NCBI RefSeq assembly: GCF_000787575.1
Contig: NW_012236526.1
Span: 62,001-126,000 of the forward strand
Reading direction: 5' to 3'
Source of the DNA: Acytostelium subglobosum LB1
Lineage: Eukaryota > Evosea > Eumycetozoa > Acytosteliales > Acytosteliaceae
DNA: 64,000 bases
In this document: piece after piece, positions 1 through 64,000 of the stretch
How positions within the stretch are numbered: the first letter of the stretch is position 1
Layout: each line of letters starts with the position of its first letter
Notes under the pieces: generated by a model
What the model was told of the DNA's origin: nothing
What the model saw: only the letters and a program-made list of their open reading frames with translations
Databases searched by the model: none
Translations under genes and position numbers: made by a program

Positions 1-58
1 ATTTATTTATTAGTAAATAATAAGCCTCGACCTAGTTATAAAAAAAACAATCAAGTTT

Positions 59-1887
59 TTATTTGTCATTTAAATATAGTAGATGTTGATTAATGGTGTC
101 CAAGGAAATGAATCCACAATTGAACAAGTCCTCACAATGTCTAAAGAATAGATTATCATCAGAGATTCGACGTAGGTTGACATTTACATTCTTTGTAGTC
201 ACCTTTAGACTTGTTATCCATTTGGGCACCTTCTTCATAAATCGCAACAAGTGATTGGGTTGATCAATGTATGAAGACCACATCAATGAGTGTAATGATC
301 TTGGTATGGACTTTGCTTTGAGTTTTCCACTGTACTCATATAGACTCAATTGTTTGAGTGATGAGGGTAGTTGTTCAATATCAATTGTATGTATATAATC
401 ATACAATGTCAATGATGTTATAGAGTCTGGTAACATGGCAGCCCTTATCCTAAAGAATCCAACAGTATCGCACCATATCTCAAGTTTTGTCAATCTAGAT
501 GTTGTTGTTGTTGGTGGAAATCTTTTGATCAATATTGATGAATTGATCACAATTGAAAGGTATTCCAATGAGTTTGGTAAATTGTATAAATCGCACTCAA
601 TATCATTGTTGAAGATAGTGCCAAGCCCAGTGTCATGGAATAAAGAAAGTGAGGAAAGTGATGGAAATGTTTGTGATGTGATCATTGTGATATCCACTAT
701 ATCAGTCAAATTCAACTTGGTCATTTGTGGATATGTATGATTGGAGAAGATACATTGTAGGTCTGCGGCCGACAAATATAATGATCGCAATGTTTGATGA
801 TACAACTCGTGTCTATAGTGGCCAGACAATCTAATGTCTGTTAGACTTGGTGGGAGATTGACCATTGGATGATGGAGATTCACCTCTCCTGGCATATAAT
901 CAAATGGTACGATACCATCAGAGTATGGGAATCGAAGAGATGTGAGTGATTGAGGCAGAATGTCATTATCCAATGATTGATGAAACCTTGGACCAAGCTC
1001 CAATGTCCTTAATGATGATGGTAGTGTGCCTACACTGACCTCAGAGCAAGTATACACTAACCATGTCAATGATGTTGGTAGTGTTCCAGGTGTGAGATGT
1101 TGATTGAATGCTTGGCCCAAGTCTAGATACTCTATTTTAGGTGGAAGGTCACCAGGTAAGATCATTTGATTGAACTCACATCCAAGTTTAAGTGACTTTA
1201 GATTGAGTGGTAGGACTCCAGTGAGCTTGCCATCAAATTGCATGAATGTAATGTTGGTCACAGAGTGAGGATAGACTGTTGATGAGCCTTGTGTATAGGT
1301 CTTGAGTGAGATTGGTTTTGACCTATTGATCAAGTGTTGTTCATTCATTATTGTCCAAAAGTTCTGATCGACAATATCTTTGGGGCAATCAACCAAATGG
1401 ATTGATTCCACTTGTGGCAGTTCAGCAAGTTTGCAGGTCAACTGACTCATTCTTTCAGAGTTGTTCAATATTTCTTTGCCTTTGATTGGATGGACCATTC
1501 GATTGATTGATTGAATGATTGAATGAGATTGTTAGTTGTTGGAATCATACCATTCAATTAAGAGGAGTGAGGATTCTTACCAACAAATATTGTCTTGTCA
1601 TGTTTGTTTCGAAGGAGTGGAGCATTGGAACTGGTATGCATGTATAGTCTATGTGGCTTGTTCATCATATCATTGAAAACAATGTTCTTGTAATGCTTTA
1701 GACTATACTCTGTACTATTAACTCTATGTAATGAGTCAATTGACAATAAGTTCATTGTATTAAAGTTCATATAACTACATGTTGATTGATAGAATCGTTT
1801 GCATACCAATGACAACGTCAATCTATCAACATTATCATCCAAACATGATACTATCTCCTTCAACATTAACATTGATAATGACTCCAT
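59..1887 (-). CDS. F-box-like protein with FNIP repeats
   Basis: Probable substrate adaptor of an SCF-type ubiquitin ligase. Exons 1887-1581 and 1479-59 join in frame (GTAAGA donor, CAAAG acceptor) to give about 575 residues. Residues 1-35 look like an F-box helix pair (LKEIVSCL, then LSLVCKRFYQ). From about residue 190 to 300 there are FNIP-type repeats, seen as FNQ..I.PG.LP..L..L.LG spacing; the rest of the protein keeps weaker LP.SL..L periodicity typical of this leucine-rich family. FNIP repeats are massively expanded in dictyostelids. The two exons lie in separate open frames split by a 101-nt intron, so the second exon alone should not be taken as the gene. Substrate is unknown. The start at 1887 is the first ATG and puts the F-box at the N-terminus. 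The intron carries one copy, with one mismatch, of the recurrent TGGAAYNATTCCA element. Confidence 0.82.
1540..1552 (-). repeat. Intronic TGGAAYNATTCCA element, one mismatch
   Basis: Sense strand reads TGGTATGATTCCA, followed eight bases on by ACTAAC, inside the only intron of the FNIP gene. Confidence 0.55.
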
Positions 1888-2085
1888 CTTTATCTTGTAT
1901 TATTATTATTAATGTTTGAAAATGGACCACAATGATGTTCAATAAAGTGATTAATCATTGTAGTTTTGAGTCAACAAAGAAGAAGAAGGAAGGTAGGAAG
2001 GTAGGAGTGATATATATAATACAATACAATACAATACAATACAATACAATACAATACAATATAATACAATATAATATATACATGA
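1888..2085. promoter_or_regulatory. Divergent promoter region with pentanucleotide repeat
   Basis: 198-bp head-to-head spacer between the FNIP gene (-) and the SAM-SWIM gene (+), so it must hold both promoters. It contains purine-rich GAAGGAAGGTAGGAAGG sequence, then a perfect ACAAT array and a TA-rich stretch just before the right-hand start codon. No recognised factor site was seen. Confidence 0.5.
2021..2060. repeat. (ACAAT)8 microsatellite
   Basis: Eight perfect copies of ACAAT, continuing imperfectly to about 2075. It lies within 65 bp of the start codon of the next gene, so length changes could affect its 5' leader. Confidence 0.95.
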
Positions 2086-3487
2086 ATGAGCACATTCAAT
2101 CAATCAATCAATCAATCAGGCATCAAATCATTAAGATCAATAGAAAGGATACCATTGTCGGTTATAGATTGGATAGACAACATTGCAAAGCTAACACAAT
2201 TCAAGAAATACCTCATAACAAATGGATACGATCAGTTTGAGAGCATTCTGTTGATGGAAGCTGCTGACTTTAATTCTGATTTTCCACAAAGCTACCGACA
2301 GTTCATCCTGAACAAAGTTGAGAAGCTTAAACGATTCGTTCAGGAAAAGAATATCAAGTTGCCGTCTGGGCGTGCAACATGGGAGGAGCCTCGACAATTG
2401 AAGCCGCTCATTGAATTGGACGAAATCAGGAAGTTATGCTCACAAGGTATGTGTCTGTGTCTGCGTGAGCGAGGACCAAGATGACACTGACTGCCTGACA
2501 CGACACATACTACTCCTCATAGATGTATTTGATCGTGCCTCTGATATGTTTGACAGCATTATAGGAGTGGATAGAACAGTTGTCGTCACTGGGAAAATCA
2601 GTGCATCAGGTTCACAGAACACTGCTGGAGAGAAGCCCACATACAATGTTATGCTTAGATTGCATCCCGACGGCACGGTACTCGAGTCCACCTGCGAGTG
2701 TCCACACAAACCTGGCAAACTATTGTGTCAGCATCGCATTGCCATTTTGATCAACTTATCCAACAACAAGCTTAAGAATGATCCAATGAAGGATCAAATA
2801 GACGACCACGGTCTTATGAATAGCACCAGTTGCTGCGACGGCAGCAACAACAACAATAATAACAATGGCAACATGGATGCAAGGGCGGTTGTAGATGAAG
2901 TCGATGTGGAACAGATGACCAAGAAGAGGAAGAAGCATAGGACTAGCACCAGAGTTTCCAAGATCAGAATGGACTCAGACAATGCAGATAAATGGTTCCC
3001 CAATTTCCGCAACGGCGCGTGGTCACTGCTCGTTGCGCTGTACAAAGATGAGATTGCCGCATCGCACTTGCTCTACGCGGCACCCACACGAGCAGAGTTG
3101 ACGGTCAAGGCCAAGGAGTATTATCGACATGCAGTAAAAAACTCCTTGTGGCGTGGCATGGCACAGCTGGTGAAACGTGAAATGGTCATGGTCTCTGGCA
3201 AGGGCCGATTTGAACGCTACAAACTGACACCAAGGGGTCGAGTGATCGCCAAGAAGGTCACCGAACTCAACGACAATAGCAATATGAGCCTAAACGTTGA
3301 TGACGACGACGATGATCAAGATCAACAGAGTGGCAACAACACAATCAATGACATCATGGACTTGGGCAACACATCTAGCGTGAACAATCAACAGCACGAC
3401 GATCCTGATCAAAAAGAAGACGCGGATGATTGGAGTGATAGCGACACCGAGCTAATGGACTTTAATGAAAGTGATGACAACCTTTAA
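2086..3487 (+). CDS. SAM, SWIM zinc finger and MUS81-type winged-helix protein
   Basis: Exons 2086-2446 and 2523-3487 (76-nt intron, GTATGT...CATAG) encode 441 residues. Residues about 25-85 resemble a SAM domain (VIDWIDNIAKLTQFKKYL...NGYDQFESIL...). Near residues 185-205 is a SWIM zinc finger, with CECP followed by CQH and spacing CxC-x8-CxH. After a low-complexity Asn/basic linker, residues about 290-375 (PNFRNGAWSLLVALYK ... TRAELTVKAKEYY ... LVKRE ... FERYKLTPRGRVIAKK) match the winged-helix domain that precedes the nuclease in MUS81. No ERCC4 nuclease motif (GDxxW, ERKxxxD) is present; the C-terminus is an acidic tail instead. Likely nuclear and DNA- or chromatin-associated, by domain content only. 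The start is the first ATG in frame, with an Asn/Gln/Ser leader that an ATG further in could replace. Confidence 0.78.
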
Positions 3488-3512
3488 TGTGACTATAATG
3501 GTGATCTAGATC

Positions 3513-5385
3513 TTATCTTCTCTTTTGGAACATATACTTGAGAGCAATGGACACCTCCATTACTGCCTCATTCGACTCGTCAAGACCAATGGCAAAGAAT
3601 CCGTGTGGAGAGTTGGTGTAGCGTGTGTGGTTGACGTGCACGCCAGATGAGCGCAACTTCTTGACGTAGAGCTCACCCTCGTCACAGAATGGGTCGTGGC
3701 CCGCAGTGATGACGTGGGCCTGGGGCAGATCGGACAGGCCCAGATTGGAGCTGCTGGCCGCTCTGATTGGACTGGCGTATATGTTGTCCACGTCGTCCTG
3801 GTGGCAGTACTTGCCGCTGAACCAACGGAAGAAGCTCATGGGCATGAGGTAGCCCTCCTGGTTCACCACTCGCGAGTAGTACTTTTCCTCGTTACGCTTC
3901 ATGTCCAACACGGGGTAGATGAGCACCTGTCCGCACAGCTTTGGAGTCTGCTTGTCGCGTGCCATCAGTGTGACGGCCGCCGCCAGGTTGCCTCCAACAC
4001 TGTCACCTGCCACAGCGATCCTAGTGGGATCACCATCGAATGACGAGCACTTCTTTACTGCCCAACATGTTGCAGCATAACAATCCAAGGCAGCTGCTGG
4101 GAATTGATGTTCGGGAGCTAATCTATAATCTACGGATACAACTACGCATCCCTATAGTTCCGTTCATTTCGTTTGAGTGTTAGTACTGATGGTAGACGGC
4201 ATTGATTGATTAATTGTCGTTTTCCTTACAGCTTGGTTGGACACCAGACGGCATAGACCATCGACGGATGGTGTTTCGATTGACTTGGTGACGAATCTGA
4301 TTGTGTATGAATGAATGAATGAGTGAGTGATTGGGCAGCCACGACAAGTCCAGTTTTATCATACAACATACCCTCCAGTATGGAACCACATTAGGATGGG
4401 GAAGTTTGTCTTCTTCTCACCTGGCTCCAATGATGGATTGTAGATCCTGACTCTGAATCCAGTGCATCCCTGTACATCAAGATCACCAGCCTCCAACATC
4501 AAGTCCTGAACTCTTGACACTGGTATCGCAGTGGATGGATAGTTCTCCAATGAATCAATGACATTCCTGTCAAAGTCTCCATCCTCATGTGCTCCCATTT
4601 TCCTGTTGTTGTCGTATGTATGATTGATTGAATGATAGATGAGTGAGTGCATGCACAATAAGATCAGATTGAACCTAACAAACAAACACCTACCATAGCA
4701 ACACCTTGTGTAGTGCTGACACGACCTTGGTCTCCTTGCTGACACCACCAATGTTTACGGTGATGGTCTCTTCCTCACGGGCTCGCTCATTGAGTGTTGT
4801 GGTGAAGCACTTTGAGCACACCTTGACTCTGGTAGTATATCCAAACTGTTGAGGCAATGAAACATTCAATGAGCAACATTCTCCACAGAACAAGTGTCCA
4901 CATCTTCTACAATGATGTCCTAAAGATAGATAGATAGTATGTGTCAATCACTCATTCGATCAATCAATCAATCAACTTGATCAGATAGACAGCGCGTACA
5001 TACTCCTGTTGAAGAGAGTAAACTCTGAAGCGCACATCTCACACTTGTTGGATGAGTTGTCTGGTACCCACTCGGGCTTCTTGATTGCTGGAGGTGATGC
5101 TGGATCAGTCGATGTAGTCGATGTTGTAGTGGTGGTAGTGACATCATCTGAACTCTGTTGTGGTTTCTTCTTTCTTGGTTGTTGTGTCTGTTGTGTCTGT
5201 TGTGTCTGTTGTTGTTGTTGTTGTTGTTGTTGTTCACTACTAGTAGTGGAATGTTGTTGTACATCTGAAGAATCATCATTTGATGATGTTGGATATGATA
5301 GGGATGACGTAGTATTGGTGTTTGAGGATTGGAATGGGGAAACAAATTCCTCTTCCTCTGCCGCCAATGATTGATTGAATGACAT
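3513..5385 (-). CDS. FYVE zinc finger fused to HSL-type alpha/beta-hydrolase
   Basis: Five exons (5385-5004, 4919-4694, 4602-4372, 4296-4230, 4151-3513) keep one frame over 515 codons. The N-terminus is Ser/Thr/Gln-rich, with a poly-Q run. About residues 106-175 form a FYVE finger: WVPD, CEMC, and RRHHCRRCG created exactly across the first splice, so binding of PI3P on endosomes is expected. After a 91-nt intron the frame continues into an alpha/beta-hydrolase-3 domain: HTGG oxyanion motif (split by intron 3), [12 protein letters not shown], nucleophile GDSVGG, acid in [10 protein letters not shown], and HGF histidine. The full catalytic set suggests an active esterase or lipase recruited to PI3P membranes. 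The alternative is two genes, with the FYVE reading frame stopping at 4693-4691 and a second start near 4598. Against this, the spacer is only about 90 bp, has splice signals at both ends and preserves frame. Confidence 0.75.
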
Positions 5386-6271
5386 TGTATTTAGTTTCTA
5401 TCTATCTATTTACAACATAAACTTTAAACTAAACAAATATATATATATATATATACTAGAGATAAAGAGATAATGAATGAATGAATGTCTATTGTTGAGT
5501 TTGATTGATGTGAACACACACATTCACACACTCACACACACACATAACACTCATTTCACCAGTTCATACACGACTATTTAATTTTAATTAAAATTGGTTT
5601 GGAAGATTCTTGTTGAATGTCATTCTGATCAGGCAAAGATTGTTAGCTGTCTGACATGTTTGTTTAATTATCTTCAAAAAGTAAGAGATTCTGCAACAAC
5701 AACAATGTTGATATCAATCTTATTGTTGTTTATATATCTGGGTACACTCAATTCAGATAGTAATAAATAGTTCATTGTTACAACCTTTTATGTTAGATAT
5801 ATTAACTATATAATAAGTAGTATCTACCATTTTATTGATTGAATGAATGGATTTGACATCCACCCATCCAAAATCAATGACATTGTGGCACAAGGACACC
5901 ACCATTGTGTCAGTCATTATGTGAAGTTGTTTATTCAAAACTAAATTAATTAATGTGAGATAATCTTTGTTCATTCATTCATTCATTAAAACATCGTTCA
6001 ATCAATTACAAACAATAAAACAAACAGACAGACATACATACAGACACACACAAGACAGGAAACATACAGAAATACATACATACATATAAACAAAACACAG
6101 AACAGAGAACAGAGAACAGACATATTGTACTATATTACAAAGGAAAAAGGAGAAATAGATATTTGTTGTATTATTAAATATATATATTATTTATATCTAC
6201 CTAGTTGACAGCATCAATATCATCACTATCAACATCAACAACGACATCAACAACTACAAACAAACATAATA
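5386..6271. other. Intergenic region between divergent genes
   Basis: 886 bp holding the promoters of the FYVE-hydrolase (-) and ArfGAP (+) genes. It contains a TA dinucleotide run near 5440-5456, CA/CT-rich microsatellite sequence near 5515-5555 and purine-rich ACAGA repeats near 6020-6125. Reading frames here (for example 5753-5974, minus) are AT-rich, have no family resemblance and are not called. Confidence 0.6.
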
Positions 6272-7237
<966 letters not shown>

Positions 7238-8326
7238 CATCAGTAACATCATCAACCTGGTCTGATCAAGAGGCGACAGGGCAAGGAGTGTCCATCCAAC
7301 ATCCGAGATAGAGAGATAGAAGCCTTCAACAACAAATAAAGGCTACGCTCACACACATGCGTGGGCTTGTCTAACCTTGCGAGCGACACCCAACCAGAAG
7401 GTGAACTTGACGCATAATGTGATCATGATTTGTCGTTGAATGTTAAGGGGGGTGATGGGAGGGAATCGATGAAGGCCCCCGACGTCTAGTTTTCGAATTT
7501 TTAATACCCCGATGACGGTGACAATGACGACAATGAAGACGACGGATCTCACTCACCTCCCTCTTCTCGTTTCCAGACTACCGACCGACTGAACGATAGA
7601 ACATCCCGCCACACCAACACCACAACCACAATCCTACCCAAACTACACTTTTTATTACAAGTGTTGTATGCTTGTGAGGTTATTATCCATGAAAGAAATG
7701 AATGAAATAAGTGTACAAAGAAATTTCCATTGATAGAAATACTTGCAAAAAATGACTTGTCATTCTTGACAACAACCGACACACACACAAACTCTACCTC
7801 TACTTGTTTGGTGTTGGTTTGTGTTTGTGTGTGAGTGAAGTGAGCTTGAACGAGAGAAACAAACGACACCAACAACAACCCCTGAGACCCTAAGTCACAT
7901 CACTCTCTCACTCACATCACTCACTTACATCAACTTCCCCTTCTCTCTCCCTTTCTTTACTTTAACTTTACTTTAACTTTACTGCCTGCTGCTGTATTAT
8001 CATTTATCATTAACATTATTATCTTTTTACAAACAAAGAGCAAAGAGTCCAATATTTCTTTGCATAACTACCAACAGCCATTTCAAACATTTGCTTGCTT
8101 TGGTCTTGGTCTATCTGCAAAGGTGATACAATTCAACTTCAACAATATCAATCAACAACATAATAGCTTGGCTCAATATATATATATACATAATACCATT
8201 ACATCATAATTATATAATTAATTAATTATTATTACTACAACATTATTTATTATTATTATTATTATTACCAGATTGTCAATAACAACAGATACAGTGATAA
8301 CGAACAAACAAACAAACAAACAAATA
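7238..8326. other. Intergenic region and probable long 5' leader
   Basis: 1,089 bp without a supported gene. The part from 7260 to 7620 has higher GC than its surroundings and no clear protein family in any frame. From about 7880 it becomes C/T-rich (CTCTCTCCC and similar), then AT-rich up to the MFS start codon, as expected for a promoter and leader. I found no tRNA-like fold by eye. Confidence 0.5.
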
Positions 8327-10178
8327 ATGTCTTCGAGATATAGTGACAATGGGTCATCTTCATCTCAAGAGGCAAGAGCGATGGAGAGAGCACCATTGAT
8401 GGCTCCACATCCACCAAAAGCCAATCAACTGAGTATAAGGACTACAAGCAACAATGCTCGTAACATCAATATAATGGTGCTCACTGTGTTCCTCTCCTCT
8501 ATTGGTTTCACTCTGATGATGCCATCAATGTATGGTTACTTGAACTCTGTAAGTCAATGTCCAATCAACGATTGATTGAATGATGTACTCACTCACTCAC
8601 TCACTCACTCACTCACTCACTCACTCACTCCACAATCAATCAACTTGATAATGATAACCAGGTGAATCCGAAATATGGAGATAGATACAATGGATGGGCA
8701 ACAGCTATATACAGTTTTGGACAGTTTGTGGCATCGCCAGTGTTTGGATACTGGGGAAATAGACGACCAACGATTGAACCAGTGGTCTTCTCATTGGTGA
8801 TTGCATTGATTGGAAATGCACTGTATGCCACATGTTCATCGTTTGGACAAGCATTCATCCCAATGATCTTCCTCGCAAGATTCCTCGTTGGTGTCGGTGC
8901 TGGCAATGTCGCAGTATGTCGAGCGTTCGCCTCTGAGAAGTCAGACATCTCCAACAAGACCCAGGTCATGGGTAAGATGTCTGGTGCACAAGGTGCTGGC
9001 TTTGTACTTGGACCAGGTATGTCACAGACGATTGATCGATTGATTGAATGGGATACCATGCAGATGCAGTTGCTAACACACATACATATACAATGTAGCA
9101 TTGGGATTCGGACTTACATATGTCCACTTCTATATTGGTAGTCTCCCAGTTAGTAAATTCACATCGCCAGGCTACGTGTCTGTATTGCTTGGAATCGTCA
9201 ACATCATATTTGTGGTCATCTTCTTCAGAGATCAACCAAGTTCAGTGACTCCAATCAGCTCGCCAGTTGTACAATCGATCAACAGTGTACAAGACGAGGA
9301 GGTTGTTGCGATCAAGAAACCTGAGGGACCTGAGGAGGACCGTCTGGCGGTGTACATCTCGATTTACCTGTTCGCCGTCGTCATCTCGATCTTTGCCGTG
9401 TTTGAATCAATCATGGCGATGATGACCGACAAGTACTATGGCTGGGGTCCACGCGCCAATGGTCTGCTGATGGGCTGCTCCGGTGTGCTGAGTCTTGTCG
9501 TGTTCTTTGCCATCTCTACTCCACTCATCAAGAAGTTCCAAGATCGCAAGATGGCACTCTTTGGCTTCTTCAACCTCTTTATCGCACTTCTCTTCCTGGC
9601 ATCCTACGACAATGGACCCTTCAACTGGGAGAAGGGATTGCCCAAGTGGCAACTCTTTATTGGTGCAGGTAATGTTACAGCGCTCACCGCTCACTCGCTC
9701 ATTCATTCATTCGCTAACATACCATCACTCAATCAATCAATCAATCAATCAATCAAAAGTGTTCGTCTCGATTGGATATCCTATCTCGTCTTCAATGATG
9801 TACGCTATCTTTGCCAAGATTCTCAGTCCAAAGCAACAGGGAACAAAGATGGGATGGTTGACATCGGGTGGTTCGTTGGCTAGAATGCTCGGTCCACTGT
9901 GGGCCACAGCGTTGTTTGTCGACGTCGCCGATGATGTCCTGTACCTGACGTGTGCAGGCCTCACTGCCTCTGCCTTTATCGTGCTATGCATATTCTACAA
10001 GCGACTGGCGCCACATTCCGACTACATCAATGCACAGATACAGAAAGATCAACAGCAACAACAACAGGATGATATGTCACACGATGATGATTATAACGAT
10101 TATATTGAGAATTACAATACTACACCACATGGCGGATCAATCTATGTCCGTGACGATGACCTTTCGATATCACAGTAA
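8327..10178 (+). CDS. mfsd8: Major facilitator transporter, MFSD8/CLN7-like, copy 1
   Basis: Multi-pass membrane transporter of the endolysosomal MFSD8 (CLN7) type. Exons 8327-8548, 8662-9016, 9099-9668 and 9760-10178 give 521 residues. Visible membrane segments include NIMVLTVFLSSIGFTLMMPS (helix 1), IYSFGQFVASPVFGYWGNRR (helix 2 with the MFS loop 2-3 GxxxxR-like turn), FLVGVGAGNVAVCRAF and, in the C-half, ISIYLFAVVISIFAVFESI. The N-terminal cytosolic tail carries an acidic/Ser stretch with ERAPL, a possible dileucine-type sorting signal. The start ATG at 8327 follows an ACAAACAAACAAAC leader. The next gene is a tandem paralogue with the same three intron positions. Substrate cannot be read from sequence. 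Confidence 0.85.
8587..8631. repeat. (ACTC)n microsatellite in MFS intron 1
   Basis: About eleven perfect ACTC units inside the first intron of MFSD8-like copy 1, between the donor at 8549 and the acceptor at 8661. Confidence 0.95.
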
Positions 10179-11047
10179 TAACTACTACTACCAACATATA
10201 ATAATAATAATAATAATACAATATATAGAGATAGTACCAGTACGTACTGGTACTACTACAACGTTCGAACACACATAACTTACTATTGGATTGGATAATT
10301 AATAATTGATTGATTGATTGACTGATGATAATGATTTGATGGTGCACCATCGCGACCATTTCGCCACGTTTCCAAGGCCTTTGGTTCCATGTTTATCACT
10401 CTCTCATCACTCGACCGCACAGAGAAGAGGGAGAGCAGTCCAATGACTAATCTAGGAAGAGTCCAATGAACAAATAGATATCTGGTGCTTGGAGCAAAGA
10501 AGTTTCGATCACCAAATCAGCACTGAGTGATTTGCTGTTTTTGCTGTCGTTTGGTGGTGGGGTCTGAGGCCCATTGGGCCTTTGTCTTCCAATTTTGCAT
10601 CACAAATACTCACCCGTGGTATCATCTCCAATTGGAGTGAGTGAGAGACTCGAGTTGATGGTGCACTCACTGTCACAAAACAAGAAGGGTTAGACAGAAG
10701 AGAATGAGAGAGATGATATTATTCAAACACAAACACACAACAACACATAACAAACAATACCAGAGAGATAGTGTAGTAAGAAACATACTCCGCCTCTTCT
10801 TCTTCCGCTGCAACAACCAACCACAATACAACACTACCATCCCAATAACAACAACTTTTTTTGCGGCACTACACTTACACCTCATTATCTCTTTCACCTA
10901 TTTATCACTTTGTAGTGTAGTTGTAGTATTATTATTATTTATTTATTAGGCCCCAAAGACTAGCCTTAGCCTCAGCCCAGCCTCGATCACCCACACTCAC
11001 ACCAACACACACACACACGCCAACAGATAGAATAGAAAGATCAACAA
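10179..11047. other. Intergenic region between tandem MFS genes
   Basis: 869 bp: 3' flank of copy 1 with (TAA)n near 10200, a moderately GC-rich part (10340-10660), then the AT-rich promoter side of copy 2. It contains a small perfect hairpin AGGCCC-ATT-GGGCCT near 10568-10582. No coding frame has support. Confidence 0.5.
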
Positions 11048-12845
11048 ATGTCTCTTGACAATAACAACAATGATGATAGTGATGGAGAGTCATCGTCTTC
11101 ATCGTCATCATCCAGCTCATTGATGGAGAATGCTCCATTGATAGTCCCAGCAACAGCTGGCAACCAACTCAGCTCAAAAACCTTAGCAATGAATGCCAAG
11201 AACATCAATCTGATGGTGCTCACAGTGTTCCTCTCCTCGATTGGTTTCACACTGATGATGCCATCCATGTATCCTTACTTGAAAAGTGTAAGGAATCGCG
11301 GATGGACTGGTTGCTGCGCAGGTTGTGGCTATGCGTGTGGCATCGGCTCGGACGGCCGGCCGTCAAACAGACAAAGATGATTGATTGATTAACTAACATA
11401 ACATAACATAACAAAATGAATAAGGAAGCAAAAGCGGATGCTAAATACAACGGTCCACTGGTAGCAATATACAGTTTCGGTCAGTTTGTAGCATCGCCAG
11501 TGTTTGGATATTGGGGAAACAGGAGACCAACTATTGAGGCAATCATCGTGTCCACCTTGGTGGCCATGATTGGAAATGGCATCTACGCCTTCACCAGTGA
11601 GTTTGGCCAGGCTTTCATCCCAATGATCTTCACCGCAAGATTCCTTGTTGGAGTTGGCGCTGGAAACGTTGCCGTCTGTCGTGCATTCGCTTCAGAGAGG
11701 ACCGATGCCAGCAACAAGACCCAGACCATGGGCAAAATGTCTGGCGCACAAGGTGCAGGTTTTGTAATTGGACCAGGTATGTTGATCATCTCTACCCTCG
11801 ACCCTCGACCCTAACCCCTTGCTCTTGCCTTCTTAATCTAGTTATCGGATTTGCATTGAGCAAGATTAACTTCAACATTGGAAGTGTGGTCGTTAGCGAG
11901 TACACTGCGCCAGGTTTTGTCTCGGTGATCCTCGGTTTGGTCAATCTTGTTCTGATCCTCCTCTATTTCAGAGAGACGCCAGTCGTTGCCAAGCCAGCAG
12001 CACCATCATCATTGATCAACAGCCCACTGGAGGAAGAGACTCTGCTCGTCAAGAAGGACGAGCCAAAGGAGTCCTTGCTGCCAGTGTTTGTCTCGATCTA
12101 CTTGTTCGCCGTGGTCATCTCGATTTTTGCCGTGTTCGAGTCCATCCTCACGGTGATGACCAACTATTACTACAAATGGGGCACGAGTCAGAATGGACTG
12201 CTCATGACCTGCTCGGGTATACTCAGTGTCGCCGTGTTTGTTGCCCTTTCCACGCCCATAGTCAAGAAGTTTGAGGATCGCAAGATGGCCCTCTTTGGTT
12301 TTGCCAACCTTTTCGTCGCCCTCCTCTTCCTGGCCTCCTACGACAATGGACCCTTCCATTGGGAGAAGGGNTCTACCCATGTGGCAACTCTTTGTTGGTG
12401 CAGGTAATGTCTTAAAGATCGTCAGTCACACTCAATGTCCAATCACTAACTGGAATCATTCCATTCCCCTCCCCCCCTCTAAACAGTGTTCGTCTCGATT
12501 GGATATCCAATCGCATCATCATTGATGTATGCCATCTACTCAAAGATTCTGAACCCATCAAGTCAGGGAACAATGATGGGCTGGCTGACTTCTGGTGGTT
12601 CATTGGCTAGAATGTTCGGACCACTGTGGGCCAACGCCTTGTTTGGCGTTGCCGATGATATCCTGTTCTTTACATCTGCAGGTTTGACTGCCTCTGGTTT
12701 CATTGTCTTGTGTATATTCTACCATAAGCTCGCTCCACGTAAACAGCCCGTCGTTGAGGAGGTCATCATCAACACTGACAACTACAACACCACTCCCATT
12801 GGCGAGACCACCTACGTTGGTTCCATCTCTGTCCGAGACGAATAA
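11048..12845 (+). CDS. Major facilitator transporter, MFSD8/CLN7-like, copy 2
   Basis: Tandem paralogue of the preceding gene, sharing long identical stretches (NIN/MVLTVFLSSIGFTLMMPSMY, YSFGQFVASPVFGYWGNRRP, NVAVCRAFASE) and all three intron positions. Exons 11048-11287, 11425-11776, 11842-12403 and 12487-12845. The chain is one base too long (1,513 nt): beside the single ambiguous base at 12371 the frame slips, and the paralogue shows that GLP.WQLF should be read across this point. Dropping one base there gives 503 residues. I treat this as an assembly error and not a pseudogene, because everything before and after is conserved. The N-terminus has a poly-Ser run and ENAPL, similar to the ERAPL of copy 1. 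Intron 3 contains a TGGAATCATTCCA element. Confidence 0.8.
12371..12371. other. Ambiguous base N at a frame slip
   Basis: The only N in the window. It sits next to an apparent one-base insertion in exon 3 of the second MFSD8-like gene; the paralogue is uninterrupted at the same place. Confidence 0.97.
12451..12463 (+). repeat. Intronic TGGAAYNATTCCA element
   Basis: Perfect TGGAATCATTCCA in intron 3 of MFSD8-like copy 2, preceded directly by CACTAAC. Confidence 0.7.
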
Positions 12846-13038
12846 TTAATCACATATATATTAATTAATAACACAACCCCTCCTTCCATTATCATTATCA
12901 TTATATATCTTTGATTGATTGATTAAGTGAGTGGGATAATTCCAGTGGGGGTTTGGCCTACTTTGAGTCTTTTTGATCAAACACATTCACATCACATTCA
13001 ATCATTCATTTAAACAAAGAAAGAGAGATATATAGAGA

Positions 13039-14094
13039 ATGATCAATATTACAAAGGAATACTCAATAGACTATTTGTGCTACTCATTGGATGACAAGTA
13101 CATTGGTGCTGCAGCATCAAGTCTAACTGGTGCACTGTGGAATGGACAGGTCTCAATAGTAGACCAAGCTTCAAAGTCCACAACACCCAACTCTATCAAC
13201 TATAGTACACATCATGGTAACACTTGTATAAAGTGGTTGACCAATGACTCTATGATCGTCTCGTCAGACGATGCCAAGTTGACCCTCGTCAAACTAGACG
13301 ATATTGCCAAGACATTGATCGATTACACTGCAGCGCACTCTCAATCTCATTCTCAGCCGCACACTCAATCAGACACAACATCAACGACATCGACGACATC
13401 AACGACGTCAAAGCCAAAGCCACCTGTACAACCAAGGTCGACACCTTCAACAAACATACTAGAGTCATTGTTCACAAATGCACATGACAATATCATTAGT
13501 AGCATTGATGTGATGGGAGACTCAAAGGTGGTGTCGGCAAGCTGGGACCGTTCGATCAAACTATGGGATGTCAACGCGAGAACAATGCTCAATCAGTTCA
13601 ATCTACATTCATCGCCCGTACACTGCGTCGTGGCCAATGGACCACTCATTGCATCGTCATCGGGCAATAGAGTGGTGATTGCAGATACGCGCTCAAAGGA
13701 CCCGAGCACAGTGACTAATCACATGGTGTCCAATGGCATTGGATCACATTCAGTATGCTGGCGTAATGGCAATGTCGAGTTGCTATGCGCCGGAGACAAT
13801 GGTGATGTCTTCATATTGGACACGAGGAATATGGGTACAACAGAACCATCAAAGAGATACAAGGGTCATCATCAACTGATGATCAATCAGATCAAACTCA
13901 ATCCACACAATAGCAATCAATTCGCCACGGTCTCGGACGATGCCAGTCTCATCATCTTTGACAGCTCGAACGATACCATTGTCAAGAAAGTACAACAGAC
14001 ATCATGTATCCGTGCACTGGATTGGAACAAGTCAGAGGCCAACCAACTTGTAATTGGCACAGTTGGCAAGCAGATGTCAATCATCACAATCTAA
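13039..14094 (+). CDS. wdr77: WD40 protein WDR77/MEP50, methylosome subunit
   Basis: Likely partner of the arginine methyltransferase PRMT5. The single exon encodes 351 residues. The N-terminal ASSLTGALWNGQV matches the unusual first blade of MEP50 (ASSLSGR.WAGSL in human), and the order of WD repeats agrees: AHDNIISSIDVM...VVSASWDRSIKLWDV, then SSPVHCVVANGPLIASSSGNRVVIADTR, SVCWRNGNVELLCAGDNGDVFILDTR, INQIKLNPHNSNQFATVSDDASLIIFD, and a final IRALDWNKSEANQLVIGTVGKQ blade. An inserted Thr/Ser/Pro-rich loop (about residues 105-145) interrupts the early blades, typical of dictyostelid low-complexity insertions. A GGATAATTCC palindrome lies about 100 bp upstream. Confidence 0.85.
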   Translation: MINITKEYSIDYLCYSLDDKYIGAAASSLTGALWNGQVSIVDQASKSTTPNSINYSTHHGNTCIKWLTNDSMIVSSDDAKLTLVKLDDIAKTLIDYTAAHSQSHSQPHTQSDTTSTTSTTSTTSKPKPPVQPRSTPSTNILESLFTNAHDNIISSIDVMGDSKVVSASWDRSIKLWDVNARTMLNQFNLHSSPVHCVVANGPLIASSSGNRVVIADTRSKDPSTVTNHMVSNGIGSHSVCWRNGNVELLCAGDNGDVFILDTRNMGTTEPSKRYKGHHQLMINQIKLNPHNSNQFATVSDDASLIIFDSSNDTIVKKVQQTSCIRALDWNKSEANQLVIGTVGKQMSIITI

Positions 14095-14128
14095 ACAAAG
14101 TTTGGTTATTTGTTCCAAGGCTATCCTT

Positions 14129-16613
14129 TTATTTCCTTCCTTTCCTCTTTCCACCAGTCTGCTGTTGGTCCATTGATTGATTGATTGATTGGGTGAGTGA
14201 TTGATTGGAATAGTTCCAGTGTGAGTGAGTGGATGTTAGTCAAACTGGACTTTGGACCATGTTCCACGTGACTTGGACGTCTTACCTTTGATGGAATGAA
14301 TGATATCTCGAGGTCGCCAGAATCCTTGGTGACGACTGTGGCGTTCTTGAGTGGATTGATTCCTTTCTCCTCCTTGTCCACACGTACTGAGAATGGTGCA
14401 TTCTGCAGCAGTTTGGTGTTCTGTCCCTTCTTGTTTAGTGATGACACTGAATGACCTGCTCTAATCTCATACATGCTAACCTTCTTCTTTGGTCTCTTGG
14501 AGTCCACATCATCATCCTCTCCATCATCATAATCGACATCATTATCATCGCCGCCAATTCCATTTGAAGTTGGATATGCATCATCCTCGCCATCATCAAA
14601 GTCATCATCTTCGTCATCTTGGATAGCTGCAGCAGCTTTGCCGTTGGTTCCACGACCTTTGCCATTGGACACTGGTACATCTTGATCATCATCCTCGTCA
14701 TCAGAGTCCACCTCTTCAAAGTGCTCGGCGATGGCTGAGTCCAATCTTGCAAGCTTGCCACGTGGATTGAGACGCTTGAACTCTTCAGAATCCTCTTTGG
14801 CCTCAAAGTTGGGGTCAATAAACAATTTGGCGAAACGTGGATCGTGCAGTGCGTTGGCGCCAGCCTCCTTCTCCTTCTGTTTCTTCTCCTTGTCGTCCTC
14901 CGAATGTGTAAACTTGATGGCTTGCATTCTGTTGGCCATCTTGGCATTGACCTTGGGTGTCTCCCTCTTAACAGCAGTCTTTGCGGCGATTCTCGAGCCA
15001 GTCTGTTTCTTCATCTCCTGCTCTATCCTATTAGCCCTGTACTCTTGGTATTCGAATGGATTCTGTGCAGCCTTGATCTTGTTATACAACTTGATATGAA
15101 TAAAGAATCCATGCATATATGCTCGCAACAAGTTGGTACCAATCATCTTCTCAATGTCCAGTCTGTAGTGATTGATTGATTGATTGATGATTGATTGAGT
15201 GTGTTAGTGAGTGATGGGAATGATTCCATACGGGTGTCCCACGACTTACTTCTCGACCTCATCTCTTGTAATGAACTTGTAGTTCTCGTAGACTAGTTGC
15301 TTGTCCTCCTCCAACTCTTCGGTGAGGTTGTCGAGGAATGAGGACCACTTGGGTGCTGGTCCAAGCGAGGGCACGTAATAGGATTGTATCTTTTCGGTCT
15401 CGCCTGGCATGATTATCAGGCCGGTGCCATCGATGGACAGCACGTCGTTGATGGGACTCTTGGGCTCGAGCACCATGAACAGCTTGCCCGTGTCCTTGTC
15501 GAATGCCTTAAGGATCTTGGAGTCGGACGACATGAAGCGGGTGACGCCGGCGTACGTGTGGAAGTTGATCGAGTTGATGGGCAGCTGGTATTGGTGATGC
15601 TTGGTCATCACGGGGTTGGCCGCACGCATGTCGTACAGCATCACCACACCATTGGATGTGCCGAGGCCTAGCAGCAGGCCATCGGGGCCAAACTTGCCGG
15701 CGGATATCTCGACGTCATCCTGCTGGATGTTGTAGCCTGGGATGGACGATGCCACATTGAGCGCGGACACCTTTGTCCTCTGTCTTGGGTCCCAGCACTC
15801 GATGGCGCCATTCTCACCGCCAAACATCATCAGCTGATGCACGGGGTTCTGGGCCACGACGTTGACAGCTGGCAAATCGGTGACCAGTGGTGTCATGAAG
15901 CGTCCTTCCTCCAAGTTTAATCTGTAGACCTCGTTGCCGCCTGCGCCAATATACAAGTCGCATGATGGTCTATGATATGTAATGTCTCTTCCCAACTTTG
16001 GAATCCTAGTCTTAAAGTATGTTCCATACTTTGCATGGAACTCTATATATCTATCCTCTCTCAAGAACACTGGCTTTGAATAATCATCAGATAATACCTA
16101 TTTGATCATGAGTGAGAGTGATCGAACCAGTGATTGATTGATTGAATGATTTGTTGTGAAAAGGAATCATTCCAAAAGATTGATTGAGTGATTGTGAGCG
16201 AGAGATTGAGTGAAGGAATCATTCCAAATTATTGATTGATTGGTGGAGTACGAGTCAGTCCGTGAATCAACTTGATCAACTTGATCAACTAAACCTGAGT
16301 GATGGATGCTTACCTCGAATTGAACGATCTGTGAATCTAGTGTCCTGGTGACCTTTGATGAGAGTTGATTCAGCTCAAACACTTTGAGTTGAGGTGGGTA
16401 TATACCGGTGGCCATGAGGTACTGGCCATCGGGAGTGATCTTTACACGACGTGATGAAGTCTCGAATGCAAAGTCTTGTATCAACTCTATTCTCTGTCTA
16501 AACTCCTCATCCTTTCTCAATTGATCACGTTTCTTTTCTGATAACCATTCAGGTAGTGATTTACCTGCTGATACATTATATATCTTTACACCATTCGTTG
16601 TTAAAAGATTCAT
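14129..16613 (-). CDS. nol10: NOL10/Enp2, nucleolar SSU processome WD40 protein
   Basis: Ribosome biogenesis factor of the small-subunit processome. Exons 16613-16314, 16097-15250, 15162-14286 and 14158-14129 give 684 residues, close to human NOL10 (about 690). Family marks are the N-terminal VKIYNVSAGKSLPEWLSEKK, the junction QFE/VLSDDYSKPVFL, DRYIEFHAKYGTYFKTRIPK.GRD, LRAYMHGFFI.I.LYNK, and DPRFAKLFIDPNF...D.EEFKRLNP. The middle is a beta-propeller; the C-terminal part is acidic and basic low complexity (DDEDDDFDD and similar), ending in a very short fourth exon coding TGGKRKGRK, a basic nucleolar-type tail. The start at 16613 fits the conserved N-terminus; an upstream in-frame ATG would only add leader sequence. 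It is transcribed away from KRI1. Introns 1, 2 and 3 all carry the recurrent palindromic element. Confidence 0.9.
14206..14218 (-). repeat. Intronic TGGAAYNATTCCA element
   Basis: Sense strand TGGAACTATTCCA in NOL10 intron 3; its CACTCACA...CAATCAATCACTCA context resembles the copy in the GT14 gene. Confidence 0.7.
15216..15228 (-). repeat. Intronic palindromic element
   Basis: Sense strand TGGAATCATTCCC in NOL10 intron 2, followed by CACTCACTAAC. Confidence 0.65.
16163..16225 (-). repeat. Two intronic palindromic elements
   Basis: Two copies of TGGAATGATTCCT (sense strand), cores at 16163-16173 and 16215-16225, 52 bp apart in the unusually long (216-nt) NOL10 intron 1. Confidence 0.7.
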
Positions 16614-16851
16614 TCTTTCTCTATATCTATATTTATATAAGTATATATTACTTGTTGTTTGTAAATGAATGAGTTGTTTGTGTGAGATCAAGACGACTCG
16701 GTCGTTCTTTTGACAAATTTGTTAATTTATCGAATTTTGAGTGTTTTGTCACAAAGACGAGCGAGACCATCCCTCGAGCCCTCATTTCACCTTAACTTCT
16801 TCTTGTTATAATATCTCTTGAACATATACACAAACATATATTAGACATAAA
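16614..16851. promoter_or_regulatory. Shared divergent promoter of NOL10 and KRI1
   Basis: 238 bp separate the start codons of two ribosome-assembly genes transcribed in opposite directions. AT-rich edges (TATA-like TATATTTATATAAGTATATA on the NOL10 side) flank a core of mixed composition with ACTCGGTCGTTC, TCGAATTTTGAG and GACGAGCGAGACC. No established factor site is claimed; the arrangement would allow co-ordinate expression. Confidence 0.55.
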
Positions 16852-18993
16852 ATGCCAAAGAATAAGAAGATTGAAGAATCATCATCAGATTCAGAGGATG
16901 AAAAGAACATTGAACAATCAAGTGTATCATCATCTGAATCAGAGGCAGAGTCTGACGATGATAAAGTGATGAAGAAGACTACAACAACATCATCAAAAAG
17001 TGATAGTGACTCAGATTCATCATCACCATCATCAGAGTCAGAGTCATCAGAGTCAGAGTCAGAGGAAGATGTAAAGAAGTCAACAACAACTACAACTACA
17101 ACAAAAACAACAACAACATCAACAAAACCAAAGAATAGAACAATTGAGGACGATGAGGATGATAGTGATGAGAGTGATGACGATGATAATGCAATGATGG
17201 ATTCAAGATCATGGAATGATGACTTCCTTAGATTGTTGCCAATGTTGAGCAATAAGGATAAGTCATTGTATGATAAGGACTTGAGGTTCTTTAGTGAGGA
17301 GCAGAGACAGAAGGACTTGGAGAGTTTGAAGCAATCATCGTTGGCCAAGAACAAAGACAAAAAGAAGGAGATCACACTTAGACAGATTGAGAAGGATAAG
17401 ATCTTGGCTTCAATGGACAAGGATCAGTATGAGGGCAGTGATGACGACCAGGAGGACGACGACGAGGATGACGAGGACATGCCCGCACGTCCACAATCAT
17501 TCGACGATATGCCTTATGTCAAGCAACAAGAGCATCTAAAGAATGCATTCAAGATGGCCATGGCCGATGATGACGAGAACGATGGTGACAACGCCGATCA
17601 GGACAGCGACGAGGAAGATGATGGCGAGTTGCTCAAGAAGAGAAAGAGGACCGAGGAGGAGGAGGAGCGCGAGAATGAGGAGTTTGAGGAGTTCAAGAAG
17701 CGTGTCACTTTGAACAAGGATGAGGACAGCGCACTGGCAATCGAGGACTACTGGAAGTCAAAAAAGATCGACAACGAGGACGAGAAGTTCCTGCGCGACT
17801 ACATCGTTGGCCAGAAGTGGATGTCCGACTCAACCAAGCTGCCCACGTACGAGGAGATCATCGACGAGATCGACCGCGACCGCGAGGACCTCGACCGTCA
17901 GGACAACTTTGAGCACTCATTCAACTTTAGATTCGAAGAGCCAGGCTCCAGCGTGCTGATCACCAACCCGCGTAACCCGGGCGACTCTATCCGTCGCAAG
18001 GAGTCCAAGCGCAAGGCCAAACGCGATCGCAAGAAAGAGAGAAAGGAGGAGGAGCGCGAGAAGCAGGAGGCCGTACTGAAGCGTCTAAAGAACGAGAAGA
18101 AGAAGGAGATCCTCGAGAAGGTCAAGGAGATCCATGGCATCACAGGCAGCACAGCACTGGACATGGACCCAGAGAGCATCAGGAGCATGGATCCAGAGAT
18201 CATGATCAAGGAGTTGGTGGAGAGCAAGTCAAAGAAGCGTCAGAAGCACGAGCAGGCTGAGCAGGATAATGAAGAGGGTGCTGGTGACTATGAAGGCGAG
18301 GAAGGAGATGGACAGATGGCACTCGATGACTACATGGACTCTGGTTATTTCGACGAAGACGACGATGGAGAGGAATGGTCCGAAGAGCGACTGCTCAAGG
18401 AAAAGAAAGAGTTGGAGGCAATGTTGGACAACTATTATGGTGTCGATTATCAAGATATTGTAAGTCATCATTCATGGAGCTTGCACCAATCAATCATATT
18501 CTAACATGTTCCATAATCCTTTAGATTGATGGCGATACACCAGTCCGATTCAAGTACGTCAATGTCGACTCCAATGATTACGGCCTGTCCCTGGACGACA
18601 TTCTGTCCAAGGATGACAATGAGCTGGAAAAGGTTGCTCCACTACATAAGCTAGCACCGTAAGTCTTCTGTCCTCATCCACACTCAATCAATCACACTGT
18701 AAACTAACTTAACATATCGTAGATATTACAATGAGGCAATGCAATATCAGAAGAGACAAGTCAAGAAGAACACCAACAGTAAATACCAGACATGGTCGAA
18801 TAAGACATTTACTTTGAAGGGTACCAATAGACCATTATTCCGTAAGCCAGCTGCTGTCAAGAAGGTTGCCACTGGTGCACCATCAACAACATCATCAGCC
18901 ACCTCACCATCAGCAGCAGCAGCAACAGAATCAGCATTCCAACTGGACAAGAAGAAGAGGAAGAGCAAGAACAAGAATATACTCAAGCAGTAA
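16852..18993 (+). CDS. kri1: KRI1 ribosome biogenesis protein
   Basis: Nucleolar protein acting with KRR1 in small-subunit assembly. Exons 16852-18459, 18525-18658 and 18723-18993 give 670 residues. The N-terminal third is acidic low complexity (Ser/Asp/Glu runs, with a Lys/Thr patch). The conserved Kri1 core follows: FLRDYIVGQKW, then NFEHSFNFRFEEPGSS, and the basic RRKESKRKAKRDRKKERK...RLKNEKKKEI stretch. The Kri1 C-terminal block spans the small exons 2 and 3 (VRFKYVNVDSNDYGLSLDDILSKDD and YYNEAMQYQKR, TWSNKTF). It ends in a Lys-rich nucleolar tail. The start is the first ATG. It faces NOL10 across the shared promoter. Confidence 0.9.
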
Positions 18994-19069
18994 ACACATC
19001 CCATCAACTTGTCGATTCCCTACGATATATTGATTGATTGTGATTATTATTATTTAATTATTATGTTAT

Positions 19070-20397
19070 TTAAACCTTCATTTCGGCCAACTTGGTTGTG
19101 AGGGCTTCTTGTTCTCTGTCCTTCTTGGCCTGTGCGAGTTGATCCTCGTACTCTTCCAGTGAGATGAGATTGTGGTCTTCGGTGTGGTTCTCTCCCTTGC
19201 CGTCGTCGACGCAGTCTTGGCAGACGACCTTGCCACACTCGACACAGTACAGCTCGGGCAGGTTGTCCATGCACCACTGACAGTCAGAGATCTCCTCGAC
19301 TGCATCGTGCACCTTGTGTGCCGACTCGATACGCTTCTTGAGCTTCAGGTCGTATTGCTCCTTGCGGATGGCCTCCAGGTCGTACTTGCTAATGTCGTAG
19401 TTGGCGGTGGTGTCCAGGATCTCGTCGAAGTGCTTCTCGGTCAGGGTCGTGGCGACGCCCGTGTCCAAGCGCAGCAGACCAAAGATCATATTGGGATTGG
19501 TGGTGGCGAGAACCAGGTCAGAGAGCGCGCCAAACAATGCCAGACCAAAGCGCAAGAGGTAGTCGCGTCCGCCCTCAAAGAACTGGTCGTAGAAGCGGAA
19601 CAGCTGTCTGAATGGCAGACAGTGCACGCACAGACCAAGGAACCAACGTTGACAGAATGTGGCTGGATCAATGAGATTGGCAGCCAGGTGTGCCTTGATC
19701 TTTGGATGGAAGTCGCCCAACAAATGATAGAATGTGAAGGCCTCTGTTCCAAAGTTGATTGCCTCATGCTTCCAGTATCCTGGCAACAGTGCGTTGATCT
19801 TTATCAACACTGCAATCGCTTGGTGCTCCTCCATTCCCAACATGAGGAAACTTGTGACGAATGACATTCCTTGTTGATAGTCTCCAAATCTTGTATAGTT
19901 AAGTTGATTGATTGATTGATTGATTGGTTCGTTCGTTCGTTGTGGTTGGTTTGGGTTGTTTGTGATGTTGGTAAGTGAGTGATACTACTGCGGCCTTCTC
20001 CTCGTCTTCATCCATCTCATCCATCTTCTACATACTGCTTGTTCAAGTATGTCAATATTCTGACGAGTCTCTTCTTGCTCTCGTCGTTTTCGAAAGTTCT
20101 CTCAGCGTCGAGAACGAATATTCTCTGTGGCTCCTCAGTGCCATAATCAATTGGCTTTAGTTCCTCGTCGATGATGTTCAACTGTTTTCTCCAGTTTGCC
20201 ATGCGTTCAATGATCTGTTCAGACATGTCGTTTGTATTGTATTACATTACTTTAGTTAGTTTGTTGTGTTCTTGTCATTGCAATAGTAATCATTCATTCA
20301 TTACCTTGTCAACTCCCTCCTCCTTGATGAATCCACGATCCATTTTTAATAGAGGTTGCTTGAATTCGTCCTCCCAGAATGTAGGTTGTCTCAACAT
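19070..20397 (-). CDS. TBC domain Rab-GAP with B-box-like zinc finger
   Basis: Probable GTPase-activating protein for Rab GTPases. Exons 20397-20305, 20214-20036 and 19889-19070 give 363 residues. The TBC domain is assembled across exons 2 and 3: IFVLDAERTF.ND (arginine-finger motif; usual form IxxDxxRT), KRLVRILTYLNKQ, then the glutamine-finger motif DYQQGMSFVTSFL, followed by EAFTFYHLL and RDYLLRFGLALF. Residues about 290-330 hold a compact Cys/His cluster (CQWC, LYCVECGKVVCQDC, H...H) spaced like a B-box. The C-terminus is a charged helix. Both catalytic fingers are present, so activity is expected. Exon 1 is short and starts at the first ATG of the frame, near the upstream intergenic boundary. 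The exon 1/2 acceptor (GAACAG) is my best choice and not certain. Confidence 0.8.
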
Positions 20398-20741
20398 GTT
20401 TGATTGATTGATACAATTGTTATATATTGTTATAAATGTTATAAATAGTTGTTTGTTTGAATGAATGAATGAATGAATTGACAATCGTGTTGGGGGTTTG
20501 TCTTGAAGGACTTTGAAAAAAAGAGAGAAAATGCTCCAAACTAAACAAGTTGTGCTGACTCAGAAACACGAAGAGTTGTGTGGCAACAACCTCGTAAACA
20601 AAAAAATGCTCCCCATGGTGTGAATGGATGTTGGATGTTGGATGGATGGGAGTCCGCCAATCGACTGGAAGGACTGACTATCTTGACCAACCTGTGCAGG
20701 TGATCACTATATATTTATATATTAGACAGTGGATCAATCAA
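20398..20741. other. Intergenic region
   Basis: 344 bp between the 5' end of the TBC gene and the 3' end of the PIAS gene, so it holds the TBC promoter and PIAS terminator. It contains AATGAATGAATG repeats, A-rich runs and ATGTTGGATGTTGGATGGATGG. Nothing else seen. Confidence 0.5.
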
Positions 20742-23420
20742 TCAATCATCATCACTAATGACTATACAATCGTCGTCGAATTGATTGCCAAAGGAGCTGT
20801 TGTAAGATGTGGGCATGGAATGGTTCGTTGAAGAGTTTGTGAATGTTGATGTTGATGTAGTTGTTGTCGTTGTTGGAGTCGTGGTCGTTGATGATGAAAG
20901 TGATTGTTCTGTTGTTGTTGTATTATTATTATTATTATTGTTGTTGTTGTTGTTGTTGTTGAAAGAGGGATCTTGTGAAATGTCCATATCGTCTGGACTG
21001 CCACAATTGCTATTAACACTGATATTGCCGCCACTGTTGTTTAGTGTCTGTTGTTGTAGTAGTTGTTGTTGTTCTGATTGTTGTCCGTTGTCTGCTGCCA
21101 CTACTCCAGCATCTGTTGTAGTCGTTGTCGTTATATCTCCCTCCATCGAATCGTCTATCTCGGGCGAGCCCGATCTCTCCAAGGACTCTGCATCCTCTTC
21201 CTCATCCTCTTCTTCGTCGTCATTGTCATTGTCATTGTCCTCGTCTTCTTCTTCATCATCGTCTTGAAAGAATCCACCTCCATCGTCTTCATCCGCTTCA
21301 ACTTCCTCCACCAGTACAGCTGGATTGTTGGCGTCATTCGAGTTGAAGTCAAAGTCATATTCGTTGCTTGACTCCTCGACGAGAGGTGGCGTCGGTGAGA
21401 GCATAGAGTCCACGTCAAAGATGTCGATGGTCGTGGTGGCCGACGACGAGTTGTTCTCCTTTGTCCTGCTGCCTCCGCTTCCATCGTCGTCCTTTGGCTC
21501 TGGCTTGACCGTTGACCTTATCGTTCTTCTTTGCCCATGTGCCATCGGGTTGAACAGTGATATTATAACAGTCCTCTGGTATCTCTGTCAATATCTTCTC
21601 TGTGAACTTATCAATAACCAGTCTCTCTGGAGGGCCTGCCCTATGGCATATCGGGCAGTTCCAGAACTGTTGTTGGAATGAAAACTGGATATAATACTTT
21701 GATTGATTGGATATTAGTTGATTGAGCGCGAACCATGATGATGATGATGGACCATGAACATACATTTAGATCGAAACATTGAAGATGTGTACATGATGCT
21801 GTCTTGGCTGGTTGGGAGATTCGTACAAAGCTGAGTGGACATCGAACGGTCATGTCATAGCATAGCTCCTCAATATCATTATCCTTGTTGGCATTCAGTG
21901 ATTTCAGTTCTGTCTTTACCATCCTCTCAACAATCTAGATAGTTGTGGGCGCGCAAGGTATGATCAGTTAGTTGATCATTAGTAATGACCAATATGATGT
22001 TGTGAAACATAACACATACCTTCTCCATGGGCACCTTCTTCACAAGTTGTACAATGAGTAAGCCATCGACTCGAGTGTTTGTCTGGAAGATGATCTTGTT
22101 CTTCTCCTTGACGAATGGTGTAATGTCTATTGGCTTGGGGATGATGTTGGCAATGCATCCAGATGGGTTCCTGATTTTGATTGGCTGTTTGATTGAGTGG
22201 ACTATGTCAGCATAGTTGTTGCCCTCCCATTGCACTTGTGATCACTTACCAATTGTACATTGACTCCATTGATGAACAACCTCATGTCGTGACTGTAGAG
22301 CATGTTGACAGAGTTGTTCAACAGTCTGATGTGGATGAGGTATTCGTCGCTCAATGGGTCGGTGGGCTTCAAGGTGATCTTGCTGTGTGAGTCCGTGTCG
22401 ATTTCAAAGTCGCGCTGTCCCGTCGAGCCCTTGGTGATCCAACACTCGGCAAACAACTTGATCGACTCGTACAGCAGTGATTGGCCATTCGATACGATTG
22501 TCCAGTCGATCTTTTGTTGCTGGGCATTGTTGTAAATGTTGTTGGGGTTGCTGATGGCCGAGCCGGTCTTCTTTGCAGGGGAGGTCGGCGCTCCAGTTGT
22601 CTTCCTTAATGTCTGTATTGTTGGGCGCGGCGGATGTTGTGCCAGATGCTGCCCCAAAGTTGGCGCAGGCTTTGGTGCAGTTTTCTGCGGGAATGTAGGA
22701 GGCTGAACGATGTGCGATGGGAACCCAGGTTGGCTCTGCGCTGTTGAGGCGAATGTCGGAGCAGTGGCTGGTGGCTTTGTTGCGTGTTGTATTGGTGTCC
22801 GTAGAGGATTGTTGTTCAAGCCAAATGCGCCAAATGGATTGCCAGCGACGCCACCACCGCCACCAAAGATCGCTGGTATAGATGTTGTTGTCGACGATGT
22901 TGTCGATGATGATGCAGTGTTCTGCTGCTGTTGCTGCTGCCCTGATGATGTCGACGATAATGCTTGCTGCTGTTGTTGTAAACCTGGGAAATGAAATGAT
23001 GCAGGCTGTAGAACTGTACTGAGTATTGGAGGTGCAGTATTTGCCAACAATACACCGGTGGCTTGCCAGCCTGTACCAGCTCTGAATGGACCAGGTACAT
23101 AAAATGCTCTGAACACCTTCTCCACCAGATCCGGCTTATTACCCGTCATTGATATCGAAGTGTCCACATTATACTTTAAATACTTTAATATCTTCTTCAA
23201 CTGTTCAACATGTAATCTCCTGAGTGAATCGCGGCTTCATTGATTGTTTGATTGATTGATTGATTAGTTGGTTGATTGATTGATTGATTAAAGTATGAAT
23301 GGATGATGATGATCATCCAAATACATACTCTCTGATCTTCTCTTTAAACTCTGTTGAGCTCATAATCAGACTGCCTCTGATCTTGTCCAGATGTTCTTCG
23401 GCGACTAGCATAGACGACAT
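20742..23420 (-). CDS. PIAS/Siz-type SUMO E3 ligase
   Basis: SUMO ligase acting in the nucleus. Exons 23420-23329, 23219-22250, 22184-22020, 21934-21764 and 21696-20742. Domains in order: SAP helix pair (about residues 20-70, LHVEQLKKILKYL), Pro/Gln-rich linker, PINIT domain (about 240-410, with MRLFINGVNVQLP across a splice and PKPIDITPFVKEKN), and SP-RING (about 437-490: RCPLSF.RI, CTHLQCFDL, FWNCPICHR, ERLVIDKF). The long acidic Asn/Thr-rich tail ends in CIVISDDD, a textbook SUMO-interacting motif. The tail lies one frame away from the SP-RING: the chain is one base too long, with the slip between about 21500 and 21530, where the frame must pass from DGTWAKKNDK into TVKPEPKDDD. Because the tail has the expected C-terminal motif, I take the slip as a sequence error. 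With it, about 783 residues. Confidence 0.82.
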
Positions 23421-23830
23421 TTTTATATCATGTGCTTTCTCCTTATATATATATTATTGTTCCTCTTTACTATATATACAATAAATAAGCACTACTGTCT
23501 GTCTCTCTATCTCTATCTATGTTACTCAACAAACAAACTAAGTTCTCAAAGTCATAATGGGCTAGACCTCATTTTGAAAGTGCGCCCTTTGTTCCCTGAC
23601 ACACTAACCGCAAACTTTCATTCACACTCAAGTTCTAGAAAGTGCTCATTCACACACTTTCATTGAGTTCCAATCACATCGAATCTTTGAATGGATAGAT
23701 AATCAAAAGGTTCACCGTCATTCACTCCAACAACAATTCAATTGAATTGCATTGATTGCAATCAATCTAACAATCAATATTGTTTATATTAGATATATAT
23801 ACATTAGTAACAATATATATAAGTATAAGT
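23421..23830. promoter_or_regulatory. Divergent promoter of PIAS and crystallin-like genes
   Basis: 410-bp head-to-head spacer. Contains TTTTGAAAGTGCG at 23572-23584, a motif similar to sequences upstream of two other genes in the window (31890, 35819), and CA/TC-rich segments near 23610-23660. Motif significance is unproven. Confidence 0.4.
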
Positions 23831-24718
23831 ATGAAGGTCCAGTTCTTTAAAGGAAGGGACTTCACTGGTGATACTAAGGTGTTTGAGAAAGAGTGCTCAT
23901 GGAAGTATGAGGCAGACTTGAAGGAGAGACATAGGTTCAAGTCAGTGGTAGTGGACAATGGTACATTATTGATTGCTTATGAAATACCAGATCCAACATA
24001 CCTCAAAAGGAAACCAGACGGTGGACTACATCATATATTCCATCCTGGACGTTATCCAGACCTGCCATCAATAAGCAACTTCTCAAGATACCAAATAATC
24101 AACAGCGGTCCAACTACATCATCATCATCACCAGACAATGCCACTATTATCAACAACAACATATCAGTTATTGACATAAGATTAGATGTATACTCCAACA
24201 ACTCATCACTCACCCAATCACAACATACTCAACAATATCAACTTGTAATCAAAGACAAAGACGACGTAAACATATTCGCATGTGTACAACAATCATCTAA
24301 TGCTGCTGCTAATGATGGAGATGTCCAACCATTCACCCAATGTACTATAAAGTCTATTCCAGGCAACGATGCATCTCTGATACATTGGCAAATCCAGGAG
24401 ACACCAAACGGGGATGAGTCCAATACTACCAAGCTGCCCTTGTTCAAAGGTCAATGCACTCTCACTCGTAATCAACTCAATGGCATCTATACACTAACAA
24501 CTACAACGACCACGACCAATGTAAATACCCAAGCCCAAGACCAAGATGATGAGGATAATGTACTAGATGGCGCCTCAATGCCCATCAACCTTGATCTGAT
24601 ACAAGTCGGCAAGACTCAATTCATATTCTCTCTGGACCTGAGGAGATTGTCTACAACTACCTGCCGGCCTGCCAGTCCATCCAAGCTCAAATGGATGGGC
24701 GAGGTGTCGGTCAACTGA
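23831..24718 (+). CDS. Beta/gamma-crystallin-like protein
   Basis: Single exon, 295 residues. Residues 1-90 resemble a beta/gamma-crystallin domain: VQFFKGRDFTGDTKVFEKEC (strand and Greek-key start of the form xxFYxxxxFxGxxxxxxxxC), then LLIAYEIPDPTYL and HIFHPGRYPDLPSISNF, like the RPGEYPD turn of crystallins. The remaining 200 residues are Ser/Thr/Asn-rich with beta-like segments and no family I recognise. No signal peptide or membrane helix is evident. Some microbial members of the fold bind calcium and some dictyostelid adhesion proteins (DdCAD-1) use it, but here the function is inference. I chose the ATG at 23831 over the longer frame from 23780, because the upstream part is AT-rich leader. 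It is a short gene with no intron. Confidence 0.65.
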   Translation: MKVQFFKGRDFTGDTKVFEKECSWKYEADLKERHRFKSVVVDNGTLLIAYEIPDPTYLKRKPDGGLHHIFHPGRYPDLPSISNFSRYQIINSGPTTSSSSPDNATIINNNISVIDIRLDVYSNNSSLTQSQHTQQYQLVIKDKDDVNIFACVQQSSNAAANDGDVQPFTQCTIKSIPGNDASLIHWQIQETPNGDESNTTKLPLFKGQCTLTRNQLNGIYTLTTTTTTTNVNTQAQDQDDEDNVLDGASMPINLDLIQVGKTQFIFSLDLRRLSTTTCRPASPSKLKWMGEVSVN

Positions 24719-24889
24719 TCAACAAACTCTGATTGATTGATCACTACTTTGATCTGGATGTCTGGCCGAAGCCAAATAAACATGGCGCAACAACTACAAG
24801 GATGGATACTACTTGGAAATATACACATGGCCAGCCAAACCATGGCTGGCCAGTTTATTGAAGCATACACACACTATGATGATGATGTC

Positions 24890-27705
24890 TTAGAGCTTGG
24901 ACTTGCGCTCACTCTCGGCATCCTCGGCAATCTTGAGGAACACCTCCTCGAGCGTGGAGAGGTTGACGTCAATGTCGTGGATGTGTAGCGAGGATTGGTT
25001 CACCTCGAGCGTCTCGAGGAAGTAGGGAAGTTGGTCGGTACGCTGGCGCGGCACACTAAAGATGATCTGTTCGTTGGTCTTGCTGGCGACGGTCGTGCCC
25101 TCCAAAGTTGAAAGCACAAAGCTAATGATGCGGTTCTGGACGTTCTTGACGACGTCCAGGTTGAGCATGGAGCCAAAGCTGCCGCCGCCCATGTTCTTGA
25201 GGAAGACAGTCACCTTGTAGCCGGCGCCGAACTTGTTCTTTAAGTGGAGGTTGTCGCCCAGACAGCGCAGACGACCCATGGCCATGATGCCGATCTTGTC
25301 CGAGAGGATGTCGGCTTCCTCCATTGAATGGGTGGTCAGCACGATGGCACGGTTCTTCTTGGAGCGCTCGATGATCTCCCAGACCTGGTGACGCGCCACT
25401 GGGTCCATGCCAGTGGTTGGCTCGTCCAGGAAGACGATCTTGGGATTGCCAGTCATGGCGATGGCCACCGACAGTCTCCTGCGTTCGCCACCACTGTACA
25501 CCGTGATGAACTGGTCGGCAATATCAGCGATGCCCACCTCATTCAATCTCTCGTTGGCTTCATCGGCGATCTGATCGACACGGACATTCTTGAAGGCAGA
25601 GTACAGCTCAAGATGCTCCCTTCCAGTCAGATGAGACCAGAGCAGGTCATGTTGAGGGCACACTCCCATGAACTTTCTGATGGCGACCATGTCAGTCATG
25701 ATGGACTTGCCAAAGATTAGTGCATCGCCCTTTGATGGACCAAACAGTCCAGTCAACATGCTCAGTGTGGTGGTCTAAAGGGAGGAAGGAGTTGTCAGTG
25801 ATTGAACGATCATTGGACATGAATGAAGTCACATACCTTGCCAGCACCATTTGGACCAAGTAGACAGAACAACTTGTTCTTCTCCATGGTTAGGGACAGG
25901 CCCTTGACGGCATAAAAGTCCTTCTTGGAGCGGTAGAACATGTTGCTGCGGTACACTTTAACTAGGTTCTTGATTACAACGGCACTATCATTGGAGTTCT
26001 GTAGACGGTTGACAAACTCCTCTTCATTGCGAACATCCTCGTCCTCGACGGGTGTTGGACGGTAGTCAGTTGGCGACCATTTCATCGAAGTGTTGCCAGT
26101 CCAGTATGATGGCATGAGGAAGAAGTAGAATGGCTTGGGTGTTCCAAACTCTCCTGGGAACACATTGTCAATGTACCAACCGAGGATGATGAAGATCACA
26201 CCGTCCAACAACACCCAGCGGTAGACCAAGATTAATGGGAATGATGAGTTGCAACAGATGTTCTCCCAGCGGATGCCACCATTATCACTGGCAATGGCCA
26301 GGTCGGTCATACCCTTGGCAAACACAACTGGCGAGAACAAAGAGAAGAAGTACTGGAGCGAGAGGGGCTTGCCGGGGATGTAGAGCAGGTTGGGGATGAA
26401 TGCCTGCAAGATGGAGAACAGGATGAACAGGAAGAAGCCGAGGAATGTGGCGGTCTGGCTCTTGGCAAGACATGCACTGAGGAAGAAGGCAAAGCAGATG
26501 ATGGAGAATCCAAAGAAGATGAACAGGAAGAAGTAGGTGCCAAAGTCGTTGTACTTGAAGAATGAGAACTGGAATATGTATCCAGCGGCAATCAACAAGA
26601 ATACATTGAGTATGATGAAGACCATGTAGGTGAGGAACCACGATAAGTAGTATGAGCTCTCCTTCAAACCCATCATTCTCATTCCCTCCTTTAGCTTGGT
26701 CTCCTTCTCCAGCACCATGTCCTGGAGCATCAGAACAAACTGGAACATCAAAGAAGCAAAGAAGAAGATGCTTCCAAGGTCAGTGACAACTTATCAGCGG
26801 CAAGGGGAGTGTTAAAACTGACTGCCAGTCTCGTGATCAGGGAGGATTAATACATACTATTATATGTTAACTGCTTCTGATGAGCGAATATTCCACTGTT
26901 CCAGTTGACGACGATTTCGTTGGTGGCATTGGGTGATTGGAGTTGGTTTTGGTAACGCATAATCTGACGGTCCATCACGACTTGCATTGGAGCGATGATG
27001 TTCTCAACGGGTGGCGCACAAAGACCATCAGTGTTACCCCACTGTGCGATACAACTCGAGTTGTACTGGACATCGTAGTTGAACTGGCCATTGTCGAAAG
27101 AGTTGAATACGTAGGCGGCTTGGGTGATGTTGGCATTGTTTAGAATGAAGCTGTTTAGGGCATCGGCTGAACTAAACGATTTAATATCGTTGGGTCCTAG
27201 ATGAGGGTTCTCCGCCATCACGCCCTGAACGAGTTGGACTACGACCGGACTATCTGGAGCATAAATGAACGAGTAACAAGAGAATCCCTTTCCAGGATGT
27301 GGAGTACATTTTGGAATATTAGGTACCTCATTAGAGTATGATATTGGGACTAGTTATTATTAGTATGAGATTGATTGATTGATTGATTGAGTGTGATGAG
27401 ATGGGATCATTGGGGACTTTACCATTTCTATAATGTGGGTTGGTATCAAGTGCATTGGTCACAGCCAATTGAATGAGGTATAGACCAAAGACAAAGAAGA
27501 AGGGCACTGTGAGTTGGATGGCTGTTGTGACTTTCTTGCGATATGATAGTTTGAAGTTCTTAATTATAAGGATTCTAGTCTGCTTCAACACTGTCTGTAA
27601 ATAACCTGGATCATCATAGATCACTTCCACCTGCTGTTGTGATTGACCAGTGCTTTTATCCACAACATCTGATTCTAATTCTACTTCAGCTGGATGATGT
27701 ACCAT
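24890..27705 (-). CDS. ABCA-family half-size ABC transporter
   Basis: Membrane lipid-type ABC transporter, one membrane domain plus one ATPase domain. Exons 27705-27423, 27349-26858, 26789-25837 and 25774-24890 give 870 residues. The first helix is near residues 60-85 (LTVPFFFVFGLYLIQLAV) followed by a large loop with Cys pairs. Then a block of helices: ESSYYLSWFLTYMVFIILNVFLLIA begins it, as in ABCA. The nucleotide-binding domain has Walker A GPNGAGK/TTT split exactly by intron 3, Q-loop VCPQHD, signature YSGGERRRLS, Walker B IVFLDEPTTGMD and H-loop LTTHS. It is intact. The ABCA regulatory tail follows. Half-size ABCA proteins of this length are known in D. discoideum. The ATG at 27705 is used. 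The shorter frames are only internal exons of this gene. Confidence 0.88.
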
Positions 27706-28543
27706 TTTATATAATATGATCAATCAATCAGTACTTGAATAAATATTAATATATGTTTGTATGTATGGTACAATTAGGGATTGGAATGGAATGATGAGGA
27801 CTCTTCGTAATCACTCACTCTTGTGTTTGCTCACTCAACTAATCAGTGATCCGTATGGAAGGTGATGGATGGGGCTGATGCTCATGTGTGTCGGACCATG
27901 TGATGATGGTGCCAAGCTCGTGGTTGCATGGGGAGGAACAAAAAGAAATCGGTGTGTAACTTGGAGCGGTCACAAGGGCAAGAAATCAATACGAGTCAAA
28001 CACAACTTAACTTATTTACACTCAGCGCTGTTATTTTAAACAGGATTGTGAAGTTGTTGAACATTTAGATGGTGAACTGCGGAAGCAGGGGAGGGAATAA
28101 ATGAGGCGATCACATTGTGAAGTCATGTCAAATGAGTGAAGAGGAGAGAGAATGGAGGTGAAGTGATGTGAATGAAAGAGTTCTTCAACATCATCATGAT
28201 CACCACAACCTAATTAGGTGGTTCGCGGGAGGTCCTTCCCACATCAAAAGAAATCGAGGTGTGAGCTCGCTGGGCTTCGATTACTTTTCGGCCCGACGAC
28301 CCCCATTGTTGGGCCACCCAAGTGTGAAACAAAAGTAATCGAGCCCCGCTAACTAATGATTGTGTGTGTGTGAATGAATAAGTGTAGTATGATTGATCAA
28401 TTATATCGCTACATCGCATCAACAACATCATTCATTGGTTGTTAAGTGATTGAATGAATGAATATACAAATAGGATAGGACACCCCTTTGAAAGAGGGTC
28501 CAGTCCAATCTTCATTGACAACCTGCAGGACAGCAGGACAGGA
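27706..28543. other. Intergenic region with a structured element
   Basis: 838 bp between the ABCA 5' end and the 3' end of the next gene. The ABCA promoter side is AT-rich. The segment 28210-28350 is GC-rich compared with its flanks and holds a strong inverted repeat listed separately. No supported coding frame. Confidence 0.5.
28272..28346. ncRNA. Candidate structured RNA: nested hairpin
   Basis: Outer arms GGGCTTCGATTACTTTT (28272-28288) and AAAAGTAATCGAGCCC (28331-28346) pair with one bulged base. Inside, GGCCC (28290-28294) pairs with GGGCC (28311-28315). The whole forms a 75-nt hairpin in an otherwise AT-rich spacer. Strand is unknown; it resembles no tRNA or snRNA I recognise, and could also be a terminal inverted repeat of a tiny element. 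Confidence 0.35.
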
Positions 28544-31500
28544 CTACAGGAATATATCATTGGTGACGGTTGATGTTCTGATTTGTGGCATGTTGGTGTT
28601 GACTTGATCAGGCGGTATACCATAGACATCGCAGCGATACTCTTGAAGATCATCGTTTAGTGATGGATGGAGGTCTAGGAACTTTTGGAACTTGTTCATG
28701 GCCTCTGGTGATCGGTCGAACCGGTTCTGCTCCACTCTTCCACTTAGACTTGATCGTCGATGGTTGGCTGCTCTCTCCTTCAGCATCTCAATGTCCTCAA
28801 GGTTGTCAGAGTATGTTGGATGCGAGGTCAGAGGCTTAAAGTCGTCGTCATCATTACCACCCTTGCTCCTGTCTTCGACGACGATGGATGGCGGTCGTCC
28901 TGTGGCAGTCTCTGTGGCCTTTTGTCGTCTGACGCTATCGGATGATTTGGAGAGGCCCTTGTTTGGAGTGCCAAGTGGACGCGGTATCTCGGTGACAATC
29001 CTCTCCATGATCTTCTCTCGGTTGACCCTCTTCTGTGCCCTTCTCGTGTCTGTCTCTTTCTTCTTGGACTCTGTGTTGAATAGTGAGTTGGACAATGACA
29101 TCTCTGCCTTTGACAGTGCCTCCTCTATCTTTTGGACCAGAACCTTTTCCAATGCCTTCTTTATCTTCTTGTTGAACAAACTAAACAACTTCTCATACAA
29201 TCCATTATGTTTACTCTGTACAATTGTCAAGTCTGGTACCATGATGTTAGTGTTAGTAATGGTCTCAATCATTCATCGCATTCATCCATACTTACCAATG
29301 TCATGGATCTTACAGGCCACCTTGGCAATACTAAATGCATGCTTCTGGTCAAACAGTGCTTGGGATATTGCGAGTTTGATGCGTACCTGGTTGTCAAGCT
29401 TGTTAGTTGTCTATGGACCATGTTCCGATGGTGTATATCTGCTACACTTACATCAATGCCTTTGTCACCTGTCACAATGGTTGCCAGGCCAGAGTCTTTC
29501 AGCTTTGGTATGGTATACTTCTTCACGAACCATTTCATATTGTCTATCCTGAACTTGACATTGGTGCTACGTAAAGGTGGTGGTAAGTACTTTGAATGAA
29601 TGATTGATTGATTGAATAAACGAATGAACATACATCTCAAGTGTCAATACCAGTGCCAGTGAAGCCTTGAGGGCCAATGGAATGGTCTTGATGTGAGTGA
29701 TGGTTCCAACCTGGAATGCATTTGGATCTAGGAAAGTAAGTTTGATATTGACATCCTCCAAACAGAAGTCTATCTTCTTCTTTCGTTGTTCTGGACGATT
29801 AATTTATGTTAGAAAGGTTGGGTAGGACAGCAATGAATGAACATACCATCATCCATGTTTGTAATCTTTGGAAGTGGGATGGTCTTGAACCTCTGTATCA
29901 GCAATGGCAACACCATCATTCTGATCTCACGGAGCATTGGGATGTCTAGTCTCATCTTCATGTCGTTGCCAGTGCCAACCTGCTTCAAACAGCTTTGGAA
30001 GAGTTGTTTGATGTCCGAAAGGAACTTGGAGTTGATGGGGTCCTTCTTGATGGACGTGGCCAACAGTGACAACTGGATACGCAGCTGAACGATCGAGGGT
30101 GTGGACGATATCTCAATGATGATCTTCTCCAACTTATCAATGAGTTGCTGAACGTGCAGCTCCAGATTGTCATCCATGTACAACTCGTCCATTGAATAGA
30201 TCTTGCTCACAAGTTGTGTGAACTCTCTGATGGTATTCTGATAGTCCTTGTTACTCTTGGCAAAGTTGATGACCTCTCTGATGTTCCTGACAATGATGCG
30301 CATGTCTATCTTCTCGCCAATGATGCTCTGCAGTCCTTGGATCAGATCTTGCTTGAGTGGGGCGTCCTTCATGATGGCCTTGAACTTCTCCTTGATGGGG
30401 AACATGCGGTCCTGCTCCTCCTTGGCGATGCGCACCTGCTTCTTGAGACTCTCGATGTTCTTGACCAACACAACAAACTCCTCACTGCGCATGACGAATG
30501 TGATCATGTTCTTGAGCAGTGTGATCAGCTTGCGACTCTGCTTCTCCTCGATCTTGAACATCTCCAAAGTCTGTGTCTCATTAGTGATCGCCTGCGATAT
30601 ACGACTGATGATCATAATCATCTTCTTCATCTCGAGGAAGAAGGTGATCGACTCGTCCGCCTCCTTGAGGTAGAGCAGCATGCTGATGAATGAGCGCACA
30701 GTCTCAATGAAGTAACGACTCTTTATCGTGATCTCCACCAACAACTTGACATTCTCGTAGATGTCGCGCACACCACCCTGATGGATCATGTTGCCAATGG
30801 TGCTGGTGAGCTTGGACAGGAAGTGTCTGAGTGAGTTGTGGTTGCGGTTCAGTATCAGCTCCTTCTCCTTCCACACGATCTTGATGTTCTCGAGGAAGAT
30901 CTTGGCCTTCTCGCTCAGAGGTGGGATGTCCGAGTCGAATATATTGTTCTTGTCTAATGTCCACATGGGCTTCTTGACTGTCTTGATGACTACAGGTGTT
31001 GTCTTGACCATTGGACTCGCGCTGCTGGTGATCATATTGCCTACTCCGACCGCACCACTGGTACTCTTCCTCATTGGATGTTGATCTCCAAACACTCTGT
31101 TGTCCTTGTTGTCTGCATTGTTGGAAAGGGTAGGGTGGCTGTCTTTCGTTGTCTTGTTGGCATGAGTTGTATCGATATATACTGAACTTGATAACAATGA
31201 TCTTGACAAGTCATTCTTTCGTTGTAGTGGTGGTGTTGGAGGGTTCACATTGAAAAGATTATAGTCTTCATCATTCTTCAATGGTGCCAAATGACCTGGT
31301 GCAACTGGATTTCCAATTGGTGGATCATATTTACTTTGATTATTATTAATATTAATATCATGTTTAATTGGAACATGTAAACTATTATTATAAATATTAT
31401 TTGTTCCTGTGGTCGTCATATTAGTTGTCTCATAATCGTTGAATTTATATGTTGGTGGATGATCATTCTCGATTATTGTCGTTGGCATTGAAGCCATTCC

Positions 31501-31587
31501 TGCCATTGTTGCACTGATTGGTATGTTTGAATGTGCTGAGGTCAGACTTGATCGTCTTTTATTAGCTATATCCTTTCTAAGACTCAT
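28544..31587 (-). CDS. Large helical protein of unknown function
   Basis: Five exons (31587-29847, 29790-29634, 29566-29452, 29386-29296, 29232-28544) give one frame of 930 residues. The first 210 residues are Asn/Thr/Pro-rich low complexity, with MRKST and RRSSL, possible kinase sites. Residues about 215-580 are almost purely helical and amphipathic (SEKAKIFLENIKIVWKEKE... and FVVLVKNIESLKKQVRIAKEE...). Exons 2-4 encode beta-rich sequence (INVKF- and VRIKL-like strands), and exon 5 returns to helix (KKIKKALEKVLVQKIEEALSK) plus a basic Ser-rich tail with RRSSL. The architecture recalls the long helical HAM1-like (PF19343/PF14613) lipid-binding-type proteins of fungi and amoebae, but this is a guess from pattern alone. 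No membrane helix or signal peptide is seen. Confidence 0.72.
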
Positions 31588-32297
31588 CCTTTCACTCTCC
31601 TAGAATCTTTAATAATAATAAATAAAAACATAAAAAAATAACTAATATATTGGTAATGTTGTCAACAACAACAACAACAACAACTACTCATCTAATAAAT
31701 ACAACTACTTATGTATGTACATAAAGATAGTAATTGTATACATATTATATAAGTTGTTGTAGAAGTAAGTGGTTTAGTTAGGTTGGGCCATGTCTTACCT
31801 TACAACACGAGAGACCAAGTAGGTTGTGAGTAAGTGAATGAGTAAGTGTCTTGAGAAGTGAGTGAGTGTGTGTATGTCATTCGAGATCCTTTGAAAGTGT
31901 GTGTTCTGTTTATGTGTATGTGTGAATGTGCTTATAATGCGTGTATGTGTGGGTTAGCTGTGTCACTGAACAACATCCAACTATTCCCCCCTTTTTTGAG
32001 TCCCTTCTAAGACATCCAGAGTTCTTACTAACATGTAATAAATAGTTTGATATTAATAGTAGGTTTTTATGATTGAAAAGATAAATTTGGATATATTAAG
32101 ATCAAATGTTCAAGACCATTTGTCACTTTAAACGTACCCAAGATACTCCATAAATAACTGCCCCAATAATATGATACGATTGGGCAATAGGATAATGAAG
32201 ATGTATCACCAATTCCAGAACTTGAAAATTGGAGTTTTGAAGATGGGTGGAGTAAACAGAGTTTGTCAAAGCCAGTGAATGAGTGTTTACCTCCATC

Positions 32298-32332
<35 letters not shown>

Positions 32333-32419
32333 CAATCAATCAACAAACAGATAGAATTCATTATATTTATTATAAATAGAGAAAGAAATAATATTCTATG
32401 CCTCAATATATATACTTAG
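31588..32419. other. Intergenic region
   Basis: 832 bp: the promoter side of the unknown helical gene with a CAA-repeat near 31665-31682, G/T-rich GTGTGTATG stretches (31850-31960) and TTTGAAAGTGTG at 31890-31901. A 78-codon minus-strand frame (32067-32303) has no family resemblance, ends in a CAAT repeat and is not called. Confidence 0.5.
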
Positions 32420-33195
32420 ACCCTCGTGATATCCTGTTCTCTCAGGGTAGCATTGCTCCACAATTTTCTGATTGAAGGTCGATAAGCAATACAGTTGATC
32501 AAATAAAAAAAGGTGATCTAAAGTTGAGTTAGATCCCAATTATCAAAGTTGTCAAGGTGAATGGAGAGTACATCACATTGGATAACCGAAGATTATACGC
32601 ACTGGATGAATATGTAAGAGAAGGTGTGACAGCCGAGATGGATCTAGCCAAAAAGTCCACTTCAAAGAACCCTAAGGTAATTAATAATCCACTCTGTCTG
32701 AAGAGACAATGAAGAAGATAGTCCCGTCCACCCCCTGGAAGTCTTTCAAAAAAATGGTTGATGAATACAGTGGACCATCCAAGTCATCTACAACAGACTT
32801 GAACAACATGTTCAAGACACTCAATATGGAAGACAAAGAAGATCAATCTCACATTCAATACCGCCCCACAGTGTCTACCTAATTCCTATTACTCTGGCCC
32901 CTCCTATACCTCGCCACCCCGTCAAACCTACTACCAACAACCTCAGTTCAACTTCTATCCATCTTTCCAAGATCTGTTCAGCTACTCTTCGTATGGTTAT
33001 CCATTCTTTGGTTATGGATACCAAACATACTCTGCCCCAATGTTTGGTTACCAATCAGACTATTCACCACCAGCCTACTCATCATACTCTACTCATGACT
33101 TTGATCCTAGTCTACACCCAAGAGCTCCAAGAGGTGGAGTCACTCACAATGGAGTGTTCTACAAAGGTGGTCGATTCATACCCCGAGACGATTAA
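32420..33195 (+). pseudogene. Broken gene with ParB/Srx-like domain and Tyr-rich tail
   Basis: Coding-like sequence without a usable open frame. The first part (about 32420-32640) resembles the ParB/sulfiredoxin-like fold, with the hallmark LDNRRLYAL near 32580-32605. A charged middle (about 32690-32870) is followed by a Tyr/Ser/Pro-rich tail (about 32880-33195) with repeated YGYPFFGYGYQ-type sequence and an end PRDD. The family occurs widely, in bacteria also as effector modules, and as solitary genes in amoebae. Several breaks are present, so it appears inactive; composition still looks coding, so decay may be recent. An unrecognised intron pattern is a possible alternative reading. Confidence 0.55.
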
Positions 33196-33420
33196 TCGCA
33201 TCTTGAAGTTATCTGATGACCTCAAGCAAGGCAACGCAGCCATCCAGCTAAATAAAATCAAAGTCATATTGTACATTAACAGATTGATACTGGGTTCATT
33301 CATTGATTGATTGACTGAGTCGGGAGTATGAGTTTGAATGAGCGAGTTATAGCATCTTCGTTTAATTATAATAATAATAATAATAAGTATACATAGCTGT
33401 GAGGAATGACTGGAAGACAT

Positions 33421-35630
33421 CTAGAAACATTGATGAGACCAGAGTTCCAAAGGGTTGGGCTTGGGATCAATGGGCATCACCCCATCCTTGGGCATGCTGG
33501 GCGTCATCTCCAACATGTATATAATCTTGAATGACTTTAGCTGTGTGCCCTCTTCAGTGTGTCTTCCATACCAGTTCCACTCACGACATAGATATCTTCC
33601 ATAATGTAGTCGCTTGTCTCTGTTGCCCGATCCCTCCAAGTTCATCAGATACTTGCGCCATCGTTGTGTTGGGAATATCTTGGAGACCATCTCTGGCTTC
33701 TCATAGTCGACCTCGCCACCGCCTCGATAAACATCGACCACTGATCCGTTGACCAGTGTGCCTGGCATCACCAACCAGCCATCGTCCTTTGATGGGTAGG
33801 GACTGAACATTGACCAATACTGATCAATCTTGAATACAGGACCAAGCCAACGAACCGACTCTGGTACCGAGTAATGCCATACTGTTGCAAAGTTCCAGTT
33901 AAGTACAAAGATTAATAGCATGAACATACAAATCTCCTTGACATATCTAAAGGTTGATTGATGTTAGTGAGTATGAGTGATTGAGTGGAATAGTTCCATC
34001 CATTCAGTGTGAGATTGGACTTACCCTCTTGAGACTTGTACAGGCTTGGTCGGATAGATCTTGGTAAGGAATGACCAGTTCTGTCCATTGATGAATAGTG
34101 GACGATTGACCAACCATAAATAGAATCGTTTGAACACTCCAAGTGTAATGAATAGTCCAAGTATACGTAGTATAGGTGATAGTTTGATCAACTTGACGAA
34201 TGCATCATAGCCATAGAGTCGCTCCATCGTGTGTGAGCTCTCGTACGCTATCCATGTATCCTTGTTCTTCATCTCGTCATAGATCGAGTCGCTATATTGT
34301 AGTGTTGGTGGTGCATGGTCGTCGTCATGATCCTCGCGCTGTGCCGCCACCAAAGGTGTCGAGTGAATGAGGAACAACGACTTGTACATTGATAGTACGC
34401 GTCGAAGTCCATCGTGATTGTTGTTAAAGTAGAAGATGGCTGTCGTGCGCTCGGGCGTGTAGATATAGTTGAGCACATTGTCCCAAAAGAAGGACGGGAG
34501 GAAGATCAGCGCGGGCCACCGGGGGAATGTACATGAAGAAGCCGAGCTCGAGACACATGCCAAAGCCCATGTGCAGACACCAGAACATGATAACTCCCAG
34601 CGCGCGCAAGGGTCCGTGCACCTTCTTGAATGGTACAAAGAACAGGAGGTAGCCGTACCACTCAAAGTTGATCGTGAGGAATGTGAGCAGCTGTCCAATC
34701 TTGATGTAGGGGCGTAGCAGGACGCCGGTGCGCGTGACAAACTGGTCGAGGTTGAGCGCGTACCACACGGCCGAATACTTCTGAGTTCCACTCGATGCCC
34801 GTCTTGAGGTAGGCCGTGAACAGGTACATGAAGCAGAACTGCGCCATGATGGCGATGGTGCCAAACGACAGGAAGTACTTGCCCTGCGAGTCGGTCGTTG
34901 GGAACGTGGGGTTGGTCGAGATGACGGGCGAGTAGCCCACCGTCTTGGGACTGTTGACGTTGGCCTTCTTGTTGATCAGCTCGACGTTGATGGTCGAGTC
35001 GACCGAGAACTTGGCGCCGAGCGGCAGGAACATCATCCAGAAGAGGATGATGCGGAAGAAGTCGTCGCCACCGTTCAGGACCAATGGGTTGCGAACGTGT
35101 ATCGACAGCATCATCGCCCATGTGATGAATGTGGACAGTGTCGTGCGATATCCAATCGTCATGGAGAATGCCGACAGCAGGTTGATTGTGAAAAGGAATG
35201 CCGTGTAAGTGAATGATGAGTTGAGGAAGTAGAACGACCATTGGAACGCGCTGTTGTCAATGACTACCTGGGTGGGCACTGCGCCGAGGTCGGTGTAGTG
35301 GTCGTGCAGGTATAGTGATCGCACACGTAGGTCGTTCATGATCAGTATGCCCATTGCCACGCGCAACGCGGCCATACTGCGCAGGTCGCAACCCAGCACA
35401 TGAACAAACGTGTCCAGACCAGATGGCTGCTTTGTTGGTGGGAAGTGACCGGATGCCGGCAACACCGGCACAGTCTGTCCACTCTCCATATCGATAAGCG
35501 TGGTCGATCCATCACCCTTATCATCCTCAATCAACAAATCATCCTTTGATGGTTTCCTCTTAATGAACCCATTGACATTGATAATGTTGTTGTTGTTGTT
35601 ACTGTTGATTGTGATATTGTCGTTGATCAT
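33421..35630 (-). CDS. HTTM-domain (vitamin K carboxylase-like) membrane protein
   Basis: Integral membrane protein of the HTTM family, to which gamma-glutamyl carboxylase belongs. Exons 35630-34025 and 33946-33421. After an Asn-rich leader, the HTTM start is DLRSMAALRVAMGILIMNDL, followed by helices such as FLFTINLLSAFSMTIGY, FFRIILFWMMFLPLGA, FLSFGTIAIMAQFCFMYLF, then GVIMFWCLHMGFGMCLEL and a C-terminal globular part beginning YWSMFSPYPSKDDGW, as in other HTTM proteins. The catalytic lysine of true carboxylases was not identified. Frame slips twice by one extra base: near 34779-34784 (between GIEWNS and KYSAVWYALNLDQF) and in the five-G run at 34521-34525 (between FFMYIP and RWPALIFLPSFFWD). 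Both flanks are conserved-looking, so sequence error is likelier than decay. Read across, about 709 residues. Confidence 0.75.
33986..33998 (-). repeat. Intronic TGGAAYNATTCCA element
   Basis: Sense strand TGGAACTATTCCA in the HTTM-gene intron, followed by CTCAATCACTCATACTCACTAAC. Confidence 0.7.
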
Positions 35631-36035
35631 TGATGTTGTTGGCTGTTGCCTCTGTTGGTTGTTGTCGAGATCGATCGTCCAGTGTCTTGATCTAGTGCAA
35701 TGTCATAATATGATTGAAAAGTAGTAGTAGTTTGTATATATATGTAAATGTATTATTAGATGAGTAGTAGTTGTAGTTGTATGAATGAATGACACTACAG
35801 TGGAGGTCCTCGTGTCTTTTTTCAAAGTGCGTGTGTGCGGTTGGGCAAAATTCAAACAATATCTTTCACAAAAATGTGATGAAGGTTCGTTTGATTGTTT
35901 TTTTTGGGTCTCTGGACATTCCCCCACCAATCTGAGATAAGATGAAGAGCTGACGAATCATTTAATGAGGTCTGATAACTCGAGGTTTGTCAATCTACCA
36001 AGGTATATTATGTATGAATGAATGAATGATCGGGA
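35631..36035. other. Intergenic region
   Basis: 405 bp: promoter of the HTTM gene and 3' flank of the ankyrin gene. Contains TTTTCAAAGTGCG at 35819-35831, similar to the 23572 motif, and an AATGAATG repeat. No gene. Confidence 0.5.
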
Positions 36036-37964
36036 TTAAATTGGATCATTTATTCGCTCGTATAATTTTAGCTTGTCTTGTTGTTCATATATTTGTTTGA
36101 TAGAGTCACTGTGGATGCTGGCCAAAACACTGAGTTGCTCCATACTTAGATAGTTTAGTCCTGTGCCAAGTATCTCTGATACGCCCAATCCCAACGCCTC
36201 TGCCTTCTCATTCTTTGCATACAACTGTTCCTTGTACTCGATGAAATGGTTCTCTATCTCTGTCAGCTGTTCCAAAGTCTCCTTCAACCTTGCCGACTGC
36301 TCCAAGTACATAATCGCAAGATCCCTATACTTGTCTCTATAATCATCATGTTGTTGTTGAGTGTGTTGGTGATGGTGATGGTGATGATGGGACTGATGAT
36401 GTGTCGGTTTATGCTCATCAGGTGATTGATTGATCGAGTTGGATTGAAGTTGAGGTGATGTAGTTGATTCGGATGGGGTCGGGGATGATGAGGTATCAAT
36501 GGGCGTGTCTTGATCTTGCTCCTCCAATATGCATAGCTCCTTCTCTACACTCGCCTGAGCAAGTTGATCCGCTGCCTGTTGTTGTATCTTGTCCACGCGC
36601 ACTGCCACAGTGGCAGCCGTACTCTGTGTACTTGGTCGTCCAATATTATTTGCCTTGTCTCGCTTTGATTGTTGCTTGTTGTTGGCCTTCTTGCCACCGC
36701 CACCCTTCTTCTTGCTGTTCTGTTGTTGCTCCTGGAGTAGCAACTCCTCGAGGTTCTTGGTGATCTCGATCTCTCGCTGCTTGATTCGCTCGTCAAATAG
36801 ATTGATCACCTTTTGGTACGACTTGATAGATCGCTTCACCTTGCGCACTAGGTTGAGCTTGCTGACCAGTCTGTTCTTAAAGTCGTCGGGCAGTAGACGT
36901 CTGATGTGTGGCAGTGGTTCAAACATCTCATGCTGTATCAATGACTTTGGTGTGGCTGTAGCTGCCGATGACGGTGTCAAGTAGTTTGGATCCTTCTTGA
37001 TTGATGTCAGTGCACGTCGTGCCAGATCCAGTGGAGTCTGTTTGGCCTTGTTGCCCAGGTTCATCTCAGCGCCATGCGTTAATAATGCTCGCACGGTCTT
37101 GGTAAAGCCTAGTCGAGCGCCAATGTGCATGGGCGTCTCGCCCTCTTTATCCTTGGCATTGATCATGGTCAACAGTTGCTTCTTGCCGTGCATGCGCTCA
37201 ACCAGTTTGGCCAGGAACACAATGGTGTCGGCTTGATTGTGGAATGCAGCACAGATGAACACGTTGAAGCCATGATTGTTGACGGCGCGCAGGTCCTCGC
37301 CACCACGCGCCAGCTTCTCCAGCAACACATTCTCGCCATTCATTGCCGCGAACAATAGTGCCGTGTCTCCATTGTTGTTGCGATGATTAAGTCGTGCGTT
37401 TCGCGCGTGGAAGAAGTCGTACGCCTCCACGTTGCCGTAGAGTGCCGATGTCATGACGTAGCCATTGTCCAGCTCCATGGCCAGGTCCATGCCGTGGGAC
37501 ACCAGCAGCTCGAGAAGCTCGCGACTGCCAAAGGGGATGGCGTAGCAGAATGGTATACCATCGACATAATCCTTTGTTATAATCTTATTTGCAAACAGTT
37601 GTATGTTCTCAACGATCAATGGTCTCCAAACTGATTGATTGCCCGAGAAGAAGCACATGCACATTATGAACTCCAAGTATTGATTGACTTCCTCATGTTC
37701 ATTAGCCTGTTCAGCTGCTGCAATATGTTTGATCAAGTCTCTTCCAACCTTGAGGAAGTCTACATTATATGTAGATGATGTTGATGATGTTGATGTCTGT
37801 GTTGATGTTGTTGGTGTACTGTTGCTACTACTTAATGAATCGATCAAAGGTGATGAAGTTGATGTCTTTGATTGTTGTTGTTGTGATTGCTGACCATACT
37901 CCTCATCAATATATTGATCAAAGTCCTTGTATATCTGAAACAAGAATGTACTGAATGATTCCAT
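36036..37964 (-). CDS. Ankyrin-repeat protein with Gln-rich coiled tail
   Basis: Single exon, 642 residues, function unknown. After a Ser/Thr/Gln-rich N-terminus there are about five ankyrin repeats around residues 130-315. The clearest are NGDTALLFAAMNGENVLLEKLARGG, NHGFNVFICAAFHNQADTIVFLAKL and EGETPMHIGARLGFTKTVRALLTHGAEMN, then KQTPLDLARRAL. This is followed by a helical charged region (LLPDDFKNRLVSKLNLVRKVKRSIKSYQ), a Lys-rich basic patch, a His/Gln-rich stretch (about residues 535-560) and a final coiled coil (LKETLEQLTEIENHFIEYKEQ). No partner domain indicates a pathway. It stands head to head with NOL9 across 165 bp. Confidence 0.85.
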   Translation of the reverse strand: MESFSTFLFQIYKDFDQYIDEEYGQQSQQQQSKTSTSSPLIDSLSSSNSTPTTSTQTSTSSTSSTYNVDFLKVGRDLIKHIAAAEQANEHEEVNQYLEFIMCMCFFSGNQSVWRPLIVENIQLFANKIITKDYVDGIPFCYAIPFGSRELLELLVSHGMDLAMELDNGYVMTSALYGNVEAYDFFHARNARLNHRNNNGDTALLFAAMNGENVLLEKLARGGEDLRAVNNHGFNVFICAAFHNQADTIVFLAKLVERMHGKKQLLTMINAKDKEGETPMHIGARLGFTKTVRALLTHGAEMNLGNKAKQTPLDLARRALTSIKKDPNYLTPSSAATATPKSLIQHEMFEPLPHIRRLLPDDFKNRLVSKLNLVRKVKRSIKSYQKVINLFDERIKQREIEITKNLEELLLQEQQQNSKKKGGGGKKANNKQQSKRDKANNIGRPSTQSTAATVAVRVDKIQQQAADQLAQASVEKELCILEEQDQDTPIDTSSSPTPSESTTSPQLQSNSINQSPDEHKPTHHQSHHHHHHHQHTQQQHDDYRDKYRDLAIMYLEQSARLKETLEQLTEIENHFIEYKEQLYAKNEKAEALGLGVSEILGTGLNYLSMEQLSVLASIHSDSIKQIYEQQDKLKLYERINDPI

Positions 37965-38129
37965 TATTATTATTACAATACATTGATGCTCTTACAAGTA
38001 GTTTAAGTATCTGTGCCTGTCAGTGTGTGTCTGAATGAGGGCGAGTGGAATGAAACAAAGATCTCAAACTTCGTCTTTTTACATTCTGTGGTTTTTGACG
38101 AGTCGACCGAAAGAGATAAAGAGTAGACA
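37965..38129. promoter_or_regulatory. Divergent promoter of ankyrin and NOL9 genes
   Basis: Only 165 bp between start codons in opposite directions. A/T-rich on the ankyrin side, with GTCAGTGTGTG and a CGTCTTTTTAC...TTTTTGACGAGTCGACCGAAAGAG block near NOL9. No named factor site. Confidence 0.4.
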
Positions 38130-40304
38130 ATGGAGAATGATGGTATAATTGTCAAGACATTAAAGATAGACACTGTGGACTCATCATCAACATCAGCTGC
38201 AGCAACAGCCACTCAATCAAATGTTGTAGTTGATGAATTGCTCACATTACCCGAACATCTTGAAGACTTGGAAGATGAACAATACAATGATGATGACGAT
38301 TATGATGATGGACAACAACAACAACTACATCAACATCAACAGCAACAACAGCAACAACAACAGCCACAGCAATATAATTATTCGATATCTAATATAACAA
38401 AGGATAAAACAAGGGCTATTGGAGCTATGATTGGCGATGTTACAATATTGTTGATGATCATTGAAAGAGGACAATGTTTATATTTCCATGGTATAGTGGA
38501 TGTACAAGTACTATATGGTTCAATCAATGTACATGGTTATCCAATGAAACATAATAATAAGAAGAAGAAGAAGGAAACATTATACTCTCCATTCAGTTCA
38601 GTGGCTCTATCAATAATGAGTGAAGGATACATTGATTCATTGGCAACTACAACGAAACAATCACAACATACTGGATTGGATGGTCTACTATCAATTCTTA
38701 ACAACAACAATGGCGATGATGGTGTTACATTGAACAATGATGAACGACAAGCATTGGTGCAATATATCACTCAACAACCTTCATTATACTTTGACCCTTT
38801 GGCATCATCTGTCATCCTACTCTCAAAGACACCGACCAATCAATACCAAAACCCAACGCTTTACAACAAGAAGCCAACAAACTTGGATAATGATCCCGAT
38901 AATTGGCTCAACTCATTGTCTGGCATTGATTGCTTCTATCCCGTATGATTGAATGAATGGACTCGACGACAACAACAAGCCTACTAACATCCATGACAAT
39001 CAAGTTATTCCAACCTAGGTTCAACGTTAGACCATTGATCATACCTCCACATTGGCATGTGTTCATTGAGAAGGAGGTGATTGGAGAGAGAGCACCTGTG
39101 GTAGTGACGAGTGGAACAAAGGATGTTGGAAAGAGTACATTCAATCGTACATTGGTCAATCGTCTACTATCACGTTATGGTCATGTTTTATACGTTGAGT
39201 TGGATGTAGGTCAATGTGAATTTGCACCTTGTGGACTGATCACATTGAACCTGTTGGACACGCCATTGCTTGGACCGCCATTCACACATCAGCATACACC
39301 AATTAGATCATACTTCTTTGGCGAGACATCACCCAAGAACAATCCAGAGTACTACGTTCGTCTGGCCAAGGAAGTATTGGACCATGCCATGGTACTGCAT
39401 CAAGAGTTCAACATACCAGTCGTTACCAACACATTGGGATGGATCAAAGGACTTGGCCTACTCATACAAGAGGAGATCGTCAAACATCTGCGGCCATCCC
39501 ATGTAGTCTACCTATATCACGCCAAGCCACCACAGATTGGACAGCCTCAACGTCCTCCATATTGTATATTCAATCAACAGGGTATAGATGAGATGGTCAA
39601 TGGACAGGGCATCACCAAGCTGTTCACAATCGAGTCGGCAGTGTCACAAGGCAATCCATTGATACCTTTGAACAATACAGCTACAAGGGATTTGAGTATG
39701 AAGTGTTACTTTGACATTGAACGCCAGCCATTGATCAAACAACGACCCTACGCCATCAAGTTCAACCAAGTCAAGATTGGAATCATCAATCACCAAGTAC
39801 CCTACAGTCAATCATTATATGCACTCAACGCCAGCATTGTTGGTATATGCTCCGATCACAATTCCAAACTAAATGATGTCCATGTAAGTATCCACAACAT
39901 CTCACCCATCCATGTTCCTATTCTGACCCAATCACTCAATCATGCACTCACAGTACCAAGTCAACTCTGAGTATCCAACATTCATCGATCATCATAAGGA
40001 TGTACCGGTGGTGGAGTGCTTGGGTCTTGGAGTTGTGCGATCAATAGATGTGGAGAATAGACTGTTGTTTATATTGACACCAATACCTCATGATCAATTG
40101 GAACAATGTTCAATATTATTGAAGGGATCAATATCAATGTCACCAGAGAGTTCACTGACAGTCACCTCAAAAGGATCAATCCTCACACCATATCTCAAGC
40201 TGGAACTTGTCAACAACAGTGGCTCTGGCACGATGGAAAGAGGCTGGAAGACCCTAAAGCGATCACGTCCAGCTGGATCATCAGACAACTCATCTTCACA
40301 TTGA
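38130..40304 (+). CDS. nol9: NOL9/Grc3 polynucleotide 5'-kinase
   Basis: Nucleolar kinase that phosphorylates pre-rRNA 5' ends in ITS2 processing. Exons 38130-38942, 39005-39883 and 39954-40304 give 680 residues. The N-terminal 120 residues are acidic and Gln/His-rich. A Grc3-type N-terminal fold (about 85-180: GAMIGDVTILLMIIERGQCLYFHGIVDVQVLYGSINVHGY) precedes the kinase. Walker A is GTKDVGKSTFNR; note the D.GK form seen in Clp1/Grc3. Then YVELDVGQCEF (Walker B), PLLGPPF, YFFGETSPKNNPEYY and NTLGWIKGLG. The C-terminal Grc3 lobe includes VVECLGLGVVRSID and LTPYL. The exon 1/2 junction joins CFYP to LFQPRFNVRP. Intact active-site motifs imply activity. Confidence 0.88.
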
Positions 40305-40641
40305 TCGTCAATTATAATACAATTTATTTACTTGGGCTCATGGCTGCAATGCGACGTTCGCACATGGATATGATACCAAGGACTCCATTATTAGTGGCAT
40401 GCACATGGTTGAGCATGAGGTATTGTGGCTCGATCATTGCCTGTTTGAATGGTGATGGTTGTCGACTAAAAGTAGACTAATCATCACTGAACCTGAAAGA
40501 ATGATTGCCTCATTTGAAAGTTCTGTTTCCAAGTGAAAGACATGTGGCCTGAACCTTTTGCTGTCATCTTATTCATTCGACAATCAACCAATCAATCAAT
40601 CAACCAATCTAGTAACAGATAACATTAATCAACAATCAACA
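40305..40641. other. Intergenic region
   Basis: 337 bp between NOL9 and SENP8, both plus strand. A 37-codon minus-strand frame (40437-40324) has coding-like composition but no context to support a gene. Repeated AATCAATCAACC lies just before the SENP8 start. Confidence 0.45.
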
Positions 40642-41482
40642 ATGAGTGACGATCCCATTGTACTTTCATTCAAAGATATTACATTGTATCAGTCTGATGT
40701 GGATATACTTAGGAATAGATATAAATGGTTGAATGATGCTATAATATCATTCTACTTTGAGTATGTTATATTACCTAGGACAGGGGATGATAGAGACTGA
40801 TTAGTACCTCAACGATAAACAAACAGATACTTGTCAGACAAGCTACCAATTGATAAACAGACAGAGATAACGTTCTTGAATCCGACTACAGTATTCATGT
40901 TGAGTTATCTTGAGAATAGTGATAACTTGGATGAGATCAATAGTATACTTGGACCATTGAACCTACCTGATAAAGCATGCATCTTCATCCCAATCAATGA
41001 TAACAGTGACCCAAGTACAGTGGCTGGTGGCTCACATTGGTATGTTGTAGTTGGAGTGCATCGTTGGAGTCTGACCCTGACCCTCGATCGTGCACTCACA
41101 TGACAGGTCAATACTTGTATTTGTAAAGAATAGCAAGCAGTTCTATTATTATGATTCGATTGTTGGACAGACTGGAAACAGTCATTATGCTATGATTGCT
41201 GCACGTAAACTATCAATGTTGTTGACAGGTGTACCTTCGAAGGAACAGAGAATCAACATTAGACAAGCACCAAAGCAGACTAATGGACATGATTGTGGAC
41301 TGTATCTATTATCAATCACAGAGTTCATTGTCAAGAGAATGGTCGACCAACATCAATCACTACAGTTCACTGATGATATTGAGAAAGATATGATATCAAC
41401 ACTGACGCCACAATCTGTAACTGGTCTGCGACAAAACATACTAGACTTGGTTACCAACCTCAAGGCCAAGGCTTCAAATTGA
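40642..41482 (+). CDS. senp8: SENP8/NEDP1, NEDD8-specific cysteine protease
   Basis: Deneddylase of the Ulp1 (C48) clan that processes and removes NEDD8. Exons 40642-40760, 40827-41039 and 41107-41482 give 235 residues, close to human SENP8 (212). Alignment by eye: DPIVLSFKDITLYQSDVD (human DPVVLSYMDSLLRQSDVS), WLNDAIISFYFEYL across intron 1, LDEINSILGPLNLPDKACIFIPINDN, and GGSHWSILVFV across intron 2. The catalytic triad is all present: His in GGSHW, Asp in YYYDS, Cys in NGHDCGLY. The start at 40642 gives the family's exact N-terminus. Partner NEDD8 is not in the window. It lies near PIAS and RBR genes of related pathways, but not in an operon. Confidence 0.93.
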
Positions 41483-42050
41483 TCAATTTGATTGATTAAA
41501 CCATTATCATCGTCAATCAGTCAGTCGTCAGTCAGTCAAGATGGATTTGATTGATTGATTGAGTGTACATCACATGTGAGTGACGGAATATTCTTTGTAA
41601 ACAAGCCATTCAATCAGATATGAATATCTCAAGTGTCATTTCAGATGTACCTGACGCCGATCTATGTCATTCACACATGCTCAGATTGACCGACTACATC
41701 AATCAGTATGTTCGTGTGTGTGAGTGGTTGATCATACACACACAAACACTCACAATCAGACGACAGAATGAATATGATGATCAAAGACCACATTCAAACA
41801 CACACACAATCAACTATATTACCACAAATGGTATCCATGGATTGGATTGAACAACAATGGATGGATGATTGAATGAATGGACAGACATACCTCATTCACT
41901 CACTCACTCACTCATCACAACTACTTTCATCATTCAATCAACTACATCCAATCAGTCAAGTTAACAAGCTCAGAGGAATAGATAGATAGTGATAGGGAGT
42001 GGATATACAAATAGGAATATAGACTATAGGATAATAATAATAATAATATT
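41483..42050. other. Spacer with one small candidate gene
   Basis: 568 bp with AGTCAGTCAGTC and CACTCACTCACT repeats. Only the short two-exon candidate at 41620-41850 shows coding character; the last 200 bp are the likely promoter of the glycosyltransferase gene. Confidence 0.5.
41620..41850 (+). CDS. Possible small two-exon protein, unknown
   Basis: Exons 41620-41705 and 41760-41850 would code 58 residues, using donor AGTATGTTC and acceptor CAATCAG. The first exon has good codon balance (DVPDADLCHSHMLRLTDYIN) and looks helical; the second is hydrophilic. The intron is 54 nt, a multiple of three, so the frame stays open if it is retained (76 residues). No recognised family. It could be a real small helical subunit or chance. 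Confidence 0.35.
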   Translation: MNISSVISDVPDADLCHSHMLRLTDYINQYVRVCEWLIIHTQTLTIRRQNEYDDQRPHSNTHTINYITTNGIHGLD

Positions 42051-43851
42051 ATGCGAAAGAGCGCGACGAGGAAACAATGGATGCTGCTGATTGGTGTCGT
42101 CGTGGTGGTGATTGTGTCCTTGACCACGATATACCAGATGCCATCTGGCTACAGGTCTGACGCCAATCTAAAAAAGACACAGCGAATGCTAAAGGAGTAC
42201 GATTGGAAGAAGTACGTCGACACGTACAAGGACGACGACAAGGTCAAGGGCGACGGCATCCATCCCAACAAGAAGGAGCACAGGAAGCCCGCCTCAAAGC
42301 CCGTGCAGAGACAACGCGCGGATCTCAACAAGAAGCACCAGGTGTCGAGCGATAGCGCATCAGGAATGGCAAACAGCACAGTCAAGCTGCTGTCGACCAA
42401 TGCGTTGGAGTGCAAGCATGGTGGCATCACCCTGGACGGCGCATGCGTCTGCTCATACCCATTCGCCGGCCCGCTGTGCGAAACGGTGCAGGACCAGGAT
42501 GGATGTCTGGTGCCTGGCAAGTTCAGCTCAAAGAATGGATTTATGTATGATGTCGAGCCCGATGCTGTCCCGCCCAAGTGCGCGATGCCGCATCCCGTGC
42601 ATTGCTGCTGGGCCAAACATAGACGAACCAATGGCACCATCTTTGGCAACGGCAACGAGGACACGCACCAGGCCGTCAGCAGGATGCTCAATCAGTATGG
42701 CCCGTGGGATGAGAACGACAAGCTGATGATGGACTACTACTTTGCATATGGTGAGGACTCTAGACTGCGAAATAGGTACTCGCCCATCACCTACACGCTC
42801 AAGACCGAGCGACCCAACCTTGGTTTCTTCCTGATGTTCCATCATGTCGACCTGCAAGCGATCGACACGATAATGACCAACATCTATCGTGCCAAACATT
42901 ATTACGCGATACATGTCGATAGGCATGTCAACGATGAGTCTCTGGATCAGCTGAAGGGATTGATCAGGGAGAAGTACAACGACAACAACAACGTGGTCAT
43001 ATTGGAGAAGCGATTCCTCGGAACTTGGGGCGCCATATCCCTGGTCTACGCCGAGTTGGCCGGCTACGCCACGCTGGTGGACATGATAAAGAAACGAGAG
43101 AAAGACACTGGCAAGAAGGATCAGTCATGGAGTCACGTCATCAATCTCAGTCTCAATGATTTCCCCACCAAGCCTATCATCGACCTGGAACGATTCCTTG
43201 GCTTCAACACAGAACGCAACTTCATCGATCAAGATATACCAAAGAGGGAGGATCGTATAACGGTATGTTCCCGATGTAGCTGGACTACAAGTCTCTCTGT
43301 CCACTGTCTAACTAACTTAACTTAACGCGCACGTATGTGGATACAGAGCAACTGGGTCGAGTGTGGACGACAGATGTTCACGTTGTCGTATGATACACAA
43401 GATATATGTGGAAACAATGAGAACCTGTACAAGTCAATCGATCGAACCAAGTACACTGATGGTTCACAGTGGCACTTTATCAATCTACATCTCGCCACTC
43501 ATCTTATTTCCAATATGAAGTCAATTGAACGATTGTTCTCGATGAAGTACACCCTTGTGCCAGATGAGACCTACTTCCAGCTGGCATACTCAGAGTCCAA
43601 CCTGGAAGATCCATGGGATTGTATGTTTCCATCACTCAATCATTCACTGGAACTATTCCACTCAATCACTAACCATTCAATGAATAGCCTATAACTACAG
43701 GTACATTCCATGGGCAAACCCAAGACTGGAGGTGGGCATCAAGGACTTGGACTTCCCCTATGTTACATACTTTGCAAGGAAGGTGTACACTCAAGAGACA
43801 AGAGATGCCATCACAGAGAGATATATCAACTTCAAGAAGACTTTGAAATGA
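42051..43851 (+). CDS. GT14 core-2/I-branching-type glycosyltransferase
   Basis: Golgi type II membrane glycosyltransferase. Exons 42051-43262, 43347-43620 and 43688-43851 give 549 residues. A signal anchor lies at about residues 10-30 (WMLLIGVVVVVIVSLTTIY), after a basic MRKSATRK. A Lys-rich stem follows, then a Cys-rich EGF-like turn (CKHGGITLDGACVCSYPFAGPLCE, about residues 124-147) and more Cys pairs. The GT14 catalytic domain starts near residue 260 (LGFFLMFHHVDLQAIDTIMTNIY, YYAIHVDRH, GTWGAISLVYAE, VINLSLNDFPTK), continues with DGSQWH and VPDETYFQ and ends with WANPRLEVG. The DE dipeptide expected in the active region is present. Acceptor is unknown; xylosyl- and N-acetylglucosaminyltransferases belong here. 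Intron 2 carries a palindromic element. Confidence 0.85.
43648..43660 (+). repeat. Intronic TGGAAYNATTCCA element
   Basis: TGGAACTATTCCA in GT14 intron 2, followed by CTCAATCACTAACC; near-identical to the HTTM-intron copy. Confidence 0.75.
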
Positions 43852-43949
43852 TTGAACACTTGGCCAGTCAATCAATTGATGTCATTCGCTCTTGCTTATA
43901 TATATTACACAATATATTCCAAACTTGATATAGATACTATTACACTACT

Positions 43950-45539
43950 TTACATGTTGATGCATGGGTGATCCAGCTTGTAGAGCACCGCGTCATCATA
44001 CTGTTGATATGTTGTGATGGGTCGCTTGGTGGTGAACACTGTCCTGATGGCACCTGGGTCGATATTGAATCGCTCGCTGATGGCCTCGTGGGTGTATCGT
44101 GTGGACAATGAGACGTGGCTCAAGGAGAGGTACTCGATCACGTCGTTGTTGAGCAGATAGAGTGGAAGAAGATTCTTGAGCTGACTGTCGCCATGCTGGA
44201 AGTTGAATATGAAACTGACCAATGTTGTGTTGTCTCGCAGTGCATCGTAGAGGTCGGACAGGATGTAGGCATTCATCGACCACGCGTGTCCCGCTGTGAG
44301 ACTGAGTGACCGAAGCGAGACGGTCATTTTGATCATGTTGACGAGGGGCTCCAAGGGTTCGTTGGACGGCCATGTTAGCTGGATGTGCTGCAAGTGGTCG
44401 TGAAGACATATGCCATTAATAATACGTGTGATAGAGCGCTGTGTACTCAACTGGGAGATGCAGAGACGCTGCAGTGTAGGCGATATGTCAAAGCTATCAA
44501 AGCCAAATGGAATGTTGGTTGTGAGCTGGACTAGCTTAATACTGGGGATGCCTGTAATCTTTGCCAGATCGCCGATAGTCTCTGTCGTGAGGTCAATGTT
44601 TGTGTACTTGATTGAGTGATTGCTCTTGAGGAATGCGAGGTACTCGTCGACATTGTCCACCTTGCCATTGACTGTGAGCGAGTGTAGTTTGGGCGCGGCA
44701 ACGCGCAACGCTTCCCATGGGAATGAGGATGGCGCGCCCACCTCTAACTCAGCGAGGCTGTAATATATTGTACTGCCATCAAACACCTCTTTGAACAGCT
44801 TGGTGCTGTGTCGATCGAGTTGCAGTGACAGCATGCGCAGTGTAGACGACGTCGACTGAATGAAGCGCGACAGTGAAGCATAGTCCGCGATGTCCATGGT
44901 GCTGAAGTGCGTGTCACTGATGGTCAGCTGCGTGAGGAAGCGCGAGAAAACAATGATCGACTGCCAGAACGTGTACATGTAGTTGTTGGGAAAGCAAGCC
45001 TCAATCACATTGAAGTTGATCTTTGAGAGCCCGTCAAACTCTGACGGACGATAAGTGGACCTGGCCTGTGGTGTGATCATTCGCGCTGAATCATTCATCT
45101 CTTTGAAGAATGGATAGAGGTCGTAGTGCGCACCCTTGGTCATCACGCTGACCCTCTCGAGTCGCGAGTAGAACCCGTGGATCGCGACCTGTAGCAGTGC
45201 CGGGTCGACGTTGGCGCAGCGTAGTGCATTGGCTATCGTGGTGATCGTCTCGCCGCGTTGTCTAACAAAGATGTTTAGACCTCGGAAGTACTTGAGCAAG
45301 TGGTGACGGCTAGCTATCTTGCGTGACAGTTCCACAATGTCATTATCGCTGGATATAGTGGCGGTGTAGTCGTAAGAACGTGCTTCGCTGACAACCTTGA
45401 ACCAACGCCAACAGACCAACGCATAATTCCTCACATATGCTCCACCGCCCTCATTCATCAACGTTCTGGCCACATCAACATGTACCACATGAGGTATTAC
45501 TATTGTACTATTACTACTACTACTACAATCTGTCATCAA
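43950..45539 (-). CDS. F-box-like leucine-rich repeat protein
   Basis: Single exon, 529 residues. The N-terminal region has an F-box-like segment (HVDVARTLMNEGG...NYALVCWRWFKVVSEAR), followed by a series of leucine-rich repeats visible as LTQLTISDTHF, LRMLSLQLDRH, LAELEVGAP, LHSLTVNGKVD, LRSLSLTAGHA and IEYLSLSHVSL. This matches a common dictyostelid family of F-box/LRR proteins of unknown target. Gene context is not informative: it is convergent with the GT14 gene, with 98 bp between stops. GC is higher than in its neighbours' flanks. A related gene is cut by the right window edge. Confidence 0.8.
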   Translation of the reverse strand: MMTDCSSSSNSTIVIPHVVHVDVARTLMNEGGGAYVRNYALVCWRWFKVVSEARSYDYTATISSDNDIVELSRKIASRHHLLKYFRGLNIFVRQRGETITTIANALRCANVDPALLQVAIHGFYSRLERVSVMTKGAHYDLYPFFKEMNDSARMITPQARSTYRPSEFDGLSKINFNVIEACFPNNYMYTFWQSIIVFSRFLTQLTISDTHFSTMDIADYASLSRFIQSTSSTLRMLSLQLDRHSTKLFKEVFDGSTIYYSLAELEVGAPSSFPWEALRVAAPKLHSLTVNGKVDNVDEYLAFLKSNHSIKYTNIDLTTETIGDLAKITGIPSIKLVQLTTNIPFGFDSFDISPTLQRLCISQLSTQRSITRIINGICLHDHLQHIQLTWPSNEPLEPLVNMIKMTVSLRSLSLTAGHAWSMNAYILSDLYDALRDNTTLVSFIFNFQHGDSQLKNLLPLYLLNNDVIEYLSLSHVSLSTRYTHEAISERFNIDPGAIRTVFTTKRPITTYQQYDDAVLYKLDHPCINM

Positions 45540-47691
45540 TAATATCTATCTATCTATCTTTCATGTTCACACGAATACATCTAGTTCTTGTTGTTTCTTT
45601 GTTCTTTTCGAATTAACTAACCCTCAACCCTTACCCTCGCCCTTGCCCTCGCACTCCCTCTCAACCTACTCAAAATCAATCACCTGATCAGTGAAGAGTA
45701 ACGGAAGTGTGAGCCAGGCCGTTCAATCAATCAATCAAACAATCATGTGAGGATGGCCAGTTGGATTGATGGTCAACCAGTTACATTTATCTAAATGATA
45801 CACACTTACACATAAAAATGATGTTCAAGTAATAGACAAGTTATAACATTTAAATTCAATAATCAATCAGGTGCAGAAGTGTCCTTTCCTGTCAAGTCCT
45901 CTTGTAGTTTATGACAATGTGCCATGATGTCAACACAAACAGCCAAGTTTCCTCCTCATCAATGTATTATTGTAGATGTAAGTGTGTTGTGTGTGTTTGG
46001 GCCAAACCATTGGATCGTTCAAACAATCAAACAAACACAACAACAACCATCATAATCAAACACACACAAATAATAATCAAACACATAAACACACACACAC
46101 ACACTGTGAGTGATCGATCACTCAGCTACATCACACAGATGGGTTGAGTAGTGTGTTTAATACTTATCAAAGGGGTATGGGAGCTCCTATATGTTTAACT
46201 AATATAGTTAGTGTGGTAAGTGTTGTTGTGCATTGTTTGATTGATTGATTGATTGATTGATGCCTCAATCCACCCAATTGTGTAAAGATTGACTTGGTGC
46301 TCTATCAAAGAATAGTGATAGAGAGACAGAGATAGATAGAGAGAAAGAAAAGAGAGAGGATAGATATATTTGTGTGAAAGTGTTTGGAATCATTGCTTTC
46401 GAAGTAATACTACTATCATTACAATCATCATCCATATTATTATTATTATTATTACTTTTTTATAACTTATTATTATATATATTTAATTTATTTATTTTAT
46501 TTCCAGAGATCATTCAAATCCAGTTTCAGGTACCAAACAATCAATCAATCAATCAACCATCAATAAATCCAAGGACCAAGACAAATTCATCTTTATTGCA
46601 TCGGTAAGTGATATCAGTAATGTAATAATAATATATCTTTTCAATCAATCAATCAATCTTAGCAACTTGGATTTTGTTTCAAATATTTAATATGTACAGA
46701 ACTAAAGAAATAGAGACAGTCTGTCTTTTGTCATTGATCCATTCATTCGTCCACGTATTCAAACGTAGAGACATTCATTCACTCTATCAATCACTCACAC
46801 TATCGCTGGAAGGATAGTTAATACATCACCTCAAATATTAATATTTGATATAGTTGTTGTTGTTGTTGTAATATTACGTACCTATGTTGAGACATCTTAT
46901 AATAATGAATGCCCCTTTATAATCATCATCTAGATTGTCATGTCCACCCATCATGGACACCAATATAATTCACTCCCTTTATCACTCACTCACTTATTCA
47001 CTCTGTCACTCACTTACACAATCATATTATCATTATCAAAGATATAAATAGTTTGCCAATCAATCACATCACACACCTCACACATTCACTATCACACACA
47101 CATAAATACATCCATTCATCAGTCAATCACTATTGTGGTGGTGTGTGTCTGTGGTAGTGATCAATTTGTACCACGTCCATTTTAGACGCCATTATAATAC
47201 AACCATCCATCCACTGAATAATAGACTGCAATCATTAGTATTTCCATCAATCCATCCTTCCATCCATCATCAACATCCACAGCATTTTGTTGTTGATGTT
47301 GTTTGTTATAGTGCCCGCCATCATCACCACTCTTAACACCTAATCGACAGAGAACAATCAATCATGTGATCAAGATCAAATCCAACAGTACAAACATATA
47401 CATACATCACATGACCATCTTCCAAACAACTACACCACATCATTCCAATCCACTTTGTTCAATCCATCAATCAATTCATTCATTCAATATTCCACCTCAC
47501 TCACTTCACTCACTTCAAGAATCATCCCATTTGATACCTTCTTACTTACCTTTTTTCCTTCCAGATACAAACTCATTCAGTCATTCAGGCGATTGTCGAT
47601 TCAAACTAGCTAGCTTGCCAGTCAGCCAGCAATAATTACTATTATTAAGAATGGAAACAGATTCATTAATGTATGTTTAGATTATTGATTA
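45540..47691. other. 2.1-kb gene-poor region
   Basis: Longest gene-free stretch of the window, between the 5' end of the F-box/LRR gene and the BTB gene. It holds AATCAATC and ACACAC tracts, TATTATTATT runs near 46440, a CA/TC-rich part from 46950 to 47540 and the last 50 bp up to the BTB start. Several CAG/GTAAGT-like sites (for example near 46505-46605) could be 5'-UTR introns of the BTB gene. No RNA gene could be recognised. Confidence 0.5.
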
Positions 47692-50363
47692 ATGGATAGA
47701 TTGACTTGGAGAATTATGGTACTAATATTATTATTTATAGGAGGATATCATTCAATGGCTCTAGGAATATCAGCAATAGTAATAATAGTAATAATATCAA
47801 GGGGAAGCAGAGTGGTCCCCTCTCCACATCAAAACCCAAGTATGGCGGTCAAACCTAATGTGTGGCCACGTTGTGTCCCTGCCGCCACACAACTAACTTC
47901 CACCACCCACCGCCTCCCCCTCGCACCTCATCGTCCATCAATCAATCAACCAATTGTTAACAATGCGACCTCTTCATCAACAACTCCTTTGACGACTACT
48001 ACTACTACTACTACTACAACAACTACTACTGCTAATGCAACTGTTACTGCTACTGTTCCAACAACTAATGTGACGACTCTATCAAACATTTTCAATCGCT
48101 CGATCAATAACCAAACTCGTACAACAACGAATATGACTATGACTACACCAACTACCGCGACTACCACTACCAATAATGCGATGACGACTATGACTTCGAC
48201 TAAAACTTCCAAACCACCACCTTTGTTGCCAACACCTTGGACCAAATCGACGAATAACTCGACGACGACGACCACGACATCGACAACTAAACGAAAACCT
48301 TCATCTTCGATAGAACTGGCAGATATTCAACTAAGTCGATCGCCCATCACATTTAGCTCGGGACCAGAGGACAATGGCTCAACGGACGAGGATATATTCA
48401 AGCTTTCAAAGGACCTGACCAACACGTTTGGCGTTCTGCACGGCGATGGCGATACGCCACCTCCCTTTAGCGACGTGATCTTCCGTGTGAAGGACCGTCG
48501 CTTCTTTGCCAGCAAGATCATGCTGGTGTCGCGAAGCGAGTACTTCAAGGCGATGTTCACGCACAGCATGAAGGAGTCCACGGTCAAAGAGGTGACGCTA
48601 GAGGGCGTCGAGCCAGACGTCTTCTATGTGGTGCTGCGCTACATCTGTATCGGCATCCTCGACCTCGACTTTGACATTCGCATCATTGGCTCCATCTACA
48701 ACTACTGCGACCTGCTCGGTCTGATGCGTGGCAAAGAGCTGGCGCTCGGCATCATGACGCGCTGCGCCATCTCCTACATGCAGGCACCGGACGTTGAGAA
48801 CGCTCTGCTGCTCTGGGACGCAGCCAACGCCATCATGATCCCAGTCGAGTCCATCCATCCACAGATGCGCGCCTTCATCATACAGTACGCCGCCATATTC
48901 ATGTACAGCGACATCTTCCCGTCAATCAGCGAGAAGACAGTGTGCGACATGCTGCGAAACGACGGTCTGCGCATGGAGGAGCTGGACATCCTCGAGTGCA
49001 TCGTCGACTGGTGTCGCGCCAACAGCACGGACAGCACAGGGGCCCCGCTGCCAAAGGACCCCGCCTCGGGCACGGGCTCGCAGAGCAAGCGAAGCAGCAT
49101 GTACCAGAGACGTGGAGTGCACGATGACAACGAGTCCACGGGCAGCTGTAGCAGTAGTCGCTGTAGCAGTCGTCGAGGATCCATCCACGAGCGGGAGACC
49201 GCCGGTGATCCCAACAGGACCGACTCACACAACGACACCGATGGCTCATACTCTGGCTCTGACCTAGAAGACGAGAGCGACTATGATGACGACTTCACAG
49301 ACGATGATGACAAGGAGGACAGTGCCAATGATGACTATTTCTACTCTACTGAGCCGTATGTATTAATTATTTGATTGATTGATTGCGAGAGTCGCGAAAC
49401 ATAAAGTGACGCGCGCGACTAACTCGGACCAACCAACATTAGTGAGAGCCAGGAAGAGGAGTTGGACGAATCAATCGATCGCAACCTGCTGAACAACCTG
49501 TTGCCATTGATTCGTTGGGAGAACATGAACATTGGAGAGGCCTTTGAGAGATTGGACTGTCTCAAGATCATACCAGAGAAAGAAATAACCAATTTACTTA
49601 GAGTATGTATAGCATCTATAATGTTTGATGGTCTCCGATCACTCTCTAACCTCTCATCTAACCATTTGTAAACAGGGCATTATTAGAGCAAACAGAGGAG
49701 AACCATTCCAATTCCTTGGATATCATTACAGACGACCACGCAACACAAGGAAGCGTACCTACCCTCTTGAATTCCTGTTGGGCATCAGTAAGTTCATTAA
49801 TTCATTCATTCACTTAATCAATCAATCTAACTCATTCATACTTTCAACTAGGCCAACCATTCAACTCACCTCAGAGCAATGAGCTGATGCCACTCAATCC
49901 AATATGCCAAGAGTTTGGACAGACATCTTGCCAATTCCTCTATCGCATCAAGAAGAATATCAAGTTGCCTTGCAACTTGGAAAGGTATGTTCTGGCTCTC
50001 CTTCCAGGTTGAAGGACTCCATCACTCACCATCTCATTCCATCCACACGCATACAGGTTTACATTTAAAGACAGGGACTTCTTTGTCCAGCTGAAAGAGA
50101 GGGAGAAGGGACAGTTGGCAGTGTACCTTGCCTTTGGCCAGAAGTTGACAAAGCCACTGGCGGTCGGTGTGTCTGCCACGATCATTGGATTCCGTTTCCA
50201 GGACAACATAGAGTTCACCTACAAGAAGATGTTTGATGAGGGCTTCGACAGTGCATGGGGCTGGCCACGTTTCATCAGTCTAGAGGCGCTACAGAAGGAC
50301 AAGTACACACACTATGGCGATAGTTTCGTACTGCTACTCGATCTCACCAGTCAGTGGGGTTGA
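47692..50363 (+). CDS. BTB-BACK protein with MATH-like C-terminal domain
   Basis: Possible Cullin-3 adaptor. Exons 47692-49355, 49443-49602, 49676-49787, 49852-49984 and 50057-50363 give 791 residues with this start. A Thr-rich low-complexity region leads to a BTB domain (SDVIFRVKDRRFFASKIMLVSRSEYFKAMF, about residues 262-365), then BACK-like helices (LLWDAANAIM..., DILECIVDWCRA). An acidic linker follows, and a C-terminal domain that looks MATH-like: SQPFNSPQSNE..., FRFQDNIEFTYKK, GWPRFISLEALQK, YTHYGDSFVLLLDL. The N-terminus is uncertain. A more likely start is ATG 47651, with a 41-64-nt intron using GTATGT and TTATAG; that frame reads Asn/Ser-rich for 35 codons, then disagrees with the Thr-rich frame. 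The hydrophobic MDRLTWRIMVLILLF... leader of the present start is therefore suspect. Confidence 0.78.
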
Positions 50364-51097
50364 TCAATCAATCGATCCATCATTGTCATAGCCATCACCT
50401 ACCTGTATTCATCCATTCATTGTATCCATCTCCAACTCCAACATCCCATCACATCAACTACACTATACCACTACCTTACCATACTACATCAACAGACGAG
50501 TCAAGACATAACCTTTCTTCGTACATGTTGAGCCAACAATGCAACACTCACAAACATAATAAACCTTTCAATCATTCATTCATTCATTCGTTTGCACTGT
50601 CTACTAGTTGTGGTCCGTGTCCCGACGTCGACAACATCCCAAACTTGAATGAGAGAGACTCGTGTGTTCCCTACTCCAAAGTTCTGTGAACATCCATCAA
50701 TTCAACCATCCAACCTCAAGGTGATGGGCCATAAAACACCAGATTGATGGCACTTGTCCATGACTAGTTCCCTCGAACTTTCCAATCTCGGGCACTTCGG
50801 GCATGTTTCAGAGGGGTGAGCGAAACTATTTTGACAGTTTTGATCAGGGCTCTTAGGTGCAAAACTGATCATAATACGAGTGGGGTTCGTTTCGGGCAAC
50901 CGATGCATCAATCTGTGGGCCATGATAAGGTGGCAAACTACTTGTTGCTGTACTTACTTTTGCATCACAATCCATTCAATCAATCAATCAAACAAACAAT
51001 CGTTCATTCATTCAAATCAATCCCATCCAATCACATCACTAAATTATCTCTATCCATCAAACAAATAATCAATCAATCAACTACTTATATTTTATAA
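50364..51097. other. Intergenic region with inverted repeats
   Basis: 734 bp. A part of higher GC (50720-50935) contains CAGATTGATG (about 50741-50750) and its complement CATCAATCTG (about 50906-50915), each near a GGCCAT, plus an inner TGATCAG/CTGATCA hairpin. The rest is AT-rich leader of the MFS gene. No protein gene. Confidence 0.45.
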
Positions 51098-52903
51098 ATG
51101 GACCCTTATAACAACGACCAACAAGTCGTTGGTTATGGATCGATCAATAATGACCGTGGTGGACATGGTCCAAACGTATCGATCAATGATGATGACACTG
51201 GCGCAGATGAGAAGACACAATTGATCATCAAGGATGACGTGCAACAACAACAACAGTCCGAGCCAGACAGACCCATTCACATGATCAGTATGATCAGTAT
51301 AATGGCGGTGGGATTCATCGCCAACATTGAGTACGGCATTGTGATGCCATCGATCAATGGCTTCATCGAGTCCAAGGACTCGCGATACAATCACATGAAC
51401 ACCACTGGCTCGGACAGCAGCGGCGAAAACACCAGCGACAGCTATCTCGGATGGGCCATCTCTGGCTTCAGTGTCACGCAACTGGTCTTTCTGCCACTCG
51501 TCGGTATATGGGCTGATCGCAGGTCGATCCGCGAAGCCATCAGTGTGTGCATCTTGATTGGAATCATTGGCAACGTGGTGTACGCCACTGCCATCAACCC
51601 TGTCATGATTGTCATGGGCCGTGTCATTGCTGGCATAGGCAGCGCCAACATGGCACTGACAACCAGCTATATCTCGGCCGTATCAAGCAAAGAGCAGCGC
51701 ACCAAATACATGGGCAAGATCAACGGTATCAACGCCATCGGCTTGGTGGCCGGACCCGCGTTCAATCTTCTTCTGGCGCTCTGCAAGTTTGACATCAAGA
51801 TTGGCAAGATGGATATCAAGGTCACACCATACAACAGTCCAGGCTACATGCTGGCCTTCCTTCTAACGTGCTGTCTGGTATCGTTCATCTGGTTCAAGGA
51901 GCCCGAGAGAATGAATGTCGAGGAAGACGCCAAGCCCATCATGCCAGTCGCCGGCAGCTCCTACTACAACTACAACAATGCTCCATCACAGCGAGTCATC
52001 ATCCCCACGAGCAGCAACGACATCACCATCCAGACGTCCATCTCGCAGATCACCGCGGCCAACCATCAGCTGTCGTTCAACTACCGCTCGATCAGCAGGT
52101 CGATGCGCTCGGGCCGCCCAGGCACGGCGATGATGTTCAACCAGCCCAAGGAGGACAGCTTCTGGACCAACTTCAAGAAGCTGCTCAACGCGTCGCTGCT
52201 GACGTGCTTCGTCATCAACTTTGTACAGAACCTTGTGTTTGGCGCGCTCGAGACAATGATCACTCCCATCACGCAGTACCAGTACAACTTCACCACGCTG
52301 GACAACTCGATCATGTACTCGGTGGTGTCGACAGAGATCATCGTCTTCATCTTTGCCACAGTGTTTGCCAGTAACTATGGCATCCAGGACAAGTACCTCA
52401 TTCTGTTTGGCCAGGTGTTCCTTGGTGCCGGTCTCATTCAGCTGCTCTTCTTCTTTGGTGTGCCTGCCACTGAATACGTGCCAATGTGGCAGTTCTGTCT
52501 TGCAGTTGGCATCACCACCGTTGGTATCCCAACCCAAAACACCTCCATCTACTCACTCTACTCCAAACTCCTCAACCGCATCTTTGGTGAGGAGGCTCAA
52601 CAAGGCTTCCAATCTGGTTTCATGGTATGTGCCATCACTCAATCACATTCAATCAATCAAAACTGGAATGATTCCATACTAACTACATCCATCCACTTCT
52701 TGATATAGATGCTGATGGGCTCTTTGGCCAGAATCGTTGGACCTCTGTGGGCCTCGTATGGACTGACAATGGCCAACCGATTCCCATTGTTCATTGTACT
52801 GGTGGCTCTATGGGTGTTTGATATTGGTGTCACTCTTATCTTCTTCAAGTCACTAACATTTGTCCATACGCCAGGACAAAAGGCAGTCATTGTTGGTCAT
52901 TAA
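51098..52903 (+). CDS. Major facilitator transporter, MFSD8-like, third copy
   Basis: Transporter related to, but clearly diverged from, the tandem MFSD8-like pair. Exons 51098-52624 and 52709-52903 give 573 residues. Cytosolic N-terminus (about 65 residues) is acidic with DEKTQLI. Helix 1 is MISMISIMAVGFIANIEYGI; then FSVTQLVFLPLVGIWADRRS (MFS loop 2-3 DRRS), ILIGIIGNVVYATA, VMGRVIAGIGSANMALTTSY. A long loop (about residues 265-355, rich in Ser/Arg/Asn) separates the halves. The single 84-nt intron interrupts the last helices, at the place equivalent to the third intron in the pair; the two earlier introns are absent here. Contains the palindromic element. Substrate is not predictable. Confidence 0.85.
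52674..52686 (+). repeat. Intronic TGGAAYNATTCCA element
   Basis: TGGAATGATTCCA in the only intron of the third MFS gene, followed by TACTAAC. Confidence 0.75.
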
Positions 52904-53186
52904 CTTTGAGTAGCTTAGTCAACAATAACTACATCATTACGCAACAACGCAACCAAACAACCAAACAAACAAACAACACATGCATGTATACAGATATACA
53001 TCCCGAGTCAGTTTATTCAATCGATCAATCAATCAATCCTACAACTCCATTCCATTACATGTCACGCACCAATCACCTGCTCGCTAGAACAGCCATGCAA
53101 CTTGAATGCGTGAACTACCAATATAATATAATAAACCAACATGTAGCACTAAAGCTGTTCCAAAGTGTCGTCGTCGTCCTACCTAA

Positions 53187-54418
53187 CTAATGCTTCTTGT
53201 TGGCAAGCTCGTGAAGGTATTGCTTGAGGATGTATACAGTGCCAGTCGATATCCTCTCGTTGCCATTGGTGAACTCTTGCTTCAACTTGGTGTGATCGAG
53301 TGGTGGACTTGTAGCGTGATAGTATGCTTCCAGTGGCTTGCTGTTTGGTTCGCTAGCCAGGCCCACCAGTGATTGATAGTCGTGTAGATGACCGGTGAAC
53401 TCAAACTCCTTGCGATTGCGTCCACTCAATACCTCGGCCAACTCTGAGATTGGCACCCAGGCTGCAGCGGCAACCTCCTTGTCCGACAGCTTGACCAATG
53501 ATTGTGAGTCGATCTCTTGAAGCAGCTTGGCCTTGGTATATAATACAATGTGATGCTCGCTGGGCAGCTTGTCCTTTTCAAGATTGACAGGATATGTGCT
53601 CTCGAATGCTCCAAACATTGAGATCTCGACGTCCAGCTTCAGACCTGTCTCCTCCTCCAACTCCCTGCGTGCTGTATCCACAAAGCTCTCGCCTTTCTCA
53701 ATATGTCCACCTGGCACGACCCACTCATCAGGGAACAATCTCATCAAGCTCGCTCTCTTTGTCAAGAAAATCCTGTTGTGTACATCTTCGATGATGATTG
53801 CGACTCCGACCTTGATTGAGTGAATGAGCAGTGTGTCAGTGATTGATCATTCGATAGAATGAATGAATGAATGAACGTATATATATATACCTTGAACTGG
53901 ATGTGACTTGGTATGTTTTGCTGAAGCCTTTGATGTACGATTGAGTTGGACTTCATGAGCATGGAGAATGGACATGTGGCGGGATGTGCAATGGGTAGGA
54001 TGTATGAGTTCATAGCAGGGGCACCCTCCTCCCTCTTGTAGACCTTGTTTGGGTTGGACACAACCATGCGTCCATTGACCTTATCATACTCGATGCGTAT
54101 CAATCCAATGGTGACCTCACCCAACAGCTTGAGTAATGTACATTTGTTCCAAGGTGCAATCTCGTATTGTAAAGCTGGTGATGGTGTTGTATCTTCATCA
54201 TGATCATCATCATCATTATTCTTCTTATTATGTTGAGCCAATGGTTTGTAGTAGGAGACCTCTGGTCTCCAGTATGATGGTTCAGACATGTGATCTTCGT
54301 AAAGTACTATTGGTTGGAAGTTAAAGTCAATCTTATGTAATAATATCAAGTTTAATAATGTTAACAATGATAATAATAAACAGATATTAACTCTAAGTTG
54401 ATTATTATTACTACTCAT
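53187..54418 (-). CDS. Membrane-anchored Nudix hydrolase, NUDT17-like
   Basis: Hydrolase of nucleoside-diphosphate-linked substrates. Exons 54418-53891 and 53810-53187 give 383 residues. An N-terminal hydrophobic segment (about residues 9-28, VNICLLLSLLTLLNLILLH) is a signal anchor or signal peptide, so the enzyme is probably not cytosolic. The complete Nudix box GX5EX7REUXEEXGU is GGHIEKGESFVDTARRELEEETGL (given here as a motif: Gly at its start, EE at its end). Flanks VGVAIIIEDVHNRIFLTKRA and PDEWVVPGG agree with NUDT17, as does the downstream HHIVLYTKAKL. Splice junction falls between HIQFK and VGVAI. The start ATG at 54418 gives the membrane segment; a later start would lose it. The gene converges on the third MFS gene. 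Confidence 0.84.
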
Positions 54419-55168
54419 TTGTATTTAAGTGAATGTGAATGAGTAAATGAGAGTGAATGAATGATCATACATCGACTTCAAACATTATTGCCAAAATCGT
54501 GTTTTTTCGAGTTTTTCAAACAACTGAACCATAATCAAAGTGATGAAAGACGAGCAATGAAAGCGAAATATCGATATTTTGGTCTAAATTATGTAACATT
54601 GTGTAGGGTCTACGGAGATTCAGTGCTGTTGTCCCAAGAATGCTACAAAGATGAAAGATCTGATCATTGACTATTAATGCGTACATGTTTAACACTTGAG
54701 TGTTAACGTGTCGTCAATGAACTGATTACATCTAGTACATTTTATATGTAAATACAAATAATAACTTAAAGATAAACATAACAAATACTATTAATATGAC
54801 ATCATCTCATTCATACATTATTACTTGTGTATGTTTACATAAGTTGAGAATGGAACAATTCTCTATTTGGTGTTCTCGCGTCAAACAGCGAGAAATAAAT
54901 TTGAATGAAAAAACATAAAGATCTGATTGTTCCGATCTGTTTCTTGAACATTTTGATCAAAGTGGTTCAATTTAAACGTCAAACTTGTCATTAATTCATA
55001 CATCATATTCATTCAAAGTTATATTATAACTAACTAACTTATCACCTCACCACCTTTCGCCTCCACCCACCTCTTCCCCATCTCCCATTCCAACTCAAAC
55101 TCAAACTCACACCTCAAACTCAAACTCATACTCATTCATATCCAACAAAACATATACTATATCAATCA
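54419..55168. other. Intergenic region with quasi-palindrome
   Basis: 750 bp between divergent Nudix and RBR genes, so both promoters lie here. The part 54664-54720 forms a nested palindrome listed separately. A 69-codon plus frame (54461-54670) has no family and is not called. CTCAAACTCAAACTCAC repeats lie at 55090-55130, near the RBR start. Confidence 0.5.
54664..54720. repeat. 57-bp nested inverted repeat
   Basis: Outer arms TCATTGAC (54664-54671) and GTCAATGA (54713-54720) are perfect complements. Inner arms TTAACACT (54689-54696) and AGTGTTAA (54699-54706) are also perfect, with a two-base loop. Fold or site for a dimeric protein; no known family. Confidence 0.55.
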
Positions 55169-57924
55169 ATGGACATTACTTCCGCATCTACAACAACAAC
55201 TACACCACTATTGAATAGCTTTGAGGAACCACTTTACGTGGATGTACCATATCCAGACACAAGAAAGAGAGTTTATATAACTTTGAAGAATGATGGAGTA
55301 GGCCAACATGAACCACAGGCATTGGTCATAAAGGATCAATGGAGTTTACAACAGATGTTGGATGTGTTGGTGCATAGATTCCAACTGGAGGATATATTGA
55401 AGAAGTCAAACAACACTTTGATGCCAGTGCTGTACACCACCGACGGCAAGCTGGTGCACTCACTCAAGTCATTGGTGCGTGATCACATTCTTCACTTGGT
55501 TGTGGAGAAGCGCGAGGTTGTCGAGGCACTTCTTCAAAAGGCCCAGGTGGCTGTCGAGGTCAAGCCCGTCGAGGTAAAGCCAGTGACCCCCACCACACAG
55601 TTTGAGCTCTGGCGCAAGGACTACGTGGCCGAGTCCGACTTCCTCAACGCATGTCTCGACCTTCAGTCGAGCTACCATCACCTCGTCCAGATTGGCGAGT
55701 CCTATCCCTACCGCTGCCGTCTGTTCCTGACCTCTGGCAACGCCATTCGCAGTGCCCACGTATGGGTCTATCTGGTGGACCAGCCTGGCACCACCGCCAT
55801 TTCCTTTGTCGTCCACTCCAAGCAGGCACCACTCAAGGAGCTGATCCAGAATCATCTGAACTCAGCCAACCTAAACCCAGCCAACTTGCTCGAGGTTGTA
55901 GAGCAATGTTTCAAGCTCGTCGATGAGTTCACATCCAAGGTGCCAACACATGATGCCACCACCCCCTACCTGGACGACGAGCTCATCAAGCTCTTCCCCG
56001 CTGAACACAAGGTCATCCCAACCATCAACGAGGTACATACCATCACTCAATCAAACAATCAATCACATGACACTGACACCATCACCTTTAGTCTACATTC
56101 TATTCATACTGCTACAAGGATGAGTACACTGTCGCGACCAAGACTGAGTTGCATCAGTCGTTGGCAAAGGAGACATTGATGAGGAGCAAGGGAGTGGTCA
56201 GTATGTCCACTAACCATTTGAACAAGACACATACGAAGGAGATCCGTCGCGAGAAGGCCGACCTTCGCTCATACAAGTTTGACATAAGCAACGGCTACGA
56301 ATGCCCAATCTGCATGTGCGACGATACTAACGCCGTGCAGCTGCTCTGTGGCCACACCTACTGCCGCGACTGCATCACTCAGTTTGTTGGCAACGAGTTG
56401 GTCATGGGCAAGGGAAACCTGGGCTCGATCAGATGTCCCGCCGCCAACTGCCAAGCAGTGCTCGATCAGGTCACTCTGGCCACACTCATGAACGCCCACC
56501 AGCTTGCCCAGAACCTCGACCAGTACTTCAACGAGTACTACCAGATCACCAACACCAACCGCTGCAAGTTCAAGCCATGCCGTCGCCTGGTCTACACCTA
56601 CCCAAACGAGGCCAAGGTCAACCCATACGTGCCATGCGCCTGCAACCATACACTTTGTCTAAACTGTGGAGACACGGCCATCCACTGGCCCATCCCCTGC
56701 AGCGGCTACCACGAGGACGAGCACAACGAGTTTGACAGCTTCCAGTACCTAATCAACAACACGACCAGTTGCCCTCGCTGCAAGCTGGCCGTCGAGAGAA
56801 TCTCTGGCTGCAACCATATGATGTGCTCGCGCTGCAACACCGCCTTTTGCTACGCCTGTGGTTCCTTCCGTAACGTCAACAACGATACACACAACTGTGT
56901 GGCTGACAAGAAGCTGGCCTCTGTCGCCCAGAACGTCATTGACTCTTTCAAGCTGGGCAAGAGCCTGTCTCCACAGACACTGCTGCGCATGATGAAGGCA
57001 CGTCGCGATCACAGTGCACTGGGCAAGGTACAGGGTATCCTACAGTCCATCCTATCCGCTTCGAATGACTCCAACCCGCTGTTCCAACTCTGTCGCGAGA
57101 CTCTAGAGTTGCTCATCAAGCGCATGGACAATACCAACCGCACCGAGGACAACAAGATAGAGCTCACAGCTCAGATTCAGGAGCGCATTAGCAAGCTGTA
57201 CTCCAAGACTCAGCATGTGGCAAGACGCGAGGCCAAGCCATCAATCCGCGTATCCTCTGACAATAGTGGCGTGATGGAGAAGACATTGATGTGCGACATT
57301 AGCTTGAATGGGTACACCAATGTTCTGGCGCAGCTCTTTGTCAACACTCGCATCAACAACCTCAAGTTCGAGGTGGTCAGCGCGCTAAACAGATGTCTAA
57401 AGTCGCAGGTCGCCATCTCTGACGCCACACTGGACAAGGTCAATCTCTACTGCTCCAAGGGCTACAAGATCGTCTCGACCAGCGACATCATGATCAAGGA
57501 CCAACTGTTTGTCGCATTGAATGGTGAGGCATTCCAAGAGCCACAAGAGCAAGATATGACAGAGTTGCTCAAGGACAAGACATCTGAACCAACGACAAAG
57601 AAGAAGAAGCCAACAACACATAGATTACAGCCTGGTCAGGAGAAGCAACCTCAACGTCACACCAATATAAAGGCAGTGGTGGCGGAGGAGTTGAACGATC
57701 TCAGGACCAATCCAGAGTACGTTGGACAACAGGATCAGAAGGCAGTCGATGACGAGAAGGCCATCCTAGAGGCAATCTGTGAAGACTTTGACGACATGGA
57801 TTATGACGACGATGAATACTATGACGAGGATGACGATGAGGACTATGAGAGTGCAGCAGCTAAAATTGAAACAGATGTTGACAAGGCCACCTACCGTAGA
57901 CTAAACCTTGGAAAGTGGTTGTAA
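55169..57924 (+). CDS. RBR-type (RING-IBR-RING) ubiquitin ligase
   Basis: E3 ubiquitin ligase of the Ariadne/HOIP hybrid mechanism. Exons 55169-56032 and 56092-57924 give 898 residues. The first 290 residues have an alpha/beta pattern of unknown type. RING1 (about residues 360-410) reads CPICMCDD, CGHTYCRDC, RCP..NC. IBR (about 440-500) reads CKFKPCRRLVYTYP...CAC.HTLCLNCG. RING2 (about 518-550) is CPRCKLAVERISGCNHMMCSRCNTAFCYACG, with the catalytic Cys in SGC followed by NHM. The remaining part includes helices and a globular section, then a basic and an acidic low-complexity tail (DDMDYDDDEYYDEDD), possibly a charged regulatory tail. All zinc ligands look present. The short 59-nt intron lies between the N-terminal part and RING1. 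Confidence 0.87.
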
Positions 57925-58220
57925 ACTTTATTATAAATACTCATAATACATATATATTATGTATATGTATCTGTTATCTGTACTGTATCTATAACATTCA
58001 TGTTGAATGAATGTGTTTGTTCATCTTTGACTTTGAAGTTGACCCAAAGATTCACTTTCCGCGACTTAGAGGTCTCGTGTGAACGATGAACAGGACCAAT
58101 TCATTCATTCATTAATCTTCATTCACTTACATAGATATAGATATAAGATACATACATATATTATATATATACATATATATACATATACTTAACATTATAT
58201 AACATTAAAATTACATAACA

Positions 58221-60210
58221 ATGCCAATTCAAAACACTGTTAATGTTCCAAAGAGGAAGAAGGAAGCTAATTCAGCAAGTTCAGATGCAGCTGACACTGC
58301 TGCACAGCAACAACAACAACAGGACAAGCCAGTTGATCCAAACTATGTCGATCCAGAGTCACTCACTGCTGAGCAGAGAGTTCAAAAGTCTGATGAATAC
58401 AAAGCCATCGCCAACAAGTTGTTCCTTGGTATGTTTGATTGATTGATTGATTGAATGAGTCAGCCAAGTCGTTCATGTTGCATGTGACTGACCGACATCG
58501 ACAACAGAGCAAAACTTTGATAAGGCAGTGGAGGAGTATTCAAAGGCAATTACATATCAACCAACAGCGATACTGTATGCGAATAGAGCGTTCTGCCACT
58601 TCAAGAAGGAGTTCTTTGTCTTGTCTCTACAGGACGCTATAAAGGCCACAGAGTTGGATGCCAAGTATATCAAGGGATACTACAGATTGGGCTCGGCACA
58701 GATGGCACTGGGCAACTACAAAGAGGCCAAGCAATGCTTCCAAACAGTAGTCAAGCAGTTCCCCAACGATGCTGAGGGTCGTCTGAAATTGAAGACTTGC
58801 GACTCTCTCATCAGGACCAAGGCTTTTGAGGACGCCATCAAATGTTCCAATGAGAGCTACTTCAAGTCCTTGGACTACGAGTCAATGAGTATGTTCGTCA
58901 ACATGTATACTCACTCATCAACATACTAACTCAACATTGTCAACATCATCAGTTGTTGAGGAGTCATACAAGGGACCGCACTTCCATGGTGAGGACATCA
59001 CTTTGGACTTTGTCAAGGAAATGCTTGAGCACATGAAGGCACAGAAGTACATTCACAAGAAGTATGTAATGAAGGAAAGATACAACACATAGAGTGATTG
59101 ATTGACTGACTCATCCATCCAACATAGGTACGTCTGCAAGATCCTCAAGAAGTCATTTGATATATTCTCCAAGATGCCATCGTTGGTGGACATTGATCAC
59201 GAGACAACTCAAAATATTACTATCTGTGGAGATACTCATGGTCAGTTCTATGATCTGTTGCACATATTCGAGTTGAATGGAATGCCATCAAAGGTACGAC
59301 TCAATCATACTCCCTCATTCCCTCACTCTCTATCTCTTATCTAACATCCATCCACTACAGGACAAGCCATATTTGTTCAATGGAGACTTTGTCGACAGAG
59401 GAAGCTTCAGTGTTGAGGTCATCCTCGCATTGCTAGCCTTCAAGCTTCTCTATCCAGATCACATGCATCTTACTCGTGGCAATCACGAATCGATCGATAT
59501 GAACCGATTCTATGGATTCCAGGGTGAGGTGTTGGCCAAGTACTCTGAGATGGTATTCGACCTGTTCACTGAGCTGTTCACCTGGTTCCCACTGGCGTTC
59601 TGTCTCGACAAGGAGTACCTCGTTGTGCACGGAGGACTCTTTGGCAAGGACGGAGTCACACTGGACGACATCAGAAACATCAACAGAACTTCACCAGATG
59701 CCAACGACAATGAGTTGCTCCAATGTCTTCTCTGGTCCGATCCCCAGACCAGCCCGGGCATTGCACCAAGCTCCAGAGGTGTTGGTGTCTACTTTGGTCC
59801 AGACGTGACAAGGAAGTTCCTCAAGGATAACAACCTATGTAAGTATACATTGTTGTGCGATATCTCCAAGGTTGTGATATGCAGTAATACTAACACCAAC
59901 TCTCTCTCAAAAGGCGGTGTCATTAGATCACATGAGGTCAAGGAGAATGGATACCAAATTGACAATGATGGTTCGATCATCACAATCTTCTCCGCTCCAA
60001 ACTACTGTGACCAATCTGGTAACCTTGGTGCATACATCAACTTTGACAAGGACAATCTCAAGTTCACTACATTCACCGAAGTTGTAAGTATACATCAATG
60101 TTGAATAATTGACTTGATTTGTGTTCTGTACCCTAACCATTTGATTACAAATATATATCCAACAGCCACATCCAGACGTTAGACCAATGTATTATGCAAA
60201 GGGAATGTAA
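58221..60210 (+). CDS. ppp5c: Serine/threonine protein phosphatase 5 (TPR-PP5)
   Basis: Phosphatase that works with Hsp90. Seven exons (58221-58428, 58508-58888, 58953-59061, 59128-59293, 59361-59838, 59914-60083, 60166-60210) give 518 residues (human PP5 499). After a Gln-rich leader, three TPRs occupy about residues 55-165 (AIANKLFLEQNFDKAVEEYSKAI, AILYANRAFCHFK, GYYRLGSAQMALGNYKEAKQCF). The catalytic domain has the PPP metal motifs GDTHGQ, GDFVDRG, RGNHES and HGGLFG, plus SAPNYCDQSGN. It ends PHPDVRPMYYAKGM, the PP5-type auto-inhibitory end. All six introns start GTATG, GTACG or GTAAG. Intact. Confidence 0.95.
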
Positions 60211-60776
60211 ACACAACAGACAACAACCTCTTAACAATGAACGAACGATCTATATTCATTATCTCCATGTTGTTTGTTCTTTACTCACTTTATTCATCAT
60301 CTACAGCGTCCTCGTCCTCTTCCATATATACATATGGATCTCTACATTGTTGTGTCATTGATCAGTGATAGTTTATCTCGGGAAACTCCAATCATTAGAT
60401 CGATGTGAACGATCGCCCACCATTCTACCAATATTTATAATGGATAAAATACCAAATAATATTATTTATAGTCGGCTAAATTGAAATAATTGTCATTATT
60501 AATAATAATAATTAATTATTTAATACTATGAGAATATATTTAACCATTTATATATATATACTTTTCTTTCTTGTATTTACCTCAATTTTAATTTATGGTG
60601 ATCGATCGAATCATGTTATTAATACCTGAAATATGCACCCAGTGTTTGAGAGTATGACCATCTCTGATTCCTCCTCAGTCTATGGAGATATTAAACTAAA
60701 CATAAACTCGACTTCTACACTCCCTTGGGTTGACCGAATACTTGTAGTAGATACCAAGAATAAAAATGACATCACT
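60211..60776. other. Convergent intergenic region
   Basis: 566 bp between the 3' ends of PP5 (+) and TAF1B-like (-). Very AT-rich around 60430-60600 with TAATAATAATAATTAATTATT. No gene or structured element found; both transcripts must terminate here. Confidence 0.6.
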
Positions 60777-63172
60777 TTATTCATCATTGTCGTCGTCGTC
60801 ATCATCCTCGTCCTCTTTCATCTCCACATCACTGTCATTGGCTTGTTCGTCTTGGTTGTCTTCATTGTCGTCGTCGTCGTCGTCTTCTTCATCACTGGAG
60901 TATTCATCGTTCTTGATGTCATTGTCGTCATCGTCGTTGTCTTCTTCGCAATTTGGGTCATAGGACTTGGGGATGTCAACATAACCTTTTGGATCCAAGT
61001 TCAGCTTATAATTTCCATCCTCCTGTTTCTCCAAGCTTGACGAGTATACAAAGTAGCACTTCTCAACCAGTTTGATCATGTTGACAATGTGATGTTTCTT
61101 GCATCCAATCAATAAGACAAACATCTCGATAAGTACCTGATTGTATTGATTCGATGGTGTAGGGTAGGGGACATGTCAATATGTGTTGTTGCCAGTGCCC
61201 TCCAATCCTTTCCAATGCGATCCAATCATTCATTCACTTACAGTATATTGATTTGGAATCTTGTCGATTCTAGTACTTCTAGCTGGAAGATAAAAGAATA
61301 TGTCATCATCGCCACCATTGTCCACACCACCAGCTGGATCCGTTGCAGATGACTCAAAGAATGCCTTGTACTTGTCTGCAGCCAGTTGATCGATATCGGT
61401 AAACTTCTTCTTCTTTTTCTTGTAGAAGTTTCTCTTCTCATCGCCCGGTCTCTTCTGGACCGATGTGTGTATCCTCTCCTGCATATCCTCCAACTCCTTG
61501 CTGTACACCTTGTATCTGCTGGTGACATAGTCATTAAGATGCTGTTTGAATTGTGTAGTTGGTACCGAATAGGGGAACCTGGATGCAAAAGGAAGGTCCC
61601 AGAGCGAGCTAAAGATGACACATGGTCAGCGACATGGTCTGGCAACATGAGTGTGATGTTATGGGTACACATGTACCTACCTCTTTGGAGTCGAGATTGA
61701 TTTGAGTGTCGACTCAACTCGACGGTGAAGCCATTGTTCAAAATGGAACTTGTTGTCCTGTTCCATTTGCCTGACTGACTTTGGCTCGGGGAACTCGAGT
61801 GGGGGGTCCATTAGCACGACCCTGTCAAGCTCCTCGTCGGAGCTGTCGTAGTTGTCATCGCCCTCCTTCATGTTTCGTACGATCTCCTTGCCCAGATGTC
61901 TTGTGATACGTTGTTGCATCTTTGATTTGTCGCCCCGCAACTCCTTCCTGACCAATCGCTCCAAATACTCTGGATAGCCAGTGTTGACCATGCGCTTGCT
62001 CAAGTTGTACCTCATGTTGAGCAGGACAATGATGATGGCCGTTGCCAACACTCCACTGTTGACACTATTGTGCATGTTCTTGTAAGTGATCATCTTTGGG
62101 CTGTTGATCTTTCTTGAGATGTGATAAGGTAGTTCCAATATCTGTAACATTCTATATGAGTGTTGTAATACGTGCTCTGTACATAGATAGGTAGGTCAGT
62201 GTGTGCGCTTGTGTCATCCATTCATCCAACCGTCCATCCATGCGTCCATTCAATGTCCAACACATACTTGGTAGCTCCAACTCAATGCAGTATCTGATCA
62301 ATAACATCTTCATGTTGGTCTTTGTATCGATGTTGAGTAGTGCTGATAACTCCAATGCTGTATTGCGAATGTATTCGTATTCGCACCATACCTGTTTGAG
62401 TGTCGAGCATAGTAAAGTAAAGGTTAGTCGCGAGTTCACCATATTGACACACGCATGATCATTCATGATCATACCGATGGATGTGTCCAGGTGATCTCAT
62501 AGAGTGTGTACTTGAGATGTCCTTCGTTGATCATGTTCAGTAGATCGCTGATTGTGATGGGCTCCTTCAGCCATGTAAGACTGAGGAATAGGATTGCCAG
62601 TGTGATTGCGGGTGTTGGTGAGACGTGTGCCATGGCCAGGTCAATCTTGTCACCGGGTGCCATCTCTTTGACCTTCTCATCTACGTCCTGTTTGATGTCC
62701 TGTACGCACAATAGGTATGCATGCCACAGATCACCAGCGACTTGATACAACTGCTTCGTATACTTGTAATGATGTATCAGAGCATCTACCTGATCCTTCA
62801 ACAACAACTGCAATATATGATATCTGTTATCCTTTCTTCTAAGTCTATATTCATTTGCTTTGGCATTATCATTCTTTGATTTCCCTGTTATACATATATG
62901 TTGTTAGACAATCAATCAATCAATCAATCAATCACAATCAATCAATCAATCAATACATACTAACAGTTTGAGCACCGATAACACGTTGATACTCTTCTCC
63001 TTGAGCAATGAATGACTATAAGTGCGGTCCCGCATGTTAGTTGATTGAGTTGAGTTAGGTTGAGAGTATGATATGTACATACCTCTTGTCTTGTGTTACA
63101 TATTGAACAGATCTTTAGACCTTCATCGTCTTTGTAGAATGTCACTCCACCACAATGTGAGCATTGTTGCAT
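60777..63172 (-). CDS. TAF1B/Rrn7-like RNA polymerase I initiation factor
   Basis: TFIIB-like subunit of the Pol I promoter complex. Seven exons (63172-63083, 63015-62961, 62884-62475, 62391-62268, 62176-61681, 61608-61242, 61136-60777) stay in one frame for 633 residues (human TAF1B 588). A zinc ribbon opens the protein: CSHCGG...CSICNTRQ, residues 4-28, the RRN7-type mark. Exon 3 encodes the first cyclin-like region (QVAGDLWHAYLLCVQDIK...); exons 4 and 5 continue it (YIRNTALELSALLNID, LLIRYCIELELP/KHVLQHSYRMLQILELP and NMHNSVNSGVLATAIIIVLLNM). Exons 6 and 7 hold a basic helix and an acidic Asp tail, common in these factors. Recognition rests on the ribbon plus overall order, so I am less sure than for PP5. 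Exon 2 (55 nt) has a GTATGT donor at its end. Confidence 0.72.
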
Positions 63173-63427
63173 TCTCTACATAAGGTTGGTAAGTAGGTAG
63201 GTTGTTTGTGTGTCGCCTTTATAATTATATGAATAAACGAACGAGACGGCAACATAGATGAATGAAAGAGAGAGAAGGGTCAAATAAATATTTTTGGTAT
63301 GGATTTTTGGTCATATTATTATTGTCGGACGAATGTTGTTGGGCTTCGATCATCAATTGGCTGGAGTTGGAGAGGACCTATGATACCGCTCTCGATGAGA
63401 TGTCTCGAGATCAATGGGTAGCTCGTC

Positions 63428-64000
63428 TTAAAAAGTCCAACACACCAGCTTCAGTCTGAGGATGGAGCGATGTTCGGGCTGGTCCAAAAGACTAAAGATA
63501 TTGTTCAACTTGAAATAGAGGTTGTCGTCGCTCACCGTGCTAACGTGCGGGAACTGCACAGGAACAACCTGATCGAGATGGAGGAGATGTGTGTGTTGGC
63601 CGAGGTGGCCGCAAGGAACAACAGTGCATGGTTCAGGTCCACGAGTTTCAGCGTCACCTTGCACAGTTTGGCCGACATTTGATAGAACACTCTGAGGTCC
63701 TCGTCGAGCGGTAATAAACAACGACGGTCCGAGAGCGTCAGAGAGGTGATGTTGGAGAAGTTGAGTGGTTGGGATTGCACATGTTGGACAAGCGAGAGAG
63801 AATTCACCTTGGATGCCATGGTGTCGGGGAGGGCGACGGGAGGTGATGTCGAGCTAGCAATCCCTATTGAGACCTTGATCGAGGCGTCTGTGTTGGAGAG
63901 CACTTCGAGGAAGCGCTGGCAAACGAATGATGAGTGGTCGGACACTCGGATCTTGACGTACTCGAGCGAGGGATTGCCAACAATGTAGTTTTGCATTATT
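63428..64000 (-). CDS. F-box/LRR-like protein, 3' end, cut by window edge
   Basis: Partial gene running off the right edge. The frame visible from the edge (from 63996) has LRR-like segments (SLEYVKIRVSDHS, VNSLSLVQHVQ, ITSLTLSDRRC, LCKVTLKLVDLNHALLFLA), resembling the F-box/LRR protein at 43950-45539. The frame ends at about 63532, while coding-like sequence continues in another frame to a stop at 63428 (SDDNLYFKLNNIFSLLDQ). Either one base is missing or a splice is not recognised. The F-box part lies outside the window. Confidence 0.6.

Follow-up and report, generated by a model that had tools for sequence, protein, structure and literature searches.

The window, a 64,000-nucleotide (64-kb) stretch of Acytostelium subglobosum LB1 DNA, carries genes for NOL10, two MFS proteins, a Branch/GT14 protein and an FNIP protein, identities that Pfam confirms; the product of the putative HTTM gene has no Pfam match in the first 285 of its 694 predicted residues. 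A palindromic word of 13 bases, with the consensus TGGAA-Y-N-R-TTCCA, recurs in these genes (Table 1). Five copies of exact TGGAANNNTTCCA lie in the window, compared with a mean of 0.14 and a maximum of 1 in 100 shuffles, and all five are intronic in the predicted gene models. A preliminary description of this DNA had placed the same 13-mer in introns of unrelated genes. This holds for the five exact copies, while the two copies in NOL10 intron 1 and the one in intron 2 each deviate at one outermost base. The copy in what was called the third MFS gene is exact and intronic and starts at 52664 rather than 52674. The copy at 1540, next to the FNIP gene, has one mismatch as described, at an inner base; the gene finder calls no intron there, and the intron is supported by eye, the copy standing after GGTAAG and before CTAAC. 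One related copy had been described outside introns, and the variant at 12932 is indeed found there.

Table 1. Copies and variants of the palindromic element in the 64-kb window
Element	Position	Strand	Location
Exact, loop TCA	12451..12463	+	MFS gene intron 12404-12486 (by eye; gene model start 12394); CTAAC directly upstream
Exact, sense loop CTA	14206..14218	-	NOL10 last intron, 14162-14285
Outer mismatch, sense TGGAATCATTCCC	15216..15228	-	NOL10 intron 2, 15163-15249
Outer mismatch, sense TGGAATGATTCCT	16162..16174	-	NOL10 intron 1, 16098-16313
Outer mismatch, second copy, sense TGGAATGATTCCT	16214..16226	-	NOL10 intron 1
Exact, sense loop CTA	33986..33998	-	Intron 33947-34024, putative HTTM gene of the preliminary description
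Exact, loop CTA	43648..43660	+	Intron 43621-43687, Core-2/I-branching (GT14) gene
Exact, loop TGA	52664..52676	+	MFS gene intron 52625-52708; CTAAC 2 nt downstream
Inner mismatch, sense TGGTATGATTCCA	1540..1552	-	Likely intron (by eye), 5' side of FNIP gene
One mismatch, TGGGATAATTCCA	12932..12944		Outside introns; ~90 nt past stop codon of MFS gene

The 30.7-Mb genome contains 1,554 TGGAANNNTTCCA sites compared with 41 for the reversed pattern, a ~38-fold difference, and the class with a CTA loop occurs at 416 places, its reversed pattern at 1. Together with the window shuffles, these counts bear out the earlier view of the word as recurrent and non-random. The copies also cluster: among the first 50 of the 1,554 sites listed, 7 of 41 within-contig neighbour gaps measure 28-102 bp, compared with 0.2 under an even spread of sites. 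No such intronic element appears in the titles and abstract openings of the papers found for the element's spellings and for dictyostelids.

Within 264 kb of contiguous sequence that includes the window, GGAA-N3-TTCC is present in 9 of 111 predicted introns compared with 0.12 expected from a third-order simulation of the same introns, and its density is ~12 times lower in intergenic DNA. It is important to point out that 7 of these 9 introns belong to the window in which the element was first noticed, and that gene models outside it give no intron enrichment by themselves (2 in 7.6 kb versus 8 in 78.8 kb, p = 0.22); the unbiased test is therefore to anchor the element genome-wide on splicing signals. 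Places 5-35 nt after the strong 5′ splice site GGTAWGT number 202, with ~17 expected. The branch-site-like CTAAC stands at most 30 nt downstream of the element at 354 places (four loop classes) and at most 30 nt upstream at 109, where for either count the expectation is 53 if CTAAC is taken at its local frequency and 72 if at its intergenic frequency. Overall, the anchored counts support two earlier notions, an enrichment in introns of unrelated genes, near splice signals, and a branch site within ~35 bases.

The word might in principle be a by-product of low-complexity introns and of FNIP-type repeats, in which GGA ATC ATT CC encodes Gly-Ile-Ile-Pro. By eye, several local copies do lie in FNIP-like or other repeat coding sequence, and coding sites of this kind inflate both the TCA class and the total of 1,554. 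However, the simulation, which preserves the third-order composition of the very introns concerned, does not reproduce the intronic copies, and an FNIP repeat explains neither the CTA class nor the places anchored on 5′ splice sites. As a general account this origin is most improbable: it is contradicted for the intronic copies and applies to a part of the genome-wide total. Some copies lie in gene flanks.

The geometry of the element is strict. In the 264 kb, TGGAA-Nk-TTCCA has 17 matches at k = 3 and 0-3 at each other k from 0 to 11, so that a spacing of 3 is nearly exclusive. GGAA-N4-TTCC has four copies in the same sequence, one of them intronic. Tolerance to change depends on position: loss of the outer base is tolerated to some degree on the right (51, backward control 10) and on the left (49, backward control 24), whereas transitions at the inner, third base pair do not exceed their controls (4 versus 13 and 3 versus 11). 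Net of the unequal controls, outer-base loss amounts to 41 on the right and 25 on the left, and the symmetry is therefore only approximate. The half-site reads TGGAAT, less often TGGAAC; 94 loops among the splice-site-anchored matches listed combine them as TT 47, TC 46 and CC 1, where 6.1 CC are expected (p = 0.016).

The best explanation of this pattern, with a probability of about 0.4, is that TGGAA-Y-N-R-TTCCA is, to judge from sequence, the twofold-symmetric recognition site of a putative sequence-specific dimeric DNA-binding protein acting from introns. The protein would bind as a dimer, the centres of its half-sites held at one fixed spacing, and its sites would have accumulated in spliceosomal introns and been kept there. 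Most probably the protein would contact the gene body as duplex DNA, so that the intron might act, much as in intron-mediated enhancement, as a platform resembling an enhancer or controlling elongation; we infer the dimer, the binding of DNA rather than RNA and an effect on expression. A bound protein had already been suggested and is plausible. Kappa-B-like and NFAT-like dimer sites are GGAA...TTCC palindromes. They share inverted half-sites and dimer logic with the amoeba element, whose symmetric half-sites at one spacing follow from the spacing scan and the outer-base counts; its spacer of 3 and its intron excess set it apart. NF-kB has been treated in protists (PMC8677719). Against a DNA site stand the low intergenic density, since presence in promoters would be expected too, the merely approximate symmetry of the outer bases (41 versus 25), and the lack of intron enrichment in the gene models outside the window (p = 0.22).

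Orientation also bears on this question, because a symmetric DNA site needs none. The base before TTCC on the sense strand had been described as always A. This is true of the window copies; genome-wide, the 97 rows with letters among the 100 matches listed for the 202 splice-site-anchored places carry A 86 times and G 11 times, and strict sense orientation as a rule is rejected. Only the three exact window copies with a CTA/TAG loop are informative, because a TCA or TGA loop is compatible with either strand. At the places with CTAAC downstream, CNA:TNG (123:38) resembles TCA:TGA (136:57; difference p = 0.23), and the C-over-G bias of introns therefore explains much of the orientation. CTA:TAG and TCA:TGA, two pairs that swap the same letters, were also compared. 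Pooled over the splice-site-anchored and post-branch-site matches listed, they stand at 53:8 and 52:25 (p = 0.009), so that some orientation beyond composition remains; pooling all CNA:TNG sets against TCA:TGA, with overlaps between lists left in, gives p = 0.003. CCA:TGG, at 28:3 pooled among the matches listed, shows no more than composition predicts (p = 0.14). The effect peaks beyond the branch site (30:2 versus 26:11, p = 0.015; 100 of 109 places listed), where the AG in TAG would be harmful. Orientation is thus a preference: composition accounts for part of it, and a modest excess remains.

This excess counts against a DNA site and speaks for its close rival, in which the 13-mer acts in the pre-mRNA as a hairpin with a 5-bp stem and a YNA triloop, and a putative RNA-binding splicing factor enhances or delays the splicing of that intron. 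This is a serious possibility, if a doubtful one. The surplus of copies lying between a 5′ splice site and the branch site and the favoured A before TTCC (86/97 listed rows) are consistent with it, and the element on its own folds with -2.3 kcal/mol, a fold lost in both single-base variants tested. However, of five whole introns folded, one includes the hairpin in its minimum-energy structure, other hairpins with a 4-bp stem and a 3-nt loop are no more common than simulated (49 versus 51.2, sd 7.3) and thus give no sign of covariation, and the G-U form (4) is no commoner than its backward control (13). A stem this marginal, unfolded by any weakening, could by itself account for the missing G-U form. 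The splice-site-anchored matches listed show no significant orientation excess by themselves (23:6 versus 26:14, p = 0.28), and at the peak beyond the branch site TAG would be harmful in any case. Selection for the stem-loop, which the preliminary description had noted could form, is therefore not supported. The Roquin CDE (PMC5603727) is likewise a small stem with a three-base loop; the amoeba element differs in stem and loop, is intronic, and lacks any excess of alternative or G-U pairs.

Alternatively, the palindrome could be a relic of introns copied from one source, or the excision footprint of a mobile element. The same 13-mer across many introns recalls introner elements (PMC3879977, PMC7789003), in which sequence is likewise common to many introns of one genome, and a few near-identical pairs exist (L004 and C44:258946; a C35 pair 6.35 kb apart). 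Yet apart from TCAA-type repeats, flanks inspected by eye differ among the local introns, as they do in almost all of the 97 listed splice-site-anchored rows, with neither common ends nor target duplications, and the element's position within the intron varies. Palindromy stops at the 13-mer: past the outer pair, the flanks of 33 local non-coding sites show no surplus of complementary bases. Recent copying would also not leave the outer base variable and the tested inner base constant. Spread by intron duplication, one of the initial proposals, is accordingly very unlikely, those few pairs excepted.

Should the near-invariant palindrome be the site of a dedicated dimeric factor, its presence in ~4-8% of introns might, tentatively, amount to a genome-wide, intron-based layer of control over transcription or splicing, a layer not described in the available parts of the papers found. 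Regulatory words in introns are mostly short, degenerate and difficult to define; the present one is exact, symmetric and frequent. A single probe could thus fish out its putative binding protein, and hundreds of natural introns are a ready set for asking whether introns control genes via DNA or RNA. The nearest functional parallel is the Arabidopsis intron-mediated enhancement motif TTNGATYTG (PMC6760150, PMC8157754), likewise a short intron-enriched word, sometimes in several copies, that could act on expression from the transcribed region. For the amoeba element, over-representation in introns is seen in the genome-wide splice-site and branch-site anchoring, and in the 264-kb gene models only because of the window itself. 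Unlike the plant motif, it is palindromic with a fixed spacing and shows no preference for first introns (4 of 9 element-bearing versus 59 of 111 overall, a small sample). Across the nine introns there is no significant association with weak splice sites, branch-site consensus, phase or rank (the last two by inspection). Introns that carry the element tend to be longer (median 91 versus 71.5, p = 0.004), which may reflect only the room they offer.

The palindromic 13-mer TGGAA-Y-N-R-TTCCA, two half-sites around a three-base loop, occurs 1,554 times in the 30.73-Mb genome, compared with 41 occurrences of the pattern read backward; the form with a CTA loop alone is found at 416 places (199 + 217) versus one for its backward control. 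In the window, TGGAANNNTTCCA is present in five exact copies (0.14 in dinucleotide shuffles) and in 14 copies with at most one mismatch (3.5 in shuffles). All five exact copies are intronic in a gene model obtained with a small hidden Markov gene finder, for which the window and 200 kb of adjoining contig (264 kb when joined) served as training data, as are three outer-mismatch copies in the NOL10 gene. The preliminary description, which reported recurrence of the element in introns of the window, holds for these copies, while the copy at 1540 is intronic by eye only. Pfam confirmed NOL10, two MFS proteins, a Core-2/I-branching protein and FNIP repeats, the last being consistent with the presumed dictyostelid source.

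Of the 111 introns predicted across the 264 kb, 9 contain GGAA-N3-TTCC, with 10 copies altogether (0.12 introns in third-order simulations of this intron set); it is the top-ranked intronic gapped word outside TCAA-type repeats. Its density in introns is ~12 times that of intergenic DNA (10 in 10.5 kb versus 8 in 99.4 kb, p about 1e-6), a difference driven by window introns: the element is carried by 7 of 31 introns inside the window and 2 of 80 outside, and the local excess needs to be read with care because seven of the nine sit in the window that prompted the analysis. Outside the window, gene models alone give no significant intron excess (2 in 7.6 kb versus 8 in 78.8 kb, p = 0.22); two more copies there were recognised as intronic by eye. 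Unbiased evidence for an intron preference is provided by genome-wide anchoring to splice signals. The element lies 5–35 nt after GGTAWGT at 202 places (~17 expected from the local GGTAWGT frequency; backward control 2), with distances from the 5′ splice site spread broadly across this searched range in 100 matches listed. CTAAC follows within 30 nt at 354 places genome-wide (loop classes CNA 123, TNG 38, TCA 136 and TGA 57), a total in which a few sites are counted twice owing to CTAAC repeats and some TCA cases, with recurrent CCCATAAACTAAC behind them, may be coding; 53 or 72 places are expected across all loop classes from local or intergenic CTAAC frequencies, respectively. CTAAC precedes the element at 109 places. 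Since 5 of 15 exact local intronic copies (one of the 15 intronic by eye) meet the 5′ splice-site anchor, the excess at this anchor suggests roughly 550 intronic copies genome-wide; a calculation based on the 34 of 111 introns that contain GGTAWGT, with an assumed 60% of positions in range, gives a rough figure of 1,000. With ~12,900 introns, extrapolated from 111 per 264 kb, roughly 4–8% would carry the element.

The spacing of the half-sites is strict: three bases yield 17 exact matches in the 264 kb, and every other spacing from 0 to 11 at most three. Tolerance to base change is graded by position. Beside CTAAC, forms lacking the right outer A or the left outer T occur at 51 and 49 places (backward controls 10 and 24, a disparity that makes the symmetry only approximate), whereas the third-base-pair transition, the sole inner change tested, yields 4 and 3 places (backward controls 13 and 11) versus 354 for the intact form. 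The mismatch is at an outer base in all three one-mismatch copies in local predicted introns; the copy at 1540, outside predicted introns, is the inner-mismatch exception. Among the GGTAWGT-anchored matches listed, the half-sites TGGAAT and TGGAAC combine in 94 loops as TT 47, TC 46 and CC 1, the last versus 6.1 expected (p = 0.016). No palindromy beyond the 13-mer was found in the flanks. Copies also cluster: for the first 50 sites listed, 7 of the 41 gaps between neighbours measure 28–102 bp (0.2 predicted from uniform density).

A strict sense orientation had also been proposed. The changes CTA to TAG and TCA to TGA swap identical letters (one C for one G), and composition therefore predicts equal ratios. 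CTA:TAG is 23:6 versus a TCA:TGA of 26:14 in the GGTAWGT-anchored matches listed (p = 0.28), and CNA:TNG is 123:38 versus 136:57 in the CTAAC-downstream sets (p = 0.23). In the CTAAC-upstream matches listed, where a TAG loop positions an AG past the branch site, the ratios are 30:2 versus 26:11 (p = 0.015). Pooling the GGTAWGT-anchored and CTAAC-upstream matches listed gives 53:8 versus 52:25 (p = 0.009), and CNA:TNG from all sets pooled, with overlapping sites between sets retained, differs from TCA:TGA at p = 0.003. The sense strand of introns contains 24.4% C versus 15.2% G. Much of the orientation thus reflects this C-over-G bias and avoidance of AG past the branch site; the strict claim gives way to a modest true preference that may remain beyond composition, as in the pooled comparison.

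We tentatively favour, at a probability of about 0.40, a putative DNA-binding protein that would attach to the element as a dimer and act on the gene body. This is supported by the half-site-like, roughly symmetric tolerance without covariation, by the background-level frequency of other stems with this shape (49 observed versus 51.2 simulated), by a G-U form without excess over its backward control, and by the weakness of the hairpin (-2.3 kcal/mol), which belongs to the minimum-energy fold in only one of the five introns folded. An RNA-bound splicing element ranks closely behind; in its favour are the preference for introns, the residual orientation, and a hairpin so marginal that any single change would abolish pairing. 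Because the residual orientation speaks somewhat for RNA, the DNA reading was lowered to its present value from 0.42.

The closest functional parallel is with intron-mediated-enhancement motifs (PMC6760150, PMC8157754); unlike these, the element has no first-intron preference (4 of 9 versus 59 of 111 overall). Introners and transposon footprints were rejected since the shared sequence spans just 13 bases in the copies inspected. Two identical 5′ intron stretches reflect either a duplicated gene or redundant assembly. Neither the element's spelling nor further literature searches retrieved a relevant paper from the open-licence literature, a result that is no proof of novelty.

Some copies are coding, chiefly in FNIP-like repeats (GGA ATC ATT CC, Gly-Ile-Ile-Pro, judged by eye). 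Several other non-intronic copies lie within ~120 nt downstream of a predicted stop codon, and 3′ gene ends may therefore be a second location. TGGAATCATTCC with CCCATAAACTAAC or a near variant close behind recurs at ~9 places among the matches listed, perhaps as a repeat or coding family.

Positions of individual element copies, variants and associated features
Sequence	Position	Feature	Context
Window	1540	Inner mismatch	Likely intron, between GGTAAG and CTAAC by eye; uncalled by gene finder
Window	12371	Single N	MFS gene coding sequence, near element-bearing intron
Window	12932	Variant	~90 nt past predicted stop codon
Outside window	82019	Copy	Intron by eye, missed by gene finder
Outside window	201371	Outer mismatch	Intron by eye, missed by gene finder
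Joined 264 kb	102362, 167234, 177319	Non-intronic copies	51–120 nt past predicted stop codon
Joined 264 kb	261748	Spacer-4 variant TGGAACCCATTCCA	Predicted intron, immediately 5′ of branch site
L009 (other genome sequence)	1501	Copy	Some 30 nt after predicted stop codon
L004 (C11, 30-kb contig)	21999	Identical 5′ intron stretch	
C44 (large contig)	258946	Identical 5′ intron stretch	
Contigs C16, C27, C28, C30, C31, C34, C44, C51, C52		TGGAATCATTCC + CCCATAAACTAAC form	

A separate strand bias is seen in the 111 introns (window and adjoining sequence, L016–L035), where the sense strand has 167 occurrences of TCAATCA and the opposite strand 22, the corresponding counts for CACTCACT being 31 and 0; between genes, TCAATCA occurs at ~2 per kb per strand. 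This strand-biased TCAA repeat may be a second intron-defining signal.
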